From Microbacterium sp. oral taxon 186 str. F0373 (GTDB lineage: Bacteria; Actinomycetota; Actinomycetes; Actinomycetales; Microbacteriaceae): DNA of 64,000 nucleotides. Numbering within the stretch: position 1 is the first letter of the stretch; the number at the start of each line of letters is the position of its first letter. The position numbers and the translations under genes are program-made. Below, piece by piece: positions 1 through 64,000 of this stretch. Location of the stretch: positions 1,452,023-1,516,022 of the forward strand of contig NZ_KE150457.1 of NCBI RefSeq assembly GCF_000411455.1, in the 5' to 3' direction. The notes under the pieces were generated by a model. It had not been told where the DNA came from, did no database searches, and saw only the letters and a list, made by a program, of their open reading frames with translations.

Positions 1-2
1 CT

Positions 3-218
3 CCGCGCTTCGCGCAGGTCATCGGATTCGTCGTCGTGACGGTCGGCCTCGTGCTGCATGTCGCGGGCGTCGCGTGGGCCCTGCCGATCGCCGCGGCCCT
101 CGCATTCATCGCCGCGTTCCTCAACGCCGCCTTCGGCGTGTGCCTCGGCTGCCTGCTCTACCTCGCGCTCGCCCGTGCCGGCGTGTTCCGCCCGCGGGGC
201 GGGCTGCTGGGCGCCTGA
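3..218 (+). CDS. DUF4395 family membrane protein, C-terminal part
   Basis: The frame is open from the left edge and ends in TGA, so only the last 71 residues are visible; the true start lies outside the window. The visible part begins PRFAQVIGF, runs through two hydrophobic segments and contains NAAFGVCLGCLLYL, a cysteine-containing pattern typical of the end of DUF4395 proteins. These are small membrane proteins of unknown function, often found near thioredoxin or sulfur-transfer genes. It converges on the amylosucrase gene with only 16 bases between the stops. Family assignment is fairly sure; function is unknown. Confidence 0.7.
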   Translation, partial: PRFAQVIGFVVVTVGLVLHVAGVAWALPIAAALAFIAAFLNAAFGVCLGCLLYLALARAGVFRPRGGLLGA

Positions 219-234
219 GGGACGAGCGCGCCCG

Positions 235-2124
235 TCAGACGGACGTGACGCGCAGCCACACGAACCCGTGCGGGCGCAGTGCAAGACCCTCGTCGAGGTC
301 GACGCTCGCGTCGTGTACGGGGTCGAAGGCGGTGCGCTCGAAGCCCGACAGCGTGAGCGGATCGATCGTGACCTCGGCGTCGCCGACGTTCGCCAGCACC
401 AGCAGCGTGCTGGTCTCACCGGGGCGCTGGTAGCCGACCACGGCGGGGTGCGGGGTATGGAAGGGGATGAGCGCGTTGCCCGCGAGCTCCGGAGACTGCT
501 GGCGCACCGAGATCAGCTTGGTGAGTCGGCGAAACACCCGCCCGGCCGGCGTGGTGTCGTCGTCGCGCTGCGCGTAGGCATCGCGCGGACGATGGCCGCG
601 GTGCACCCAGCGGGTGTCGCCACGGCGAACCGGATCGTCGGCGTAGGAGTAGTCGTTGAGCTGTGCGACCTCGTCCCCGAGGTACAGCAGGGGGATGCCG
701 CCGGTCGACAGGGCCAGGGCGTGCGCGAGGATCACGCGATCCTCCCCGCCGGGATCTCCCGCTTCGATACCGGCCAGGGACGCCGTCGTCCCAGTGACGC
801 GGGCATCGCCGGTGACGGGGTTCTCCTGGAAGGCGACGCCGCGCGCGAACGTTCCCTCGTGGCGGCCCGTGTAGAAGCGGTTGAGGAACTGTCGGTGGGT
901 GTGGCCGTCGATGCCGAGCTCGGCCGCGTCTTCGTCGGCGAACGTCCACCCGATGTCGTCGTGGCTGCGGACGTAGTTCACCCATGCCGTGCCGGCCGGC
1001 AGCGCGTGGCGTCGATCCAGCGCCTGCTGCAGGAGCCGGCCGTCGCGCGTGGCGAGCGCCTCCCACGTCAGCGCCATCTGCAGCGGGTTGTACGACAGCT
1101 CGCACTCCTCGGGTGAGATGTAGCTGACCACCTCATCGGGGTGGACGATCGCCTCCGACTTGAAGACCATGCCGGGGGCGGCCATCGCGAGCAGCGCGTT
1201 GAACGCCTGCAGCAGCAGGTGGGCTTCGGGCAGCGACTCGCAGGACGTTCCCAGACGCTTCCAGATGAAGGCCACGGCATCCATCCGGAGCACCTCGACG
1301 CCCTGGTTCGCCAGGAACAGCATCTCGCCCGCCATCGCGCGGAAGACGGCGGGGTTCGCGTAGTTGAGGTCCCACTGGTAGTGGTAGAAGGTCGACCAGA
1401 TCCAGCGGCCGTCCTCGAGCTGCACGAACGATCCACGGTGATCGTCGGGAAAGATCTCGCGCGTCGTGCGCTCGTAGGCGTCGGGCATCTGTCGGTCGGG
1501 GAAGATCAGATAGAAGTCGGCGTAGTCGGGGTCGCCCGCCACGGCCTTCTGAGCCCACTCGTGCTCGTTGCTGGTGTGGTTGAAGATGAAGTCGAGTACG
1601 AGCGAGATGCCCGCCAGCCGCAGCTCTGCCGCCAGCTCGGCCAGTTGCGCCATCGTGCCCAGGCTCGGGTTGACGCGCCGGTAGCTTGAGACGGCATAGC
1701 CGCCGTCGTTGTCGCCGGCGGGGGCGTCGAACAGCGGCATGAGGTGCAGGTAGGTCAGCCCGAGTTCGCGGAACGAGGGGATCAGCTCGCGCACGCCGGC
1801 GAGGTTGCCGGCGAAGCGGTCGACGTAGCAGACGCCGCCCAGCATGCGCTCGGACTGGAACCACTCGGGGGCGGCGGCGCGCTGCGCGTCGTGCACCTTC
1901 AGGTCGAGGGGGCGCGCATTCCACGAGGCGGATGCCGCCGCCACCGTGGCCGCCAGCTGCTCGCGGCCGTCGGTGCGCTCGCCGTAGAGGCGGGTGAAGA
2001 GGCCGTGCAACCGCGGGAACTGCTCATCGAACCGGGTGAGGAACGCGTCGTCGAGGCGCCCTGCCGCCTCGCAGGCCTCGAGCGCCGCGACGCGATCGGC
2101 GTCGGACGTGGTCAGTGCGGTCAT
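235..2124 (-). CDS. Amylosucrase (GH13)
   Basis: Predicted glucansucrase that builds an alpha-1,4-glucan from sucrose and releases fructose (EC 2.4.1.4). The protein has 629 residues, the usual family length. The GH13 catalytic residues are visible: nucleophile D282 in VLRMDAVAFIW, acid/base E324 in KSEAIVHPD and D389 in RSHDDIGW. The strings GTSCESLP after the nucleophile and SYNPLQMALTW are characteristic of amylosucrase rather than general alpha-amylase. There is no signal peptide, so it acts in the cytoplasm. ATG at 2122-2124 was chosen because the frame continues upstream only into the promoter region shared with the divergent serine dehydratase gene. No glycogen gene lies beside it. Sucrose hydrolase or a related GH13_4 enzyme is the main alternative. 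Confidence 0.9.
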   Translation of the reverse strand: MTALTTSDADRVAALEACEAAGRLDDAFLTRFDEQFPRLHGLFTRLYGERTDGREQLAATVAAASASWNARPLDLKVHDAQRAAAPEWFQSERMLGGVCYVDRFAGNLAGVRELIPSFRELGLTYLHLMPLFDAPAGDNDGGYAVSSYRRVNPSLGTMAQLAELAAELRLAGISLVLDFIFNHTSNEHEWAQKAVAGDPDYADFYLIFPDRQMPDAYERTTREIFPDDHRGSFVQLEDGRWIWSTFYHYQWDLNYANPAVFRAMAGEMLFLANQGVEVLRMDAVAFIWKRLGTSCESLPEAHLLLQAFNALLAMAAPGMVFKSEAIVHPDEVVSYISPEECELSYNPLQMALTWEALATRDGRLLQQALDRRHALPAGTAWVNYVRSHDDIGWTFADEDAAELGIDGHTHRQFLNRFYTGRHEGTFARGVAFQENPVTGDARVTGTTASLAGIEAGDPGGEDRVILAHALALSTGGIPLLYLGDEVAQLNDYSYADDPVRRGDTRWVHRGHRPRDAYAQRDDDTTPAGRVFRRLTKLISVRQQSPELAGNALIPFHTPHPAVVGYQRPGETSTLLVLANVGDAEVTIDPLTLSGFERTAFDPVHDASVDLDEGLALRPHGFVWLRVTSV

Positions 2125-2190
2125 GGTTCGCCCTCCGGTCTCAGCGTATCGGGCAGGGCCCGGCGCGGCGGGCGGCGTAGGCTCACACAC
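2125..2190. promoter_or_regulatory. Divergent promoter region, amylosucrase / serine dehydratase
   Basis: The two genes are transcribed away from each other with 66 bases between start codons, so both promoters must lie here or overlap the coding starts. No convincing -35/-10 pair or operator is visible. Confidence 0.4.
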
Positions 2191-3696
2191 GTGAGTGCGT
2201 ACGTCTCGGCGTTCGACCTGTTCTCCATCGGGGTAGGACCATCGAGCTCCCATACGGTGGGCCCGCTGCGCGCGGCCCGAGATTTCGCGCGCCGCGTCGG
2301 GGATCTGCCGGGGCTCTTCCGGGTGGAGTGCGCCCTTTACGGTTCGCTCGGCGCCACCGGCATCGGACACGGCACGCCCGACGCGGTCGTCGCGGGCCTG
2401 CAGGGGTTCGCGGCCGAGACCGTGGATCCGGCGCACGTGCGGGGCGCCTGGACCGATTGGGTCGACGGGGCGCACCTCCTCCTGGATGGTCGCATCCCGA
2501 TCCCTTTCTCACGCTCAGACATCTCGCTCGCACCGCGGACGCGTCTTCCCGGACACCCCAACGCGATGACCCTCGTCGCGCGTGATGCCGACGGAATCGC
2601 GCTGCGCGAAGACACCTACTACTCGATCGGTGGAGGGTTCATCCGGCGCGAGGGCGAGTCGGATGCGGTGGCCGCGGCATCCTTCCCGCTGCCGTACGCG
2701 ACGGCGGCGCAGCTGCTGGACGTCTGCGATACCTACGGGCTCACGATCGCGGAGGTCGCCCGGCGCAACGAGGAGGCGCTGCGACCGGAAGCAGACGTCG
2801 CGGCCGGGCTCGACGCGATCTGGGACGCCATGGCGGCGTGCGTCGATGCGGGCCTGCACGCCGACGGGGTGCTGCCGGGAATGCTGAAGGTGAAGCGGCG
2901 TGCGGGCGCGATCCGCGCGCAGCTGGAGAGCGTCGAGGCGACGGGGCGCGAGCTTCCCGGTGAGTGGCTCGGCGCGTTCGCGCTGGCCGTCAACGAGGAG
3001 AACGCCGCCGGTGGTCGGGTCGTGACGGCGCCGACGAACGGTGCTGCCGGCATCCTTCCGGCCGTCGCGATGTACTGGTGGCGCTTCCTCGCCGATGCGG
3101 GCATCGGGGCGGAGAACGCGGTCACTCCCTACGGCGAACTCGTCGGCTCGGCGCTTCTCGGGCTGCACGGTCCGGAGGGCGGCGAATCCGGCGATGCGGC
3201 CCACCGAGCCGAGGGCGTCATCGCCACGGCGCAGGAGCTCGCCGAGGCGAACCGTCGTCGCGGCATCCGTCGATTCCTCTTGACGGCCACGGCTCTCGGT
3301 TCGCTCTTCAAGGCCAACGCCTCGATCTCGGGAGCCGAGGGCGGGTGTCAAGCCGAGGTCGGCTCGGCGTGCGCGATGGCGGCCGGCGGCTTGACCGCGG
3401 TGATGGGCGGCACGAACCGCCAGATCGAGAACGCCGCCGAGATCGCGATGGAGCACCATCTGGGTCTGACGTGCGACCCTGTGGGCGGACTCGTGCAGAT
3501 CCCCTGCATCGAGCGCAACGCGATCGCGGCATCCACGGCGGTCACCGCCGCGCGCCTCGCGCTGCGTGGCGACGGCACGCACTACGTACCGCTGGATGCC
3601 GTGGTCGAGACGATGCGTCAGACCGGCATCGACATGTCGACCAAGTACAAGGAGACCAGCGAGGGCGGACTCGCCGTCAACGTCGTGGAGTGCTGA
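2191..3696 (+). CDS. sdaA: L-serine ammonia-lyase, single-chain, iron-sulfur
   Basis: Deaminates L-serine to pyruvate and ammonia (EC 4.3.1.17). The 501-residue protein joins the beta and alpha domains in one chain. The N-terminal part holds GVGPSSSHTVGPLRA, the family's serine-binding loop, and the C-terminal part holds C386, C428 and C439. The spacing of these cysteines (42 and 11) equals that of the [4Fe-4S] ligands of characterised single-chain enzymes. The GTG at 2191 was chosen because it gives the standard family N terminus (SAYVSAFDLFSIGVGPSSSH); the same frame runs open upstream but there overlaps the divergent gene. No glycine-cleavage or serine-transport gene is adjacent. Confidence 0.93.
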   Translation: MSAYVSAFDLFSIGVGPSSSHTVGPLRAARDFARRVGDLPGLFRVECALYGSLGATGIGHGTPDAVVAGLQGFAAETVDPAHVRGAWTDWVDGAHLLLDGRIPIPFSRSDISLAPRTRLPGHPNAMTLVARDADGIALREDTYYSIGGGFIRREGESDAVAAASFPLPYATAAQLLDVCDTYGLTIAEVARRNEEALRPEADVAAGLDAIWDAMAACVDAGLHADGVLPGMLKVKRRAGAIRAQLESVEATGRELPGEWLGAFALAVNEENAAGGRVVTAPTNGAAGILPAVAMYWWRFLADAGIGAENAVTPYGELVGSALLGLHGPEGGESGDAAHRAEGVIATAQELAEANRRRGIRRFLLTATALGSLFKANASISGAEGGCQAEVGSACAMAAGGLTAVMGGTNRQIENAAEIAMEHHLGLTCDPVGGLVQIPCIERNAIAASTAVTAARLALRGDGTHYVPLDAVVETMRQTGIDMSTKYKETSEGGLAVNVVEC

Positions 3697-3736
3697 ACGG
3701 CGCCCGCAACCGCTCGTGTTCGCCATGCGTGAACCA

Positions 3737-3763
3737 TTGGCACTCTCATGGGGCGAGTGCTAA
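3737..3763 (+). promoter_or_regulatory. CIRCE operator (HrcA site)
   Basis: TTGGCACTC (3737-3745), nine bases, then GAGTGCTAA (3755-3763). This matches the CIRCE consensus TTAGCACTC-N9-GAGTGCTAA with one mismatch. CIRCE is bound by the heat-shock repressor HrcA. TTGGCA at its left end and TAATCT at 3761-3766 are 18 bases apart and could be the -35 and -10 elements, which would put the operator across the promoter of the hsp20 gene. Confidence 0.88.
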
Positions 3764-3773
3764 TCTGATGGTA

Positions 3774-3794
3774 GTTGAGTCAATGAGGCTCAAC
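3774..3794 (+). promoter_or_regulatory. HAIR-like operator (HspR site)
   Basis: GTTGAGT (3774-3780), seven bases, then GCTCAAC (3788-3794). The consensus HAIR element of HspR is CTTGAGT-N7-ACTCAAG, so spacing is exact and the inner TTGAGT/CTCAA is kept. It lies 10 bases after the CIRCE element and ends 41 bases before the hsp20 start codon. Confidence 0.78.
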
Positions 3795-3835
3795 TTTGAC
3801 AGACCATCACAGTGACACACGACAAGGAGAGAACA

Positions 3836-4291
3836 ATGGCCACGTATGACCCGTTCCGTGACCTCGACCGCATCGCGTCGGGCCTCTTCGACACGCGCCG
3901 GGGACCCCGCCGGATGCCGATGGACCTTTACCGCGACGGCGACCACTACGTGCTCAGCGCCGACCTTCCGGGAATCGACCCGGGCTCGGTCGACATCGAT
4001 GTGGACGGCCAGCTGCTGACCATTCGTGCCGAGCGCACCCTCAGCGAGGGCGACGGCGTGAAGTGGATCACGCGCGAGCGTGAGACCGCGAGCTTCCTCC
4101 GCCAGCTGAACCTCGGTCAGGGAATCGATACCGATGGCATCGCCGCGACCTACAGCAACGGCGTGCTGACGGTCACGATCCCCGTGAGCGAGAAGGCGAA
4201 GCCGCGCAAGGTTCAGGTCGTCGCCGATGGTGCGGCGCCGACGATCCAGGCGCATGAATCCGCGCAGGAGCCGCAGCCGGTCGAGCAGTAG
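3836..4291 (+). CDS. Small heat shock protein, Hsp20/alpha-crystallin family
   Basis: An ATP-independent holding chaperone that binds unfolding proteins in the cytoplasm. At 151 residues it has the usual length: a short N-terminal arm (MATYDPFRDLDRIASGLF), an alpha-crystallin domain from about residue 28 to 125 and a short acidic tail. The domain closes with YSNGVLTVTIPV, the conserved hydrophobic strand motif of the family. AAGGAG at 3824-3829 fixes the ATG at 3836. The upstream region holds CIRCE and HAIR operators, so expression is likely repressed by both HrcA and HspR and released on heat or misfolding stress. A strong hairpin follows the gene. Confidence 0.95.
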   Translation: MATYDPFRDLDRIASGLFDTRRGPRRMPMDLYRDGDHYVLSADLPGIDPGSVDIDVDGQLLTIRAERTLSEGDGVKWITRERETASFLRQLNLGQGIDTDGIAATYSNGVLTVTIPVSEKAKPRKVQVVADGAAPTIQAHESAQEPQPVEQ

Positions 4292-4308
4292 TCCCGCACC
4301 GCGCGCAG

Positions 4309-4339
4309 CCGCCCCGTGTCCGCGAGGACCGGGGCGGTT
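4309..4339 (+). terminator. Intrinsic terminator after hsp20
   Basis: CCGCCCCG (4309-4316) pairs with CGGGGCGG (4330-4337), and inside them GTCC/GGAC closes a GCGA tetraloop. It begins 18 bases after the hsp20 stop. The T-run is poor, as is common in high-GC actinobacteria. Confidence 0.7.
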
Positions 4340-4408
4340 CGCGTGCGCACGCTAGTGTCGAAGCACCCGCCGGAAGTACCAGCACTCGGAACGTCAGCAA
4401 GGATGCCG

Positions 4409-5440
4409 ATGACCGCACCCCCCGTCGCGCGCGAGCGCGAGATCACCGAACCCGTCTCCCTCACCGGCCCCGACGGCCGCCTCAACCCGGCGGCGATCGG
4501 CTTCGCCCGCTCGCCGCTCGTCGACACCCGCGGCATCGGACGTGGACGCTTCGTCCGAACGTGGGGTCGCAACAAGAGGTGGGAGTACTGGAACGTCATG
4601 ACGCCCACGCACATCGTGTCGCTCACGGTGTCGTCGCTGGACTACGCCGCCGTGCACGAAGTGTGGATCCACGATCGGGCCACGACGCGTTCGTGGGGCC
4701 GCAGCGTCACGGTGCTGCCGTCGCGGGAGGTGTCCCTGCCCGCGTCGCTGGGCACCGGCATCACGATTGCGCGGCACGCCGACCTCGCCGCCACGATCAC
4801 GCCGGCCGAGCGCGGGTCGCTCTGGCGTCTGCACGCCGAGATCCCGGACGCGTCCTTCGACATCACGGTGCGCCGCCCGCCCGGACACGAGCTGCTGGCG
4901 GTCGTGGTGCCGTGGTCGTCGCGCCGGTTCCAGTACACCGTGAAGGATGTCGCGCTCCCGGCATCCGGTGTGCTGACGCTCGACGGCGTCGACTACGAGG
5001 TGCCGGCGGGATCGTGGGCGGTGCTGGATCACGGGCGAGGGCGCTGGCCTTATGACGTGTCATGGAACTGGGGCGCCGGATCGGGCACCCTCGCAGACGG
5101 GCGCAGCCTCGGCATCCAGGTCGGGGGACGATGGACCGACGGGACGGGGTCGACGGAGAACGGCGTCGTGCTCGACGGCACGCTGCACAAGATCTCCGAA
5201 CCGGTGTCCTGGATCTACGATCTGGCCGCGCCGCTTCACCCCTGGCGGGTGCACGGCGGAGGGCTGGATGCCGTGTTCACCCCGTTCTACGACAAGACAT
5301 CCGCCATGAACCTCGGCGTGGTCTCCTCGCGCACGGACCAGTGCTTCGGCACCTGGTCCGGGACGTTCGCCGTGGACGGCGGCGTGATCGCATTCGACGG
5401 CATCGAAGGCTTCGCAGAGGACGTCCGCAACCGGTGGTAG
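4409..5440 (+). CDS. DUF2804 domain-containing protein
   Basis: A 343-residue protein without signal peptide or membrane segment, matching DUF2804 over nearly its whole length. Recognisable stretches are RWEYWNVMTPTHIVSLTV near residue 60, WSWGRSV-like turns, and DVSWNWGAGSG with GIQVGGRWTDGTGSTENG in the C-terminal half; the aromatic and glycine-rich beta pattern suggests a lipocalin-like or beta-sandwich fold. Function of the family is unknown. The ATG at 4409 is preferred over an in-frame ATG at 4403 because AAGGA (4399-4403) lies 5 bases before it. It follows hsp20 on the same strand, but the hairpin between them argues for a separate transcript. Confidence 0.8.
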   Translation: MTAPPVAREREITEPVSLTGPDGRLNPAAIGFARSPLVDTRGIGRGRFVRTWGRNKRWEYWNVMTPTHIVSLTVSSLDYAAVHEVWIHDRATTRSWGRSVTVLPSREVSLPASLGTGITIARHADLAATITPAERGSLWRLHAEIPDASFDITVRRPPGHELLAVVVPWSSRRFQYTVKDVALPASGVLTLDGVDYEVPAGSWAVLDHGRGRWPYDVSWNWGAGSGTLADGRSLGIQVGGRWTDGTGSTENGVVLDGTLHKISEPVSWIYDLAAPLHPWRVHGGGLDAVFTPFYDKTSAMNLGVVSSRTDQCFGTWSGTFAVDGGVIAFDGIEGFAEDVRNRW

Positions 5441-5459
5441 CCGGGGCGGCACGAGACGG

Positions 5460-5888
5460 TCAGGCGCCGCGCAGCTTCGCCGTCAGCTGCTGCAACTGTG
5501 CCAGCTCGTCGTCGCTGAGCACCGACATCCGCTCGGCGATCGATCGACCGTGCACTGTCGCGAGTCGCCGGAACGCGGCCGCGCCCCGTTCGGTCGCACG
5601 GACGATCGCGCCGCGCCCGTCGAGCGGGTCGACGCACTTGCTGATGAGGTCGCGTGCGACCATGCGGTCGACGAGCCGTGAGACGCTCGGCTGGCTGATG
5701 AGCATGTTGGCGGTCACATCGCGCAGGCGCGCGCTGTTGTCGTCACCGCGGACGACGGTGAGCAGCACGTCGTACTCTGCCTGGGTCAGCTCGTCCTCGC
5801 CGAAATCTCCGCTGATCTCGCGCAGGATCTCGTGCTGCGCGCGAAAGAGACTCTCCCACGCGGAGATGGCGAGACGGCGGTCGGTCAT
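5460..5888 (-). CDS. MarR family transcriptional regulator
   Basis: A 142-residue winged-helix regulator with the MarR layout: an N-terminal dimer helix, a DNA-binding helix-turn-helix (LRDVTANMLISQPSVSRLVDRM, about residues 53-75), the wing with the DPLDGRGAIVRATERG signature, and a C-terminal dimer helix. MarR proteins usually repress nearby genes and respond to small molecules or oxidants. It faces the DUF2207 gene with 50 bases between the starts, so that gene is a possible target, but no clear palindromic operator is visible in the gap. Confidence 0.9.
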   Translation of the reverse strand: MTDRRLAISAWESLFRAQHEILREISGDFGEDELTQAEYDVLLTVVRGDDNSARLRDVTANMLISQPSVSRLVDRMVARDLISKCVDPLDGRGAIVRATERGAAAFRRLATVHGRSIAERMSVLSDDELAQLQQLTAKLRGA

Positions 5889-5938
5889 GGCGTCAACTGT
5901 AGTGCGCCACTCGCACGGCGCCCCATAGGCTGAAGCCC

Positions 5939-7810
5939 ATGGGGCGCGCGCGTGCACGGATCGTCGGAGCCGCACTCGCGATCGCCGGTGTCGCGGTCGC
6001 GCTGGCGGCCGGGACAGCGAGCCCCGCATGGGCTGGACCCGCGACGGCGGCCGCACAGGTCGCACCCCCGGCATCCGTCGCCTCCGTCGCCGCGGCGGGG
6101 GTCGACGACTTCTCGTTCTCGTCGATGACGGCCGACTACACCCTGACGCGGGCCGCCGACGGAACCAGCCGGCTGCGGGTCGTCGAGACGATCGTGGCGC
6201 AGTTCCCGGATGCGGATCAGAATCACGGCATCCGTCGGCAGATTCCCGATTCGTACAACGGTCAGCCCCTCCGCCCCGAACTCATCTCGGTGACGGACGG
6301 CGACGGCACGCCGCGCCCGAGCGAGGTGGAGGATCAGGACGGTGTGTTCTCGGTCGTCTCGCGGTCGGACGAGTTCCTGCGCGGCGCGCAGACCTTCGTC
6401 CTCACGTACACGCTCGAGAACGTGACGTGGGTGTTCGGTGACTCCGGCCTCGAGTTCTACTGGGATGTGAACGGCGTCGACTGGGGACAGTCGTTCGGCC
6501 GTGTGACGGCTCGGCTGCACCTGGACGCGTCGTTGGCGGCATCCCTGACGGGGCGCATGTCCTGCTATCAGGGAGTGCAGGACGCGAAGGAATCGTGCGC
6601 GTCGATCTCGTCGACCCCGGATGCCGCGGGCGGCAGCGCGGGTACGGTCATCACCGCCGTCGCCGACGACGTGCAGCCGCACCAGACCCTCACGATCGCC
6701 GTCGGGTTCGCGGACGGCACGTTCGCGACCTTCGACTCCGGATATCTTGCCTCCCCGTTCGGCTGGGGGCAGCTGGGTGCGGGGCTGCTCGCCGTCGGCG
6801 CGGGTGCTCTGGGTCTGCGTGCGCGGCGACGCGAGCTGGCCGATGAACCCGGTCGCCCGACGATCATCGCGGAGTACGACCCCCCACGGATCGTCGACGC
6901 GCTCGAGAGCGCCGTGCTGCTCGGGCAGTCGTCGAAGGCGATCCCGGCCGAAGTGCTGGAGCAGGCGGTGCGCGGGTCGATCCGCATCCTGGAGTCCGAC
7001 GGGCGCGGCTGGGGCAAGCCGAAGCTGATCGCGGAGCTCGTCGACCGGTCGAAGGCGGACGGCGACGGGATGATGCTGCTGGACGGACTCTTCCCGGGCG
7101 GGGCGCCGGGCGCGCAGTACCAGTTCGGAAAGCAGGACACCAGGTTCTCCAAGGTCGCGCAGAAGATCCTCGCGGCGGCGGAGACGGAGCTGGCCGCACG
7201 CGGGCTGCGGCGGGCGGTGCCGCTTCGCGCCCGCTGGCTGCCGATCCTGCTCGCCGTCGCGAGTGCGGGACTGGCTCTGGGGTTGGGGTTCGTGGCGATC
7301 GCGGCCTACGTGCAGCCCGTCCTTCCGTGGACGGTGATCGGCATCAGCGTGGCGATCGCGGTCGTGGTGATCGGGGTGTGCTCCCGCAAGCCGCTGACGG
7401 CGCTCGGGGCCGAGACCCGCGATCACCTGCGGGGACTGGAGGAGTTCATCCGCTGGGCCGAGGCCGACCGCATTCGGATGCTGCAGTCGCCGGCGGGTGC
7501 CGAGCGCGTCGCGGTGGATGTGAACGACCCGCGCCAGAAGCTGGATCTGTACGAGAAGCTGCTGCCGTATGCGGTCGTGTTCGGCCAGGAGAAGCAGTGG
7601 TCTGCGGAGCTTGCGGTGCTGTACACGGCGGTGGGCGCGACGGGACCGTACTGGTACTACGGATCCGGGGCCTTCGACGCATCGTCGTTCTCCGCCGGGA
7701 TCGGTTCGCTCTCGAGCGCCGCGATGTCGTCGTCGTCGAGCTCGGGCGGGTCGGGCGGAGGCGGTTCTGCCGGCGGTGGCGGTGGCGGAGGCGGAGGCGG
7801 CGGGGTCTGA
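5939..7810 (+). CDS. DUF2207 domain-containing membrane protein
   Basis: A 623-residue exported membrane protein. Residues 1-33 form a signal peptide (hydrophobic core then ASPAWA). Residues about 50-260 are the extracytoplasmic DUF2207 domain (GIRRQIPDSYNGQPL, YTLENV, EFYWDVNG, typical strings). One membrane helix follows near residue 275, a cytoplasmic region with a winged-helix-like segment comes next, then two more helices near 440-480. The protein ends in a serine run followed by a long glycine run, the usual tail of this family. Role unknown; membership in DUF2207 is well supported. Confidence 0.88.
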   Translation: MGRARARIVGAALAIAGVAVALAAGTASPAWAGPATAAAQVAPPASVASVAAAGVDDFSFSSMTADYTLTRAADGTSRLRVVETIVAQFPDADQNHGIRRQIPDSYNGQPLRPELISVTDGDGTPRPSEVEDQDGVFSVVSRSDEFLRGAQTFVLTYTLENVTWVFGDSGLEFYWDVNGVDWGQSFGRVTARLHLDASLAASLTGRMSCYQGVQDAKESCASISSTPDAAGGSAGTVITAVADDVQPHQTLTIAVGFADGTFATFDSGYLASPFGWGQLGAGLLAVGAGALGLRARRRELADEPGRPTIIAEYDPPRIVDALESAVLLGQSSKAIPAEVLEQAVRGSIRILESDGRGWGKPKLIAELVDRSKADGDGMMLLDGLFPGGAPGAQYQFGKQDTRFSKVAQKILAAAETELAARGLRRAVPLRARWLPILLAVASAGLALGLGFVAIAAYVQPVLPWTVIGISVAIAVVVIGVCSRKPLTALGAETRDHLRGLEEFIRWAEADRIRMLQSPAGAERVAVDVNDPRQKLDLYEKLLPYAVVFGQEKQWSAELAVLYTAVGATGPYWYYGSGAFDASSFSAGIGSLSSAAMSSSSSSGGSGGGGSAGGGGGGGGGGGV

Positions 7811-7832
7811 GCCGCCGTCTGAAGAGCCGGCG

Positions 7833-8159
7833 TCAGGCTGTGTCGTCGTCGCCGATGTCGGCCTCGAGGATGCTGCGGAGTGTCGTCACGTCGATGGTGG
7901 TGCGCTCGCCGTCGATCCGCTCGTGCAGGAGGAAGGGCAGGCCCAGCTCGTCGAGGTAGGCGATGGTCTTCTCGAGGCGGGGAACGACGTCGATGTGCTC
8001 GCGCCCGAACAGGGCGGCGATGAAGAGCGGCTCGCCCTGCTGGATGCTGCGGCGCAGCTCGATCGTCGAACGGCCCGTGATCCGATACAGCGCCTGCAGG
8101 ATCGCGCTCGGAAGGTCGGGAGTGCCGTCGATGGTCAGGGAGATGGCGTCGTCGGGCAT
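7833..8159 (-). CDS. Conserved hypothetical protein, 108 aa
   Basis: A small soluble protein with mixed alpha/beta pattern (AISLTIDGTPDLPSAILQAL; TIELRRSIQQGEPLFIAALF; ERIDGERTTIDVTTL). The helix-strand order and the phrase TIELRRSIQQGEP loosely recall the C-terminal domain of ribosomal protein L7/L12 (the SLVEAKxLVxxxP pattern), which occurs in several uncharacterised actinobacterial proteins, but no catalytic residues are visible. It converges on the DUF2207 gene with 22 bases between. Codon use is typical of the window and a normal start is present, so it is likely a real gene. Function unknown. Confidence 0.6.
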   Translation of the reverse strand: MPDDAISLTIDGTPDLPSAILQALYRITGRSTIELRRSIQQGEPLFIAALFGREHIDVVPRLEKTIAYLDELGLPFLLHERIDGERTTIDVTTLRSILEADIGDDDTA

Positions 8160-8201
8160 GGTGACATTCCATCACGGGGATGGGGTCCTCCCCATTGTGA
8201 T

Positions 8202-9521
8202 TCAGAACGGTGGTGGTTCGAACACGAGAGTGCGCGCGGGGCGGTCATCGTGCACGCGCCCGGTGGGGCTGGTCCATTCGAGGGTGCCGTCCGCTCGTTG
8301 GCGGACCCGCCAGGCGGAATGGTGTTTCAGTGTGTGATGTCGTCGGCACAGGTGCGCCAGGTTGGTCACCGCGGTCGGGCCGTCGTGTTCGCGTGCGACG
8401 GTGTGGTCGACGTCGCAGCGGGGGAGCGGCTGGCGGCATCCGGGGAAGCGGCAGTGCTCGTCGCGGGCGCGGAGCATGCGCAGTTGGTCGCGAGACGGGC
8501 GGTAGCGGTCGATCGCGAGGACGGCCCCCGTCGTCGGGCTGGTGAACAACCGATCCCACCCGGCGGCTGTACCCGCGAGTTGCCGCGCGAGGTCGGGGTC
8601 GATCGGGCCGTATCCGGTCAGGTCGGCCGCCGCATCCGCGGCGCCGAGGAGACTCATCGCGGGAATCGTGACCTGGATGCGGGCACGGATCGCATCGGCC
8701 GCGGCGATGCTCTCGCTGCTCGCCTCGGCGGTGGCGTGTCCGCAGAGCAGGAGATCGAGCGCGACGTCGACGCGAACCTGATCCACGCGTCGCGTGTCGG
8801 GAGCCTTCGCGGAGGCGGCATCCGCGGTCGCCATGATCGTGTCGTCGTCCGCTGCTGCGGGGCGAGGTGCGTCGAGGGCGGCGCGTGCGAGCTGTGTCAG
8901 GCGGTCGTAGACGCCGTGAACGAGAGGGGCTGGGCCGGTGAGTCCGAGCTCGGCCATACCGTCGTCGCCGTCGTGGATCCAGACACGGCGCTGGCGGCGG
9001 GCGTCGTGGTGGCGCTCACCGATCGGCGTCGGATGAAGGGCGTCGGCGAGGCGTCGGGCGACGGGACGCAGTCTTCCGACCGTCTCGCGTTCGGCCACCG
9101 GCAGGACCGCCGTCTCATAGGCGGCGCGGGCGCCGTCGTCGGTCAGGCGGGCCCCGGCATCCGCGATCACCGCCGCGTGCGCGCGGCTGATCCGTCCGCT
9201 CGTGAGCGCATCGAGCGTCGCGGGAAAGCGTGTCACGAGGGTCGAGGCCTCATCCATCCGCGACTGGATCGTGCGATCGGACTGCCGGGTCGCCGCGCCG
9301 ATCTCGGCGGCGATCGACCGGATCGTGATGTCGTCCGGAGCATCGTGATCGGCGCAGGCGGCGTTGCGCTGCGTGAGTGCATGCTGCTGCGCCGCGTGCA
9401 GCAGCACCGCCTCTTCGGCCTGCAGCGACGCGATGCGTCGACGCCTGTCGACGAGGGCCTCGACGATGTCGCCGACGACCGCGCGCTCCTCGCGTGCGGT
9501 GGGGGACTCGGTGGTGGCCAT
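8202..9521 (-). CDS. DUF222 / HNH endonuclease-signature protein
   Basis: A 439-residue protein with the actinobacterial DUF222 domain (about residues 20-300, mostly helical) followed by an HNH domain at about 355-405. The HNH part shows CRFPGC, then CDVDH (the histidine that binds the metal or activates water) and LCRRHHTLKH. Such proteins occur in many copies in actinobacteria. Many are annotated as endonucleases, some as part of the 13E12 repeat family; a role in mobile DNA or defence is suspected but not established. The gene is preceded by a structured leader at 9633-9763. Confidence 0.88.
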   Translation of the reverse strand: MATTESPTAREERAVVGDIVEALVDRRRRIASLQAEEAVLLHAAQQHALTQRNAACADHDAPDDITIRSIAAEIGAATRQSDRTIQSRMDEASTLVTRFPATLDALTSGRISRAHAAVIADAGARLTDDGARAAYETAVLPVAERETVGRLRPVARRLADALHPTPIGERHHDARRQRRVWIHDGDDGMAELGLTGPAPLVHGVYDRLTQLARAALDAPRPAAADDDTIMATADAASAKAPDTRRVDQVRVDVALDLLLCGHATAEASSESIAAADAIRARIQVTIPAMSLLGAADAAADLTGYGPIDPDLARQLAGTAAGWDRLFTSPTTGAVLAIDRYRPSRDQLRMLRARDEHCRFPGCRQPLPRCDVDHTVAREHDGPTAVTNLAHLCRRHHTLKHHSAWRVRQRADGTLEWTSPTGRVHDDRPARTLVFEPPPF

Positions 9522-9823
9522 GACTCAATTCTGCCCTCGACCTCCGACATCAGAGCGGTATAAGGCCTGGTCAACGGCGCATTGTGGACAACCCTCGGAT
9601 GCCTCTGTGTGGGGAGGAATCGGCGCAAGAGTAAGGGCCGGTCGGAGAGGCTTCCGACCGGCCCTTGTCCCTTGCACCAAGAGTGTCCTGCAATCACATG
9701 CCGGTAACTGCCACAGCAAAACAACTACCGTGCGAGCACTCTATAACGGCCAGATAACGGCCACAAGGGGTTTCCGTTACCTTTTCGTGACTTCATACGA
9801 AAGTCGAAAGGTGGCAGCGCCGG
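9522..9823. other. Intergenic stretch with structured leader
   Basis: No credible gene. The stretch holds a perfect 14-bp hairpin, the short motifs TTGCACC and GAGTGTCCTGC, and a doubled ATAACGGCCA motif. It then becomes AT-richer up to the inverted end of the element at 9824. Confidence 0.6.
9633..9763 (-). promoter_or_regulatory. Putative structured 5' leader, copy 1
   Basis: Read on the minus strand, the segment starts at two exact copies of TGGCCGTTAT set 11 bases apart (9754-9763 and 9743-9752), runs about 50 bases to GCAGGACACTC (9681-9691), then GGTGCAA (9672-9678), and ends in a hairpin with 14 paired bases (9633-9646 with 9653-9666, loop GAGGCT). The DUF222/HNH start codon is 112 bases further on. 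The same order of parts occurs at 28174-28308 upstream of pgi. It could be an attenuator, riboswitch or small RNA; function is unknown. Confidence 0.45.
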
Positions 9824-9888
9824 TGTCCGATGACAGTGATTCTGTGTCTGTGCTATTGATCTTGTGGCGATGACGTTGATCACGTCGT
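9824..9888 (+). repeat. Left inverted end of the element
   Basis: Starts TGTCC and then has three units of 20 bases (9829-9848, 9849-9868, 9869-9888), each with a (G/T)TGAT core in the same place. The period is exactly 20. Such tandem sites are where transposases of large or multi-subunit elements bind. Confidence 0.6.
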
Positions 9889-10504
9889 CTGCGCCATTTA
9901 GCTTTCCCGGACTACGCGCACTCGGAGCGTTGCCTGTCCGGTGCGCTCTGGAAGAGGGGCGTCGGACTCGCGACCGGGGAACTGCAACTGGCCGCAACGC
10001 TCATCCGGCGCTGGGCGATCGACGAGCTCACGGGCGCGCGGATTGAAGACCGCATGTCTGCCATCGGTGTCGAGGCGCTCGACGTGAGTTCCGTCCTCCT
10101 CATCGCCTACCCCGAGGCCGTCCGTTTGGCCACCGTGCTCACCGACCCTTCATTCGCGAGCTACCTGCTCAGTCCGCGATTCAGTCTCGCCGAGCAGGTC
10201 TGGGCACAGGAAGCCGAAGGCATCACGATCATGAGTGGCTCCACGAACACCCGCCTCGGAGAGCATCGTCGCCCGGGGGAAGGCGGCCGTCGAAACCGCA
10301 TTTGGCATGCGCCAGAGTGCCCACAACAAACGCCCCGCCGCGCTCGAGAAGGCGCTCATCGCCGCTTCGCAACGACACCGCACCTGCCTGCTGCGCCACC
10401 TCAGCACCGTACGGATCCAGATCCTGCCGTACCAGCCCGGACTTGCCGTTCCGCGAAGTCGCCTACTGAATGGGCAACCACCTCCGGACCTCACCGTCTT
10501 CTAG
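9880..10504 (+). pseudogene. Decayed reading frame inside the element, possibly TniQ-like
   Basis: From 9880 to about 10233 one frame reads coherently (CLSGALWKRGVGLATGELQL ... ALDVSSVLLIAYPEAVRLAT). From about 10235 to 10504 the next frame is coherent (GKAAVETAFGMRQSAHNKRP ... STVRIQILPYQPGLAVPRSR). The first half has no start codon just after the left end, and the two halves are out of frame by one. The helix-rich middle with the phrase AYPEAVRLATVL recalls the C-terminal part of actinobacterial TniQ transposition proteins, but this is a weak resemblance made by eye. It could instead be two unrelated fragments. Confidence 0.3.
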
Positions 10505-10677
10505 CGATTTCGGATTCTGGGGTGATGGCATCCGGCCGCACATGGTTGCGACTCACAGTCGATCAACGCCAAGTCGACCGCCCTGCGAGCATCGATCCGG
10601 GGCCGAGGCCCGTCCTGACCTCGGGAGCGTATGGATTTGCTGTTGATTCTCGCTGGTGACCTTGCCAGAGTGCGGCT
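10505..10677. other. Spacer inside the element
   Basis: No gene, operator or strong hairpin was found between the decayed frame and the membrane protein gene. Confidence 0.5.
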
Positions 10678-11256
10678 ATGAGGCATCGTCGTTGGGGCGC
10701 AATCGCCGTGATCGTCGGTGGCGCCCTCGAGGTACTCCGAGTCGTTCTCACCCAGCTCGTGTTTCCGTCGGTCGCCGCACCGCGGGTCACGGCAGCAGTG
10801 GTCGCTCTCGCTCCGACACTTCTCATCGCAGTTGGGCTTCTCGCAGTCGGGCTGTCGTACCGCGCGCGCGGGCGTCTCGCCTTCCTGATCGCGGCGATCT
10901 CCGGCTTGCTCCTTGTGGCAGTGAACGCTGCTCAGATACTTCTCGCCTCTCCTTTGGGGCCAGCGCCCTCCCAACTTGCGATCGCAATCCATGGCGCGTC
11001 GACCGCTGCGGCAGCGGTGATGCTCCTGTCAGATCGATCCGTGCTTACCCCTGATCGGTGGTCGTTGACCCTTCCCGCTGGGTGCATGCTCCTTGTCGTC
11101 CTCGGCATGTCCCTCATGCCCTGGACCGCACTTGCAGTCCTTCCTGCGGTGGGCTACATCTCCGGCGGATATCTCGTTCTCCGTACGACCCGGGAACTAT
11201 CAACGTCGCGACGCGCGGGGTTCGCTGAAGCCCCCAGTTCCCGAGACGGTGTCTAG
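10678..11256 (+). CDS. Hypothetical integral membrane protein (element passenger)
   Basis: A 192-residue protein with about five to six hydrophobic segments: roughly residues 8-30, 38-60, 68-92, 100-118, 130-150 and 150-170. The charged tail (TTRELSTSRRAG) lies in the cytoplasm by the positive-inside rule. No motif identifies a family. The gene lies between the inverted ends of the 1.6-kb element. Its GC and codon choice are slightly lower and less biased than the neighbours, which fits acquired DNA. Start ATG at 10678; no strong ribosome-binding site is visible. Confidence 0.55.
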   Translation: MRHRRWGAIAVIVGGALEVLRVVLTQLVFPSVAAPRVTAAVVALAPTLLIAVGLLAVGLSYRARGRLAFLIAAISGLLLVAVNAAQILLASPLGPAPSQLAIAIHGASTAAAAVMLLSDRSVLTPDRWSLTLPAGCMLLVVLGMSLMPWTALAVLPAVGYISGGYLVLRTTRELSTSRRAGFAEAPSSRDGV

Positions 11257-11514
11257 GCTCGCCAAACCAAGAAATGGCCCACGCCGAGGTTCGTATTGCC
11301 GTATCGACAGATCACAGATTCAAAGGCACGGGCGCCCCCAACTCGTGGATCTCGGCTCGGAGAGGCCCGGCGAAGTCCGGCAGGTCTCCGACACAGAATC
11401 AATGGCACAGACGACAACATCACTGTCATCGGACAGCAGCGCCCGCCGCGGCGCACGGCGACGGCGAAGCCCTGCGCGAGGGGGTCGCGAAGCGCCGCGA
11501 TGGGACACTGAGCC
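11257..11514. other. Right end of element and flank
   Basis: Contains the right inverted end (to 11435) and the GCAGCGCCCG flank. The remaining 70 bases up to the next gene are open in several frames but match nothing recognisable; they may be the downstream part of a host sequence split by the insertion. Confidence 0.4.
11391..11435 (-). repeat. Right inverted end of the element
   Basis: On the minus strand it begins with the same 17 bases as the left end, followed by TGTGCCATTGATTCTGTGTC as second unit (period 21). Compared with the left end, about 36 of 45 positions agree with one single-base gap. Confidence 0.6.
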
Positions 11515-11826
11515 ATGCCCGTCCGCCCCGACATCGTCTGCATCTGCGGCTCCTCGCGCTTCGTCGCCGAAATGCGCGACGCGAACCGTGACCTCGCCCT
11601 CCAGGGCGTCATCGTCCTCGCCCCCGGCGAGATGGAGGGCGCCGTCAGCGCAGAGCAGAAGGCCGTCCTCGATGCGCTCCACCGGCACAAGATCGATCTC
11701 GCCGACCGTGTGCTCGTCGTCAATCCCGGCGGCTACATCGGTGCATCGACGGCGGCGGAGATCGCCTACGCGCGGGCAGCAGGCACGCCGGTCTCCTTCA
11801 CCGACCCGCCGGACCTCTCCCGCTGA
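11515..11826 (+). CDS. Nucleoside 2-deoxyribosyltransferase-like protein
   Basis: A 103-residue protein with the compact Rossmann-like fold of the nucleoside 2-deoxyribosyltransferase/DUF4406 group. Visible family marks are ICGSSRF in the first loop, the segment ALDALHRHKIDLADRVLVVN where the conserved acidic residue sits before VVN, and GGYIGASTAAEIAYARAAGTPV, which forms the nucleotide pocket. Many short relatives, often in phages, have no measured activity, so the substrate is unknown. The gene begins 80 bases after the presumed insertion site of the 1.6-kb element. It is probably intact because the start gives the usual N terminus. Confidence 0.75.
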   Translation: MPVRPDIVCICGSSRFVAEMRDANRDLALQGVIVLAPGEMEGAVSAEQKAVLDALHRHKIDLADRVLVVNPGGYIGASTAAEIAYARAAGTPVSFTDPPDLSR

Positions 11827-11908
11827 GGTCGCCGGTCGCCGAACCCATCCGATCTCCGGCCCGTGCCGAACAACACAGGTACCCCGACCCCGGCGGCAGG
11901 AGATCATC

Positions 11909-13486
11909 GTGACCACGCACACCGGACGGCGCGCGTCGCTCGCCCTCGCCGCGCTCGCGGGTGTCGTCAGCGGGGCGGTGTTCCTCGGTGTCGCCGAGGT
12001 GCTGGCGCTGCTCGTCGCGCGCAGCGCCAGCCCGATCCTGGCGGTCGGCGGCTTCGTGATCGACATCGTTCCCCAGCCCTTCAAGGAGTTCGCGATTGCG
12101 ACGTTCGGGGCGAACGACAAGATCGCCCTCCTCGCGGGGCTCGGTCTCGCCGTCGTCATCGCCTCGGCGATCGGCGGAGTACTCGAATACCTGCGCAGTC
12201 CCCTCGGCGTGGTGGTCGTCGCGATCGCCGGCCTGTTGTCCACCGCGGCCGTCGTCTCGCGCACCGGGGTCACGCCCCTGTCGTTCGTTCCTCCTGTGAT
12301 CGGCGCGGTCGCGGCATCCGTCGTCCTGGTCCTGCTCGGTCGCCGCCTGCGGCGCTGGCGGCGACCCGTGCCCGCCCCCGACGCGATCGACGCCGCCCCG
12401 GACGACGCACAGGCCCTCGGCCGGCGCGGCTTCTTCCGCCTCGCAGGCGTTGCGGGAATCTCCGCGGTGATCGTCGGTGTCACGGCCCGCGTCGTGACGG
12501 CAGCGACCTCATCGGTCGACGCGATCCGCGATGCGCTGAAGCTGCCCGCGCCTCGTCGAACGCTGACGGTGCCCGCCGGCGCCGAGCTCGACGTTCCCGG
12601 TCTCTCGCCGCTGTTCACGCCGAACGCCGACTTCTACCGCGTCGACACGGCGCTCACCGTGCCGGCCATCGACCCGTCGACCTGGCGTCTCGTCGTCGAC
12701 GGCATGGTCGAGCGCCGCGTCGAGTTGAGCTTCGACGATCTGGTCGGCATGGGCCTGGACGAGTACGGCATCACCCTGACCTGCGTCTCGAACGAGGTCG
12801 GCGGCGGACTGGTCGGAAACGCGCGCTGGCTCGGCGTGCCGGTCCGCGACATCCTGCGAATGGCAGGACCGCACGCCGGTGCCGACATGGTGCTCTCCCG
12901 CAGCATCGACGGCTACACCGCGAGCACGCCGCTGTCGGCACTCACCGATGACGGGCTCGACGCGATCTTGGCGGTCGCGATGAACGGTGAGCCGCTGCCG
13001 GCCGAGCACGGCTTCCCGGTGCGGATGATCGTCCCCGGGCTCTACGGATACGTCTCGGCGACGAAGTGGCTCACCGAGCTGAAGGTGACGACGTTCGCGG
13101 CCGACGAGGCGTACTGGACGCCGCGGGGATACAGTGCCGAGGCGCCCATCAAGCTCTCCTCGCGTGTCGACGTGCCCAAGGTCGGCAGTCCCGTCGCCCC
13201 GGGGCGGGTCCCCGTCGCGGGCATGGCATGGGCGCAGCCGACCGGGGTCGCCCGCGTCGAGGTGAACATCGACGACACCGGCTGGATCCCGGCAACCATT
13301 TCCACGCCGGTGAACGACGAGAGCTGGGTGCAGTGGATGTACGAATGGGATGCCGCGCCCGGCACCCACTACATCGCGGTACGCGCCTGGAACAAGAACG
13401 GCCAGCTGCAGGAGCAACAGCGCGCCCCCGTCGCCCCGAACGGGTCGACGGGGTGGCACCGGGTTCTCGTCACCGTGTCGTCGTGA
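11909..13486 (+). CDS. Membrane-anchored molybdopterin oxidoreductase, sulfite oxidase fold
   Basis: A 525-residue protein. About four membrane helices occupy residues 10-155, then a twin-arginine-like motif RRGFFRLAG (R172-R173) leads into a further hydrophobic segment, and residues about 225-525 form the outward-facing catalytic part. That part has the oxidoreductase molybdopterin-binding domain with C292 in TLTCVSNEVGG, the expected Mo-binding cysteine, followed by the Mo-co dimerisation-like immunoglobulin domain (VEVNIDDTGW). The family resembles sulfite oxidase/YedY; the natural substrate is unknown. GTG at 11909 is chosen because AGGAG (11898-11902) sits 6 bases before it. No partner cytochrome gene is adjacent. 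Confidence 0.87.
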   Translation: MTTHTGRRASLALAALAGVVSGAVFLGVAEVLALLVARSASPILAVGGFVIDIVPQPFKEFAIATFGANDKIALLAGLGLAVVIASAIGGVLEYLRSPLGVVVVAIAGLLSTAAVVSRTGVTPLSFVPPVIGAVAASVVLVLLGRRLRRWRRPVPAPDAIDAAPDDAQALGRRGFFRLAGVAGISAVIVGVTARVVTAATSSVDAIRDALKLPAPRRTLTVPAGAELDVPGLSPLFTPNADFYRVDTALTVPAIDPSTWRLVVDGMVERRVELSFDDLVGMGLDEYGITLTCVSNEVGGGLVGNARWLGVPVRDILRMAGPHAGADMVLSRSIDGYTASTPLSALTDDGLDAILAVAMNGEPLPAEHGFPVRMIVPGLYGYVSATKWLTELKVTTFAADEAYWTPRGYSAEAPIKLSSRVDVPKVGSPVAPGRVPVAGMAWAQPTGVARVEVNIDDTGWIPATISTPVNDESWVQWMYEWDAAPGTHYIAVRAWNKNGQLQEQQRAPVAPNGSTGWHRVLVTVSS

Positions 13487-13530
13487 GCGCTCGTCCGCCG
13501 CGACGGAGCCCCACGCGTGAGAATGTCGGC

Positions 13531-13893
13531 ATGACACCTCGTTGGACCCCGCTCGCGATCACCTACCTCGTGCTGGCGATCGCCGGACTGGTCGGCACGT
13601 TCGCCCTCAACGTGTGGTCGGTCGTGCTCATGCGCAACTACCTGCTCGACCTCGTGCAGTCGGGCCCCGCCGTCGGATCGATCGGGGTCGACATCATGGT
13701 CGCCGCGATCGCCGGCAGCATCCTGATCATCGTCGAGGGACGACGGCTGGGGATGCGTCGTCCCTGGTTGTATGTGGTCGTATCGCTGGTGACCGCGTTC
13801 GCGGTCGTCTTCCCGCTGTTCCTGGCGATGCGTGAGCGGGCGTTGGCGGTGCGCCGGATGCCGCCGACCGCTGGCGCCGCGGCCTCGACCTGA
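13531..13893 (+). CDS. DUF2834 membrane protein
   Basis: A 120-residue protein with three hydrophobic helices (about residues 8-30, 55-72 and 80-105). The strings IVEGRRLGMRRPWLYVV and FPLFLAMRER are typical of DUF2834, a family of small membrane proteins of unknown role. It starts 45 bases after the oxidoreductase on the same strand and may be cotranscribed. Confidence 0.8.
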   Translation: MTPRWTPLAITYLVLAIAGLVGTFALNVWSVVLMRNYLLDLVQSGPAVGSIGVDIMVAAIAGSILIIVEGRRLGMRRPWLYVVVSLVTAFAVVFPLFLAMRERALAVRRMPPTAGAAAST

Positions 13894-13908
13894 GGCGGCG
13901 GGGAGGGC

Positions 13909-14196
13909 TCAGGCGGTCGCGGAGGGTGCCTCATCCGCCCGTGCGGCCCCGCGCTCACGCGCGATCGAGCGAGCGAGCACCTGGCCGCCGTTGGTCAGCA
14001 GCGCGCGGCGCCACGGGAGGGTGCCCTCGATCTCGATCTGGATCGAGATGGACAGCACCGTCCGGATGATGACGATGAGTCCGAGGACCACCGCGTCTTC
14101 GATCGAAGGCTTCGAGGTGATCGTGCGGATGAGGTCGGCGGACACGAGCACCTCGAGCCCGAGCAGGATCGCGGCGCCGAGCGTGTTGCGCAGCAC
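13909..14196 (-). CDS. DUF1622 family membrane protein, apparently N-terminally short
   Basis: The 95 residues contain the central and C-terminal DUF1622 pattern: GAAILLGLEVLVSADLIRTI, then VLGLIVIIRTVLSISIQIEIEG. Full-length members begin with a further membrane helix and a RAYRRLR-like linker. Here the upstream frame gives only AYLV before running into the terminator of the neighbouring CsbD gene, so the first helix appears to be missing. GTG at 14194-14196 is the only reasonable start. Either a truncated gene or a shortened member of the family. Confidence 0.6.
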   Translation of the reverse strand: MLRNTLGAAILLGLEVLVSADLIRTITSKPSIEDAVVLGLIVIIRTVLSISIQIEIEGTLPWRRALLTNGGQVLARSIARERGAARADEAPSATA

Positions 14197-14241
14197 GAGG
14201 TAGGCGTCGCGGCGCGGTGAGCAGACGCCGTCCGCGCACAG

Positions 14242-14277
14242 CCGACGCCCCCGCTCGCCGAGGAGCGGGGGCGTCGG
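14242..14277 (-). terminator. Strong hairpin after csbD-like gene
   Basis: Fifteen bases (14242-14256) pair perfectly with 14263-14277 around a six-base loop. It starts just beyond the stop of the CsbD-like gene on the minus strand and separates it from the DUF1622 gene. Confidence 0.75.
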
Positions 14278-14285
14278 TCGGGGGC

Positions 14286-14456
14286 TTACTTGAACGCGTC
14301 CTTGACGTCTTCGCCGGCCTTCTTCACGCGGGCCTTGGCCTGGTCGGCCTCGCCCTCCGCTTCGAGCTTCTCGTTGTGCGTCACCTTGCCGACGCCCTCC
14401 TTGACCTTGCCGCCGATGTCTTCGGCTGCGTTCTTGATCTTGTCGTCGAGACCCAT
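14286..14456 (-). CDS. CsbD family stress protein, 56 aa
   Basis: A very small, charged protein: MGLDDKIKNAAEDIGGKVKE at the start, then a lysine/glutamate-rich helix and the end VKKAGEDVKDAFK. This is the CsbD-like pattern (general stress response, probably helical and partly disordered; exact role unknown). ATG at 14454-14456 is preceded on the minus strand by AGGGAAG at suitable distance. It has its own strong terminator, so it is likely expressed as a single-gene unit. Confidence 0.88.
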   Translation of the reverse strand: MGLDDKIKNAAEDIGGKVKEGVGKVTHNEKLEAEGEADQAKARVKKAGEDVKDAFK

Positions 14457-14543
14457 GGTGTCTTCCCTTCTGCGAACTCCTGTCTCGACGCTACGAAGTC
14501 GGCACGCCTGAGGGCAGTGGGTTGACGGGGCGCGGTCTCCGTA

Positions 14544-15188
14544 CTAGGCGCGTGCGGCGTGCGCCCGCGGGGTGCGAGCCGCGGGAGGGCGGAGCATGCC
14601 GACGGGGCGGGCGCCGGGGATGCCGCCGATCGCGCGGACCTCTTCGAAACCCAGGCGTCGATACAGGCGTCGATTCACTGGTGTCGAGGATTCGAGGTAG
14701 GCGCTCTGGCGCATCACGTCGAGGGCCTCGAGCTGAGCGGAAAGAAGGCGGCCCCCGACACCCTTGCCGCGTGCGCGGGCGCTGACTCCCACCTCCGCGA
14801 GATACCAGTGCGGCGAGCGCGGCCGTTCGCGCTCCAGGCGGGAGAACAGCGCCAGGGCGCTGGGGATGCCGCGCCACCCCAGAGCGCGGGTGAAGTGCGG
14901 CGCGTGCCGGGCCAGTCGACGGAGCGCGCCGCGTCGGGCCTCGGGGCCCTCCCACGCCGCGACACCCAGGATCGACCCTTCGTCATCTCGGGCGAGGTCG
15001 ACCGTGCCGGTCGCGAAGGCTCCCGCGGCGAGGATTCCGTGGAAGAGGTGCGCCAGCCGCGTGCGACGCCGGCCGGTGGTCGGCATGATGGCGGCGAAGA
15101 CGGGATCTGCTTCGAAGGCTTCGGCGAGCACGTCGGCGGCGGCCGGGAGGTCGCCGCGACGAGCGGGGGTGATGGTGATCTCCGACAT
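14544..15188 (-). CDS. GNAT family N-acetyltransferase
   Basis: A 214-residue single-domain acetyltransferase. The acetyl-CoA binding loop is visible as VSARARGKGVGGRLL (the Q/RxxGxG/A motif), preceded by the strand WYLAEVGV and followed by YLESSTPVNRRLYRRLGFEE, the classic motif B. Substrate unknown. It is divergent from a TetR regulator with a shared promoter region, a common regulator/target arrangement, so it is the likely target of that regulator. Confidence 0.88.
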   Translation of the reverse strand: MSEITITPARRGDLPAAADVLAEAFEADPVFAAIMPTTGRRRTRLAHLFHGILAAGAFATGTVDLARDDEGSILGVAAWEGPEARRGALRRLARHAPHFTRALGWRGIPSALALFSRLERERPRSPHWYLAEVGVSARARGKGVGGRLLSAQLEALDVMRQSAYLESSTPVNRRLYRRLGFEEVRAIGGIPGARPVGMLRPPAARTPRAHAARA

Positions 15189-15260
15189 GTCTCCTCCAAA
15201 TGGTCCAAGTGGATAAGATGAGTATGAGCGATGCGCTTGGTGTCGAACCTGGAGGATGCT
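15189..15260. promoter_or_regulatory. Divergent promoter region, GNAT / TetR
   Basis: Holds TAAGAT (15211-15216 region) as a possible -10 for the TetR gene and CTCCTCC, the antisense of the GNAT ribosome-binding site, next to 15189. No perfect palindrome suitable for a TetR operator is evident. Confidence 0.35.
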
Positions 15261-15887
15261 GTGAATGATGTGTCGTCGCCTCGTGCGTATCTCGGCATCG
15301 ACGACCGGCGTCGCCAGCTGCTCGACGCAGCCTGGGAGGTGATGCGTGACGGCGGCGCGGCGACGTTGTCGTTGCGCACGGTGGCGCAACGGGCAGGGGT
15401 GGCCCATCGCGTCGTCACGTACGCGTTCGGGACGAAGAGCGCGCTGGTGGCCGCCCTGCTCGAGCGCGAGTCCGCGCGTGCGGTCGAAGCTGCCTGGGCC
15501 GTGCCACTGGCGGAGGAGAGCCGCGAGCGCGCCGTGGCGCGGGCACTTCGCGCTTACCTCGACGATGTGCGGGCCGATCCCCGTCGCCATGAGAGTCTTG
15601 CGGAACTGACGGCGCTGGCCAGATCCGCTGGCGAGCCGGCGGATGCTGCGGAGATCGAGAGTGCTGCAGCGCTCAGCGAGATCGATGCCCGCCTGCGCGC
15701 GTGGGAGTCTGCCCGGGGCGTCCACTCCCTCGCACCGCGGGAGGTCGTGGCCGGGGCGATTCTCGCGGCGGCGGGCGGGCTGGCGCAGTGGTGGCTCGCG
15801 ACGCGCGACGATACCCGCGCCGATGCGATCATCGATCTGCTCGCTCGCGGCTTTACCGATCCGGATGCCGCGGCATCCGGATCCTGA
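15261..15887 (+). CDS. TetR family transcriptional regulator
   Basis: A 208-residue repressor with the TetR helix-turn-helix at about residues 18-62 (LDAAWEVMRDGGAATLSLRT ... VAHRVVTYAFGTKSALVAAL) and a poorly conserved ligand-binding C-terminal domain. GTG at 15261 is preferred because GGAGGA (15251-15256) lies 4 bases upstream; an ATG at 15231 in the same frame is the alternative. The likely role is control of the divergent acetyltransferase gene. Its stop is followed within 7 bases by the convergent COG0523-like gene. Confidence 0.85.
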   Translation: MNDVSSPRAYLGIDDRRRQLLDAAWEVMRDGGAATLSLRTVAQRAGVAHRVVTYAFGTKSALVAALLERESARAVEAAWAVPLAEESRERAVARALRAYLDDVRADPRRHESLAELTALARSAGEPADAAEIESAAALSEIDARLRAWESARGVHSLAPREVVAGAILAAAGGLAQWWLATRDDTRADAIIDLLARGFTDPDAAASGS

Positions 15888-15893
15888 TCCCGA

Positions 15894-16925
15894 TCAGGCC
15901 GAGGGGTCGCGGGGGAGGGGGTCCTCCGCGAGCGTCGGCCAGTCGGGAAGCGGATCGGGAAACGCCACCCAGGCTGCAGCCCCGGCTTCCAGCTCCGCGT
16001 CGGTCAGCAGCGCTTCGTCGAGCTTCGCCATGACCGCGCCGGCCATCAGATCGAGCCCGGTGAGGGCGATGTCTTGTGCGGTGAAGGCCGCTTCCGTCCC
16101 GGCATCCTGGGGGTCGATCCACATCGCCGAGCCGACCTGGCTCCATCGGGCCAGGATGCCGGGCCGCGTCGCGATCCTGCAGAAGCCCGCCGATCGCAGC
16201 AGGAGACCGAAGCGCCCGGAGTCGATCTCGTCGAGGGCGACGGTGAGTCGCGAGGGGTGGAAGGGGCGCAGGCGTTCGTAGCGCAGGGTGCTCACGCGCG
16301 GGTCGGTCATGTACGGGTCGTGCTCGTCGTTCAGCGCCCGCACCCAACCGGCGCGCTCGAGCACGGGCCCGTCGACGGCTTGCGGCGCGGAGTCGATCAG
16401 TGCTCGGACGTCTTCGCTGGGACCCCGTGACAGGCGCACCCGAGCGCGCGGCGCCAGGTGCGAGGCCAGCGCCATGAGCATCGAGAGCTCGGTTGTCGTC
16501 ACCTGCTCCCACCGGACGATGCTGACGAGCGTGGCGGCCTCCAGCAGCGTGACGGCCCGTCGGGCACGCGCGCCACTGTCGCCGTCGCCGGCAGCTCCAC
16601 GCTCGTCGAGCGGACTCGGATCGCGCAGATCGTCGAGCATGTGGCGTGCGTCCACGACGCACACGATCGGCGCGGACGGCGTGCGGGTGACGATGTCCAG
16701 GTGCAGCACGTCGACGTCGATGCCGGCGTCGATCACGAATCGTTCGACATCGCGGCGCTCACGAGTCAGAGCGACGGCGACCGGTTCGTTCGGGCTCGGC
16801 GCCGCGGCGGTGTTGCTCGTCGAGATGCGCAGCAGTCCGCGCTGAGTGGCGACGGCCAGCCCGGCGGCATAGCGCCGACGTTCCGGAGTGCAGACGCCGG
16901 CGACGATCAGGGGAGAGGGCAGCAC
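15894..16925 (-). CDS. COG0523/CobW-like protein lacking the GTPase motifs
   Basis: The C-terminal third (about residues 215-343) is the CobW C-terminal domain: RYERLRPFHPSRLTVALDEI, then GRFGLLLRSAGFCRIATRPG and WSQVGSAMW, as in zinc metallochaperone GTPases. The N-terminal part keeps the family layout (opening strand, ICVVDAR-like strand) but has no GxxGxGKT Walker A and no CxCC metal motif. It is divergent from the zinc-free L36 gene with a Zur-like box between, so zinc starvation is the likely trigger. It may be a non-hydrolysing partner of another COG0523 protein or a decayed copy. Start is GTG at 16923-16925. Confidence 0.7.
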   Translation of the reverse strand: MLPSPLIVAGVCTPERRRYAAGLAVATQRGLLRISTSNTAAAPSPNEPVAVALTRERRDVERFVIDAGIDVDVLHLDIVTRTPSAPIVCVVDARHMLDDLRDPSPLDERGAAGDGDSGARARRAVTLLEAATLVSIVRWEQVTTTELSMLMALASHLAPRARVRLSRGPSEDVRALIDSAPQAVDGPVLERAGWVRALNDEHDPYMTDPRVSTLRYERLRPFHPSRLTVALDEIDSGRFGLLLRSAGFCRIATRPGILARWSQVGSAMWIDPQDAGTEAAFTAQDIALTGLDLMAGAVMAKLDEALLTDAELEAGAAAWVAFPDPLPDWPTLAEDPLPRDPSA

Positions 16926-16944
16926 AACGGGCCTGCTTTCACAT

Positions 16945-16973
16945 TTGACGAAGGGACGTCCTCACTCTAGCTT
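16945..16973 (+). promoter_or_regulatory. Possible promoter of the L36 gene
   Basis: TTGACG at 16945-16950 and TAGCTT at 16968-16973 are 17 bases apart. The Zur-like box starts 5 bases downstream, a position where a bound repressor would block initiation. Confidence 0.45.
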
Positions 16974-16977
16974 CTTA

Positions 16978-16994
16978 TTGAGAATAGTTATCAA
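16978..16994. promoter_or_regulatory. Zur-like operator
   Basis: TTGAGAATAGTTATCAA is a near-palindrome with TTGA.AA and TT.TCAA arms, resembling the TGA-AA-n-TT-TCA pattern of Zur/Fur-family boxes in actinobacteria. It lies between two genes whose families are classic Zur targets (zinc-independent L36 and a COG0523 protein), which supports Zur over Fur. Confidence 0.7.
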
Positions 16995-17006
16995 CAAGGA
17001 GATCTC

Positions 17007-17128
17007 ATAAGGTTCGAGCGTCGCTGAAGTCCCTGAAGGAACAGCCCGGTGCGCAGGTCGTTCGCCGGCGCGGCCGCGTCTATGTCATCAACAAGCAGAA
17101 CCCGCGGTTCAAGGGGCGGCAGGGGTGA
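17007..17128 (+). pseudogene. rpmJ: Zinc-independent ribosomal protein L36 with a broken start codon
   Basis: From 17009 the frame gives the full short L36 ([20 protein letters not shown] ... [14 protein letters not shown], 39 residues plus the missing methionine) and stops at 17128. The cysteines of the zinc-binding form are absent, as in the YkgO-type paralogue made in zinc starvation. AAGGAG (16996-17001) is at ideal distance for an ATG at 17007, but the sequence reads AT then AAG: the G of the start codon is missing. No ATG, GTG or TTG exists in frame upstream before a stop. Either a one-base deletion has silenced the gene or the base was lost in sequencing. Confidence 0.85.
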
Positions 17129-17167
17129 GCGCTGCCGCCGCGGTGGTCGCCGATCGCGTCAGGACGC

Positions 17168-17707
17168 TCAGGCGAAGCGGCCGAGGTGGATGCCGGCGTA
17201 CGCGAGCGCCGCGACGCTCTCGCCGTCGGTGATCTCGCCCGCGGCGATCATCCGCAGCGCGTCGGCGAACGGGACCCACCGGACCTCGTCTATGCCCTCC
17301 TCGTGCTGAGAGGCGTCGGCATCCGCACCTCGGGAGATGCCCTGCGCGAGGAAGACGAACTCGGGTGCGCGCGCGATGCCGTTGAGGGCGTTCATCCGCC
17401 CGAGCGCCGTCCAGCGTGCCGCGGTGATGCCGGCCTCCTCGGCGAGCTCTCGCTGCGCCGCGACGAGAGGATCCTCGCCGTCCGAGCCGCCCGCCGGAAC
17501 CTCCCAGGAGGGGCCGGTGGTGTAGCGCTCGAGCGAGACGAGACAGACGCGATCATCGTCATCGACGGCGACGACGAACACGGCGGGATGCTGCATCTCC
17601 ACCACGCCGTAGATGCCCTCGCCGTGAGGGCCGACGACATCGTTCTCCTCGACGCGGATCCAGCGGTTCTCGTACACGGTGCGCGATGCGCACGTCTGCC
17701 ACGTCAT
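17168..17707 (-). CDS. Nudix hydrolase, ADP-ribose pyrophosphatase type
   Basis: A 179-residue hydrolase of nucleoside-diphosphate-linked compounds. The Nudix box is clear: E, seven residues, then RELAEEAGI, with PAGGSDGED just before, giving the metal-binding glutamates. The upstream strand VVEMQHPAVFVVAVDDDDRV and the downstream segment FLAQGIS fit the ADP-ribose pyrophosphatase group. The substrate could be ADP-ribose or another NDP-sugar. It starts immediately after the terminator of the secreted lysozyme-like gene that lies to its left on the same strand in the map but is transcribed after it. Confidence 0.85.
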   Translation of the reverse strand: MTWQTCASRTVYENRWIRVEENDVVGPHGEGIYGVVEMQHPAVFVVAVDDDDRVCLVSLERYTTGPSWEVPAGGSDGEDPLVAAQRELAEEAGITAARWTALGRMNALNGIARAPEFVFLAQGISRGADADASQHEEGIDEVRWVPFADALRMIAAGEITDGESVAALAYAGIHLGRFA

Positions 17708-17726
17708 GCGCCCACCCTAGAACGAG

Positions 17727-17759
17727 CGAACGGCCCAGACGCCGAGTCCAGGCCGTTCG
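17727..17759 (-). terminator. Hairpin after the lysozyme-like gene
   Basis: CGAACGGCC (17727-17735) pairs with GGCCGTTCG (17751-17759) around a 15-base loop. It lies 15 bases beyond the stop of the minus-strand gene at 17775 and ends before the Nudix gene. Confidence 0.55.
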
Positions 17760-17774
17760 AGCAGGCGGTGGCGA

Positions 17775-18698
17775 TCAGTACCAGCCCACCGACTCCGAGT
17801 GGTCCCATGCGCCGCAGGGCGTGCCGTAGCGGCCCGCGATGTAGCCCATGCCCCACGCGATCTGGGTTGCGGGGTTGGTCTCCCAGTCGGCGCCGGCGGA
17901 AGCCATCTTGCTGCCCGGGAGCGCCTGCGGGATGCCGTACGCACCGCTGCTGTTGGCGGCGTTGACACGCCAGCCCGACTCCTTGTTCCACAGCGACACG
18001 AGGCAGGCGAACTGGTCGTCGCCCCAGCCGTAGTTGGCGGCAGCCATCGAGCGGGCGATGCCCTGGGCGGATGCCGGGTCGACGTTGACGTCGACCGCGG
18101 GACGCGACGAGACCGACGCGGTCTTCGCGGCGGCCTCTTCCTCGGCCTTCGCCTTCGCGGCGGCTTCCGCCGCGGCGGCGGCTTCCGCGGCGGCCTTGGC
18201 CGCAGCCTCGGCGGCAGCCTTGGCAGCGGCCTCCTCGGCGGCCTTGCGCTGCACGGCGGCATCGAGCGCGGCGCGCAGCTGCGCGGTCTTGGCAGCGACG
18301 ACCTCGGTCTCGGCCTTCGCGTCGGAGGTAAGGGTGGGGATCATCATGGCGGGCGTCACATCGAGTGCGCGCAACTTCGTGATGAGGCCACCGAGCTTGT
18401 CGGTGTCGACGGTGGTGGCGGTGGTGCCGACGTCGAGGCCGGAGGCCGAGATGTCGATCGACACCTTCGCGGCGGCGGCGACGGCGCTCTGTGCGGCACT
18501 CATGGCGGTGACGCCGCCGGCCGTGATCGCGCTGAGCGGTGCGGAGGTGGTTTCGACGGTGACCGAGCCGGTGGAGGCGGCGGGAGCATCGCTCGCAGCG
18601 AAGGCCGGCAGGGCCCCCGCGGTGGTCGTGGCGGCGCCGATCACGAGGCCGAGGCCGAGGAGGGCGGATGTCACGGGGCGGTAAGGCAGACGGGGCAT
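17775..18698 (-). CDS. Secreted lysozyme-like (aggregation-promoting/transglycosylase) protein
   Basis: A 307-residue exported protein. Residues 1-34 are a signal peptide ending ALPAFA. The middle (about 120-205) is an alanine/glutamate/lysine-rich coiled coil of the kind that spans or binds the wall. The last 90 residues form the lysozyme-like domain seen in aggregation-promoting factors: GWGDDQFACLVSLWNKESGW with the candidate catalytic glutamate, then SSGAYGIPQALPGSKMASAG and QIAWGMGYIAGRYG. It probably cleaves or remodels peptidoglycan. A hairpin follows the gene. Confidence 0.87.
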   Translation of the reverse strand: MPRLPYRPVTSALLGLGLVIGAATTTAGALPAFAASDAPAASTGSVTVETTSAPLSAITAGGVTAMSAAQSAVAAAAKVSIDISASGLDVGTTATTVDTDKLGGLITKLRALDVTPAMMIPTLTSDAKAETEVVAAKTAQLRAALDAAVQRKAAEEAAAKAAAEAAAKAAAEAAAAAEAAAKAKAEEEAAAKTASVSSRPAVDVNVDPASAQGIARSMAAANYGWGDDQFACLVSLWNKESGWRVNAANSSGAYGIPQALPGSKMASAGADWETNPATQIAWGMGYIAGRYGTPCGAWDHSESVGWY

Positions 18699-18976
18699 AA
18701 AGAGAGTACTTCCGGTGAATCAGCACCGCCCAGGCGCCGGAGCGCGAGCGGTGTGCGTCCTCGGGTGGACACGAAGGTCACAGCTTCACAACGTTTTCTG
18801 GACATCCCCGGCGCAGAACCTGAGTGATCCCTGAACGTCAACCGGCCGTCGGGGCGCATTTCCTCCGGGCCTTTTGCCACGGTCCGGGCCCTGTCCGCTG
18901 TCCCGACGGCGATATAGAGTCGCCTGCGACAGATCGTCATCGACAGGACGTCGCATAACGAAAAAGAGGCGAAAAA
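18699..18976. promoter_or_regulatory. Divergent region, lysozyme-like gene / PTS gene
   Basis: 278 bases between divergent starts. CTGTCC (18891-18896) and TATAGA (18913-18918), 16 bases apart, are a possible promoter for the PTS gene; AAAGAGGCG precedes its ATG. The 5' leader of the lysozyme-like gene is GC-rich but shows no convincing riboswitch. No antiterminator (RAT) hairpin of the BglG type was recognised. Confidence 0.35.
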
Positions 18977-21091
18977 ATGGCATCCACTTCGGCATCCGAG
19001 ATCGTCGACGCCGTCGGCGGTCCCGGAAACATCGCGAGTCTGACCCACTGCGCTACACGATTGCGCTTCCAGCTCAACGACGGTGAGAAGGTCGACAAGA
19101 CCGCCGTCGAAGCTATTCCGGGAGTGCTCGGCGCGGTTCCGCAGGCCGGCGACCGTTTCCAGGTCGTGATCGGCGGCGGCGTGCAGACCGTCTACAACGA
19201 CATCATGGCGCTGCCCGTCATGGCCGGCGGCGCATCCGCCGGCGGCGGCGCGGACGAGAGCATCGCCGACATCAAGGCGCGCGAGCGCGCGAAGGGCCCC
19301 CGTGGCACCAACGCCTGGCTCGACTCGCTGTTCGAGTTCCTCTCGGACTCGTTCCGACCCATCCTCGGCGCCCTCCTCGGCGCGTCGCTGTTCATCACGT
19401 TCATGGCGCTCATGGCGACCCTCCACGTCATCCCGGCCTGGAACGCCCCCGGCGTCACCCTCGACCCGTCGTGGGCGTTCGTCAACCTCATGTGGCAGTG
19501 TGTGTTCGTCTTCCTGCCGCTGATGGTCGCTTACAACGCGTCGCAGAAGATCGGGGCCGACCCGTGGGTGGGCTTCTCGATCATGGCGGTGCTGATGCTC
19601 CCGAGCTTCTCCGGTCTCGCGACGGGCGTCGAAAAGACGCCGCTGTTCGGGTTCCAGCAGGCGCAGGTCGCGATCGTGCAGGTGTGGGGTCTGCCGATGC
19701 CCATCGCGGACTACTCCTCGCAGGTGTTCCCACCGCTGCTGATGGCCGCGGTGCTCGGTCTCGTCTACAAGGGCCTCAAGAAGGTCATCCCCGAGAACAT
19801 CCAGCTGATCTTCGTGCCGTTCCTGGCGATGCTCATCATGATCCCGCTGACGGCCTTCCTCATCGGCCCGATCGGCGTGTACGTCGGTGCCGGGCTCGCG
19901 AGCGCGCTCGCGGCGATCAACACGTTCTCGCCGTTCATCTTCGCGATCGTCATTCCGCTCGCCTACCCCTTCATGGTGCCGCTGGGTCTGCACTGGCCGA
20001 TCAACGCGATCATGCTCCTGAACATCCAGACCCTCGGGTACGACTTCATCCAGGGCCCCATGGGCGCGTGGAACTTCGCCTGCTTCGGCGCGACCGCCGG
20101 CGTGCTCGTGCTGGCCTGGCGGGAGAAGGACAAGCAGATGCGCCAGACGGCGACGGGTGCGCTCGCAGCGGGTCTTCTCGGCGGCATCTCCGAGCCGTCC
20201 CTGTACGGCATCCATCTGCGGTTCAAGCGGATCTATCCGCGCATGCTGGTCGGCTGCCTCACGGGCGGTCTCATCATCGGCATCGGTTCGCTGGTGCTGG
20301 GTCTTCCCCACGGCATCACGACGCAGGCGTTCGTCTTCACCTCGCTGCTGACGATCCCCGCCTTCAACCCGATCGGGCTCTACCTGGTCGCCGTTGCCGG
20401 CGCGTTCGTCGTCGCGATGGTGCTGGTCATCATCTCGGGCTACAAGAACCCGGAGCCCGCCGGCGCGGCGGTTGCGGCGGCCACGGCGGGTGCCGCATCG
20501 GTCGCCCCGGGCACGGCGCGCGACACCATCCCGGCCGTCGCCGGCGGCGCGGAGCTCGCCGGTGTCGCCGGTGAGGCGACGGCGGCCACGACCGCGACCG
20601 CGGTCGCAGAGCGTCCGGATGCCGTCGGTGCGTTGATCCAGCTCGCCTCACCGTTGGACGGAACCGTCGTCGCCCTCGACCAGGTGCCCGACCCCGTCTT
20701 CGCGGGCGGCGTCATGGGCCCCGGCGTCGCGATCGAGCCCACCGGAGACACGGTCTACGCGCCGGGTGCCGGCACCGTGGTCGCCGCGCAGCCGACCGGA
20801 CACGCGTTCGGTCTGCAGCTGGACAACGGCGCGGAGGTGCTGATCCACGTCGGCATCGACACCGTCAACCTGAAGGGCGAAGGCTTCGACGTCAAGGTCA
20901 AGAACGGCGACCGGGTGGAGACGGGCACGCCGCTCGTGACCTTCGACCGGGCCGTGATCGAGAAGGCGGGCTATCCGCTGATCACGCCGGTCATCGTCCT
21001 CAACGGCGACACCTTCGACACCGTCGACCCGGTCGCCCTCGGCCCCGTCACGCACGGATCGCCGCTGCTGGACGTGCAGAAGAAGGCTTGA
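18977..21091 (+). CDS. PTS permease, beta-glucoside family, EIIBCA
   Basis: A 704-residue sugar phosphotransferase permease that imports and phosphorylates its sugar using phosphate from HPr. Domain order is B-C-A, the arrangement of BglF-type permeases. EIIB has the phospho-cysteine C25 in LTHCATRLRF; EIIC covers about residues 110-480 with ten or so membrane helices and the GISEPSLYG loop; an alanine-rich linker follows; EIIA covers about 550-704 with the active H624 in VLIHVGIDTV and the helper H609. Sugar specificity within the family (beta-glucosides, sucrose, trehalose) cannot be told from sequence. No glycosidase or antiterminator gene is adjacent. Confidence 0.9.
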   Translation: MASTSASEIVDAVGGPGNIASLTHCATRLRFQLNDGEKVDKTAVEAIPGVLGAVPQAGDRFQVVIGGGVQTVYNDIMALPVMAGGASAGGGADESIADIKARERAKGPRGTNAWLDSLFEFLSDSFRPILGALLGASLFITFMALMATLHVIPAWNAPGVTLDPSWAFVNLMWQCVFVFLPLMVAYNASQKIGADPWVGFSIMAVLMLPSFSGLATGVEKTPLFGFQQAQVAIVQVWGLPMPIADYSSQVFPPLLMAAVLGLVYKGLKKVIPENIQLIFVPFLAMLIMIPLTAFLIGPIGVYVGAGLASALAAINTFSPFIFAIVIPLAYPFMVPLGLHWPINAIMLLNIQTLGYDFIQGPMGAWNFACFGATAGVLVLAWREKDKQMRQTATGALAAGLLGGISEPSLYGIHLRFKRIYPRMLVGCLTGGLIIGIGSLVLGLPHGITTQAFVFTSLLTIPAFNPIGLYLVAVAGAFVVAMVLVIISGYKNPEPAGAAVAAATAGAASVAPGTARDTIPAVAGGAELAGVAGEATAATTATAVAERPDAVGALIQLASPLDGTVVALDQVPDPVFAGGVMGPGVAIEPTGDTVYAPGAGTVVAAQPTGHAFGLQLDNGAEVLIHVGIDTVNLKGEGFDVKVKNGDRVETGTPLVTFDRAVIEKAGYPLITPVIVLNGDTFDTVDPVALGPVTHGSPLLDVQKKA

Positions 21092-21096
21092 CCGCG

Positions 21097-21182
21097 GCGT
21101 TTCGACTCGCTGTTCTCGCTCAACGACCGGGGGAGGCCTCCCCCGGTCGTTGAGCGAGGCGCGCAGCGACGAGTCGAAACGC
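21097..21182. repeat. Nested palindrome / terminator between convergent genes
   Basis: A perfect 40-base palindrome (21117-21156) is enclosed by a second inverted pair of 13 bases (21097-21109 with 21170-21182). It sits between the convergent PTS and coaBC genes and would act as a terminator for both. Its wording (CGTTTCGACTCG, CGCTCAACGACCGG) looks like a dispersed intergenic repeat. Confidence 0.75.
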
Positions 21183-21196
21183 GGTGACCCCCGCCG

Positions 21197-22402
21197 TCAG
21201 CGGGTCGCGGCGACCGCGTCCCAGATGGCGTCGGCGACGACGCGCTTGGAGCCCGCGGCATCCGCGACCACCGAGCCCGCGGCATCCAGCAGGAGCACGC
21301 GGTTCTCGGTCGTCTCGAAGCCGTGGTCCCAGTCGACGCGGTTGACCGCGAGCAGGTCAACGCCCTTGCGCTCCCGCTTGCGGCGCCCGCGCCCCAGCAG
21401 CTCGGTGTCGTCCGCCGCCGTCTCGGCCGCGAACCCGATGACGGTCTGGCCCGGCCGCCGCGCCGCCACCATGCCCGCCAGGATGTCGGGGTTCGGCACG
21501 AGATCCAGCCGCGGCACGCCGTCCTCCTTGCGCAGCTTTTCGTGCGAGACCTCCGCGACGCGGAAGTCCGCGACCGCGGCGACCATCGCGACGACGTCGG
21601 CGGTGGCCGCGGCATCCGTCATCGCCGCCTGCAGCTCAGCGGCCGTCCTCACGTGGACGACGGCGATGCGCGAGTGGCGGGATGCCGCATCCAACACGCC
21701 CTCGTCCACGTGTGCCGCCACGAGCACGACCTCGGCGCCCCGATCGGCGGCGGCCAGGGCGAGCTGGGCCCCCTGCCGGCCGCTGGAGCGGTTGCCGAGG
21801 AACCTGACGGGATCGATCGGCTCGCGCGTGCCGCCGGTCGACACGGCGATGCGCAGCCCCGCGAGATCCGCCGGACGCGCGGCGGCGACGGCCAGCGCCG
21901 CCGCGACGATCTCCTCGGGCTCCACCATGCGCCCCGGCCCGCTGTCGCCGCCGGTGAGCGGACCGTCGGCCGGTCCCACCACGTGCACGCCGCGGGCGCG
22001 GAGGGTGGCGATGTTGGCCTGCGTGGCCGCATGCTCCCACATGGCGGTGTGCATCGCGGGGGCCACGACCACCGGAGCGGTGGTGGCGAGCAGGGTGACG
22101 CCGAGCAGTTCGTCCGCGATCCCCGCGGCCATCTTGGCGAGCGTGTTCGCGGTCGCCGGGGCGATGACGACGAGGTCCGCGGAGGTGCCCAGGGTCACGT
22201 GGCGCACGCGTGAGACGTCGTCGTGCACGCTCGTCGTGACAGGATTCCTGCTGACGGCCTCCCACGTGGTCGTCCCGACGAAGCGCAGCGAGTCCTCCGT
22301 GGGAACAACGTGCACCTCGTGTCCGTTGGTCACCAGGGCGCGCACGAGGTGCACCGTCTTGTACGCGGCGATGCCGCCCGTCACGCCCACGACAACGAAC
22401 AT
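21197..22402 (-). CDS. coaBC: Phosphopantothenoylcysteine decarboxylase/synthetase
   Basis: Bifunctional coenzyme A enzyme: the C-terminal CoaB domain joins 4'-phosphopantothenate to cysteine and the N-terminal flavin-dependent CoaC domain decarboxylates the product. The 401-residue chain shows GVTGGIAAYKTVHLVRAL, the flavin-site H in SVHDDVSRVRHVTLG, ATANTLAKMAAGIADEL, the decarboxylase APAMHTAMW, and in CoaB STGGTREPIDPVRFLGNRSS and AAVADFRV with a KLRKE motif (usually KIKK). Full length and all domain marks are present. It converges on the PTS gene. Confidence 0.95.
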   Translation of the reverse strand: MFVVVGVTGGIAAYKTVHLVRALVTNGHEVHVVPTEDSLRFVGTTTWEAVSRNPVTTSVHDDVSRVRHVTLGTSADLVVIAPATANTLAKMAAGIADELLGVTLLATTAPVVVAPAMHTAMWEHAATQANIATLRARGVHVVGPADGPLTGGDSGPGRMVEPEEIVAAALAVAAARPADLAGLRIAVSTGGTREPIDPVRFLGNRSSGRQGAQLALAAADRGAEVVLVAAHVDEGVLDAASRHSRIAVVHVRTAAELQAAMTDAAATADVVAMVAAVADFRVAEVSHEKLRKEDGVPRLDLVPNPDILAGMVAARRPGQTVIGFAAETAADDTELLGRGRRKRERKGVDLLAVNRVDWDHGFETTENRVLLLDAAGSVVADAAGSKRVVADAIWDAVAATR

Positions 22403-22465
22403 GGTCCGATCCTCCCACGCCCGCCGGCGCGGGCACGAGGAACGGACGGAGAGGTCACGAGCACC

Positions 22466-23188
22466 GTGTGTACCGTCATCGTCCACGTCCCGCACGACGA
22501 CGGCGCGCCCGTACGGTTGCTCGCCGTCCGTGACGAGGATCCGCAGCGCACCTGGGATCCGCTCGGCGCGTGGTGGCCCGAGCTTCCGGGGGTGAAGGGT
22601 GTGCGCGACCGTCGTGCCGGTGGCGCGTGGTTGGCGGTGGATGCCGAGGCCGGCCGCGTCGCGGTGATCCTCAACCGCGCCGACGTGCTGGTCGCCGACC
22701 CGACTGGGCAGGCGGAGCCGCCGGTCTCCCGCGGCCGGATCGTCCTCGACGCCGTCGCCGGCCGCACCCCGGACAGTCCACCGCATGCGCAGGGGTTCAA
22801 CCTCGTCGAAGCGACGGCAGCCGGCGCCCGTGTCACCATGTGGGACGGCGGCGCCCTGCGGCGCGTGGACCTGACTCCGGGCATCCACATGATCGCGCAC
22901 GACGACGTCGACGACGAGGCGACGGCACGCATCGCGGCGTGGCGGGATGCCTTCACCGCCCCGGATTCCGCCCACGCACGGTGGTGGGAGCCCTGGCTCG
23001 ACACCCTCGAGCGCACGAGCGCGGTGGGCTCCACCGACGACCGGGCGATCGTCCGCGACAACCGACCCTTCGGCTACCCGACCCTGTCGCTGCTGGTGTG
23101 CGCCGTCTCACTGGGACCCGACGGCGTCGAGGCGCGGTACGCCGAGTTCGACGAGCCGGGACGCTGGAACCGCCCGCACCTGCACTGA
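22466..23188 (+). CDS. NRDE/TANGO2 family protein
   Basis: A 240-residue protein of the Ntn-hydrolase-like NRDE family. GTG at 22466 gives the family N terminus M-C-T-V-I-V, in which the cysteine becomes residue 1 after methionine removal, as expected for an Ntn nucleophile. The name-giving NRDE motif is changed to VRDE here (LLAVRDEDPQRTWDP). GGAWLAVD and a late GYPTLSLLVCAV strand agree with the family. Function is unclear; eukaryotic TANGO2 is linked to heme and lipid handling. It is divergent from coaBC with 63 bases between starts. Confidence 0.8.
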   Translation: MCTVIVHVPHDDGAPVRLLAVRDEDPQRTWDPLGAWWPELPGVKGVRDRRAGGAWLAVDAEAGRVAVILNRADVLVADPTGQAEPPVSRGRIVLDAVAGRTPDSPPHAQGFNLVEATAAGARVTMWDGGALRRVDLTPGIHMIAHDDVDDEATARIAAWRDAFTAPDSAHARWWEPWLDTLERTSAVGSTDDRAIVRDNRPFGYPTLSLLVCAVSLGPDGVEARYAEFDEPGRWNRPHLH

Positions 23189-23454
23189 CCACAGCCGCCC
23201 GGATGCGGGTTTCGCGAGCGCCTTCGTGCTCGCTTCGAATCCCCGTGGCGACACCAACCCACCCGCGAACGTGATGGTACCGCCACGCCACGGCGCCGAG
23301 CTGTGGATGGCGCGCCCGCGAGGCGTTCTGCTGACCCCTGGGTCTCGCGGAGGCCGCCTCCGCGTCCGACAGCGAGAAACCACAGCCACCACGAGAAACC
23401 ATGTGGTGGGGTGTTTCTCGCGTCGGAACTGGTTTCTCGTCGATGTGACGGCGG
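23189..23454. other. Intergenic stretch with clustered GAGAAAC boxes
   Basis: No gene was found. Two CGAGAAACC boxes and two reversed GTTTCTCG boxes are clustered in the last 80 bases, together with a CCACCAC/GTGGTGG pair. Confidence 0.55.
23373..23439. repeat. Four-box inverted array of GAGAAAC
   Basis: CGAGAAACC occurs at 23373-23381 and 23392-23400, and its reverse complement at 23413-23420 (8 bases) and 23431-23439 (9 bases). Inner and outer pairs are each symmetric around about 23406. CCACCAC before the second box pairs with GTGGTGG after it. Could be an operator cluster or a complex terminator for the two genes converging here. Confidence 0.6.
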
Positions 23455-23817
23455 TCAGGCGGCGTCGATGTGTGCTCGCAGCTGCGACGCCGAGGAGGTG
23501 GGGCCGCCGACCTGCACGAACCCGTCGCCTCGCCGCAGGAGCAGCATCGGGTAGCTGTGGGTGCCGGCCTCGGCGAGTTCGTCCTGCTCGCGACGGGCGA
23601 GCTCCGCGACCTGCGGGTCTGACAGGTGCGCGACGACGTCCTGGGCGTCGAGTCCGTGGGCGACGGCGATATCCGCGTAGGTGCTGACCTCGGAGAGGCT
23701 CTTGCCGTCGCGGTAGAAAGCGGCCTGCATGGCTGCTGCCAACTCGAGGTCACGGCCGGGACCGGCGACGGCCCGGAGCGCCGCGAGGCCGCGAGCGGCC
23801 GCGTCGGAGTCCATCAC
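23455..23817 (-). CDS. DsbA-family protein, C-terminal half only
   Basis: The 120 residues match the helical insert and last thioredoxin strands of DsbA/FrnE-like proteins: MDSDAAARGLAALRAVAGPG, then AAFYRDGKSLSEVSTYADIA and SYPMLLLRRGDGFVQVGGP with the cis-proline loop SYP. The N-terminal thioredoxin strand with the redox CxxC is absent, and only 100 bases separate it from the next gene, so the missing part is not nearby. It is probably a truncated remnant, although a translated fragment is possible. Confidence 0.6.
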   Translation of the reverse strand: MMDSDAAARGLAALRAVAGPGRDLELAAAMQAAFYRDGKSLSEVSTYADIAVAHGLDAQDVVAHLSDPQVAELARREQDELAEAGTHSYPMLLLRRGDGFVQVGGPTSSASQLRAHIDAA

Positions 23818-23917
23818 GAGGCTTCCCTCCCGCCGGTGTGCGCGGTGTGCTCGCGTATCCGATGGTGCTTTTCCTGCGTCCGCGCCTGGAGGCGAGCTAT
23901 CGTCGCGCTCTCACCCG

Positions 23918-24529
23918 TCAGGCGTCCGTGATCTGAGTCCGCTCCGGGCGCCGACGCAGCAGCAGGATGCCGTCCTCGAGCGTTGCCGGTCGGCCATCGG
24001 GGTCCGTCACCTCGCGGCGGCGCGTCTCGACGAGCACGTGCTCCCACGCGTCGGGGTCGAGCGCGAGCAGGCGCAGCTCCTCCTCGGGCGGCAGAAGCCG
24101 GGGCGTGTGACCGTCGCCGTGGCCGGTGGACCAGGGCGGCGCGGCGGCGTGGGAGACGACGAGAAGGTGGCCGCCGCCCGCAACGCGATCGGCTGCCGCG
24201 CGCAGGAGCGGGATCCGCGGGAAGTCCTCGTCCCACGAGTGGAGGAAGCTGGCACTGACGAGGTCGAACGTCCCGGGCGGGGCAGCGTCGGCACCGCTGC
24301 CGACGACGAACGAGAGTCGGTCGCTCAGGCCCCGCTCGGCGGCTACCGCCCTGGCGCGCCGGATCGCGGTCGGGGAGAGGTCCACCGCGGTCACACGCCA
24401 TCCGCGCTCCGCGAGCCACACGGCATCCGCTCCCTCGCCGCAGCCGATCTCGAGGGCGGTGCCCGCCTCGAGATCGGCGGTGACGTCGGCCACGGCCGCG
24501 TTGACCCGTCCGGACCAGACGCTGTCGCG
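23918..24529 (-). CDS. SAM-dependent methyltransferase, C-terminal half of a split fusion
   Basis: A class I methyltransferase domain: LEIGCGEGADAVWLAERGW (SAM-binding motif I), AVDLSPTAI (acidic residue of motif II) and TFDLVSASFLHSW. It lies in the same frame as the upstream oxidoreductase, and the sequence RDSVWSGRVNAAV that links them in fused relatives is present directly after an in-frame TAG (24530-24532). If translated alone, the first start is GTG at 24491-24493, which would omit the linker. Substrate unknown. Confidence 0.8.
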   Translation of the reverse strand, partial: RDSVWSGRVNAAVADVTADLEAGTALEIGCGEGADAVWLAERGWRVTAVDLSPTAIRRARAVAAERGLSDRLSFVVGSGADAAPPGTFDLVSASFLHSWDEDFPRIPLLRAAADRVAGGGHLLVVSHAAAPPWSTGHGDGHTPRLLPPEEELRLLALDPDAWEHVLVETRRREVTDPDGRPATLEDGILLLRRRPERTQITDA

Positions 24530-25498
24530 CTACGCGTAGCGCTGCTCCCACTCGACGGCGCGCCGCCGGGCGCTCGCGGCGACGGTGAACTCGGTGTCCT
24601 CATCGACGAGCGCGGCGTTGACGGCTGCCCCGGCCATCGAGCCGGTCGCCATCGCCACGGGCACGTTCCCGTGCGGGGCTGCGACGTTGCCGGCGGCCCA
24701 CACGCGCGGATGAGACGTCGCACCCCGCCCGTCGACCGCGAGGGGTGAGCCGGGCTCGTCATGGCGCGCGAGACCGAGACCGTCGGCGAACGCGATGTCG
24801 ACGACCACGCTCGGCGCGACGAAGAGCGCATCGACCTCGTGTGCGACGCCCGCGGCATCCTGCACGGCGCGCAGCGCTCCGTCGTGGGCGCGGACGGCGG
24901 TGACGGGCGTGTCGACGATGTGGATGCCGCGTGAGCGCAGCCGCGTGCGGACGGTCTCGTCGAGCGGCTCGATCGCGGCGGTGAACGCGGTGACCTCGGC
25001 GCTCCACTGGCGCACGAGCTCGATCTGATGGATGCTCAGCGCCGACGTTGCGAGCACGCCCAGCCGAGCGCCGGCGACCTCGAAGCCGTGGCAGTACGGG
25101 CAGTGCAGCACGCTGTGGCCCCACAGCTCGTCGAGCCCCGCGACAGAGGGGAGCTCGTCCCGCACTCCGGTCGCGATGATGACCGCACGAGCGGTGTCGA
25201 CGGTGCCATCGACGCGCGTCAGCCGCAGCACGGCACCCTCATCACGGATGTCGGCGACAGCGCCCTTCTCGACGTGCACACCGTAGCGGTCAAGCTCGTC
25301 ACGTCCGCGTGCGAGCAGCGCCTGCGGATCGATCCCGTCGTGCCCCAGCACGGCGTGCACGTGCGCGGCGAAGCGATTGCGCGGGCTGCCCTCGTCGATC
25401 GCCAGCGTCCGTCGGCGTGCACGCCCCAGCATTTGCGCGGCGCTCAGACCGGCCGCGCCGCCGCCGATGACGACGGCATCCCACTCTCTGTTCTGCAT
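24530..25498 (-). CDS. Thioredoxin reductase-like FAD oxidoreductase, N-terminal half of a split fusion
   Basis: A 322-residue FAD/NAD(P)-dependent enzyme: VVIGGGAAGLSAAQML binds FAD, the CPYC redox pair lies at HCPYCHGFEV, and VWAAGNVAAPHGNV is the second FAD motif. It ends EWEQRYA followed by TAG. In related actinobacteria one polypeptide continues after EWEQRYA into ERD-VWSG and a methyltransferase; here TAG takes the place expected for the glutamate codon GAG, a one-base change. The divergent neighbour is an XRE-cupin regulator that is probably its controller. Confidence 0.87.
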   Translation of the reverse strand: MQNREWDAVVIGGGAAGLSAAQMLGRARRRTLAIDEGSPRNRFAAHVHAVLGHDGIDPQALLARGRDELDRYGVHVEKGAVADIRDEGAVLRLTRVDGTVDTARAVIIATGVRDELPSVAGLDELWGHSVLHCPYCHGFEVAGARLGVLATSALSIHQIELVRQWSAEVTAFTAAIEPLDETVRTRLRSRGIHIVDTPVTAVRAHDGALRAVQDAAGVAHEVDALFVAPSVVVDIAFADGLGLARHDEPGSPLAVDGRGATSHPRVWAAGNVAAPHGNVPVAMATGSMAGAAVNAALVDEDTEFTVAASARRRAVEWEQRYA

Positions 25499-25528
25499 GC
25501 CTCCACTGTGGAAGGCGGCGACGCCTAT

Positions 25529-25544
25529 TGCAATCTGAATTGCA
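25529..25544. promoter_or_regulatory. Inverted repeat, likely operator of the XRE-cupin regulator
   Basis: TGCAAT, four bases, ATTGCA: a perfect palindrome in the 65-base gap between the divergent oxidoreductase and regulator genes. A partial third box (ATTGGCA, 25547-25553) follows. Confidence 0.55.
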
Positions 25545-25563
25545 CAATTGGCAAACTAGAGGC

Positions 25564-26115
25564 GTGCCCTACACGCTGGATCAGGTCGGCGCTCGTCTTC
25601 GCGCGGCGCGTCAGGCGCGCGGCTGGACGTTGGAGGAGCTGGCCAGACCCGCTGGCGTCTCGGTGAGCACGCTGTCACGGCTCGAGTCGGGCAAGCGGCA
25701 GGCCTCCCTCGAGCTGCTGCTTCCGTTGACGCGTCGACTCGGCATCCGCATCGACGACCTGCTTCCCACCGAAACGCCGGACCCGCGTGTGCACCGCGCC
25801 GTGGAGCGCCGCGACGGCATGGTCATCGCGCCCCTGACGCTCGAGCAGTCCCCGGTGCAGGCGCTGAAGATCGTCTATCCGCCGATGGATGCCGCGCCCG
25901 CCGCGCGCATCCACGAGGGCTACGAGTGGCTCTACGTGCTGAGCGGACGGGTGCGGTTGGCCCTCGACGGCAGCGAGCACGTGCTCACCCCAGGGGAGGC
26001 CGCCGAGTTCGACACCCGTCTGCCGCACTCGATCAGTGCCACCGCCGAGGGCCCCGCCGAGGTGTTGAGCATCTTCAGCGCCGCCGGCGAGCGCTTCCAC
26101 ACGCGCCTGCCCTGA
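25564..26115 (+). CDS. XRE family regulator with cupin domain
   Basis: A 183-residue protein: an XRE helix-turn-helix at about residues 6-60 (VGARLRAARQARGWTLEELA ... VSTLSRLESGKRQASLELL) and a cupin sensor domain at about 100-180 (HEGYEWLYVLSGRVRLALDG, then LTPGEAAEFDTRLPH). Such regulators usually control the adjacent metabolic gene and sense a small ligand. GTG at 25564 is preferred; it would leave a very short or absent leader. It is divergent from the oxidoreductase/methyltransferase genes with an inverted repeat between. Confidence 0.88.
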   Translation: MPYTLDQVGARLRAARQARGWTLEELARPAGVSVSTLSRLESGKRQASLELLLPLTRRLGIRIDDLLPTETPDPRVHRAVERRDGMVIAPLTLEQSPVQALKIVYPPMDAAPAARIHEGYEWLYVLSGRVRLALDGSEHVLTPGEAAEFDTRLPHSISATAEGPAEVLSIFSAAGERFHTRLP

Positions 26116-26144
26116 CCGGCCGCAGGCACACCCCGCGGGAATGC

Positions 26145-26363
26145 GTGTCGCGATCGGTTGTGCGAGGCGGCGGGATGCCGCGGGTTGCGCCCCCGATTTG
26201 CGGGTGCCGCGGGACTGGCGGGAGTTGGTGTCGCGATCGGTTGTGTGAGCCGGTGGGATGCCGCGGATAGGGACCCCGATTTGCGGGTGCCGCGGGACTC
26301 GTGGGAATCGGTGTCGCGATCGGTTGTGTGAGGCGGCGGGATGCCGCGGGTCACGCCCCCGAT
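26145..26363. repeat. 83-bp tandem repeat, 2.6 copies
   Basis: Units start at 26145, 26228 and 26311, each with GTGTCGCGATCGGTTGTG, then a GGGATGCCGCGG segment and CCCCCGATTTGCGGGTGCCG. The first two are 83 bases long and nearly identical; the third merges after CCCCCGAT into the pgi terminator. The array lies between the convergent XRE-cupin gene and pgi. Confidence 0.85.
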
Positions 26364-26385
26364 CCGGGACTCCGGATCGGGGGCG
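26354..26385 (-). terminator. Terminator of pgi
   Basis: Fourteen bases at 26354-26367 pair perfectly with 26372-26385 around GACT. It lies 10 bases beyond the pgi stop on the minus strand, and its left arm is shared with the last tandem repeat unit. Confidence 0.8.
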
Positions 26386-26394
26386 CGGGCCGCG

Positions 26395-28074
26395 TCAGCC
26401 GCGGTGCGTGCGGTAGTACGACAGGAGCGCCTGGGTCGAGGCATCCTGCGCAGCCGTCGCGGCCTCGTCCCCCTCGATCGCCGGGGCGATCTGCAGGGCG
26501 AGCTGCTTGCCGAGCTCGACGCCCCACTGGTCGAAGGAGTTGATGCCCCAGACCACACCCTGCGTGAAGGTGATGTGCTCGTACAGAGCGACCAGCTCGC
26601 CGAGCACGCGCGGGGTCAGCGCCGGCGCGAAGATCGACGTCGTCGGGCGGTTGCCGGGGAACGTGCGTGCCGCCACGAGCGCGCCGGTGGTGCCCTCGGC
26701 TTCGACCTCCTCCGCCGTCTTGCCGAAGGCGAGAGCCTTGGTCTGCGCGAGGAAGTTCGCCAGGAACAGGCCGTGCACGTCGCGGCCGCCGTCGTTCAGG
26801 TCGTACGCGGGGTTCACGAAGGCGATGAAGTCCGCCGGGATCAGGCGGGTGCCCTGATGGATCAGCTGGTAGAAGGCGTGCTGACCGTTGGTGCCCGGCT
26901 CGCCCCAGAAGATCTCGCCCGTGTCGCTCGTGACCGGCGAGCCGTCCCAGCGCACGCGCTTGCCGTTGGACTCCATGGTCAGCTGCTGCAGGTACGCGGC
27001 GAAGCGGCTGAGCTGCTGGGCGTAGGGGAGCACGGCGTGCGACTGCGCGCCGAGGAAATTCGTGTACCAGACGTTGAGCAGGCCCATGAGGACCGGCACG
27101 TTGCGCGCGAACGGGGTCGTGCGCACGTGCTCGTCGATCGCGTGGAAGCCCGCGAGAAGCTCGCGGAACGCGTCCGGTCCGAGCTCGACCATCAGCGACA
27201 GGCCGATGGCGGAGTCGACCGAGTAGCGGCCGCCCACCCAGTCCCAGAATCCGAAGGCGTTGGCCGGGTCGATGCCGAAGTCGGCCACCTTGTCGAGGGC
27301 GGTCGAGACCGCGACGAAGTGGTGCGCGACGGCATCCTGCTTCTGCGCGTCGGAGCCGTCGATCGCCCCGGCGGCGGCCAGGCCCGTCCACAGCCAGTCG
27401 CGCGCGAGACGCGCGTTGGTGAGCGTCTCCAGCGTCGTGAACGTCTTCGAGGCGACGATGAACAGCGTCGTCTCGGGGTCGAGGTCCTTCGTCTTGTGCG
27501 CCAGGTCGAACGGGTCGATGTTCGAGACGAAACGCGCGCTGATCCCCGCGGTCGCATACGGCTCCAGCGCGGTCGAGATCATCGCGGGACCGAGGTCGGA
27601 GCCGCCGATACCGATGTTGACGACGTGCGTGACCGTCTTGCCGGTGACACCCTTCCACGCGCCCGAGCGCACGCGATCGGCGAAAGCGCTCATCGCGTTC
27701 AGCACGGCCTGCACATCGGCATCCACGTGCTGGCCGTCCACGACGAGTTCGGGCGTCGCTCCGGCCGGGCGTCGCAGCGCCGTGTGCAGCACGGCGCGGT
27801 CTTCCGTCGTGTTGATGTGCTCGCCGCGGAACATGGCCGCGAGGCGATCGGCCAGGTGCACGTCGTCGGCGAGGGCCAGGAGCGAGGTCAGGATGCCGTC
27901 GTCCACGAGGTTCTTCGAGAGGTCCACGTGCAGGTCGGCGGCGTCGAAGGTCAGCCGCTCGACCCGCGTCGGGTCGTCGGCGAACCAGGCGCGGAGGTCG
28001 GGGGCGAAATCCGCGGCGCGTGCGGACAGATCGGCCCAGGCGGGAGTGCGGGTGGCGTCGATGGGAGTGCTCAC
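26395..28074 (-). CDS. pgi: Glucose-6-phosphate isomerase
   Basis: Interconverts glucose 6-phosphate and fructose 6-phosphate in glycolysis and gluconeogenesis (EC 5.3.1.9). The 559-residue chain shows [13 protein letters not shown], the phosphate-binding SKTFTTLET and the family signature [15 protein letters not shown]; a late lysine/glutamine-rich helix completes the active site. Start is GTG at 28072-28074. Upstream lies a structured leader similar to that of the DUF222/HNH gene, and a 14-bp hairpin follows. No other glycolytic gene is adjacent. Confidence 0.96.
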
Positions 28075-28379
28075 GCCTTTACGCTAGCGTCCGCGAGCCG
28101 GGTGTGCAGACGCGAGTCCTGTGAGAAAGGCATGGCCGGACGAGATCGATGCGCGAGCCCCGGAAACGACGGTGGGCCGGCCGTCCGAGAGGACGACCGG
28201 CCCTGCAATCCGTTGCACCGCATTCGCAGGGGGAGAGTCCTGCGTCGCCTCCTCCGGCTCATGGAGTCGGTGTCCGGATTCGGCGATGACTCACGTTATA
28301 ACGGCCAGGTCACGACCGGAGGCACGTCCGCCGAGTGCATATCGTTCGCATACCGTCCTGCCAGGAAACGGTCCCGTCC
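28075..28379. other. Intergenic stretch before pgi
   Basis: 305 bases without a gene; contains the putative leader at 28174-28308. The rest shows nothing recognisable. Confidence 0.6.
28174..28308 (-). promoter_or_regulatory. Putative structured 5' leader, copy 2
   Basis: On the minus strand: CTGGCCGTTATA (28297-28308; CGTTATAACG here is a palindrome), about 54 bases, GCAGGACTCTC (28233-28243), GGTGCAA (28213-28219), then a hairpin in which GGGCCGG (28174-28180) pairs with CCGGCCC (28197-28203) and GTCC/GGAC closes a GAGA loop. The pgi start is 100 bases further. Order and spacing match 9633-9763. CGCAGG/CCTGCG can form another hairpin in this copy. Confidence 0.45.
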
Positions 28380-29246
28380 TCACGATCGCAGCGAGGCGAA
28401 CCCTGCCGAGACCGTCAGGCTGATCCGCCGCGGCGAATCCGGATCCACGCGCAGACGGTTCTCCACGTCCCCGGCGGCGGCGTCGGTGGACACGGCGTAG
28501 GTCGCGTCGGGCAGCACGAGAGCGAGCCGGCCCGCGCTGAGGTCCGCCGTCAGTGTCCGGGGCGCGGACCCGGTGAGGCTGCCCTCGACGGACCCGGCGC
28601 TCAGCTTGAAGCCCGCGCGATCGACTCCGGCGAGATCCACGACGAGTCGCCCGGCGGAGACGTCCGCGGTGAGCGCTGCCGCTCGCCCAGACAGCTCCAT
28701 CGATCCGGCGCTCACGGTGGCGTCCACCGTCCCGTACGTGCCCTGCACCCGCAGCGCGCCGGCGCTGAGCGTGAGATCGCCGTCGAGGGCGACCCGCTCC
28801 AGCGAACGGGGGAGGGTCAGCACCGCGGTGTCGCTGCGCCCGAAGGGGCGGATCGCGCTCCACCACGTACGCTGCGTCGTGACCACGAGCCGATCGCCGT
28901 CGCGACGCAGGCGCCAGTCCGCGACGGCACCGTCGACCTCCAGCGACGCGCGGTCACCGCCGTAGACGATGCTCAGATCCGCGGCGGCCACGTCGACGGT
29001 GAGGGCGCGTACGTCCGCGGCATCCGCCGTCAGCGTGCCGCTGCCGCGCGCGGCGCCGGCGATCGCGCCGAGCGCCGAGGTGGCGAACGCGCCGAAGATC
29101 AGGGCGGCGCCGAGCGCGATCGTCAGGATCGCCACGACGCGGGCCGCCGGGCGTGGGCCGGTCGGACGCGGCGGTCCGTCGGGACGGCCGGCGGATGGCC
29201 CGCCCGCGCCGGCGGTCGGCGGAGGCGGTGTGAGGGTGGTGGTCAT
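28380..29246 (-). CDS. DUF4097 family membrane-anchored beta-strand protein
   Basis: A 288-residue protein with a proline-rich cytoplasmic N terminus, one membrane helix at about residues 38-62 and an extracytoplasmic beta-solenoid (DUF4097): repeated strands such as VALDGDLTLSAGALRVQGTY, VDATVSAGSMELSGRA and ADLSAGRLALVLPD. These domains often sit next to two-component genes and may sense the envelope. Its ATG overlaps the stop of the response regulator gene (ATGA, 29243-29246), so it is the last gene of the kinase-regulator operon. Confidence 0.85.
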   Translation of the reverse strand: MTTTLTPPPPTAGAGGPSAGRPDGPPRPTGPRPAARVVAILTIALGAALIFGAFATSALGAIAGAARGSGTLTADAADVRALTVDVAAADLSIVYGGDRASLEVDGAVADWRLRRDGDRLVVTTQRTWWSAIRPFGRSDTAVLTLPRSLERVALDGDLTLSAGALRVQGTYGTVDATVSAGSMELSGRAAALTADVSAGRLVVDLAGVDRAGFKLSAGSVEGSLTGSAPRTLTADLSAGRLALVLPDATYAVSTDAAAGDVENRLRVDPDSPRRISLTVSAGFASLRS

Positions 29247-29899
29247 CGGTTCGTTCCGTTCTCCCAGTGGATGAGGGCGGCCAGCACCCGTCGGTTGCCG
29301 TGTTCGTCCTGCTCGAGGTCGAGCTTTTGGAACAGCGAGGTGATGTGCTTCTCGACGCTCGCCTCGGTGACGAACAGCGTCTGTGCGATCGCCTGGTTGC
29401 TCTTGCCTTCGGCGATCAGCGCCAGCACGCTGCGCTCGCGTTCGGTCAGCCGCTCCATGCGTGCGTCGCGTCCGCGGCGGGTGAGCAGCTGCGCGACCAC
29501 TTCGGGGTCGAGGACGGTGGCGCCCGCGCCGATGCGTTCGACCGCATCGAGGAAATCGCCGACATCGGCCACGCGATCCTTCAGCAGGTAGCCCAGCGCC
29601 GCGGACTGCGTGCTGATCAGCTCGCCCGCATACCGCTCCTCGACGTATTGGCTGAGCACCAGCACGGCCACCTCCGGATGTGCGGCGCGCAGGTGCACCG
29701 CGGCGCGGATGCCTTCATCGGTGAACGTGGGCGGCAGGCGCACGTCGAGGATGCACAGATCCGGGGTGGAGGTGGCCACGGCATCCATCAGCGCCCCGGC
29801 GTCGGGGAGCGCGGCGACCACCTCGTGACCGGCGTCGTCGAGGAGGCGCACGAGACCCTCGCGCAGCAGGGTGGAATCCTCGCAGATCAGGATGCGCAC
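29243..29899 (-). CDS. NarL/LuxR-type response regulator
   Basis: A 218-residue two-component regulator: receiver domain with acidic pair E7-D8, phospho-acceptor D52 (LCILDVRLPP) and K near LLKDRVAD, then a LuxR helix-turn-helix at about 150-210 (LTERERSVLALIAEGKSNQA ... TEASVEKHITSLFQKL). GTG at 29897-29899 starts inside the end of the kinase gene, so the two are translationally coupled. The target genes are unknown; the overlapping DUF4097 gene is part of the unit. Confidence 0.93.
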   Translation of the reverse strand: MRILICEDSTLLREGLVRLLDDAGHEVVAALPDAGALMDAVATSTPDLCILDVRLPPTFTDEGIRAAVHLRAAHPEVAVLVLSQYVEERYAGELISTQSAALGYLLKDRVADVGDFLDAVERIGAGATVLDPEVVAQLLTRRGRDARMERLTERERSVLALIAEGKSNQAIAQTLFVTEASVEKHITSLFQKLDLEQDEHGNRRVLAALIHWENGTNR

Positions 29900-31233
29900 G
29901 GCACACTCACCTCCAGAGCGGTCGGACCGCCGTGGGGGCTGTCGAGGCGGCTCACCCCGCCGGCTGCCGCGATCCGATGCGCGATGCCGTCGAGGCCGCC
30001 GCCGGGCAGCACGCGGGCACCGCCGACACCGTTGTCCTCGACGCGTGCCCAGAGCATCGGCGCGCCCTGATCGACGCCATCGCGTCGGCGCACCGTCACG
30101 CGCACCTCGCTGCCCCGCGAGTGCTTGGCCGCGTTGGTCAGCGACTCGGCGATGGCGAAGTAGACCGCGGCCTCGGCCGTGCGGCTGCACCGATTCGACG
30201 GGTCCCCGGAGGCATCGGGCAGACGCACGTCGAGGGTCACGGGGACGTGCGATCGTGCGGCCAGGGCGCTGAGGGCGGCATCCAGGCCCCGGTCGTCGAG
30301 GACGGAGGCGTGGATGCCGCGGGCCAGCTGGCGCAGCTCGGTGATCGCCGCCTTGGTCGAGGTGTGGGCTTCGTCGATCAGCGCCTTGGCCGCGGCAGGA
30401 TCGCTGTCGATCTTCTGCTGGGCCAGCCCCAGCGTCATCCCCACCGAGACGAGTCGCGGCTGGACGCCGTCGTGGAGGTCGCGTTCGATGCGCGTGCGCT
30501 CCAGTTCGCCGGAGCGCACCGCGCTCTCGCGCTGCGTGCCGGCGGCGCGGGCCTGCTCCACGAGCACCGCTTCACGGCTCGGCACGAGGACCGCCCGGGT
30601 GAGCACCGCATGCAGGAGCGCAGCGCCGATCAGCAGCGCGAGGCTGACGATGATGCCCACGATGCCGACCGGGATGGCCGCCTCGATGCCGATCTGCACA
30701 TCCGTGGCGGGGATGCGCGCGGCATCCTCGCCGATCAGCGGTGCGAAAAGCAGCACCACGCTCGAGGACAGCGCCCCGACGATCGGCAGCACGATGAGTC
30801 CGAGGATCGTCGAGATGCCAGCCGAGGCGACGCCGCGCCACATGGGGCCGTCGGTGAACTGCTGCCAGAGCGTCCGCAGCCATCCGGAGAACCCGGGCTG
30901 GGCGCTGTGGCGCACCGTCAGCGCGGGCAGGTCGTAGCCGTAGAGGCCGTCGACCCGTGCGTACTCGAGCCACGCCGTGGCCCACGTCGCGTAGAGGAAC
31001 GCGACCAGGAACAACGCCCCGACCCCGAGAGCGGGGAGGAGCCCGACGCCGAGGCTCAACAGCAGCAGGAGCAGGCTGAAGATCGCGGTGCCCGCCAGCC
31101 CCATCGCCGCCAGCTGGGCGATGGCGCCGAGATGGGCGAGAAGTCCGATACGGCGGGCCGGCACCGTTGACGCAGGCGGCGGGGGTGCGGCGTGTGGCAC
31201 GGATGCCGGGGGCAGGGCGGCGGTCTCTGACAT
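29887..31233 (-). CDS. Sensor histidine kinase, NarL partner type
   Basis: A 448-residue kinase. The N terminus has two hydrophobic hairpins (about residues 30-85 and 130-215), with four membrane helices in a DUF1707/sensor-like layout. The histidine box ERDLHDGVQPRL places the phospho-acceptor at H254 (HisKA_3 type), and the ATPase domain ends with DNGVGGARVLPGGGLDGIAH. The gene overlaps the response regulator by 13 bases. The signal may be envelope stress by analogy with other DUF4097-linked systems; this is inference. Confidence 0.92.
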   Translation of the reverse strand: MSETAALPPASVPHAAPPPPASTVPARRIGLLAHLGAIAQLAAMGLAGTAIFSLLLLLLSLGVGLLPALGVGALFLVAFLYATWATAWLEYARVDGLYGYDLPALTVRHSAQPGFSGWLRTLWQQFTDGPMWRGVASAGISTILGLIVLPIVGALSSSVVLLFAPLIGEDAARIPATDVQIGIEAAIPVGIVGIIVSLALLIGAALLHAVLTRAVLVPSREAVLVEQARAAGTQRESAVRSGELERTRIERDLHDGVQPRLVSVGMTLGLAQQKIDSDPAAAKALIDEAHTSTKAAITELRQLARGIHASVLDDRGLDAALSALAARSHVPVTLDVRLPDASGDPSNRCSRTAEAAVYFAIAESLTNAAKHSRGSEVRVTVRRRDGVDQGAPMLWARVEDNGVGGARVLPGGGLDGIAHRIAAAGGVSRLDSPHGGPTALEVSVPCAS

Positions 31234-31350
31234 GACTCCACGCTAGGGCGCGCCACGGCGCGGACGCAGGGAGCGGTCCCCCGAATCGGGGTGGGGTTAT
31301 CCCCACCGGCCGGCTCCGCGCCGAGGGAGGGCGTGCGGGAGGATGGAGGA

Positions 31351-32163
31351 ATGAGCGTCCGCGACATCCGCCTGATCGCCGTCGACATGGACGGGACGCT
31401 GCTGCGGCCCGACGGATCGGTGCCCGACGGACTCTGGCCGCTGCTGGACCGGCTGCGCGAGCGCGGCATCGCGTTCGCCCCGGCCAGCGGTCGTCAGCTG
31501 GCGACGCTGCAGCAGACGTTCGCCGCCGTCGACGGCGAGCTCGACTACATCGCCGAAAACGGCGCGTATGTGGTCCGCGGCGACGTCGAGGTCAGCTCCG
31601 ACGCGGTGGATCCGGCGGTCGCGGCATCCGTCGTCTCGCGCCTGCGCGACGCTGTCGCGGCGGGGACCCTTCGCGCCGGGCTCGTGCTGTGCGGCAAGAG
31701 GTCGGCGTACGTCGAGGACACCGCTCCTCGCTTCCTCGCGGAGGTCGAGAAGTACTACGCGCGTCGGGAGGTCGTGGCCGATCTGCTCACCGTGGACGAT
31801 CAGATCCTCAAGCTCGCGATCTACGACCTCGACGGCGGAGAGGAGCACTCCGCGCCCGCCTTCGCCGATCTCGCCCAGACCCACCGGGTCGTCGTCTCCG
31901 GTCACCACTGGGTCGACATCATGAACGCGACCGTCAACAAGGGGGTCGCGCTGCGAGCGCTGCAGGATGCGCTCGGTGTGACGGCCGAGCAGACCGCCGC
32001 GTTCGGCGACTACCTCAACGATCTCGAGATGCTCGGTGCCGCGCACTGGTCGTACGCCATGGCCGACGCCCACCCGGATGTCGCGGCCGTCGCGCGGTTC
32101 CGGGCGCCCTCGAATGCGGATGCCGGGGTGCTGACGGTCATCGAGGAGCTGATCGCACCGTGA
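31351..32163 (+). CDS. Cof-type HAD hydrolase
   Basis: A 270-residue phosphatase of the HAD superfamily, class IIB. Motif I is AVDMDGTLLRPDG with both aspartates, motif II a serine/threonine in FAPASGRQ, motif III the lysine in VNKGVALRAL, and motif IV GDYLNDLEML. Members dephosphorylate sugar phosphates or flavin precursors; the natural substrate is not predictable. ATG at 31351 is chosen because of GGGAGGA at 31337-31343. It is divergent from the kinase operon. Confidence 0.9.
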   Translation: MSVRDIRLIAVDMDGTLLRPDGSVPDGLWPLLDRLRERGIAFAPASGRQLATLQQTFAAVDGELDYIAENGAYVVRGDVEVSSDAVDPAVAASVVSRLRDAVAAGTLRAGLVLCGKRSAYVEDTAPRFLAEVEKYYARREVVADLLTVDDQILKLAIYDLDGGEEHSAPAFADLAQTHRVVVSGHHWVDIMNATVNKGVALRALQDALGVTAEQTAAFGDYLNDLEMLGAAHWSYAMADAHPDVAAVARFRAPSNADAGVLTVIEELIAP

Positions 32164-32189
32164 GCGTGCGCCGGGCGTAGCCTGGAGGC

Positions 32190-33020
32190 ATGGTCATGAT
32201 CCCCACGGTCGCGCTCAACGACGGCACGTCCTTTCCCGAGCTCGGTTTCGGCACCTACAAACTGCAGGGCGAGGACGGTGTCGCCGCGATCGAGGCGGCC
32301 ATCGGCGCGGGCTATCGCCTGCTCGACTCGGCCGTGAACTACGAGAACGAGACCGAGGTCGGCGAGGCGGTCCGCCGCAGCGGCATTCGCGACGAGCTCA
32401 TCGTGACGACGAAGATCCCGGGCCGCGACCACGGCTACGACCAGGCGATCCGCAGCGCCCACGCCTCCCTTGAGCGTCTCGGCCTGGAGCGCATCGATCT
32501 CTACCTCATCCACTGGCCGAATCCCAGCGTCGGCCGCTACGTCGAGACGTTCCGCGCGATGGTCGACTTGCGAAGCGAGGGCAAGGTCGGCTCGGTCGGT
32601 GTCTCCAACTTCACGCCGGCGATGCTCTCCCGGCTGATCGACGAGACGGGCGTGGTGCCGGCGGTCAATCAGGTCGAGATGCACCCGTACTTCCCCCAGG
32701 CCGCGCTGCGCGCCTTCCATGCCGCTCACGGCATCCGCACGGAGAGCTGGAGTCCGCTGGCCCGGCGCAGCGAGCTGCTCGGCGAGCACGTGGTCGCCGA
32801 TGTCGCCGCCGCGCACGGGGTCACGCCCACCCAGGCCGTGCTGCGCTGGCACACCCAGCTCGGCTCGACCCCGATCCCGAAGTCGGCGACGCCGGCGCGT
32901 CAGCGTGAGAATGCGGATGTCTTCGGCTTCACGTTGACCGATGACGAGATGGCGGCACTCAGCTCCCTGGAGCGGGGTCGTCTGTGGGGCGGGGACCCCG
33001 AGACGCACGAGGAGATGTGA
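32190..33020 (+). CDS. Aldo/keto reductase
   Basis: A 276-residue NADPH-dependent reductase of the AKR fold. The catalytic tetrad is visible: D in RLLDSAVNYENE, the tyrosine of NYENE, K in TTKIPG and H in IHWPNP. The NADPH-binding tail shows PIPKSATPARQRENADVFGF. Such enzymes reduce 2,5-diketo-D-gluconate, methylglyoxal or other aldehydes. It follows the HAD gene by 26 bases and is probably cotranscribed. Its end overlaps the convergent remnant on the other strand. Confidence 0.92.
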   Translation: MVMIPTVALNDGTSFPELGFGTYKLQGEDGVAAIEAAIGAGYRLLDSAVNYENETEVGEAVRRSGIRDELIVTTKIPGRDHGYDQAIRSAHASLERLGLERIDLYLIHWPNPSVGRYVETFRAMVDLRSEGKVGSVGVSNFTPAMLSRLIDETGVVPAVNQVEMHPYFPQAALRAFHAAHGIRTESWSPLARRSELLGEHVVADVAAAHGVTPTQAVLRWHTQLGSTPIPKSATPARQRENADVFGFTLTDDEMAALSSLERGRLWGGDPETHEEM

Positions 33021-33671
33021 GCTTCCGCGCGAGCAGGCGGTCGCATCCCACGACGACATAGCCGACCGCGACGAGCCCCACGGTCAGCCCGCCGATCCAC
33101 AGCGCGACGCCGCCGACCCCGTGTTTCGCGACGTTCATGAACGGGTACGGCACGCTCGTGCCGCCCGCGAGCCGGCCCCGACCGCGCTGTAGGTGTACGC
33201 GAACGCGACATACGCGAACGGGATGAGCACCCACAGCAGCGGGTCGTGGCGGCGCAGATGACCCTTGGGGACGAACAGCGCCCAGTCGAGGATCGGCGTG
33301 ACGATGTGGACGAGATTGTCGGTGAGGGTGAACGGCCGGTAGGTGCCCGGCTGGGTGAACAGCGCGGGCGCGAGCACGAAGAGGTAGATCAGCATCGTGA
33401 CGGTGATCGTCTGCATCACCGCCGCCGCCGCCCGGGGCGACGGGGTCGACGTTCCGCTCCAGCCGTCGTGCTGCGCATCGCGGAGTGTGGCGAGGGCGGA
33501 AAGGACCATCCATCCCAGACACAGCACGTTGCTCAGCACCGTGTAGTACAGGAAGGCCGACCAGTTGGGACTCGCCGTCCACAGCCCCGACACGCGGGCG
33601 ATGCCGATCACGATCACGAGCGCCGCCACGGCGCGGTAGCCGAAGGCGAGGATGCGTGAGCGCGCGATCAT
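32959..33671 (-). pseudogene. Pr6Pr-family membrane protein, frameshifted
   Basis: From 33671 one frame reads the usual N-terminal five helices (RILAFGYRAVAALVIVIGIA ... NLVHIVTPILDWALFVPKGH and PFAYVAFAYTYSAV) and then runs to an early stop. The adjacent frame supplies the expected end (GRLAGGTSVPYPFMNVAKHG ... GLTVGLVAVGYVVVGCDRLL). One missing base between 33179 and 33180 explains it: adding one base there restores the V-R-G-R-L continuity. The family is named for FAR-17a/AIG1-like integral membrane proteins of unknown function. A sequencing error remains possible. Confidence 0.75.
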
Positions 33672-33693
33672 TCGCTCGTGTGAGGGCTCACGC

Positions 33694-33912
33694 TCACAGT
33701 TGCGCGCCGTCGTCCCACGGGTCCTCGAGCTCAGGCGTGCGTCCGCGCCACGATTCGTACGCGATGAGCCAGCCGATCGAGACGATCACGGCCAACAGCA
33801 CGCCGAGCAGCACGTTCTGCATGATGAGTCCGAACAGCACTCCCGCGCCGAGCAGCACCACGGTTCCGATCAACCAGCCGATGCGGCCGCGTGGCCATCC
33901 TCTGTGGGGCAT
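33694..33912 (-). CDS. Small membrane protein, 72 aa
   Basis: Two hydrophobic helices (about residues 12-28 and 32-50) follow a short basic N terminus (MPHRGWPRGR), and the tail is acidic (TPELEDPWDDGAQL). No family recognised. It starts 22 bases after the frameshifted gene's start on the same strand, so the two could share a transcript. Codon use is typical of the window. Confidence 0.6.
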   Translation of the reverse strand: MPHRGWPRGRIGWLIGTVVLLGAGVLFGLIMQNVLLGVLLAVIVSIGWLIAYESWRGRTPELEDPWDDGAQL

Positions 33913-33940
33913 GGCACCAGCGTAGAAGGTCGGCCCGGTG

Positions 33941-34909
33941 TCATCGCCCGCGGTGGTCCTCCGGTGCGAAGCGGGGACCGCGGCGCGGTTCGAGCCGGCC
34001 GCTCAGCCCGATCAGTCTGATCACGCGTTGACGGTGCCCACGCCAGGGCTCCAGCAGCTCGAGCATCCCGTCGTCGTCGACGCGGCGACCGGTCAGGGCG
34101 TAGCCCACCTGGTGGGAGAGGTGGTAGTCGCCGACGCTGACGGCATCGGGATCGCCGAAGGCGCGGATGCGCATCTCCGCGCTGGTCCACGCCCCGATGC
34201 CGCGGAGGCCCGTCACGGCGCTGTCGGCGGATGCCGGGTCGCGAGCGGCCCGCTCGATCGAGGTGCGCCGGGCGGCCGCCTGCACGATCGTCCGCGACTG
34301 CGGCGGTTCGAGTCCGGCGCGGTGCCACGTCCAGCTCGGGATGAGGTGCCAGTCGGCCGGGGGCGCGAACATCGGCCGGGGCGTCGGGCCAGGTGCGCGC
34401 TCGCCGCACCAGGTGAGGATCATCCGCCAGGCGCCGAAGGCCTGCAGCCCCGTCACCTTCTGCTCGAACACGGCGCTGATCAGCGCGTCGAAGACGAGGT
34501 CGGTGCGACCGAGCCGCAGATCGCCATGCCGGTGATGGGTGTCGGAGATGAGCGGATGTCGGTGGGGTTCGAAACCGGCCGGGTCGTCGTCGGCGCCGCA
34601 CAGTCGCGGCAGCTGCTCCAGCGTCCAGGCGGCACCGGCCCCCCAGGCCGCGGCACGGACGCGGTCGCGGTCGATGCGCAACGCCAGGGTCGCAACACCC
34701 TCGGGCGTGCGCGTGGCCCGCCAGATCACACCCTGGTGCTCGAGCTGCGACGGATCATGCGCGCCGCGCTGCTGGGGGCGCACGGCGCGCGCGACGTCGG
34801 TGGGTACGCGCGGCCGGTACTCGCTTTCGAGGGGTCGAGGGGAAGGCTGACGCGGGTCGCGTGTCGCCGGCGGCGCAGCGCGCAGCGGCATCCTCTCCCG
34901 CGTGGTCAT
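33941..34909 (-). CDS. DNA-3-methyladenine glycosylase, AlkA-like
   Basis: A 322-residue base-excision repair enzyme with the helix-hairpin-helix/GPD fold. The hairpin motif is LRGIGAWTSAEM and the catalytic aspartate is in AVSVGDYHLSHQVG, both at about residues 235-265. The upstream signature DLVFDALISAVFEQKVTGLQ is typical of the actinobacterial branch that has lost the Ada domain. It removes alkylated bases such as 3-methyladenine. Start ATG at 34907-34909. Confidence 0.88.
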   Translation of the reverse strand: MTTRERMPLRAAPPATRDPRQPSPRPLESEYRPRVPTDVARAVRPQQRGAHDPSQLEHQGVIWRATRTPEGVATLALRIDRDRVRAAAWGAGAAWTLEQLPRLCGADDDPAGFEPHRHPLISDTHHRHGDLRLGRTDLVFDALISAVFEQKVTGLQAFGAWRMILTWCGERAPGPTPRPMFAPPADWHLIPSWTWHRAGLEPPQSRTIVQAAARRTSIERAARDPASADSAVTGLRGIGAWTSAEMRIRAFGDPDAVSVGDYHLSHQVGYALTGRRVDDDGMLELLEPWRGHRQRVIRLIGLSGRLEPRRGPRFAPEDHRGR

Positions 34910-34965
34910 GCCGTCACCCTATGTCAGGGCCTCCGACATCCCGACGCGCGCGGCGTGGATGCGGA

Positions 34966-35703
34966 TCAGAAGCGGTCGGGCGAGGGGGCGCCGTGGCCAT
35001 AGCGGATGACGACGTCGGCGTGGCGGTCGAAGCGGTAGCCGATGCCGCGGACGGTGCGCACGATGTCCTCGTAGCGGCCGAGCTTGGAGCGCAGGCGGCG
35101 CACGTGCACGTCGATCGTGCGTTCGCCGGGTGCCTCCTCGGCATCCGCGTGGCTCCAGAGCGACGACACCAGCTCGGCACGCTCGATCGTGCGGCCCTCG
35201 CGGAGCACGAGGTACTGCAGCAGCTCGAACTCCTTGAAGGTGAGCTGCGCGGTCTCGCCCTCGATGTGCACGCGGCGGCGGGAGATGTCGATCGTCACCC
35301 CTCCGGGAACGTGGTCGTCCTCGGGCTCGTCCTGCTTCGTGCGGGCGACGGCGCTCGGCTCGTGGAGCGCGAGGCGCACGACGTCGACGTCACGGCCACC
35401 GGCGGACGCGGGGGCCAGGGCGACCGTGGCATAGGTCTCGGCGTGGGGGGCGAGTTCGCCGAGCGTGCGGCGCAGAGCTTCGACGAGCGTGGAGAGCGAG
35501 ACGCCGTCTGCCGCCGCCTTCGCCTCGTCGATGCCGACGTAGAGAGCGAAGCCGCGCGGCGCGGTGCCGACCGGGACGGTGCCGGTGGCGGGGGTCGCCG
35601 CGCTCGCGGCCGGGGCGGCCACGGCGGGACGCTGCGGCACGTCCGAGACGGCGCGCAGGTGACGGACGGGAGCGGGCGAGGCGAGAAGAGCGGTGTTCGA
35701 CAC
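34966..35703 (-). CDS. OmpR-type winged-helix regulator without receiver domain
   Basis: A 245-residue protein. The last 100 residues are a PhoB/OmpR winged helix (RRVHIEGETAQLTFKEFELL, then RAELVSSLW, ERTIDVHVRRLRSKLG and IVRTVRGIGYRFD), while the N terminus is alanine/proline-rich, followed by a short alpha/beta part (FALYVGIDEAKAAADG) in place of the receiver. The phospho-acceptor aspartate is absent, so it is not a standard response regulator. GTG at 35701-35703 is chosen because AAGGA lies 7 bases upstream. A strong promoter lies about 330 bases upstream. Confidence 0.75.
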   Translation of the reverse strand: MSNTALLASPAPVRHLRAVSDVPQRPAVAAPAASAATPATGTVPVGTAPRGFALYVGIDEAKAAADGVSLSTLVEALRRTLGELAPHAETYATVALAPASAGGRDVDVVRLALHEPSAVARTKQDEPEDDHVPGGVTIDISRRRVHIEGETAQLTFKEFELLQYLVLREGRTIERAELVSSLWSHADAEEAPGERTIDVHVRRLRSKLGRYEDIVRTVRGIGYRFDRHADVVIRYGHGAPSPDRF

Positions 35704-36106
35704 GGGAATGTCCTTCGGGGCGGAACCCGGGGCGTGCGGCCCAGGAGCGGGTTCGGGTGTGTGTTGCGTGAGGCCCGGTGCGAGATCCGCATCGGATGGG
35801 ATGCGAGGGCCTGTGCGAGACAGCCGGCGTTCGCGTTGTGCGCGGCGCGGTGCTCGGGGGGTGGCGGCCGGCTGACGGAGGTGGGTCAGCGTCGGCGGGC
35901 GCACCCGGCGGGGTTCACCGTCAGTGGCACATTCGGCAACACATGGCAACGCGCGGCATCATCATGATGCCGGCATGTCCGTTCGCCTCCAGGGCGGACA
36001 GAGTGCGTGCGTTGTCAGTCATGGGCCTGATTATGACGAATCGCGTCGCGATGTGTCAAACCGCACGGATGCCGCCGTCACAAGATGACGGAATGTGACA
36101 GAGTGC
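35704..36106. other. Long intergenic region / leader
   Basis: 403 bases without a credible gene. It holds a strong minus-strand promoter (36030-36059), two inverted repeats (GGCATCAT/ATGATGCC around 35963; CCGTCA/TGACGG at 36075-36091) and a roughly 320-base stretch that would be the 5' leader of the winged-helix gene. Confidence 0.6.
36030..36059 (-). promoter_or_regulatory. Sigma-70-type promoter of the winged-helix gene
   Basis: On the minus strand TTGACA (36054-36059) and CATAAT (36030-36035) are 18 bases apart, the best consensus promoter in the window. Transcription would start near 36023 and leave a leader of about 320 bases before the GTG at 35703. Confidence 0.65.
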
Positions 36107-36688
36107 ATGGTCGTGAACGCCCCGACGACGCCGCCCGCCCGCATCCGCATCGTCGGGACCTCGGGCTCGGGCAAGTCGCGGCTGGCGGAGGACGTCGCGG
36201 CGCGGATGCATATCGCCCGGCTCGAACTGGACGCTGTGTTCTGGGATGCGGGGTGGACCTACCGCAACCTCGAGGAGGCTCGGGGACGCGTGCGAGCGTT
36301 CCTCGCCGCGCACCCCGAGGGGTGGGTCGCGGACGGCAACTGGAACTCACGGCTGGGCGGTCTCATGGAGCCTGGTACCGCCGGCGGGGCCGACGTCGTG
36401 GTGTGGGTCGACCACCCGCGTCGCGTCGTGATGTGGCGGGTGCTCCGGCGAACCCTTCGTCGCGGCATCCTGCGCGAAGAGCTCTGGCACGGCAACCGCG
36501 AGAGCGTGCGCTCGTGGCTGAAATGGGAGCCGGAGGACAACATCATCCGCTGGGCCTGGACGAGCTATCCGGGCATGCGCCGGCGGATGGAGGCACGGAT
36601 CACCGCGGGCGACCCCGTGCGGCGGCTGCGGGGCCAGCGCGAGGTCGACGACTGGGTGCGCTCGCTTGCCGCCGGTCCCGCGGCGTAG
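36107..36688 (+). CDS. P-loop kinase, topology-modulation/adenylate kinase-like
   Basis: A 193-residue ATP-binding protein: IVGTSGSGKSRLAEDVAARM is the Walker A loop, then the aspartate-lined LELDAVFWDAGW, the WVADGNWNSRLGG segment and VVVWVDHPRRVVMWRVLRRT, all shared with the FlaR/DNA topology modulation family. The name is historical; members resemble shikimate or adenylate kinases and the substrate is unknown. ATG at 36107 is preferred to in-frame GTG codons at 36095 and 36113; none has an obvious ribosome-binding site. Confidence 0.78.
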   Translation: MVVNAPTTPPARIRIVGTSGSGKSRLAEDVAARMHIARLELDAVFWDAGWTYRNLEEARGRVRAFLAAHPEGWVADGNWNSRLGGLMEPGTAGGADVVVWVDHPRRVVMWRVLRRTLRRGILREELWHGNRESVRSWLKWEPEDNIIRWAWTSYPGMRRRMEARITAGDPVRRLRGQREVDDWVRSLAAGPAA

Positions 36689-36744
36689 CCCCGCGCCCGT
36701 CCCATCCCCGCCCCGCCCCCTGCGCCCCGGCGTAGCGTAGAGAT

Positions 36745-37056
36745 ATGACAGAAACCGCCGACGAGCTGTCGTTCAGCAACGAGCCCGACGCGTCGCGCTA
36801 CACGCTGCGCCGAGGGGAGCAGATCGTGAGCGCGCTGGACTACCGCGACGACGGCCGCACCGTCGCGATGACGCGGGCGTACACCGTGCCGACTTTCCGG
36901 GGTCACGGCTACGCGGCAGAGGTCGTCTCCCGGGCCGTCGACGACGTCGCCGCTCGAGGCGATCGCGTCATCAGCCCGGTGTGCTGGTATGTCGCCGACT
37001 GGTTCGCGGCGCATCCCGAGCGCCGGTCGCTGTTGGCGCCTCCGCGAGGGGCGTGA
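36745..37056 (+). CDS. YjdJ-type GNAT acetyltransferase, 103 aa
   Basis: A short acetyltransferase of the COG2388 group: YTVPTFRGHGYAAEVVSRAV is the acetyl-CoA loop (RGHGYA) and ISPVCWYVADWFAAHPE with the conserved cysteine-proximal strand follows. Only half the length of ordinary GNATs, which is normal for this group. Substrate unknown. Confidence 0.82.
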   Translation: MTETADELSFSNEPDASRYTLRRGEQIVSALDYRDDGRTVAMTRAYTVPTFRGHGYAAEVVSRAVDDVAARGDRVISPVCWYVADWFAAHPERRSLLAPPRGA

Positions 37057-37154
37057 CCGATCGTCTCCTAGCTTCCCGCCGCCGGCCCCGTCAAGGGTCT
37101 GGCCGGTCGCCGCACGGCCCCGCACAGTGGGGACGACCGATGTGAGGAGAAGCC

Positions 37155-37394
37155 ATGAGCACCGATCGAGATGAACTCCCGGACGGCGTGGTCAATGCCG
37201 AACCGGCCGGAGGCTGGGAGAGCGGGGACGTCGCCGATGACGAGACGCGCGCGGCCTCCGAGCGAGCCGGAGAAGCCGTGGACGGTGCGCCCGACGGGTT
37301 CGTGGAGAGCGCGGAGATCCAGGCCGGACTCGATCCCGACCTGCGCACCGACGAGCAGGCTAGCGACGACGAGGACGAGGAGGCGCTGCGATGA
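37155..37394 (+). CDS. Small acidic hypothetical protein, 79 aa
   Basis: Highly acidic and probably disordered: clusters such as ADDETR, DEQASDDEDEE. GAGGAGAAG just before the ATG is an excellent ribosome-binding site, and the stop overlaps the next start by ATGA, so this is very likely a real gene in a two-gene unit. No family recognised. Confidence 0.6.
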   Translation: MSTDRDELPDGVVNAEPAGGWESGDVADDETRAASERAGEAVDGAPDGFVESAEIQAGLDPDLRTDEQASDDEDEEALR

Positions 37395-37639
37395 GCGACG
37401 CGGACGACACCACGCCAGACGGGGCGCAGGATGAGCCCCGTCTCGACCTTCACTCGACATCGGATCAGGAGCGCCTCGATGGGCTGATCGCCCAGCTGCG
37501 CGCCGACGTCGCCGGTCAGAACGCGGCCACCGTCGACAAGGCCGTTCGCGGTCGCCTCGCCGAGACCGGGGTACCCGCCGAGGAGGAGGTCATCCTCGCG
37601 CTGATCGCCGAGCTCGCAGCGGACGAATCCGCGGACTGA
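37391..37639 (+). CDS. Small hypothetical protein, 82 aa
   Basis: Begins by ATGA overlap with the previous gene. Mostly charged helix (QERLDGLIAQLRADV, EEEVILALIAELAADE). No known family; coupled translation with its acidic neighbour suggests they act together. Confidence 0.6.
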   Translation: MSDADDTTPDGAQDEPRLDLHSTSDQERLDGLIAQLRADVAGQNAATVDKAVRGRLAETGVPAEEEVILALIAELAADESAD

Positions 37640-37669
37640 GCGCACGCGGCGGGCGCCCGTCGACGCGCG

Positions 37670-38527
37670 TCACTGCTCCGACAGCCACCGGCCCAGCTCC
37701 CGGGCAGTCGGTTCCGCCGTGCGGATGAGCGTCTCGTGACGGTGGCCCTCGACGACGAAGCCGCGCGAGTCCGGGATGGCGGCGACGACCTCATCGAACC
37801 ACTCGGGGGGAACGACGACGTCGGATTCGCCCCGCACCATGAGGGTGGGTGCCGAGACCCGAGCGTAGGCGGCTTCGGGGCGGTGGGTGAGCATCGCCCG
37901 CATCTTGCGCCGGAGGTTCGGTCCCGCCCGCAGATACTCGCGGGCACCCAGCAGCAGCACCTTCGGGCTTTCTCCCCAGAGATCGCGCGCCAAGCGCCAC
38001 AGCTGACGTAGCGCGCGGCGGCGATGGCGGTCGACGGTGGGGGCGACCAGGACGAGGCGGTCGACCGTGTCGGGGTGTCGGGCCGCGGTTTCGGCGACGA
38101 CCTGCGTGCCCATCGAGTGCCCGAGCAGCACGACCGGACCGCGTCCCAGATGGCGCAGATACGCCGCGACGAGGTCGGCCATGCGCTCGATCGTGGGCGT
38201 GCGCGTCGGCTCCGGGGCGTCGCCGTAGCCGGGCAGGTCCAGGGCCACCACGAGCGCTTCGTTCTCCAGGTGGCGCACCAGATCTGCGAACACCTTGCGG
38301 CCCATGCCGATCCCGTGCACCAGCACCACCGTGCACGCCGACGCGGCATCGCCGCGACGCTCCGCCACGACGCTCGCGCCGCCGTGTGCGAAAACCTCGA
38401 TGCGCCCGGCATCGGTGGGCACGCCCGTGATCTCGTCGATCGCGCGATCGACGGCATCCGTCAGCTGCGAGACTGCCTCCGCGGCGGCATCCACGGGAGA
38501 CTCGGGCGTTCGGTCGGCGCAGTGCAT
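37670..38527 (-). CDS. Alpha/beta hydrolase
   Basis: A 285-residue hydrolase with the nucleophile elbow LLGHSMGTQVV (serine), the oxyanion segment VLVHGIGMG, an aspartate in SDVVVPPEW and the catalytic histidine in GHRHETLI. The fold is complete and no signal peptide is present. Substrate unknown; esterase, lipase or ring-cleavage product hydrolase are all possible. Confidence 0.88.
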   Translation of the reverse strand: MHCADRTPESPVDAAAEAVSQLTDAVDRAIDEITGVPTDAGRIEVFAHGGASVVAERRGDAASACTVVLVHGIGMGRKVFADLVRHLENEALVVALDLPGYGDAPEPTRTPTIERMADLVAAYLRHLGRGPVVLLGHSMGTQVVAETAARHPDTVDRLVLVAPTVDRHRRRALRQLWRLARDLWGESPKVLLLGAREYLRAGPNLRRKMRAMLTHRPEAAYARVSAPTLMVRGESDVVVPPEWFDEVVAAIPDSRGFVVEGHRHETLIRTAEPTARELGRWLSEQ

Positions 38528-38680
38528 GGATCGAGAGTAGTGATGCGCGGCGCGTGCCGACGGCTCCCGGCGGATGGAGTGTGAAACGATGAGGCATCCG
38601 CTCCTGAGCGCGTGAGGACTCCGTCGGAACGGTCACGTCGACGCAACGTCGGTGCGGAGCTTGCCAGGGGAAAGGCGCAG

Positions 38681-39700
38681 ATGGCTGATCAGTCCGGCCG
38701 AGGGTGGGCCAAACCCAGTATCTACGACGTGGCGAATCACGCCGGCGTCTCGCACATGACCGTTTCGCGCGTGCTCAACGGTCATCCCAACATCCGCGAA
38801 TCCACCCGCGTGCGCGTCCTGCAGGCGATCGACGAGATGCAGTACACGCGCAGCTCCATCGCTCGCGCCCTCGCGACGAGCAAGTCCATGCGCATCGGTG
38901 TTCTCGTCGACAGTCCGGTGCAGTGGGGGCCGAACAGCACCCTGCGCGCGATCGAGGAGGCCGCCCGCGCGAGCGCGTACTCGGTGAGTGTCTTCTCGAC
39001 GTCCGACGAGGATGCCGCGACGATCTCGACCGGCATCGCCGATCTCGTGGCGCAGGGCATTGACGCCCTGTGCGTCATCGCGCCGCGCTCGTCGGCGCTG
39101 GAGCTGTTCCGTGAGCACAGCTCGAACATGCCCACGCTCGTGATCAAGGCCGAGCCCGATCCCCACCTGCACACGGTGGCCGTCGACCAGTACACCGGCG
39201 CGCGCATGGCCGTCGCGCACCTCATCGGACTCGGCCACCGCACGATCGCTCACGTCGCCGGTCCCCTGGACTGGTACGACGCGCGCGCCCGCTGGCAGGG
39301 GTGGCGCGATGAGCTGGAGGCGGCAGGGCTGGGGGAAGGTCCGATGGTGCAGGGGGATTGGACCTCTGACCGCGGCTATGAGATCGGACGGTCCCGACAG
39401 CTCGCCGGGGCCACGGCCGTCTTCGCCGCCAATGACCAGATGGCTCTGGGGGCCGTGCACGGCCTCGTAGAACGGGGCCTACGCGTTCCCGAGGACATCA
39501 GCGTCGTCGGATTCGACGACCTGCCCGACGCCCGTCATTTCCTGCCGCCGCTGACGACGGTGCGGCAGGACTTCGCGTCTCTCGGTGCCCTCGCGCTCCG
39601 GCTGATCATCGCCGCCATCGACGGGGACGACACCGCGATGCATGCCTTGATCGCCCCGGAGCTGGTGCTGCGCGCATCGACCGCAGCCGCCGTCCGCTGA
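38681..39700 (+). CDS. LacI family regulator, probable arabinose repressor
   Basis: A 339-residue repressor: helix-turn-helix SIYDVANHAGVSHMTVSRVL at residues 13-32, hinge helix with ARALATSKS, and a periplasmic-binding-type effector domain (IGVLVDSP, FAANDQMALGA, ISVVGFDDLPDARHFLPPLT). It lies directly upstream of the arabinose ABC/ara genes in the same direction, with a LacI-type palindrome in the 193-base gap, so its natural target is this cluster and probably itself. The ligand is likely an arabinose-related sugar; inference from context. AAAGG precedes ATG at 38681. Confidence 0.9.
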   Translation: MADQSGRGWAKPSIYDVANHAGVSHMTVSRVLNGHPNIRESTRVRVLQAIDEMQYTRSSIARALATSKSMRIGVLVDSPVQWGPNSTLRAIEEAARASAYSVSVFSTSDEDAATISTGIADLVAQGIDALCVIAPRSSALELFREHSSNMPTLVIKAEPDPHLHTVAVDQYTGARMAVAHLIGLGHRTIAHVAGPLDWYDARARWQGWRDELEAAGLGEGPMVQGDWTSDRGYEIGRSRQLAGATAVFAANDQMALGAVHGLVERGLRVPEDISVVGFDDLPDARHFLPPLTTVRQDFASLGALALRLIIAAIDGDDTAMHALIAPELVLRASTAAAVR

Positions 39701-39737
39701 GGCTGTCTTCCTCCGCCGCGGGGCGTCACTGTTCGCG

Positions 39738-39758
39738 GTAACAAAAGAGTAACGAAAG
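39738..39758 (+). promoter_or_regulatory. Tandem GTAAC-AAAG boxes upstream of the arabinose promoter
   Basis: GTAACAAAAG (39738-39747) and GTAACGAAAG (39749-39758) are 11 bases apart, one helical turn, and end 22 bases before the presumed -35 box. This is a plausible site for an activator; none is identified. Confidence 0.4.
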
Positions 39759-39779
39759 GCTCGGGGGAGTCGATGCCAC

Positions 39780-39809
39780 TTGTGCTCGGGAATTGTTAGC
39801 GCGCACAAT
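39780..39809 (+). promoter_or_regulatory. Promoter of the arabinose ABC operon
   Basis: TTGTGC (39780-39785) and CACAAT (39804-39809) are 18 bases apart; the -10 lies inside the LacI-type operator, so repressor binding would block RNA polymerase. Confidence 0.5.
39792..39809. promoter_or_regulatory. LacI-type operator
   Basis: ATTGTTAGCGCGCACAAT: an 18-base imperfect palindrome with central GCGC (ATTGT..GCGC..ACAAT), the form of LacI-family sites. It lies between the regulator gene and the ABC transporter genes. Confidence 0.75.
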
Positions 39810-39893
39810 CGGAGTGCAGCATCCCATGCGCCCCCCGGGGCACCACACACATCCACCGCAACCGTCGCGGCGGACTCTCAAGGAGGAGAAAGA

Positions 39894-40910
39894 ATGGACA
39901 TCAGCAAGCGCGGATTCCGTGGACTGCTCACGGTCGCAGCGGCCGGCGCCATGGTCGTCGGGCTGAGCGCGTGCTCGGGTGGCGCAGAGCCCGCCGGCAG
40001 CGGCAGCGCCGCAGCCGGTGGTGACAAGCCCATCACGGTCGGATTCGTCGCGGTCGGCCCCGAGGGCGGCTGGCGCAACGCCAACGAGCAGGCCATCAAG
40101 GACGCGTTCACCAAGGACGCGGGCTTCGACCTCAAGTACGCTCCGGCGGCCAGCCCCAGCGACCAGAAGTCGCAGCTCGACGCGTTCTCGACCTTCGTCA
40201 ACGACGAGGTCGATGTCATCCTCCTCACGGCGACCGAGGCATCGGGCTGGGAGGACGAGCTGAAGAAGGCCAAGGAGGCCAACATCCCCGTGATCCTGCT
40301 GGACCGCGGTGTCGACGCCTCCGCCGACCTGTACGTCACGCGCATCGCGCCCGACAACAAGCAGGTCGCCAACTCGGTCGGCGAGTGGGCCGCCACGACG
40401 TTCCCGAGCGGTGCGAACTACTTCGTGCTCGAGGGCGTTCCCGGCCTGTCGGTCGTCAACGAGCGCAACGAGGGCTTCGACGCCGCGATCGCCGGCAAGT
40501 CGGGCTGGAACAAGGTCGGCGCACAGACGGCCAACTGGAAGACCGACGAGGGCAAGTCCGTCATCGAGACGGTCCTCAAGGCCAACAACAACAACATCCA
40601 GTTCATCTTCGCCCAGAACGACGAGATGGGCATCGGCGCGGCGCAGGCCGTGAGCGCGGCGGGCCTCAAGCCCGGCACCGACGTCAAGATCGCGACGATC
40701 GACGGCACCAAGGGCGCGCTGGAGGCGCTGGCGAAGGGTGACCTGAGCTTCGTCGCCCAGTACAACCCCTTCTTCGGCACCGACGCGGTCGACGCCGTGA
40801 AGAAGGCCCTCGCGGGCGAGAAGGTCGACTCGACCATCATCGTCAAGAGCGCCACGTTCGACTCGCCCGAGGCGGCCCAGAAGGCGCTCGACCAGGGTCT
40901 CGGCTTCTAA
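39894..40910 (+). CDS. ytfQ: Sugar-binding lipoprotein of an ABC importer (YtfQ type)
   Basis: A 338-residue binding protein: signal peptide with lipobox LSAC (lipidated cysteine about residue 27), then a two-domain periplasmic-binding fold. VGFVAVGPEGGWRNANEQ, VDVILLTATEASGW, IPVILLDRGVDASADLYVTR and FAQNDEMGIGAAQA match YtfQ, the galactofuranose/arabinofuranose-binding protein. The ara genes downstream favour L-arabinose as substrate. AAGGAGGAG (39880-39888) is an excellent ribosome-binding site. A hairpin between this gene and the ATPase gene would favour its higher expression. Confidence 0.92.
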   Translation: MDISKRGFRGLLTVAAAGAMVVGLSACSGGAEPAGSGSAAAGGDKPITVGFVAVGPEGGWRNANEQAIKDAFTKDAGFDLKYAPAASPSDQKSQLDAFSTFVNDEVDVILLTATEASGWEDELKKAKEANIPVILLDRGVDASADLYVTRIAPDNKQVANSVGEWAATTFPSGANYFVLEGVPGLSVVNERNEGFDAAIAGKSGWNKVGAQTANWKTDEGKSVIETVLKANNNNIQFIFAQNDEMGIGAAQAVSAAGLKPGTDVKIATIDGTKGALEALAKGDLSFVAQYNPFFGTDAVDAVKKALAGEKVDSTIIVKSATFDSPEAAQKALDQGLGF

Positions 40911-40949
40911 GCACGAGCAGCAGTCACCCCGAGCCCGCTCGGACAGAAC

Positions 40950-40986
40950 GGGGACGGGGATCGCCACCTGCGGCGGTCCCCGTCCC
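40950..40986 (+). terminator. Hairpin between ytfQ and the ATPase gene
   Basis: A GC-rich stem (40951-40965 with 40972-40986, loop ACCTGC) follows the binding-protein gene. Partial termination or RNA stabilisation here would give more binding protein than transporter, a common ABC operon arrangement. Confidence 0.6.
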
Positions 40987-41037
40987 GCCATCCGCCCTGC
41001 ACGGGCGAGCCCACCCGATTCAACGAGGAAGTCTGCA

Positions 41038-42621
41038 GTGGTCACCGAACCCCTCCCGATCGTCGAAGTCCGCGGCACGTCGATCACGTTCCCGGGCGTC
41101 AAGGCGCTCGACGACGTGAACTTCCGCCTCCTGCCCGGTGAGGTCCACACCCTCATGGGCGAGAACGGCGCCGGAAAGTCGACGCTCATCAAGGCGTTGA
41201 CCGGTGTCTACCAGATCGACTCCGGATCGATCCTCGTCTTCGGCGAGGAACGGCGTTTCTCCGGCACGGCGTCGGCGCAGGCCGCCGGGATCTCCACGGT
41301 GTACCAGGAGGTCAACCTCTGCACCAACCTCACCATCGGTGAGAACGTCATGCTCGGCCACGAGAGCCGCTCCCTCTTCGGCATCGACTGGCGCAAGACC
41401 CACGCCCGCGCCCACGAGGTGCTCACCGAGATGGGTCTCGGCGACCTCGACCCGCGTGCCCCGCTGCAGTCGATCTCGATCGCCCTGCAGCAGCTCGTCG
41501 CGATCAGTAGGGCCATGGTGACCAAGTCGAAGGTCCTGATCCTCGACGAGCCGACCTCCAGCCTGGATGCCGCGGAGGTCGAGACCCTCTTCGGCGTCAT
41601 GCGCCAGCTGCGCGACCAGGGCGTCGCCATCCTCTTCGTCTCCCACTTCCTCGACCAGGTCTACGCGATCAGCGACCGCATCACGGTGCTCCGAAACGGC
41701 GGGTTCGTCGGCGAGTACCTGAAGAACGACCTCGACCGCACCGAGCTCATCTCCAAGATGATCGGCAAGGACCTCGGCGCCCTGCGGGCCCTCGGCTCCA
41801 ACCGCCAGGTCGACGAGCGCGACCGCACGCAGACGCCCGTCTACGCCGCGGACGGCATCGCCCGCAAGGGTGCTCTGGCCCCCACGGACATCGAGATCCA
41901 CAAGGGTGAGGTCGTCGGCTTCGCCGGCCTGCTCGGCTCGGGCCGCACCGAACTGGCGCGCCTCATCGTCGGTGCCGACAAGCCGGATGCCGGCACGGTG
42001 CGCCTGAAGGGCAAGAAGGCCAGCATCACCTCGCCCGTCTCGGGCCTGGCGAACCACATCGCCTACTCGACGGAGAACCGTCGCGACGACGGCATCGTCG
42101 GCGACCTCAGCATCCGCGAGAACATCATGCTCGCCGTCCAGGCGCAGCGCGGATGGCTGCGGCGCGTTCCCGCCAAGGAGGTCGACCGGCTCGTCACCAT
42201 GTACATGGAGCGCTTCAGCGTGCGCCCCAACGACCCCGATCGGCCCATCCGCCTGCTGTCCGGCGGAAACCAGCAGAAGGTCCTCCTCGGGCGCTGGCTC
42301 GCGACCGATCCCGAGCTGCTGCTGCTGGATGAGCCCACGCGCGGCATCGACGTCGGCGCGAAGGCCGACATCCAGGAGACGGTCGCCGAGCTCGCCGAGG
42401 GCGGCATGAGCGTCGTCTTCATCTCCTCGGAGCTGGAGGAGGTCGTCCGCCTCTCCGAGCGCATCGTCATCATGAAGGACCACCAGAAGGTCGGCGAGGT
42501 CGTCAACGGTCCGGACGTCACGGCGGAGCGGATCGTCTCGATCATCGCCGCCGACTCCGAGGCCGCCGCCGAAGCGAACGCGGAAGCGCTCGCCGACGAG
42601 GTCGAAGGAGAACAGGCATGA
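41038..42621 (+). CDS. ytfR: ABC importer ATP-binding protein (YtfR type)
   Basis: A 527-residue double ATPase of the carbohydrate uptake CUT2 family. The first half has MGENGAGKSTLIKALTGVYQ and VLILDEPTSSLD but a degenerate signature (LQSISIALQQLVAISRAM); the second half has LLSGGNQQKVLLGRWLA and LLLLDEPTRGIDVGAKADI. One active and one degenerate half are usual for CUT2 ATPases. GTG at 41038 follows GAGGAAG. It overlaps the permease gene (ATGA). Confidence 0.93.
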   Translation: MVTEPLPIVEVRGTSITFPGVKALDDVNFRLLPGEVHTLMGENGAGKSTLIKALTGVYQIDSGSILVFGEERRFSGTASAQAAGISTVYQEVNLCTNLTIGENVMLGHESRSLFGIDWRKTHARAHEVLTEMGLGDLDPRAPLQSISIALQQLVAISRAMVTKSKVLILDEPTSSLDAAEVETLFGVMRQLRDQGVAILFVSHFLDQVYAISDRITVLRNGGFVGEYLKNDLDRTELISKMIGKDLGALRALGSNRQVDERDRTQTPVYAADGIARKGALAPTDIEIHKGEVVGFAGLLGSGRTELARLIVGADKPDAGTVRLKGKKASITSPVSGLANHIAYSTENRRDDGIVGDLSIRENIMLAVQAQRGWLRRVPAKEVDRLVTMYMERFSVRPNDPDRPIRLLSGGNQQKVLLGRWLATDPELLLLDEPTRGIDVGAKADIQETVAELAEGGMSVVFISSELEEVVRLSERIVIMKDHQKVGEVVNGPDVTAERIVSIIAADSEAAAEANAEALADEVEGEQA

Positions 42622-43688
42622 CCCGTCTGAGGGCGCTCGTACGCACCCCCTGGTTCTGGGGCATTGTGGGCATCGTCCTGCTGCTGGCGCTGAACACGCT
42701 GAAGGACCCCACCTACCTCGCCCTCGGGGTCAACCCGACGACGGGTCAGCTGTCGGGCAACCTTCTGGACATCCTGCGGGTGTCGGCGCCGATCGTGATG
42801 ATCGCGCTGGGCATGACGTTCGTCATCGCCACCAGCGGCATCGACCTGTCGGTCGGCTCCGTCATGGCCGTCGGCGGCGCGGTCGCGATGGTCACCGTCA
42901 GCGGTCTGGGCCAGCCCACCTCGGTCGGTGCGATGTTCACCGCGATCGGGCTCGCCGTGCTGCTGGGTATCGTGCTCGGCGCGATCAACGGCCTGCTCGT
43001 CGCCGTCATCGGATTGCAGCCGTTCATCAGCACGCTCGTGATGATGCTCGCCGGGCGCGGTATCGCGCGCGTCATCACCGGCGGCCAGAACACGAACGCG
43101 GAGAACGCGCCCTTCCGGGCTCTCGCGAACGGTCAGTTCCTCGGGCTTCCGCTGAGCTTCGTGCTCGCGATCGCGATCGTCATCGTCGTCGCGCTCGTGA
43201 TGCGCCGCACCGCCCTCGGCCTCATGATCGAGTCGATCGGCATCAACCCGCAGGCCAGCCGGCTCGCCGGCATCCGCCCCCGCCCCATCCTCATCGCGGT
43301 GTACGTGCTGTCGGCGGCGCTCGCCGCTGTCGGCGGACTGTTCACGGTGTCGGAGGTCATGACCGTCGACGTCTCGGGCACCGGGTACCAGATGGAGCTC
43401 GACGCGATCCTCGCCGTCGTCATCGGGGGCACCTCGCTCGCCGGCGGGAAGTTCTCGATCGTGGGCTCGACGATCGGCGCCCTGCTGATCGCGACCCTCA
43501 ACAAGACGGTCCTCTTCCTCGGAGTCTCGGCCGCCGCGACGCCGGCCTTCAAGGCGATCGTCATCGTCGCGCTGGTGCTGCTGCAGTCCGAGCGCATCCG
43601 TTCCCTGGTGCTCCGCGGCGGCAACCGCACCCGCACACCCGCGGCCCCCCTCTCCGAGTCCACGCAGCCGAAGGAGGTCGTCGCATGA
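42618..43688 (+). CDS. ytfT: ABC importer permease (YtfT type)
   Basis: A 356-residue integral membrane permease of the CUT2 family with about eight to ten helices (for example LGMTFVIATSGIDLSVGSVM and AAVGGLFTVSEVMTVDVSGT). GIDLSVGS and the later EAILAVVIGGTSLAGG-like segment (ELDAILAVVIGGTSLAGGKF) are the CUT2 permease hallmarks. It overlaps the ATPase and the second permease by ATGA. Confidence 0.92.
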   Translation: MTRLRALVRTPWFWGIVGIVLLLALNTLKDPTYLALGVNPTTGQLSGNLLDILRVSAPIVMIALGMTFVIATSGIDLSVGSVMAVGGAVAMVTVSGLGQPTSVGAMFTAIGLAVLLGIVLGAINGLLVAVIGLQPFISTLVMMLAGRGIARVITGGQNTNAENAPFRALANGQFLGLPLSFVLAIAIVIVVALVMRRTALGLMIESIGINPQASRLAGIRPRPILIAVYVLSAALAAVGGLFTVSEVMTVDVSGTGYQMELDAILAVVIGGTSLAGGKFSIVGSTIGALLIATLNKTVLFLGVSAAATPAFKAIVIVALVLLQSERIRSLVLRGGNRTRTPAAPLSESTQPKEVVA

Positions 43689-44760
43689 GCGACGCATCCA
43701 CCACTCGCGAACGCTCCACGCCCCCGTCGGCCGGGCAGGCCGCGGCGATCGCCACCCCCCGCGCAACCGCGTGGTCGCGTGTCTGGGGCCGCAGCCAGTC
43801 GCTGATTCCCACGCTCGCGGCGGTCGTGCTGTTCATCAGCATGCTCGTGTACGCGGAGATCGCCTACGGCCGGGTCTTCCACCTCGGCACGATGTCGAGT
43901 CTGCTCGTGAGTTTCGCCCCGACGATCATCCTGGCCGTGGCCATGACGATCGTGATCCTCTCCGGCGGCATCGACCTGTCCGTCGGCGCCGTCGTGGCGT
44001 TCACCTCGGTCGCCGGGGTGATGCTCATGGGCGCGGGGGTGAACGCGTGGCTCGCGATCGTCATCATGATCGTGCTCGGCGCGCTGTTCGGTCTGGTCTC
44101 GGGCGTGCTGATCCAGTTCTTCAACGTGCAGCCCTTCATCGCGACGCTCGCGATGATGTTCCTCGCGCGCGGCCTCGCCTCGATCCTGTCGACGGTGCCC
44201 GTGCACGCGCCGGAGGGCTCTCCGATCCTGCTGCTGGCCACGGACTTCAAGCTCATCGACGGCCCTAAGACCAACGATCTCGTCCTCACGCCCGGCTTCT
44301 TCATCGCCGTCGTCGTCGTGATCGCCGCGGTCTTCTTCCTGCACCGCACCCGCACGGGACGCACGATCTACGCGATCGGCGGTGCCGAGTCGTCGGCCCA
44401 GCTGATGGGCCTGCCCGTGGCCCGCACGCGGGTGTGTGGATCTACATCCTCAGCGGCGCTCTCGCCGGCCTTGCCGGAGTGGTCTACACCGCAGAGGTGG
44501 GCGGCAAAGCGCAGAACGTCACCGGCATCGGCTGGGAGCTCGACGCGATCGCTGCGGTCGTGATCGGCGGCACGCTGCTCACCGGCGGCGTCGGCTACGT
44601 GCTGGGTTCCGTGGTGGGCACGCTCGTGCTCGCCGCCCTGTGGATGATCATCACGAAGGACGGCTCGATCAAGCCCGAGTACCTCACGATCATCACCGGC
44701 GGCATCCTCCTCGCCTTCGTGCTGCTGCAGCGGGTGCTCACGAAGCGGAGGAGCGAGTGA
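43685..44760 (+). pseudogene. yjfF: ABC importer permease (YjfF type), frameshifted
   Basis: From 43685 the frame is an ordinary CUT2 permease (GGIDLSVGAVVAFTSVAGVM, FIATLAMMFLARGLASIL, IYAIGGAESSAQLMGLPVAR) until about 44431. There the sequence reads GGTGTGTGG, and the rest of the protein (VWIYILSGALAGLAGVVYTA ... ELDAIAAVVIGGTLLTGGVG) continues in another frame. Removing one GT restores a single frame of normal length. The lesion lies in a short GT repeat, so slippage in the cell or in sequencing is likely. If real, the importer would lose one of its two permeases. Confidence 0.8.
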
Positions 44761-45482
44761 GCGCGCCGGCAGGCAGCCCGATGATCGACGAGCACCTGCA
44801 GGAGCGCATCGACGCCGTCCGCGCCGATGTGGCCGCGCTGCACACGGAGCTCGTGCGGTACGGCCTGGTGGTCTGGACGGGCGGCAACGTCTCTGGGCGC
44901 GTGCCGGACAGCGACCTCTTCGTGATCAAGCCCTCGGGCGTCTCCTACGACGACCTCGCCCCCGAGAACATGATCCTCTGCGACCTCGACGGCGCCGTCA
45001 TCGCGGGAACGTCGGGCAGCGACCGCAGCCCGTCCAGCGACACCGCGGCCCACGCGTACGTGTACCGGCACATGCCCGAGGTCGGCGGTGTCGTGCACAC
45101 CCACTCCGACTACGCGGTGGCGTGGGCGGCGCGCGGCGAGGAGATTCCCTGCGTCATCACGGCCATGGCCGATGAGTTCGGTGGGCCGATCCCGGTCGGG
45201 CCGTTCGCCATCATCGGCGACGACTCCATCGGCCGCGGCATCGTGGACACGCTGCGCGGGCACCGCAGTCGCGCAGTGCTCATGCAGAACCACGGCCCCT
45301 TCACGATCGGCGTCAACGCCAAGGATGCCGTGAAGGCCGCCGTCATGTGCGAGGACGTCGCCCGGACGGTGCACATCGCGCGCCAGGCCGGCGAGCTGAT
45401 CCCGATCCCGCAGGACAAGATCGACGCGCTCTACAACCGCTACCAGAACGTCTACGGGCAGGGAACGGACGAGCGTCGATGA
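44757..45482 (+). CDS. araD: L-ribulose-5-phosphate 4-epimerase
   Basis: Converts L-ribulose 5-phosphate to D-xylulose 5-phosphate, last step of the arabinose pathway. The 241-residue chain has VWTGGNVSGR (substrate loop), the zinc site with HTHSDYAVAWA (two histidines) and QNHGPFTIG (third histidine). GTG at 44757 overlaps the stop of the permease gene; an ATG at 44781 is the alternative. Translation is probably coupled to the permease and to the following kinase. Confidence 0.93.
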   Translation: MSAPAGSPMIDEHLQERIDAVRADVAALHTELVRYGLVVWTGGNVSGRVPDSDLFVIKPSGVSYDDLAPENMILCDLDGAVIAGTSGSDRSPSSDTAAHAYVYRHMPEVGGVVHTHSDYAVAWAARGEEIPCVITAMADEFGGPIPVGPFAIIGDDSIGRGIVDTLRGHRSRAVLMQNHGPFTIGVNAKDAVKAAVMCEDVARTVHIARQAGELIPIPQDKIDALYNRYQNVYGQGTDERR

Positions 45483-47077
45483 GCGGGGAGGCGGCGGACG
45501 CGATCCGCACGGGTCGCACGAGTCTCGGCATCGAGTTCGGCTCGACGCGCATCAAAGCCTGTCTCGTGGACGCCGAAGCGCCCGCGAGCGTGCTCGGCGT
45601 CGGCTCGCACGCGTGGGAGAACAGACTCGAAGACGGCCTGTGGACCTACCCGCTGGAAGCGATCTGGGAGGGGCTGCAGGCCGCGTACGCCGACCTCGTC
45701 GCCGATCTCGAGCGCACCCACGGCGTGACCCCCGAGTCCGTGGGATCGATCGGTGTGTCGGCGATGATGCACGGCTACCTCGCCTTCGACGAGGCGGGCG
45801 AGCTGCTCGTTCCCTTCCGGACCTGGCGCAACACGAACACCGCCGCAGCGGCGGCGGAGTTGTCCGAGCTGTTCGGGGTCAACATTCCGCTGCGCTGGTC
45901 GATCGCGCACCTGCGCCAGGCGGTCATCGACCGAGAGTCACACGTGTCGCGAGTGGCCGCCGTCAACACGCTCGCCGGATACGTCCACGAACGCTTGACC
46001 GGTCGTCGCGTGCTCGGCGTCGGTGACGCGTCGGGCATGTTCCCGATCGCCGCGGGCACCGCCGACTACGACGAGCGGCTCATCGCGCGCTTCGACGCAC
46101 TCGCGCCGGGAGCGATCCCCCCGCTGCGTGCCCTGCTGCCCGAGGCGCTGCCCGCCGGCGCGAACGCCGGCACCTTGACGGCGAACGGTGCGGCCCTGCT
46201 CGATCCGAGCGGCCGACTGCGTCCCGGCATCCCGCTGTGTCCTCCGGAGGGCGATGCGGGCACGGGCATGGTCGCGACCGGCGCCGTCGCGCCGCGCACC
46301 GGCAATGTCAGCGCCGGCACCTCCATCTTCGCGATGGTCGTGCTGGAGGGCCCGCTCGCCGCCCAGCACCACGAGCTCGATCTCGTCACCACTCCCGCCG
46401 GAGACCCCGTCGCGATGGTCCACTGCAACAACGGCGCCAGCGAGCTGGCGGCGTGGGCGGGGCTGTTTCGTCGGTTCGCGGCGGCATCCGGCACCCCGTT
46501 GGACGACGACGAGGTCTTCGGCGTGCTGCTGCGCGAAGCCCTCGACGGCGACGCCGACGCGGGAGGCCTGCTGGCGTACAACCACCTGGCCGGTGAGCCG
46601 ATCGCCGGCCTCACGGCGGGGCGCCCGCTCTTCGTGCGCACCCCGGAATCGACACTCAGTCTCGCGAACGTCATGCGCGCACAGGTCTACGGCGTGTTCG
46701 GCACGCTCGCCCTCGGCATGCAGGTGCTCGCCGCAGAGGGCGTGGCGCTGGATCGCATGTACGCGCACGGTGGGGTCTTCCGCACGGCCGGGGTCGCGCA
46801 GCGCTTCCTCGCCGCGGCGCTGGATGCGCCGGTCGCCGTGGGAGAGACCGCCTCGGAGGGCGGGGCGTGGGGCATCGCCGTCCTGGCGGCGTTCCACCGC
46901 GCCGTGGCCCAGGGGCGCGACCTCACGCTGGGCACCTACCTCGACGAGACCGTGTTCGCGGATGCCGCGGCATCCGTCGTCGAGCCCGTTCCCGCGGATG
47001 TCGCGGGATTCGCCACCTACCTCGACCGCTACCGAGCCGGCCTCGCCGTCGAGGCGGCGGCCGTCCACTCACTCTGA
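45479..47077 (+). CDS. araB: FGGY-family carbohydrate kinase, probable L-ribulokinase
   Basis: A 532-residue ASKHA-fold kinase. The N-terminal [15 protein letters not shown] is the phosphate loop 1, [16 protein letters not shown] and FRTWRNTNT form the substrate side, and [20 protein letters not shown] and [20 protein letters not shown] are the C-terminal ATP loops. By neighbours AraA and AraD it should phosphorylate L-ribulose; xylulokinase-like members look alike, so this rests on context. Start ATG overlaps the araD stop by 4 bases. Confidence 0.85.
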
Positions 47078-47127
47078 GGACGTCTCGATCTTCGAGGCTT
47101 CTCACACTCACCGACCGGAAAGACATC

Positions 47128-48630
47128 ATGACCCTCTCCACCTCTCTCGAGAACTACACCGTTTGGTTCGTCACCGGCAGCCAGGGGCTGTACGGAGAGG
47201 AGACCCTGCGCCAGGTCGCCGCGCAGTCCCAGCAGGTGGCGGCGGGCCTGAGCGCCCTGCCGGTGCGCGTCGAGTGGAAGCCCGTGCTCACCGATTCGGA
47301 CTCCATTCGGCGCCTGGCGCTCGACGCCAACAGTGACGACTCGGTGATCGGCGTCGTCGCCTGGATGCACACGTTCAGCCCGGCGAAGATGTGGATCGCA
47401 GGTCTCGACGCCCTACAGAAGCCCCTGCTGCACCTGCACACGCAGGCGAACGTCGAGCTGCCCTGGGAGGACATCGACTTCGACTTCATGAACCTGAACC
47501 AGGCCGCCCACGGCGACCGGGAGTTCGGCTACATCCAGACGCGCCTGGGCGTGGCGCGCAAGACGGTCGTCGGGCACGTCTCCAACCCCGCCGTTCTCGC
47601 TCAGATCGAGCAGTGGCAGCGCGCCGCCGCCGGGTGGCAGGCCGCGCGCACGCTGAAGCTCGCCCGCTTCGGTGACAACATGCGCTACGTCGCCGTCACC
47701 GAGGGCGACAAGACCGAGGCCGAGCTCCGTTTCGGCGTGCAGGTGAACACGTGGGGCGTGAACGAGCTCGCGGATGCCGTCGCGGCGGCATCCGAGGCCG
47801 ACATCGACGCCCTCGTGCAGGTGTACCTCGACGAGTACGACGTCGCCGAGGAGCTGCTGCCCGGTGCCGAACGCCACCAGTCGCTGCGCGACGGCGCCGC
47901 GATCGAGGTCGGTCTGCGGACGTTCCTGGAAGCCGGTGGCTTCGGTGCCTTCACGACCTCGTTCGAGGACCTCGGCGCTCTGCCGCAGCTCCCCGGGCTC
48001 GCCGTGCAGCGCCTGATGGCCGAGGGATACGGCTTCGGCGCGGAGGGCGACTGGAAGACCGCGATCCTCGTCCGCGTGGCCAACGTCATGGGCGCGGGGC
48101 TGCCCGGCGGAGCGAGCCTCATGGAGGACTACACCTACGACCTGGTCGCGGGGGACGAGAAGATCCTCGGCGCGCACATGCTCGAGGTCTCGCCCTCGCT
48201 GACGACGCAGAAGCCGCGGCTGGAGATCCACCCGCTCGGCATCGGCGGCAAGGACGACCCCGTCCGCCTCGTCTTCACGGCCGACCCGGGCCCGGCCGTC
48301 GTGGTCGCGATGAGTGACATGCGCGATCGGTTCCGTCTCGTGGCCAACGTCGTCGAGAACGTCGAGGCCCCCGACCTGCCGAAGCTTCCCGTCGGGCGGG
48401 CGATCTGGAAGCCGGCCCCCGACTTCGCCACCAGTGCCGCCTGCTGGCTCACCGCCGGCGCCGCCCACCACACCGTGATGACCACCGCCGTCGGCATCGA
48501 GGTGTTCCGCGACTTCGCGGACATCGCCGGCACCGAGCTTCTCGTCATCGACGAGGACACGACCGTGCGCGGATTCCAGAAGGAGTTGCGCTGGAACCAG
48601 GCGTACTACCGCCTGGCCCAGGGCCTCTGA
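47128..48630 (+). CDS. araA: L-arabinose isomerase
   Basis: Converts L-arabinose to L-ribulose (EC 5.3.1.4). The 500-residue chain shows [19 protein letters not shown] at the start, [17 protein letters not shown], the metal-site glutamates in [13 protein letters not shown] and LMEDYTYDL, and the histidines in GAHMLEVSP and [11 protein letters not shown], all as in the family. It follows the kinase by 50 bases and precedes the extracellular enzyme, so the cluster contains all three L-arabinose steps. Confidence 0.95.
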
Positions 48631-48674
48631 CCCCGACCTCACCACCCCCACCCGAAACACGAGGAACTCTCTCG

Positions 48675-51650
48675 ATGATGAGATCAACACGGATCCCGCG
48701 CGCCTCGGCGCCCGGGCGCACACCGCGTCGAGCACTCGCCGCGACCGTTGCCGGCGTTCTCGCGCTCACCGGCGTCGGCCTGGCCGCGCCGAACGCGGCA
48801 TCCGCCGCCGACGTGCCGGCCCCGAGCGCCCACTACGACATGTCGCACAGCGGATCGACGCTGCTCGACATGTCGGGCAACGGTCGCAATGCCACGCTCA
48901 CCGGACTGACCGACGCCTCCTTCGCGGATGCCGCGGGCGACGCCGTGCTGCGCTTCCGCGCCGACGGCTACGCGTCGTTGCCGTCCGGCCTGATCACCGG
49001 ATCGGACAACAATTTCACCGTCGAGTACACGGTGTCCACCCAGACCTCCGCCAACCACTTCGGATGGGTCATCGGCGACGGCGTCGGCCCGTGGAACACC
49101 ACGCAGCTCGGCAACCACATCTTCCTCAGCCCGCGCTCGGCGCAGGGCGGCTACACCGACCAGGTGCTGGCGGCGATCCGCGTCAAGAACGGCAACAGCA
49201 ACGGCGAGACGCGCATGCCGGCCGGCGGCGGCCTGAACCCGGGCTTCACGACCCTCACGATGGTCGGTTCGGGCAACACGCTGACGCTGTACCGCGACGG
49301 GCAGCAGATCTCGACCCTCACCCACTCGCTCTCGCTGAGCTCGATCATCCCGACGGGTGCGGTCATGGGTTACCTGGGCCGCTCGCTGTACCAGGGCGAC
49401 CCGCTGCTGCGCGCGGACGTGTCGGACGTCAAGTTCTGGGACGTCGCGCTGACGTCCGGCGAGGTGTCGGCGAGCATGCCGACCGCCGAGCAGAAGAAGG
49501 CGACCACCGCGGCCCTGCTGCGCGGAGACGTGTTGGCACAGATGCTCGGCGCGAACTCCGCGCTGACGAACGTCACGTCGAATCTGACCCTGCCGGCGAC
49601 GGTCAACGGCGTCGGCCTGACGTGGTCGTCGTCTGCGCCCTCGGTCGTCTCGACCTCGGGCGTGGTCTCGCGGGCGATCTCGTCCGACACCCCCGTGACG
49701 CTGACCGCGGTCAGCACGCTCGGCTCGACCATCACGTTCGACGTGACCGTCATCGCACCGACCGTCTCGGCCGACCTCGACGCGATCGTCCTCGCGAACC
49801 GCACCACCGAGAACCTGCCGCTGGCGACCACGGGTGCCGTCAACGGTGCGGCCATCACCTGGACCTCCTCCGATCCGTCTCTGGTGACGGCGACCGACGC
49901 GGGGTACACCGCGCCCGCCGTCGGGCTCGCCGACCCGTACCGCGGTGGTGGCATCGTCACCCGACCGGCGTACGGCGCCGGTGACCGTGAGGTGACCCTC
50001 ACGGCGCACGCCGTCCTCAACGGCATGCACGATGAGCGCACCTTCACCGTCACGGTGGCCGAGCACGGTCGCACCGCGCCCGACGCGGGCTACGCCGCGG
50101 CCTACTTCAAGTCCGACAGCGACGAGAAGATCTACCAGGCGGCGACCAGCGGCAACGATTTCTTCACGTTCTCGCCGGTCAACGGCGGCAACCCGGTCAT
50201 CACCTCGACGACCGACACGAAGGGCCTGCGCGACCCGTACATTCTGCGCTCGAAGGACGGCGACAAGTACTACATGGTCGCGACCGATCTGTGCATCGGG
50301 TGCGGCACCGGCTGGGGCCCCGCCCAATCCGCCGGCAGCCTCAAGATCGAGGTGTGGGAGTCGACGGACCTCGTGAACTGGAAGCGCACCAACGGCGAGG
50401 ACAGCGGCATCACGGTCAACCAGCCCGCTGCGGGGATGACCTGGGCGCCGGAGGCGTACTGGGACGACGCGCTCCAGTCGTACGTCGTGTTCTTCGCGTC
50501 GCGGCTGTACTCCGATGCGAGCCACACGAACAACGACAACCTGTATGCGCGGATGTTCGCTGTGCTCACGCGTGACTTCCGCACCTACACGGCACCCCCG
50601 GCGAGCTGGCAGGACACGGGATACGCCCGTATCGACTCGACCGTCACCAAGATCGGCGACTACTACTACCGCTTCACGAAGAACGAGGAGGGCGGCGCCG
50701 CCGGTCCGCTCGAGGCGGGCAAGGACATCTTCCTCGAGCGCTCGAAGGTGCTCACGGCTCCCACCACGGCATCCAGCTGGACGGCCGACCCGTCGACGAC
50801 GTGGCAGCTGTTGGACACGCACATGACGTCCCTCGAGACGGGCCAGGCCGGTGAGGGCCCCGAGATCGTCAAGCTCAACGCGGGCGACCCGAACAACACG
50901 GGCGACGGCTACGTGTTCCTCGTGGACAACTACGGCGCCGGCGGCTACCGCGCGTTCGTCACCAGTGCGGATGCGATCGCCTCCAGCACGCAGAGCGACC
51001 GGCTGTCGCAGCGCGCCGCCTGGAGCGTGCGTGCGCCGGGGGGTCTTCCGGAGAGCCCTCGCCACGGTGCCTTCGTGAGCGTTCCGCAGACGGTGCTGAC
51101 CGCCATGCACGAGTGGACGGGCGTGAGCGCGGTCGCCTCGGCGACGTCGCTGAGCGCGCAGGAGCGTAAGGTCACCGCACGTGTCGCCGCCGCCGACGGC
51201 GGCGACGTCGCCGGAACCGTCACGTTCACGGGGCAGGCCGCCACCTCCACGCTGGCGCGCGCCAGCGCGTGGTCGGTGCAGGTGCCCGTGTCGCGCGGCG
51301 TGGCGAGCGTCGTCGTCCCCTCGGGAATCCGCACCGTCACGGCGCAGTACGACGGCTACCATGATCAGCTCGTGCAGGTGTCGAACTCGGACGCGGTGAC
51401 GCTGGCCGACGTCGTCGTGACGCCGGAACCTGAGCCCTCGCCGGTCCCCACCGACGATGCGGGTCAGGGCGGCACGGGTCAGAGCGGCGCAGGCCAGAGC
51501 GGCGCAGGTCAGAGCGACCCGGGCGCGGCCTCGCTGGCCACGAGCGGTCAGAGCCCGGTGCTGATCACGGCGGCGAGCATGCTCGCAGCGCTACTGCTGG
51601 TGGCCGGAGCCGCCCTGCTGATCGGACGCCGCCGCATCCGAAACGGCTGA
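48675..51650 (+). CDS. Secreted, wall-anchored GH43 arabinan-degrading enzyme
   Basis: A 991-residue extracellular glycosidase. Signal peptide residues 1-44; LamG-like concanavalin fold about 50-235; two immunoglobulin-like bacterial repeats about 276-465 (each starts with strands such as TVNGVGLTWSSSAPSVVSTS); GH43 five-bladed propeller about 470-815 with D520 (GLRDPYIL), E593 (TWAPEAYWDD) and E730 (GEGPEIVKLN) as catalytic residues; a low-complexity GQGGTGQSGAGQ linker; a sorting signal LATSG at 954-958, a membrane helix and a basic tail GRRRIRNG. LATSG is a variant of the LPxTG/LAxTG sortase motif. Specificity (arabinofuranosidase or endo-arabinanase) is not decided by sequence, but the ara genes imply arabinan or arabinoxylan. 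Confidence 0.88.
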   Translation: MMRSTRIPRASAPGRTPRRALAATVAGVLALTGVGLAAPNAASAADVPAPSAHYDMSHSGSTLLDMSGNGRNATLTGLTDASFADAAGDAVLRFRADGYASLPSGLITGSDNNFTVEYTVSTQTSANHFGWVIGDGVGPWNTTQLGNHIFLSPRSAQGGYTDQVLAAIRVKNGNSNGETRMPAGGGLNPGFTTLTMVGSGNTLTLYRDGQQISTLTHSLSLSSIIPTGAVMGYLGRSLYQGDPLLRADVSDVKFWDVALTSGEVSASMPTAEQKKATTAALLRGDVLAQMLGANSALTNVTSNLTLPATVNGVGLTWSSSAPSVVSTSGVVSRAISSDTPVTLTAVSTLGSTITFDVTVIAPTVSADLDAIVLANRTTENLPLATTGAVNGAAITWTSSDPSLVTATDAGYTAPAVGLADPYRGGGIVTRPAYGAGDREVTLTAHAVLNGMHDERTFTVTVAEHGRTAPDAGYAAAYFKSDSDEKIYQAATSGNDFFTFSPVNGGNPVITSTTDTKGLRDPYILRSKDGDKYYMVATDLCIGCGTGWGPAQSAGSLKIEVWESTDLVNWKRTNGEDSGITVNQPAAGMTWAPEAYWDDALQSYVVFFASRLYSDASHTNNDNLYARMFAVLTRDFRTYTAPPASWQDTGYARIDSTVTKIGDYYYRFTKNEEGGAAGPLEAGKDIFLERSKVLTAPTTASSWTADPSTTWQLLDTHMTSLETGQAGEGPEIVKLNAGDPNNTGDGYVFLVDNYGAGGYRAFVTSADAIASSTQSDRLSQRAAWSVRAPGGLPESPRHGAFVSVPQTVLTAMHEWTGVSAVASATSLSAQERKVTARVAAADGGDVAGTVTFTGQAATSTLARASAWSVQVPVSRGVASVVVPSGIRTVTAQYDGYHDQLVQVSNSDAVTLADVVVTPEPEPSPVPTDDAGQGGTGQSGAGQSGAGQSDPGAASLATSGQSPVLITAASMLAALLLVAGAALLIGRRRIRNG

Positions 51651-51665
51651 GTCCGCACCCACCGC

Positions 51666-51702
51666 GACGGGCGGCTCGGAGAGCGTCTCCGAGCCGCCCG
51701 TC
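51666..51702 (+). terminator. Terminator of the arabinose cluster
   Basis: Seventeen bases at 51666-51682 pair perfectly with 51686-51702 around a three-base loop, 15 bases after the GH43 stop. Confidence 0.85.
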
Positions 51703-51756
51703 CTCTGCGTCAGCTGTCGAGGACGGCCGCGCGTGAGTGAGCGATAGCGTGGACGG

Positions 51757-53223
51757 ATGACCAGTCCGGGTACCGCGAGCATCTCCCTCAACGGCGGGCA
51801 GCGCTGGCGCGCGTTCTGGGTCTGCGTGTCCGTCGCGGCGCTGACGATCCTCGATCTGAGCAAGGTGAACGTCGCGCTGCCCTCGATCGAGAAGGCGCTG
51901 GGCGCCGGTTCGACCCAGCTGCAGATCGTCGTCTCCGGCTACGTGCTGATGTTCGGTCTCGCGCTCGTGCCCTTCGGGCGGCTCGGCGATCAACGCTCGC
52001 GCAAAACCCTGTTCCTCGTCGGGTTGAGCCTGTTCCTCATCACCAGTGTCGTGTGCGCCCTCGCGCCGACCATCGAGGTGCTCATCGCTGCCCGCCTGGT
52101 CCAGGGCCTCGCCGCTGGCATCCAGATGCCGCAGGTGCTGGGGACCATCCAGCAGATCTTCGTCGGCAAGGAGCGCGGTCGCGCCTTCGGACTGTTCGGA
52201 GCCACGATCGGTGTCGCCACCGCGATCGGCCCCACCTTCGGTGGCCTGATGATCGCCGTCGGCGGGGTGCAGGACGGCTGGCGGTGGATCTTCTGGATCA
52301 ACGTGCCGCTGTGTGCACTGGTCATCGCCGGCGTGCTGGGCCTGCTCCCGCGAACGCGTCGATCGACGCCCGGTCGCCTACAGCTGGACCCCGTCGGCCT
52401 CATCCTGCTCGCGTTCACAATCGTGACCCTCATGTGGCCCTTCCTCTTCACGACCGGCGCCCCGACCGACGACCCGCGTCGGTGGTGGAGCCTCGTTCTC
52501 TTCGTCGTCTTCGTGAGCGCGTTCACCTGGTGGGAGCGGCGGTATGCGGCATCCGGTCGCTCGCCGCTCGTGCCGTTCTCGCTCTTCTCGATCTCGTCGT
52601 TTCGCAACGGCACCCTCGTCGTCACCACCTACTTCACGGCGATCCCGGCGATGTTCCTGCTGACCACGCTGTTCCTGCAGATCGGCATCGGCACCGAGCC
52701 CGTCTTCGCCGGCATGGTGTCGATCGGCTTCGCCGTGGCCAGCGCCATCACCGCGTGGTTCGGCGGCTCGCTCGTCGCGCGGCTCGGGCGCCCCCTCGTG
52801 GTCGGCGGGCTGATCGTGGTGCTCGTGAGCGTCGTGGCTCTCGCCATCGTCGCGTACACGGTGCCGGCCGGAGTCGTGGAGTACGCGATGGCGGGCGTCA
52901 TGGTGGTCGCCGGTGCCGGCGCCGGCTTCGTCGTCGCGCCGAACCAGACGCTCACCCTCGCCGAGATCCCGACGCGCGAGGGGGGCCTCGCCGGTTCGGT
53001 CGGCCAGCTCGGCCAGCGCGTCGGCACGGCAGTGGGCACCGCGATCGGGCTCTCGCTGTTCTACTCGACGGTCTATCGCGAGAAGGACGGCGCGGGCGAC
53101 GCGCTCGCGGTCTTCCACGATGCGTACGCCTACGGCATGGTGGCCGTCGGGGTCTTCCTGGGCATCGCGCTGCTGCTGGGGGTCATCGACCTCGGCGCGC
53201 GGCGCAGAGCGGCCCAGGACTGA
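51757..53223 (+). CDS. MFS transporter, DHA2-type drug exporter
   Basis: A 488-residue membrane protein with about 14 helices, the DHA2 pattern. Motif A is GRLGDQRSRKT between helices 2 and 3; motif C is the GATIGVATAIGPTFGGLM segment of helix 5. It is probably a proton-driven exporter of drugs or metabolites. No regulator gene is adjacent; a strong terminator separates it from the arabinose cluster. Confidence 0.9.
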   Translation: MTSPGTASISLNGGQRWRAFWVCVSVAALTILDLSKVNVALPSIEKALGAGSTQLQIVVSGYVLMFGLALVPFGRLGDQRSRKTLFLVGLSLFLITSVVCALAPTIEVLIAARLVQGLAAGIQMPQVLGTIQQIFVGKERGRAFGLFGATIGVATAIGPTFGGLMIAVGGVQDGWRWIFWINVPLCALVIAGVLGLLPRTRRSTPGRLQLDPVGLILLAFTIVTLMWPFLFTTGAPTDDPRRWWSLVLFVVFVSAFTWWERRYAASGRSPLVPFSLFSISSFRNGTLVVTTYFTAIPAMFLLTTLFLQIGIGTEPVFAGMVSIGFAVASAITAWFGGSLVARLGRPLVVGGLIVVLVSVVALAIVAYTVPAGVVEYAMAGVMVVAGAGAGFVVAPNQTLTLAEIPTREGGLAGSVGQLGQRVGTAVGTAIGLSLFYSTVYREKDGAGDALAVFHDAYAYGMVAVGVFLGIALLLGVIDLGARRRAAQD

Positions 53224-53276
53224 GCCCACCCGCGGGCCGTCCGTGCGATGTCGGCGGCTGCGCCTACCGTGGAGCC

Positions 53277-54428
53277 ATGCGCATCCTGCATACCTCCGAC
53301 TGGCACATCGGGCGGACCTTCCACGGTCATTCGACGCTCGATGCGCTGCGGGGCGTGCTCGAGACGCTCACCGAACAGGTCCGCACCCACGCGGTCGACG
53401 TCGTCATCGTGGCCGGCGACGTCTTCGATTCCGCGACGCCGGCCGCCGCCTGCTACACGCTGCTGTCCGAGACGCTGCGGGCGCTGGCCGACACCGGCGC
53501 GCAGGTCATCGTCACCAGCGGCAACCACGACTCCGCGGCGCGGCTCGGCTTCCAGGCGGCGCTGCTGCGCGACGGCATCCACGTGCGCACCGACCCGGCG
53601 GCGATCGGCGAGCCGATCACGGTGTCGGACGAGCACGGTCCGGTGCACTTCTACGGCATCCCTTACCTCGAACCCGCGCTCGTACGTGCGGTGTGGCCCG
53701 GGGTGCGTACGCAGGCCGATGCGCTCCGCCGTGCGATGGACGTCGTCCGCGTCGACCACGCCTCCCGCGGCGGACGGACGGTGGCGATCGCGCACTGCTT
53801 CGCGGCCGGCGTCGAGCCCACCCCGCACCTCGAGCGCGATATCCAGCAGGGCGGTCTCGACGTCGTGCCCCTGTCTGCCTTCGACGGTGTGGACTACGTC
53901 GCCCTCGGTCACATCCACGGTCGCCAGAAGCTGGCCGAGCATGTGCGCTACGCCGGCGCGCCGCTGCACTACAGCTTCGGTGAAGGGCACAAGCCGCGCG
54001 GATCCTGGCTCATCGACATGGATGCCGAGGGAGCGACGGAGGCGGTGTGGGTCGAACTGCCGGTACCCCGACGCCTCGTCACCCTGCGCGGGCCGTTCGA
54101 GGAGATCCTGGCCGCGACCTCGTCCGACGATGACGCTCGCGACGCGTGGGTCAGCGTCGAATACACCGATGATCTTCCGGTGCGCGATCCGCTGCGCCGG
54201 CTCCAGCAGCGTTTTCCGTACTGCGCGAAGGTCGTGCACGTGCCGGCCGTCACGCGCGAGAGCGACGGCCGGGGCTACACCGATCGTGTCCGCGGCGCCC
54301 GCAGCGATGTCGAGCTGATCGACGCGTTCCTGTCGCACGTGCGCAGCGGCGAGGGGCTGACGGAGCAAGAGCGCGAGGTGCTGCGCGAGGTCATCGACGA
54401 GCGCGCCGTCGTCGAGGCGTTCGCATGA
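53277..54428 (+). CDS. sbcD: Exonuclease SbcCD subunit D
   Basis: A 383-residue metallophosphatase nuclease subunit that cuts DNA hairpins and ends together with SbcC. Motifs: LHTSDWHIG (metal D and H), AGDVFDSATP, TSGNHDSAARLG, VAIAHCFAAG and GHIHGRQKL. The C-terminal capping domain follows. It overlaps sbcC by ATGA, so the two subunits are made in a fixed ratio. GAGCC at 53273 is a weak ribosome-binding site for ATG at 53277. Confidence 0.95.
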   Translation: MRILHTSDWHIGRTFHGHSTLDALRGVLETLTEQVRTHAVDVVIVAGDVFDSATPAAACYTLLSETLRALADTGAQVIVTSGNHDSAARLGFQAALLRDGIHVRTDPAAIGEPITVSDEHGPVHFYGIPYLEPALVRAVWPGVRTQADALRRAMDVVRVDHASRGGRTVAIAHCFAAGVEPTPHLERDIQQGGLDVVPLSAFDGVDYVALGHIHGRQKLAEHVRYAGAPLHYSFGEGHKPRGSWLIDMDAEGATEAVWVELPVPRRLVTLRGPFEEILAATSSDDDARDAWVSVEYTDDLPVRDPLRRLQQRFPYCAKVVHVPAVTRESDGRGYTDRVRGARSDVELIDAFLSHVRSGEGLTEQEREVLREVIDERAVVEAFA

Positions 54429-57400
54429 AGCTCCACCGCTTGGAGCTCACCGGTTTCGGACCCTTCCGTGACACGCAGGTCGTCGACTTCGACGCGTTCG
54501 ACGCCGACGGCCTGTTCCTGATCTCGGGGCGTACCGGCACCGGCAAGTCGAGCATTCTCGACGGGGTCAGCTTCGCCCTCTATGGCAGCGTGCCCCGCTA
54601 CGACGGCAGCGAGAAGCGTCTGCGCAGCGACCACGCCGGTCTCACGGACCCGACCGAGGTGCGGCTGGAGTTCACCGTCGGCGAGCGACGCTGGCGCGTG
54701 ACGCGGGCGCCGGAGTACGACCGTCCCGCCAAGCGCGGCGGCGGGCTGACGACCGAACCACCGCGGGCGGAGTTGGAGGAGCAGGTCGAGGGGCGCTGGG
54801 TCGGCCGCGCGGCGAAGCCGCGCACCGTCGGCGAGGCGCTCGGTGAGATCCTCGGGCTGAACGCGCAGCAGTTCCAGCAGGTCATCCTGCTGGCGCAGAA
54901 CAAGTTCTCGCGGTTCCTGCTCGCCTCCGGCGAGGAACGCCAGGGTTTGCTGCGCACGCTCTTCGGCACGCGTCGCTTCGAGCAGTACCGTGATGAGCTC
55001 GACCGGCGGCGCCGAGAGGCCGAGGCGGCTCTGGCGGCGGTGGAGTCCCGCGCCGGCACGCTCGTCGAAGAGGGGGAGAGGCTCGCGCGAGCTCACGACC
55101 TCGACACAGCGGAGACCCACGACGACCCCGGAGCCCTCGGGACGGCCGACGAGCCCGGAACGAACCCTGAAGCGGGTCCTGATGCGACGCGTGCAGATCA
55201 GGCGACGGTGGCGACCCGGCGTGAGGGTCTCGCCCGGGCGTACCAGCGCGCGCGGTACCGCGTCGAACAGTCCGAGCTCGCGCGCACCGCGGCAGAGGAG
55301 CATTTCGCCACGGCCACCGCCGCCCATGCCGCAGTCGTGGCCGCTGCCGAGCGCGCGCGGGAACGGCAGGCGCTGCGCGACCGCCTCATCGAACTCGAGG
55401 GCCGTGCCGAAGAGATCGGACGTGCGCGTCGCCGACTCGACGACGCGCGCGCCGCCGCGGTGCTGCGCGCGCCGCTCGACACGCTCGAGCGAGCCGAGCG
55501 TGCTGCCCTGGCGGCGGCGGACGACGCGGCGGCGGCACGGGACCGGTGGCGTGCGGGTGGCGCCGACGTCTCGATCGACGCCGCTCACGCGGTCGAGCAG
55601 CTCACCGGTGACCTCGCCCGGTGGGAGATCGCCGCCGCCCAGGAGCGGGACCTCGTCGCGCGTCGTGTCGAGCACGAGACCGCGGTCGCGACGATCGCGA
55701 CGCTGCAGGACGACCTCGCTGAGATCGACGCCCGCCGTGCCGCCCGCCCCGCCGAACGTGCGGAGATCGACGCCGAGATCGCCGACCTGTCGATGCGTGC
55801 GACGCGTCTGGAAGATCTGCGGGCCGAACACGTACGTCTGCGCGAGAACGTCGCCGCCGCGCGCCGTGCCGACGATCTCTCGGCCGCGCTCACCGCGGCC
55901 GAGGCGGCGTATGCAGCGGCGGTGGCGGACTCCGAGGCCGCCTCGTCCGCGCTCGGCGCGCTGCTGCGTCGACGCGTTGCCGGTGTCGCGGGCGAGCTCG
56001 CCGCCTCTCTCGTGCCCGGGGAACTCTGCCCGGTGTGCGGCTCCGTCGACCACCCGCATCCCTCGCCGCCCGCCGACGACCCCGTCACCGATGAGCTGCT
56101 GGCTGCGGCCGAGCGCGCGCGAGACGACGCCTCCGCCGCCGACGTCGACGCGCGCGAGCGCGCGGCGCTCGCGCGCGATGCTCTCGCCGAGGCCCGCATC
56201 GCCGCCGGAGGACTCGACAGCGCGACGGCCGAGCACCGGCTCGCCGCGGCGGCGGTGGCGCAGTCCGAGGCCGAGCGCGCGGCCGCGGCCCTCGCCCTGC
56301 TCTCGCAGCGCCGGGCCGCCGCCGATCAGGCCGCGGCGGCCGATGACGAGCGGCGTGCGGCCTGCGTCGAACAGCTCGCGACCACGCGCGAGCGTGCCCG
56401 CGCGGCCGAGTCCGACATCGCGCGGCTCGAGAAGGTCGTGACCGCCGCACTCGGGCCGTTCTCGACCGTTGCGGCGCGGATCGCTGCGGTCGCGGCGGAG
56501 CGTGACCGGGCGCGCGCGGTCGTCGCGGCGGACGCCGCACGCGATGAGCGCGCGCGTGCGCACCGCGACGCGCGGCATGAGCTCGACACGCGGCTCGCGG
56601 CCTCCGGATTCGACGATCTCGACGCCGCGCGGGCGGCGCTCATCTCCGAGGAGGAGATCGAGGCGATCGACATCGTGATCGCCGACCATGCGGCACAGCT
56701 GTCGGCGACGCGTTCGCGACTGTTCGAACTCGAACTCGATGCCGGCGGCGATGACGCCTCCGCCGGCGATGTCGACGCCTCCCGCCTCACGGTGGAAATC
56801 GCCGACGTCGCGCGCACCGAGGCGATCTCCGCGCACGCGGGAGCCGTTCGCACGGCTGAGGCGCTCGATGACCTGCTGCAGCAGGTCGACCAGGCGCTGG
56901 CGGCGGTGCAGGAGAGCGCCGACGAGACCGCCGGGGTGATCCGTCTGGCTGACAGTGTGGCCGGGCGGGCGCCGAACACGATGCGGATGGACCTCGAGAC
57001 CTTCGTGCTGGCCGCTGAGCTGGAGGAAATCGTCGCGGCCGCCAACGTCCGGCTGGCGGAGATGTCGTCGGGGCGCTACACCCTGCACCACTCCGACGCC
57101 CGTGCCGCACGGGGGCGCGCGTCGGGCCTGGGCATCGACGTGCTCGACGCCCACACCGGCCGGCTGCGTCCGCCGCAGTCCCTGTCGGGCGGCGAGACCT
57201 TCCTCGCTTCACTCGCCCTCGCGCTGGGTCTCGGCGAGGTCGTCACGGCCCGGGCCGGCGGCATCCGTCTGGACACGCTCTTCGTCGACGAAGGGTTCGG
57301 TTCCCTCGACCCCGAGACGCTCGAGCTGGCGCTGCGGACCCTCGACGACCTGCGCACCGGCGGGCGCACCGTCGGTGTCATCAGCCATGTGGAGGCGATG

Positions 57401-57505
57401 AAGGAGCAGCTGCCGGCGCAGCTGCAGGTCGCATCGACGCCGGAGGGCCCGAGCGTCATCCGTCAGGATGCCGTCCGAGCCCCCGTTGTCGAGCGGGCGC
57501 GCTGA
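54425..57505 (+). CDS. sbcC: Exonuclease SbcCD subunit C
   Basis: A 1026-residue SMC-like ATPase. Walker A G35-S43 (GRTGTGKSS), Q-loop QQVILLAQNKFSRFLL, two long coiled-coil arms (about 190-530 and 545-860), zinc hook C535-P-V-C538 between them, then the ABC signature SLSGGETFLASLALALGL and Walker B TLFVDEGFGSLDPE. All functional parts are intact. Acts on the chromosome in repair of hairpins and stalled forks. Confidence 0.95.
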   Translation: MKLHRLELTGFGPFRDTQVVDFDAFDADGLFLISGRTGTGKSSILDGVSFALYGSVPRYDGSEKRLRSDHAGLTDPTEVRLEFTVGERRWRVTRAPEYDRPAKRGGGLTTEPPRAELEEQVEGRWVGRAAKPRTVGEALGEILGLNAQQFQQVILLAQNKFSRFLLASGEERQGLLRTLFGTRRFEQYRDELDRRRREAEAALAAVESRAGTLVEEGERLARAHDLDTAETHDDPGALGTADEPGTNPEAGPDATRADQATVATRREGLARAYQRARYRVEQSELARTAAEEHFATATAAHAAVVAAAERARERQALRDRLIELEGRAEEIGRARRRLDDARAAAVLRAPLDTLERAERAALAAADDAAAARDRWRAGGADVSIDAAHAVEQLTGDLARWEIAAAQERDLVARRVEHETAVATIATLQDDLAEIDARRAARPAERAEIDAEIADLSMRATRLEDLRAEHVRLRENVAAARRADDLSAALTAAEAAYAAAVADSEAASSALGALLRRRVAGVAGELAASLVPGELCPVCGSVDHPHPSPPADDPVTDELLAAAERARDDASAADVDARERAALARDALAEARIAAGGLDSATAEHRLAAAAVAQSEAERAAAALALLSQRRAAADQAAAADDERRAACVEQLATTRERARAAESDIARLEKVVTAALGPFSTVAARIAAVAAERDRARAVVAADAARDERARAHRDARHELDTRLAASGFDDLDAARAALISEEEIEAIDIVIADHAAQLSATRSRLFELELDAGGDDASAGDVDASRLTVEIADVARTEAISAHAGAVRTAEALDDLLQQVDQALAAVQESADETAGVIRLADSVAGRAPNTMRMDLETFVLAAELEEIVAAANVRLAEMSSGRYTLHHSDARAARGRASGLGIDVLDAHTGRLRPPQSLSGGETFLASLALALGLGEVVTARAGGIRLDTLFVDEGFGSLDPETLELALRTLDDLRTGGRTVGVISHVEAMKEQLPAQLQVASTPEGPSVIRQDAVRAPVVERAR

Positions 57506-57506
57506 C

Positions 57507-58475
57507 TTACTGCAGGTAGGTCCGCGCGGAGGTCAGGATCTCGCCGTAGAGCGTTCGCAGCATGTCGGCGGAGCTCTCATCGGCTCCCACGCTGGTGATC
57601 GTCTGCTGCACGAGGTCGTCGATTCCCGCCTCACCGGTCGTGAGCAGCGTCTCGCCGATGAGGATCAGCGTCTCGTCGGGGAGGACCTGCTCGATGATCT
57701 CGGGCGTCGCCGTCGGGTCGACCTCCCCGAGGATCTGGTTGACCTTCGGGCGGACATCCGCGATGAACTCCTGCTGCTCCGCCGACTCCGTCGGTGTCGC
57801 AGAATCGTCGCCCTCTCCGGGCAGGATGTCGCCGGGGCTGACTTCGACGGAGGGGACGGGGCTCGGCGTGCTCATCATCTCGTCGATCGATGAGCCCGCC
57901 GAAGAGACGCCGACGAGGATGATCGACCAGATGAGAGCGAAAGAGCCGATCGTCGCGCCCACCAGCGACAGCACGAGCGCCGTGATGCTGAGGGGCTTTC
58001 CGCCGTAGCGCTTGCCCGCGAGCCCGACAATGGAGAAGATGAAGCCCGCCAGCAGGAGCAGGCCGCCGATCAGCACGGCCACCAGACCCACCCACGGCAC
58101 CGGCACGATGCCGATGATGCTGAGGAGCGTGCCGCCGGCGGCGAGCCCGAGCGCCGTCCACGCGATGGCCTTCGACCTCGTGTCGGGCACCGGTGGGCCC
58201 GCGGGCGCCACGTACGGCGGGGTCGGCGCGCCGTAGGGGACGGTCGGTGCCCCGTTGGGCGCGCTGGCTTGCCCGGGCACGGGTGGCAGCGGCGGCGCCG
58301 TCGGTGCGACGTACGCATCCCCGTAGCCGCCGGTCGGAGCGGGCGGGGTGGGCGGGGCTGCGGGCGGGTAGACCTCGGTGGGGGTGGAGTCCACAGCGTC
58401 GGGAGCGACCGCGTCGGAGCCGTCGGCGGCCGAGCCGTCCGGATCCTGAGGATTCGTGGGCGGGGGTGTCGACAT
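57507..58475 (-). CDS. DUF4190-like membrane protein with proline-rich N terminus
   Basis: A 322-residue protein. Residues 1-110 are proline/alanine/tyrosine-rich and likely disordered; three or so membrane helices lie at about residues 120-200 (TALGLAAGGTLLSIIGIVPV, LIGGLLLLAGFIFSIVGLAG, TIGSFALIWSIILVGV), the DUF4190-type pattern; the C terminus (210-322) is an acidic, soluble domain. The ATG at 58473-58475 has AAGGAAG before it; an in-frame earlier ATG would give no ribosome-binding site. It converges on sbcC with only one base between the stops. Function unknown. Confidence 0.65.
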   Translation of the reverse strand: MSTPPPTNPQDPDGSAADGSDAVAPDAVDSTPTEVYPPAAPPTPPAPTGGYGDAYVAPTAPPLPPVPGQASAPNGAPTVPYGAPTPPYVAPAGPPVPDTRSKAIAWTALGLAAGGTLLSIIGIVPVPWVGLVAVLIGGLLLLAGFIFSIVGLAGKRYGGKPLSITALVLSLVGATIGSFALIWSIILVGVSSAGSSIDEMMSTPSPVPSVEVSPGDILPGEGDDSATPTESAEQQEFIADVRPKVNQILGEVDPTATPEIIEQVLPDETLILIGETLLTTGEAGIDDLVQQTITSVGADESSADMLRTLYGEILTSARTYLQ

Positions 58476-58628
58476 CTGCTCTTCCTTCGTCGTGTCCGAA
58501 CATCGCGCGGCCTCGTCCAAAGGACGTCGGCGTGGCGGCGGTATGTCGACCCTATCGACTCACTGTGACTTTGTTCCCGGTGAGCTGTCCGCGACGTTTC
58601 TCACGTCGCATCCGGTGACCGTGCCATG

Positions 58629-58647
58629 CCATCCTGAGACAGGATGG
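58629..58647. repeat. Inverted repeat upstream of the phosphopantetheinyl transferase-like gene
   Basis: CCATCCTG, three bases, CAGGATGG: a perfect 8-bp-arm palindrome 60 bases before the start codon. Could be an operator or a leader hairpin. Confidence 0.55.
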
Positions 58648-58706
58648 GAGTACGCGGCATCCCGCCGGTGCGAGCACGCGGTGGGACGCCCGATGAAAGG
58701 GACGCC

Positions 58707-59294
58707 ATGACACTCACTTCGGTTCTGCTCGACACTCCGCCCTCGGTGGCCGCGCGACTCGGCTGGGACCCGGCCACGACCGTCCACGATCGTCGCCGCA
58801 TTCTCGCGAAGGAGCTCATCGCCGCTCGCCTCGGCTGCGACGTGAACGACATTCGCATCGAGCGCGAGGCGCCGCGCGGCTTCGGCTACCACACGCGCCT
58901 GATCGCCTCGCGCGACGGTGAGGAACTGCCGATCGCGATCGTGACGGCGAGCTTCCGTGCCGCCACGATCGTCGCCATCTGCGACCCGGGCCTTCCGCTG
59001 GGTATCGACATCCGCGACATGACACCGGAACCCGCCGACATCCGCTTCATGCAGAAGCACTCGCACCTGTTCGACCCGAACAACATCCCCGACCTGCTCC
59101 AGCACTGGGTGCGGGTGCAGGCGGTGCTCGAGGCCGACGGTCGCGGGGTGCGCGTCGCACCCGACAACGTGCGGCTGGACATGGGGCGGCTGAAGGGGTG
59201 GATCCCGGACCGCAACATGAAGTACACGCTCGTGGACGCCTCGCGCGACAGCTGGGTGATCACGATCGCGATCGGAACGCTTCCCGCGGCCTGA
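58707..59294 (+). CDS. 4'-phosphopantetheinyl transferase superfamily-like protein
   Basis: A 195-residue protein. The layout recalls AcpT/Sfp-type transferases: RRRILAKELIAARLG with APRGFGYHTRLIASRDG, then the strand AIVTASFRAATIVAICDPGL leading into LGIDIRDM (the VGxDIE metal motif with D in place), and LLQHWVRVQAVLEADGRGVR in the position of WTxKEAxxKAxGxGL. The second acidic residue of the motif is changed to R-D-M and the lysine of KEA is absent, so activity is uncertain. The family is otherwise known for activating carrier proteins of fatty acid or natural product synthesis. No such genes lie here. Confidence 0.55.
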   Translation: MTLTSVLLDTPPSVAARLGWDPATTVHDRRRILAKELIAARLGCDVNDIRIEREAPRGFGYHTRLIASRDGEELPIAIVTASFRAATIVAICDPGLPLGIDIRDMTPEPADIRFMQKHSHLFDPNNIPDLLQHWVRVQAVLEADGRGVRVAPDNVRLDMGRLKGWIPDRNMKYTLVDASRDSWVITIAIGTLPAA

Positions 59295-59389
59295 ATCCCG
59301 TGTTCATCCGTCCCTTGCTGCCGCATCCGACAGGGTGAGTCGACCAGAGCGGACGGACGAACGCCGCGGGGCGCGAGGTGAGGGTGAGC

Positions 59390-61459
59390 TCAGGCGGACG
59401 GGAAGGCGCGGTCGAGCTCGGCGAGCCACACCGCGGCGTTGCCGTCGCTGGGCGCTCGCCAGTCGCCGCGCGGCGAGAGCGACCCCGAAGGGAGCACCTT
59501 GGGGCCGTTGGGGATCGCGGTGCGCTTGAACTGCGCGAAGCCGAAGTAGCGCGTCAGGAAGACGCGCAGCCAGCGCACGATCGTCTCGCGGTCGTAGCCG
59601 TAGCGGTCGGATGCCGGGAAGCCCGGCGGCCACGCCCCGGCATCCGCGTCGCGCCATGCGTGCTCCGCGAGGAAGACGATCTTCGACGGCCGGAAGCCGT
59701 AGCGCAGCACGTGATGCAGCGCGAAATCGTGCAACGCGTAGGGTCCGATCGTGTCCTCGGTCGACTGCACCTTGCCGTCCTGGCCGGCGGGCACCAGCTC
59801 GGGGCTGATCTCGGTGTCCAGCACCGCCTGCAGCACCTCCTTCGCCGCATCCGACAGGCTCGTGCCGTCCTCGCCCGCGTGGGCGATGACCCATCGGATC
59901 AGGTGCTGGATGAGAGTCTTGGGCACCCCGGCGTTCACCGCGTAGTGGCTCATCTGGTCACCGACGCCGTAGGTGGCCCATCCCAGGGCGAGCTCCGACA
60001 GGTCGGAGGTGCCCACGACGAATCCGCCGTTCTGATTCGCGAGTCGGAACAGGAAGTCGGTGCGCGCCCCGGCCTGCACGTTCTCGAACGTCACGTCGTA
60101 CACGGGCTCGCCGTTCGCGAAGGGGTGGCCGATGCCCGTCAGCAGCTCCGTCGCCATGGGACGGATGTCGATCGTCTGGATCGACGCGCCGATCGCCTCG
60201 GCGAGGGCGATGGCGTTCGACTTCGTGTGATCGCTCGTCGCGAAGCCCGGCATCGTGTAGGCGAGGATGTCGCTGCGCGGGCGACCCATGCGGTCCATCG
60301 CGCGGGCGACCACGAGAAGAGCGTGGGTCGAGTCGAGCCCCCCGGACACGCCGATCACGGGCTTGGGTGACCCGATGGCGCGCATCCGCCGCGCGAGCGC
60401 AGACACCTGGATGCTGAACGCTTCGTAGCAGTCCTGGTCGAGGCGTGCCGGGTCGTCGGGTACGAAGGGGAAGCGGTCGAGCGGGCGACGCAGCCCGATG
60501 TCGGATGCCGGGGGATCGACCGTGAACGACACCATGCGCATCGGCGCCGCTGCCGGGGCGACCGCGCGTCGGTTGTCGTCGAACGTCCCCTGCCGGAGCC
60601 GGTCCTGGCGGATGCGGTCGAGGTCGACGTCGGCGATGGCGCTGCGCGGGCCGTCCGGGAAGCGCTCGGTCTCGGCCAACAAGGCGCCGGACTCGTAGAT
60701 CATCGTCTGGCCGTCCCACGACACGTCGTTCGTCGACTCGCCCAGGCCCGCAGCCGCGTAGGCGTAGACGGCGTTGCAGCGGAACGACTGTGACTTCGCG
60801 AGCAGGTGACGGTCATCGGCCCGTGCGACGGTGATGGGGCTGCCGGAGAGGTTCAGGAGAACCGTCGCGCCGGCGAGGGCCGCAGCGGAGGACGGCGGGA
60901 CCGGCACCCACATGTCTTCGCACACCTCTGCGTGCACGACCAGGCCCGGCACATCGTCGGCGGCGAACAGCAGATCGGTGCCGACGGGCACCTGCTGTCC
61001 GGCCAGGACGGCGGTCGCCGGCGCGCCGGCGCCCGCGGCATACCAGCGGGCCTCGTAGAACTCGCGGTACGTCAGCGGGTAGCTCTTCGGGACAACGCCG
61101 AGCACGCGTCCGCGGTGGATCACGACGGCGCAGTTGTAGAGGCGGGCGCCCAGCAGCAGCGGCGCGCCGACGACCAGCAGCGGCCGCAGATCGTGCGAGG
61201 CCGAGACCAGGGTGCCGATCGCGGCGTGGACGGCGTCGAGCACGGCATCCTGCATGACGAGGTCGTCAATGGCGTATCCGCTCAGGCAGAGTTCCGGGAA
61301 GACGGCGACGGCGACGGCGTCGTCGCTGAGCGCGCGGGCCGCATCGATGACCGCCTCGGCGTTTCGCGCCGGGTCGGCGATCGCGACGGGGATGGTGCAC
61401 GCGGCGACCCGGGCGAACCCGTGCCGGTAGGCGCTCTCGAACGGCAGGTTCTCGCTCAC
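59390..61459 (-). CDS. nadE: Glutamine-dependent NAD+ synthetase
   Basis: Makes NAD+ from nicotinic acid adenine dinucleotide with ammonia from glutamine (EC 6.3.5.1). The 689-residue chain has an N-terminal nitrilase-type glutaminase with E in FPELCLSGY, K in VVPKSYPLTYREFYE and the catalytic C in AEVCEDMWVP, and a C-terminal synthetase with GVSGGLDSTHALLV (ATP pyrophosphatase loop) and TSDLSELALGWATYG. GTG at 61457-61459 gives the standard start SENLPFESAYRHGFARVA; the same frame stays open far upstream but has no homology there. Confidence 0.95.
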   Translation of the reverse strand: MSENLPFESAYRHGFARVAACTIPVAIADPARNAEAVIDAARALSDDAVAVAVFPELCLSGYAIDDLVMQDAVLDAVHAAIGTLVSASHDLRPLLVVGAPLLLGARLYNCAVVIHRGRVLGVVPKSYPLTYREFYEARWYAAGAGAPATAVLAGQQVPVGTDLLFAADDVPGLVVHAEVCEDMWVPVPPSSAAALAGATVLLNLSGSPITVARADDRHLLAKSQSFRCNAVYAYAAAGLGESTNDVSWDGQTMIYESGALLAETERFPDGPRSAIADVDLDRIRQDRLRQGTFDDNRRAVAPAAAPMRMVSFTVDPPASDIGLRRPLDRFPFVPDDPARLDQDCYEAFSIQVSALARRMRAIGSPKPVIGVSGGLDSTHALLVVARAMDRMGRPRSDILAYTMPGFATSDHTKSNAIALAEAIGASIQTIDIRPMATELLTGIGHPFANGEPVYDVTFENVQAGARTDFLFRLANQNGGFVVGTSDLSELALGWATYGVGDQMSHYAVNAGVPKTLIQHLIRWVIAHAGEDGTSLSDAAKEVLQAVLDTEISPELVPAGQDGKVQSTEDTIGPYALHDFALHHVLRYGFRPSKIVFLAEHAWRDADAGAWPPGFPASDRYGYDRETIVRWLRVFLTRYFGFAQFKRTAIPNGPKVLPSGSLSPRGDWRAPSDGNAAVWLAELDRAFPSA

Positions 61460-61534
61460 CCCTCCAGTCTGGCAGGTGCACCGGCGCTGGGCGATGTCGG
61501 CGGCGCCGACTAGCGTCGGAGGCGGAAGGGTGAC

Positions 61535-64000
61535 ATGCGATACATCGAGGACACCGGCGACGGCGCGCGCATCGTCTGGAGTGCGAGCGACCTGAAAGCA
61601 GCCGCCGAGTGTGAGTTCGCGTGGCTGCGCGCGATCGACGCCAAGCTCGGACGGGTGCCGGCGGTCGTCGAGCCCGAAGACCTCACCCTCGAGCGCGCCG
61701 GTCGGCTCGGCACACAGCACGAGCTGCGCCAGCTCGATCTGTACCGCGCGCAGTACCCCGGACGTGTCGTCGAACTGCCCGAGACGCGATCGTCGGATGC
61801 CGTCGCGGTCGCCGCCGCGGTCGCGGCGACCTCGGCGGCGCTGGCCGACCCCTCCGTCGCGGTCATCTATCAGGCGGTGTTCGCGACCGCGGAGTTCGTC
61901 GGATTCGCCGACTTCCTCGTGCGCGAAGATCCCGCTCGCATCGTCGACGGCTCCGAGAACCCGTGGGTCGTCCAGGACACCAAGCTCGCGCGCCACGCAC
62001 GCGTGACCGCGTTGATGCAGCTGGCGGCATATGCCGACCAGCTCGACCGTCTCGGCGCGCCGCGCAGCGGCCGGGTGGAACTGCTGCTCGGCGACGGCAC
62101 GACCTCGACGCACACCGTCAGCGACCTCATGCCCGTCTTCCGGTTGCGCCGGCAGCGACTGCGCGCGCTCATCGTCGACCGTGACATCGCGGCCGGCGTC
62201 GACGCTGCCCCGATCGGGTGGGGAGATGACCGCGGCGAACTGAGGATCGTCGCGTGCGGGCGGTGCGCGACGTGCGATGCGGAGGTGGTCGCGCACCGCG
62301 ACCTGCTGCTGGTCGCGGGAATGCGCCCCGTGCAGCGCGATCGGCTGCGTGCGGCCGGTATCCGCACCATCGACGACCTGGCCGCCGCGACGGAAGCTCC
62401 CGAGCGGATGTCGGGCGACACGTTCGCCGGACTGCGCACGCAGGCGCGTCTGCAGCTGGACAGCCCCGCAGGCGGCGTGGGCGAGACGGCCACCGCGTCC
62501 ACGCCGCCGGTGCCGACCTTCGAGGTGGTCTTTCCGAAGGCGATCGGCGCGCTGCCCCGGCCCGACCGCGGCGACCTGTTCTTCGACTTCGAGGGCGATC
62601 CGCTCTACACCGAAGCCGCCGACGCGGGGGGAGCGTCGTGGGGCATCGACTACCTGTTCGGGTGGGTCGACGACGACGAGCAGTACGCGGCACTGTGGGC
62701 GCACTCGTTCGCAGAGGAGAAGCGGGCGCTCGAGGATTTCCTGGATGTGGTGGCGCTGCGCCGTCGCGCCCATCCCGGCATGCACATCTACCATTACGCG
62801 CCGTACGAGCCGACGCACCTGCTGGCGATGGCCGCGCGGTACGGGGTGCGCGAGGCCGAGGTCGACACGCTGCTGCGTGAAGGCGTCTTCGTGGACCTCT
62901 ATCCGATCGTCCGGCGCGCCCTGCGTGTGGGGTCGCGCTCGTACTCGATCAAGAAGCTCGAGCCGCTCTACATGGGCGCCGAGGTGCGCACCAGCGACGT
63001 GCAGCGCGGCGACGATTCGATTGTCAAGTACGTCGAAGCGCGCGAGCTGATGGCGGCGGGGGAGGATGCCGCGGGAGCGGCCATCCTCGATGACCTCGCC
63101 GACTACAACCGCTACGACTGCGTCTCGACGCGGCGCTTGCGCAACTGGCTCGTGGAGCGGGCCCGGGAGGCCAAGCTCCTGCCCTCCGCCGATGTCGACG
63201 CCGCAGAGCGTCCGTACGAGCCCTCGCCGCGTGCCGAGGCGCTCACGCGGATGGCCGGCGTCGCCGACACCGACGACGCGCCCGACGAGGCCGCGGTCAC
63301 CGCGCTGAAGCTCGCCGCGGCGGCGATCGACTACTACCCCCGCGAGGCGAAGACGTTCTGGGCGACGCATTTCCTGCGGCTGCGGGAGCCCGTCTCGATC
63401 TGGGAGGATACCCGCGACGTCGTCGTCTTCGACCATGATCGCTGCCGGGTCCTGACCGACTGGCACGTGCCGGAGGGCGGTCGCGTCCAGCGCCGGGTGC
63501 TCGAGCTGCGCGGCGACCTCGCGCCGGGAACGAAGCTGTCCGCGGGGGGATCGGTCTTCCTGCTGTACGAGCTGCCGACACCGTTCCCGATCGACACCAG
63601 CCCGCGATGGATCCACGCCGCGCGGTCGGTCCGCGTCGTCGACGTCCTCGATGACGGAATGGTCGTGGAGGAGAACTCCGTCCACGGATTCACCTGGCAG
63701 GAGCTGCCGATCGCCTCGACCCCGCCCGCGCCGCCTCAGGCCGGGTCGCAGCAGGCGGCGATCGATCACTGGGCCGACACAATCATCCAGGCGGCCCCGC
63801 TGCGCTCGGCGGACTTCCCGTTCGACCCCGCGACCGACCTGCTGCTGCGCAGAATCCCGCGCACGCGCTCGGGTACGCTCGCGCGCGGCGACGGTGACGC
63901 GGTCGACGAGATCGCCCGCGCCGTCGACGATCTCGACCGCAGCTATCTGGCCGTGCAAGGCCCGCCGGGCACCGGCAAGACCTACGTCGGTTCGCACGTG
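61535..64000 (+). CDS. TM0106-type RecB-like nuclease with helicase domain, 3' end missing
   Basis: The frame is open from ATG at 61535 to the right edge (822 codons), so the end of the gene lies outside. The N-terminal part is a RecB-family nuclease: FADFLVRE, VVQDTKLARHARV (D...D-x-K) and QLAAYADQL, with a CGRCATCD cysteine cluster nearby. A second nuclease-like region of RNase H type follows (LFFDFEGDPLY, YNRYDCVSTRRL). At the very end the Walker A loop GPPGTGKTY (residues 809-816) starts a superfamily 1 helicase domain. Such proteins are probable DNA repair or defence nuclease-helicases; function is not established. It is divergent from nadE. Confidence 0.87.
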   Translation, partial: MRYIEDTGDGARIVWSASDLKAAAECEFAWLRAIDAKLGRVPAVVEPEDLTLERAGRLGTQHELRQLDLYRAQYPGRVVELPETRSSDAVAVAAAVAATSAALADPSVAVIYQAVFATAEFVGFADFLVREDPARIVDGSENPWVVQDTKLARHARVTALMQLAAYADQLDRLGAPRSGRVELLLGDGTTSTHTVSDLMPVFRLRRQRLRALIVDRDIAAGVDAAPIGWGDDRGELRIVACGRCATCDAEVVAHRDLLLVAGMRPVQRDRLRAAGIRTIDDLAAATEAPERMSGDTFAGLRTQARLQLDSPAGGVGETATASTPPVPTFEVVFPKAIGALPRPDRGDLFFDFEGDPLYTEAADAGGASWGIDYLFGWVDDDEQYAALWAHSFAEEKRALEDFLDVVALRRRAHPGMHIYHYAPYEPTHLLAMAARYGVREAEVDTLLREGVFVDLYPIVRRALRVGSRSYSIKKLEPLYMGAEVRTSDVQRGDDSIVKYVEARELMAAGEDAAGAAILDDLADYNRYDCVSTRRLRNWLVERAREAKLLPSADVDAAERPYEPSPRAEALTRMAGVADTDDAPDEAAVTALKLAAAAIDYYPREAKTFWATHFLRLREPVSIWEDTRDVVVFDHDRCRVLTDWHVPEGGRVQRRVLELRGDLAPGTKLSAGGSVFLLYELPTPFPIDTSPRWIHAARSVRVVDVLDDGMVVEENSVHGFTWQELPIASTPPAPPQAGSQQAAIDHWADTIIQAAPLRSADFPFDPATDLLLRRIPRTRSGTLARGDGDAVDEIARAVDDLDRSYLAVQGPPGTGKTYVGSHV

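Follow-up and report, generated by a model that had tools for sequence, protein, structure and literature searches.

A probable small regulatory RNA family of Microbacteriaceae with two covarying hairpins and an OmpR-family-like operator

A segment of about 100 nucleotides (element 1) within the 64,000-nucleotide stretch of Microbacterium DNA analyzed here (the window) looks like the gene of a stand-alone structured small RNA (sRNA), and sequence comparisons make it probable that this is an autonomous small regulatory RNA whose family is restricted to Microbacteriaceae, a large bacterial family known from soil, freshwater and plant-associated habitats. As summarized in Table 1, its layout runs from an operator and promoter region through a hairpin (H1) and a near-invariant linker to a terminator-like hairpin (H3) with a GCCUCU loop. 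Element 1 scored 137.3 bits with model R1 and 109.0 bits with model R2 in the window, and carries both the UUUGCUGUGG loop and the AUGUGAUUGCAGGACACUCUUGGUGCA linker that form the core of the R1/R2 family. The initial annotation had described two similar structured leaders, before the DUF222 gene and before pgi, and had suggested an attenuator, a riboswitch-like element or a small RNA family. The parts common to both segments read as it described them, and its distances of 51 and 54 bases between the TGGCCGTTAT box and GCAGGAC are correct by counting. Its suggestion of a small RNA family is supported: the promoter-like region is conserved, the hairpins covary, one hairpin resembles a terminator, and copies are found in front of different genes; the leader role it assigned was not supported, as described below.

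Table 1. Coordinates of the sRNA gene, its diverged relative and neighboring genes in the window
Feature	Position	Strand	Basis or remark
marR-type gene	5460..5894	-	tblastn; MarR-type NCBIfam models match below cut-offs
DUF222 gene, downstream of sRNA	8202..9521	-	PF02720, 85.1 bits
sRNA (element 1), ~100 nt	9629..9731	-	5' end inferred from -10, 3' end from hairpin
H3 terminator-like hairpin, GCCUCU in loop	9633..9666	-	12/13 pairs changed on both sides; 99.6% of cells paired
Linker AUGUGAUUGCAGGACACUCUUGGUGCAAGGG	9669..9699	-	conservation in alignment A3
H1 hairpin, loop UUUUGCUGUGG	9702..9730	-	8/10 pairs changed on both sides; 90.0% of cells paired
-10-like hexamer TAGAGT (TANNNT)	9738..9743	-	conserved position after GTTA
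Direct repeat GTTAT-N6-GTTAT, OmpR-family/MtrA-like operator	9743..9758	-	one-base overlap with -10
Second direct repeat GTCAC-N6-GTAAC	9775..9791	-	other orientation
pgi	26398..28074	-	PF00342, 657.2 bits; own -10-like hexamer close to start
Element 2, diverged sRNA relative	28172..28291	-	R2 15.3 bits, E 0.022 in window; ends inferred
Element 2 terminator-like hairpin	28174..28203	-	fold
Element 2 promoter region, GTGAC-N6-GTTAT plus hexamer TAACGT	28293..28313	-	layout as element 1
PhoB/MtrA-type DNA-binding domain gene	34969..35577	-	tblastn; PF00486 in L057 homologue

Conservation of element 1 was assessed in an alignment (A3) of 43 sequences from 31 genera, chosen from the best R1 scores. 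The first 27 bases of the linker were unbroken in all 43 sequences and the full 31 bases in 39 of them, while TTTGCTGTG of H1 was likewise present in 43/43. Covariation in relatives, which the initial annotation had named as the thing to look for, was found: in a two-hairpin structure read by hand from the family alignment, 20 of 23 pairs were changed on both sides, 95.5% of cells were paired compared to at most 47.1% when the structure was slid, and none of 500 shuffles was equally high on any of five measures. Control (b) of this test favors the hand structure because the structure was read from the family alignment. On this alignment evidence, the H1/H3 structure is supported by compensatory changes. 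These changes also bear on whether the segment is conserved as DNA, such as a protein-binding site or the end of a mobile element, instead of as RNA. Although the very high DNA-level identity and the occurrence of second copies at other places would fit such an element, the compensatory changes, a -10-like hexamer adjoining the operator, and the absence of matches among 50,697 phage records and 72,556 plasmid records and of exact core 18-mers in viral contigs make this reading highly improbable.

Folded alone, the window copy adopts a different minimum-energy structure, namely a long imperfect rod that pairs part of H1 with the linker in place of H1. Tested on a family alignment (A2) that had been fitted to the rod, the rod helix was compatible with 93.8% of cells, but it is unsupported because 0 of its 20 pairs were changed on both sides and 13 were invariant (28 distinct sequences). 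An RNAalifold structure of the genus alignment, which also paired part of H1 with the linker, had 0 of 36 pairs changed on both sides and was replaced by the hand structure. A linker hairpin, CUCUUG-GUG-CAAGGG, was not established, with 170 contiguous pairs compared to a shuffled mean of 159 and 109 of 2000 shuffles equally high, in a set of 39 distinct variants that included a few rows unlike sRNA copies. Pairing between the H1 loop and the linker was possible in 5/5 copies (-9.2 to -13.0 kcal/mol) and swapped partners paired equally well, in a sample (five copies with two loop and five linker variants) too small to judge.

The region upstream of element 1 has the form of a regulated promoter. 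Exact copies of TGGCCGTTAT lie at 9743-9752, 9754-9763 and 28298-28307, all on the minus strand; with one mismatch allowed it has 7 matches in the window, where 100 shuffles averaged 0.96. The box is one half of a GTTAY-N6-GTTAY direct repeat that runs into the TANNNT -10. At element 1 the box is doubled with an 11-bp period, a feature absent from the initial annotation. GTTAY-N6-GTTAY was present in 44/44 family and 29/29 genus loci, and in none of those sequences read backwards; the last base of the half site is often T. TANNNT immediately followed GTTA in 44/44 family loci and 28/29 genus loci. Further upstream, RTMAC-N6-RTMAC was found in 37/44 family and 27/29 genus loci, again with 0 when read backwards. 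A strict scan for sigma-70 promoters returned none at element 1 or element 2.

Similar direct repeats are bound by MtrA and by other OmpR-family proteins. The operator repeat of the sRNA has the form of MtrA-regulon sites, with GTnAC half sites and an 11-bp period. Published MtrA sites have the form GtnAcC-n5-GTnAcn (PMC13189361), a form similar to it (PMC5650626) and (A/G)TAACAATttn(A/G)TAACAAT (PMC3353115). The MtrA promoters described there, those of Streptomyces as well as those of Corynebacterium with the repeat on the opposite strand, resemble that of the sRNA in their GTnAC direct repeat and 11-bp period, but they belong to protein genes, whereas here the repeat precedes an sRNA and the half site is often GTTAT (PMC13189361, PMC5650626, PMC3353115). 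The sRNA operator has the shape of an OmpR-family (MtrA-like) site, with such a protein as the candidate regulator. Across the whole genome the operator pattern GTTAYNNNNNCGTTAY had 2 matches, compared to 1 in the reversed control; not being enriched in its own genome, it does not look like the mark of a large regulon.

The gene next to the sRNA varies by genome, being DUF222, pgi or, most often, marR. Of 120 distinct loci, 95 had a marR-type gene downstream in the same orientation, the median distance being 93 nt (97 loci), and a PhoB/MtrA-type gene was the upstream neighbor in 19 of 44 loci elsewhere; for the product of the window's PhoB/MtrA-type gene, response-regulator NCBIfam models match approximately residues 97-205, below cut-offs. 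The frequent marR neighbor, the weak U tail of H3 and the existence of H1 and the rod as alternative folds could together point to a 5' leader whose terminator is conditional (an attenuator or riboswitch), ancestral to marR and now before other genes too. However, a TANNNT hexamer stood near the marR start in 48 of 97 loci, compared to 6 in the control (the other 49 had none), and 5-16 nt before the pgi start in 27 of 30 relatives' loci, with 0 and 0 in shifted controls. Moreover, marR, the usual downstream neighbor across the family, is 3.7 kb from the sRNA in the window, and the two terminator arms change in concert beside a fixed linker, so that a conserved antiterminator using those arms would be unlikely. 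We consider a leader of marR improbable, and the changing next gene together with the hexamers close before pgi and marR starts likewise argues against the initial view of leaders belonging to DUF222 and pgi. A strict scan for U-tailed terminators found none at element 1 or element 2.

The two elements are probably related but not of equal standing: element 1 is a family member, whereas element 2 is recognized weakly by R2 and retains only GCAGGAC, CTC and GGTGCAA of the core. Aligned with each other, the elements scored 59 compared to 22.9 (sd 4.4) for dinucleotide shuffles, of which 0/500 were equally high. Without the terminator hairpin the score was 35 compared to 16.9 (sd 2.8), again with 0/500, and the best local alignment covered the promoter region only. 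That last result, the low R2 score, a middle portion that folds differently from that of element 1, and a pgi-upstream element of another genome (G080) that reached only z 3.4 without its terminator, with 5/500 shuffles equally high, would suit two unrelated elements that have in common an operator for one regulator and a common terminator sequence. In other Microbacterium, hairpins of the GGGCCGGTCGG type also precede pgi where there is no sRNA core (L159, L160, L176), so the GGGCCGGTCGG arm alone is weak evidence. Against an unrelated origin, element 2 aligned over its whole length (z 12.2) with the pgi-upstream element of G037, which keeps TTTGGTGCAACGGGA; that of G067 has CTCTGGTGCAAGGGA; and G047 has a full canonical sRNA copy upstream of pgi. 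Independent origin is thus a credible but unlikely account. Related elements lie before pgi in G080, G037 and G067, and the likeliest reading of element 2 is a paralogue in which the promoter, GGUGCAA and the terminator survived while most of the core was lost.

Conservation of element 1 extends far beyond the window, an aspect absent from the initial annotation. A DNA search matched it in 116 of 119 Microbacterium genomes, at least 28 of the 119 having second copies (places with E < 1e-10). The R1 covariance model matched 312 of 398 Microbacteriaceae genomes and 69 of 85 genera, counts that are soft in both directions because some weak family matches are not real and diverged homologues exist. 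Of the 16 genera that R1 left unmatched, three yielded diverged homologues accepted by reading (g13, L320; g25, L318; g47, L317). Rejected as family members were G165 (R1 E 0.006), which had no R2 match, and G407 (R1 E 0.005) and L319, which matched in the terminator only. Of the 33 genomes that matched in the order search, 5 lay outside the family, at up to 26.2 bits, as did 13 of the 29 that matched in the class search, at up to 36.1 bits, G598 being common to both. Loci were read in 14 of the 17 different genomes (G516, G537 and G794 were left out), and TGTGATTGC, GCAGGACACTC, CTTGGTGCAA and the operator repeat were absent from all 14; GTGATTGCAGGACA before an unrelated hairpin in L131 was taken for chance. 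Confinement to Microbacteriaceae forms part of the joint reading judged probable at the outset.

The family is new relative to Rfam 15, in keeping with the initial suggestion that it could be undescribed: at gathering scores no family matched in the window, and 20 family loci returned one tRNA only, in one relative. Relaxed thresholds gave sub-threshold matches, mostly on hairpins, the best at element 1 being PtaRNA1 (24.7 of 47 bits, terminator part). Among the papers listed from an open-licence PubMed Central library, titles and abstract starts contained no description of the RNA, and four sequence strings of the family had no match in the main texts of that library. The 6C RNA shares with element 1 a short length, an actinobacterial origin and a loop rich in C and U, but neither it nor other Rfam actinobacterial sRNAs reached the gathering score in the window or the 20 family loci. 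Ms1/6S RNA of Actinobacteria resembles element 1 as an actinobacterial stand-alone structured RNA recognized by conservation and neighbors. The Ms1 neighbors are HAD hydrolase and oxidoreductase genes (PMC9130861), compared to marR and the PhoB/MtrA-type gene here. Ms1/6S RNA is characterized by a long helix with a central bubble and by binding of RNA polymerase; for element 1, the window copy alone folds as a long imperfect rod, which lacks compensatory support, and covariation supports separate hairpins. The string 'Microbacteri' is absent from the main text of PMC9130861.

With regard to function, an OmpR-family response regulator may switch on or off transcription of element 1, itself predicted from sequence; candidates are MtrA and the PhoB/MtrA-type protein whose gene is a frequent neighbor. 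The sRNA would act in trans, its conserved unpaired segments (the H1 loop, the linker and the GCCUCU loop) base pairing with targets; the GCCUCU loop, being CU-rich, could mask an AGAGG Shine-Dalgarno sequence. Base-pairing riboregulation is the likeliest mode of action. Searches for a conserved long complementary site found none: the complement of a linker 17-mer matched with 0-1 mismatch in 41 of 46 rows, at least 25 rows being inside sRNA matches; a linker 18-mer gave 92 matches beyond 29 near-exact ones, compared to 80 in the reversed control; and marR start regions paired with the sRNA no better than background. This result, an unbroken invariant stretch longer than a pairing seed needs, and the rod available to the window copy would be compatible with an RNA that works like 6S/Ms1 or CsrB as a protein binder or decoy, with a family protein docking on its fixed loops and linker and no mRNA target at all. 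Since no Rfam family, 6S included, matched at threshold, the rod lacks compensatory support and known protein partners are none, we regard that mode as doubtful, if arguable, and retain base pairing as the preferred one. More speculatively, several fixed unpaired modules might work jointly in a family-wide master regulatory RNA, serving as a scaffold for protein binding or as a regulator of several targets, perhaps with a switch between the two-hairpin and rod forms, and linked to MtrA-type cell-envelope signaling.

The 27 unbroken fixed bases over 31 sampled genera in an RNA of about 100 nt point to strong, old selection. With its defined operator, this single small locus of a large bacterial family would make both regulator and targets directly testable, and the covariance model of the sRNA would allow its annotation in many genomes.

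The initial annotation had described two similar structured leaders before unrelated genes. On reading the sequence, the parts that it named were present in both segments, with positions and spacings as reported, and the alignment score of the two segments exceeded those of 500/500 dinucleotide shuffles. When the terminator hairpin was omitted, the best alignment of element 1 (the putative sRNA gene) with element 2 (its probable relative upstream of pgi) was the promoter region. Among 30 pgi loci and separately fetched stretches, related elements were present upstream of pgi in genomes G080, G037 and G067, that of G037 aligning to element 2 with a z of 12.2, and genome G047 carried a full canonical copy at this place (100.1 bits); most of the 30 pgi-upstream regions were without such an element. 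The simplest account is that element 2 is a diverged or decaying paralogue. Since GGGCCGGTCGG-type hairpins also occur upstream of pgi without the sRNA core (H1 loop and linker sequences) at loci L159, L160 and L176, this hairpin type is not specific to the sRNA.

Coordinates of features in the window and elsewhere in the same genome
Feature	Position	Strand	Remark
Element 1, putative sRNA gene	9731-9629	-	
Element 1 DNA query	9615-9790	-	
H1 loop able to pair with linker	9629-9740	-	
Element 2	~28313-28172	-	upstream of pgi
marR gene	5894-5469		
623-aa ORF	5939-7810	+	glycine/serine-rich tail at end
PhoB/MtrA-type DNA-binding-domain gene	34969-35577		25 kb from sRNA
L315, GTTAYNNNNNCGTTAY site	C2:299953-299968		just before ORF adjoining helicase-like gene

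The element 1 DNA query matched 116 of the 119 Microbacterium genomes at E ≤ 0.01, with identities at the best places mostly 80-97%, and found a second strong place in at least 28/119 (counted by hand). With element 2 as the query, this search matched 19/119 genomes, covering most of its length in its own genome and G080 and 22-54-base pieces in the other 17. Covariance model R1, built from 31 genus sequences, matched 312/398 genomes and 69/85 genera of the Microbacteriaceae. It matched twice in the genome of the window; within the window, the second match (34.0 bits) was the same hairpin on the opposite strand, and thus one full sRNA copy was counted. Model R2 was built from 43 sequences of 31 genera. 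Under stricter filters, with which weak matches were lost, it matched 33/347 genomes sampled from the order (28 within the family) and 29/345 from the class (16 within the family). The non-family matches scored at most 26.2 bits (5, order) and 36.1 bits (13, class), and neither core pieces nor operator were found in the 14 loci examined from them. A pattern scan of named genomes gave at least 119 stretches. The 80 matches listed came from Microbacterium, Cryobacterium, Agromyces, Curtobacterium, Leifsonia, Rathayibacter and Subtercola, all Microbacteriaceae by taxonomy, and from other genera, several rarer ones of which we take to be Microbacteriaceae, and unresolved actinobacterial bins. The sRNA was not found in viral contigs (exact 18-mer), phages or plasmids.

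In 43/43 family sequences, 27 unbroken linker bases were invariant (31 genera) and both GCCTC and the H1-loop sequence TTTGCTGTG were present; the whole 31-base linker string was in 39/43. These sequences were chosen among the best model scores, a choice that exaggerates conservation across the family as a whole. Invariance was broken in Microbacterium second copies, genus g50 and the genera of diverged homologues. Compensatory changes were found at 20 of the 23 pairs that make up the two hairpins, and pairing fell from 95.5% to at most 47.1% when one side was slid. H1 was the weaker hairpin (90.0% of cells paired; one position unpaired in up to 13/43 sequences). Taken alone, the window copy has as its lowest-energy fold a rod in which the H1 segment pairs with the linker. 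Since pairing between the H1 loop and the linker is possible, H1 and the long rod are alternative folds of one RNA, and both forms may exist because the rod is compatible with the family sequences, though without compensatory changes. We infer the start and end of the sRNA.

Nine second-copy loci in Microbacterium (L178, L179, L181, L182, L184, L186, L188, L189 and L193) possibly represent a second isoform; 8/9 carry CTCTGG, compared with CTCTTGG in element 1, and 0/9 keep the GCCTCT loop. Among 23 genomes with no or borderline matches, 14 gave some R2 match at E ≤ 1. By reading, we accepted L316, L317, L318 and L320 as diverged homologues, three of them from genera not counted earlier (L317, g47; L318, g25; L320, g13). 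All four keep the operator, the -10 and parts of UGUGAUUGC and CUCUUGGUG, 3/4 keep the GCCUC loop, and none keeps the H1 loop. In g50, the H1-loop sequence GCTGTGG and CTTGGTGCAAGGGA are retained by both L128 and L129, the linker middle by neither; L129 is without the operator repeat.

Upstream of the sRNA, GTTAY-N6-GTTAY was present in 44/44 family and 29/29 genus loci, followed by TANNNT (44/44 and 28/29), with RTMAC-N6-RTMAC farther upstream (37/44 and 27/29); these were top-scoring loci, and 29 of 30 genus loci were used, L026 being excluded because the copy found first sits at an edge. Neither repeat occurred in the same sequences read backwards. In form, the operator is in agreement with the MtrA sites described in PMC13189361, PMC5650626 and PMC3353115. 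Judged by sequence, MtrA may be the regulator of the sRNA operator. Other OmpR-family proteins bind similar repeats. A PhoB/MtrA-type DNA-binding-domain gene lies upstream of the sRNA in 19/44 family loci, in other genera. GTTAYNNNNNCGTTAY occurs twice in the window's genome (reversed control, once), at the sRNA operator and at L315, a site that may lie within a mobile element.

Of 124 loci (44 plus 80 from named genomes; 120 once those with identical sequence around the sRNA are merged), 97 (95/120 distinct) have a marR-type gene downstream in the same orientation as the sRNA, at a median distance of 93 nt, and five more have one upstream on the opposite strand. In the window, DUF222 and other ORFs lie between the two. 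TANNNT was found near the marR start codon in 48/97 loci versus 6/97 in a shifted control, and 5-16 nt before the pgi start in 27/30 relatives (0 in each of two controls). Judging from sequence, the sRNA would be transcribed separately from the marR and pgi genes.

No description of the sRNA was found among the titles and abstract openings listed by searches of an open-licence PubMed Central collection. Action by base pairing is preferred but, as complementarity searches gave no conserved complementary site, unproved; a protein-binding RNA, with which that result is consistent, is a serious rival. The conserved parts suggest that the sRNA is a trans-acting regulator.
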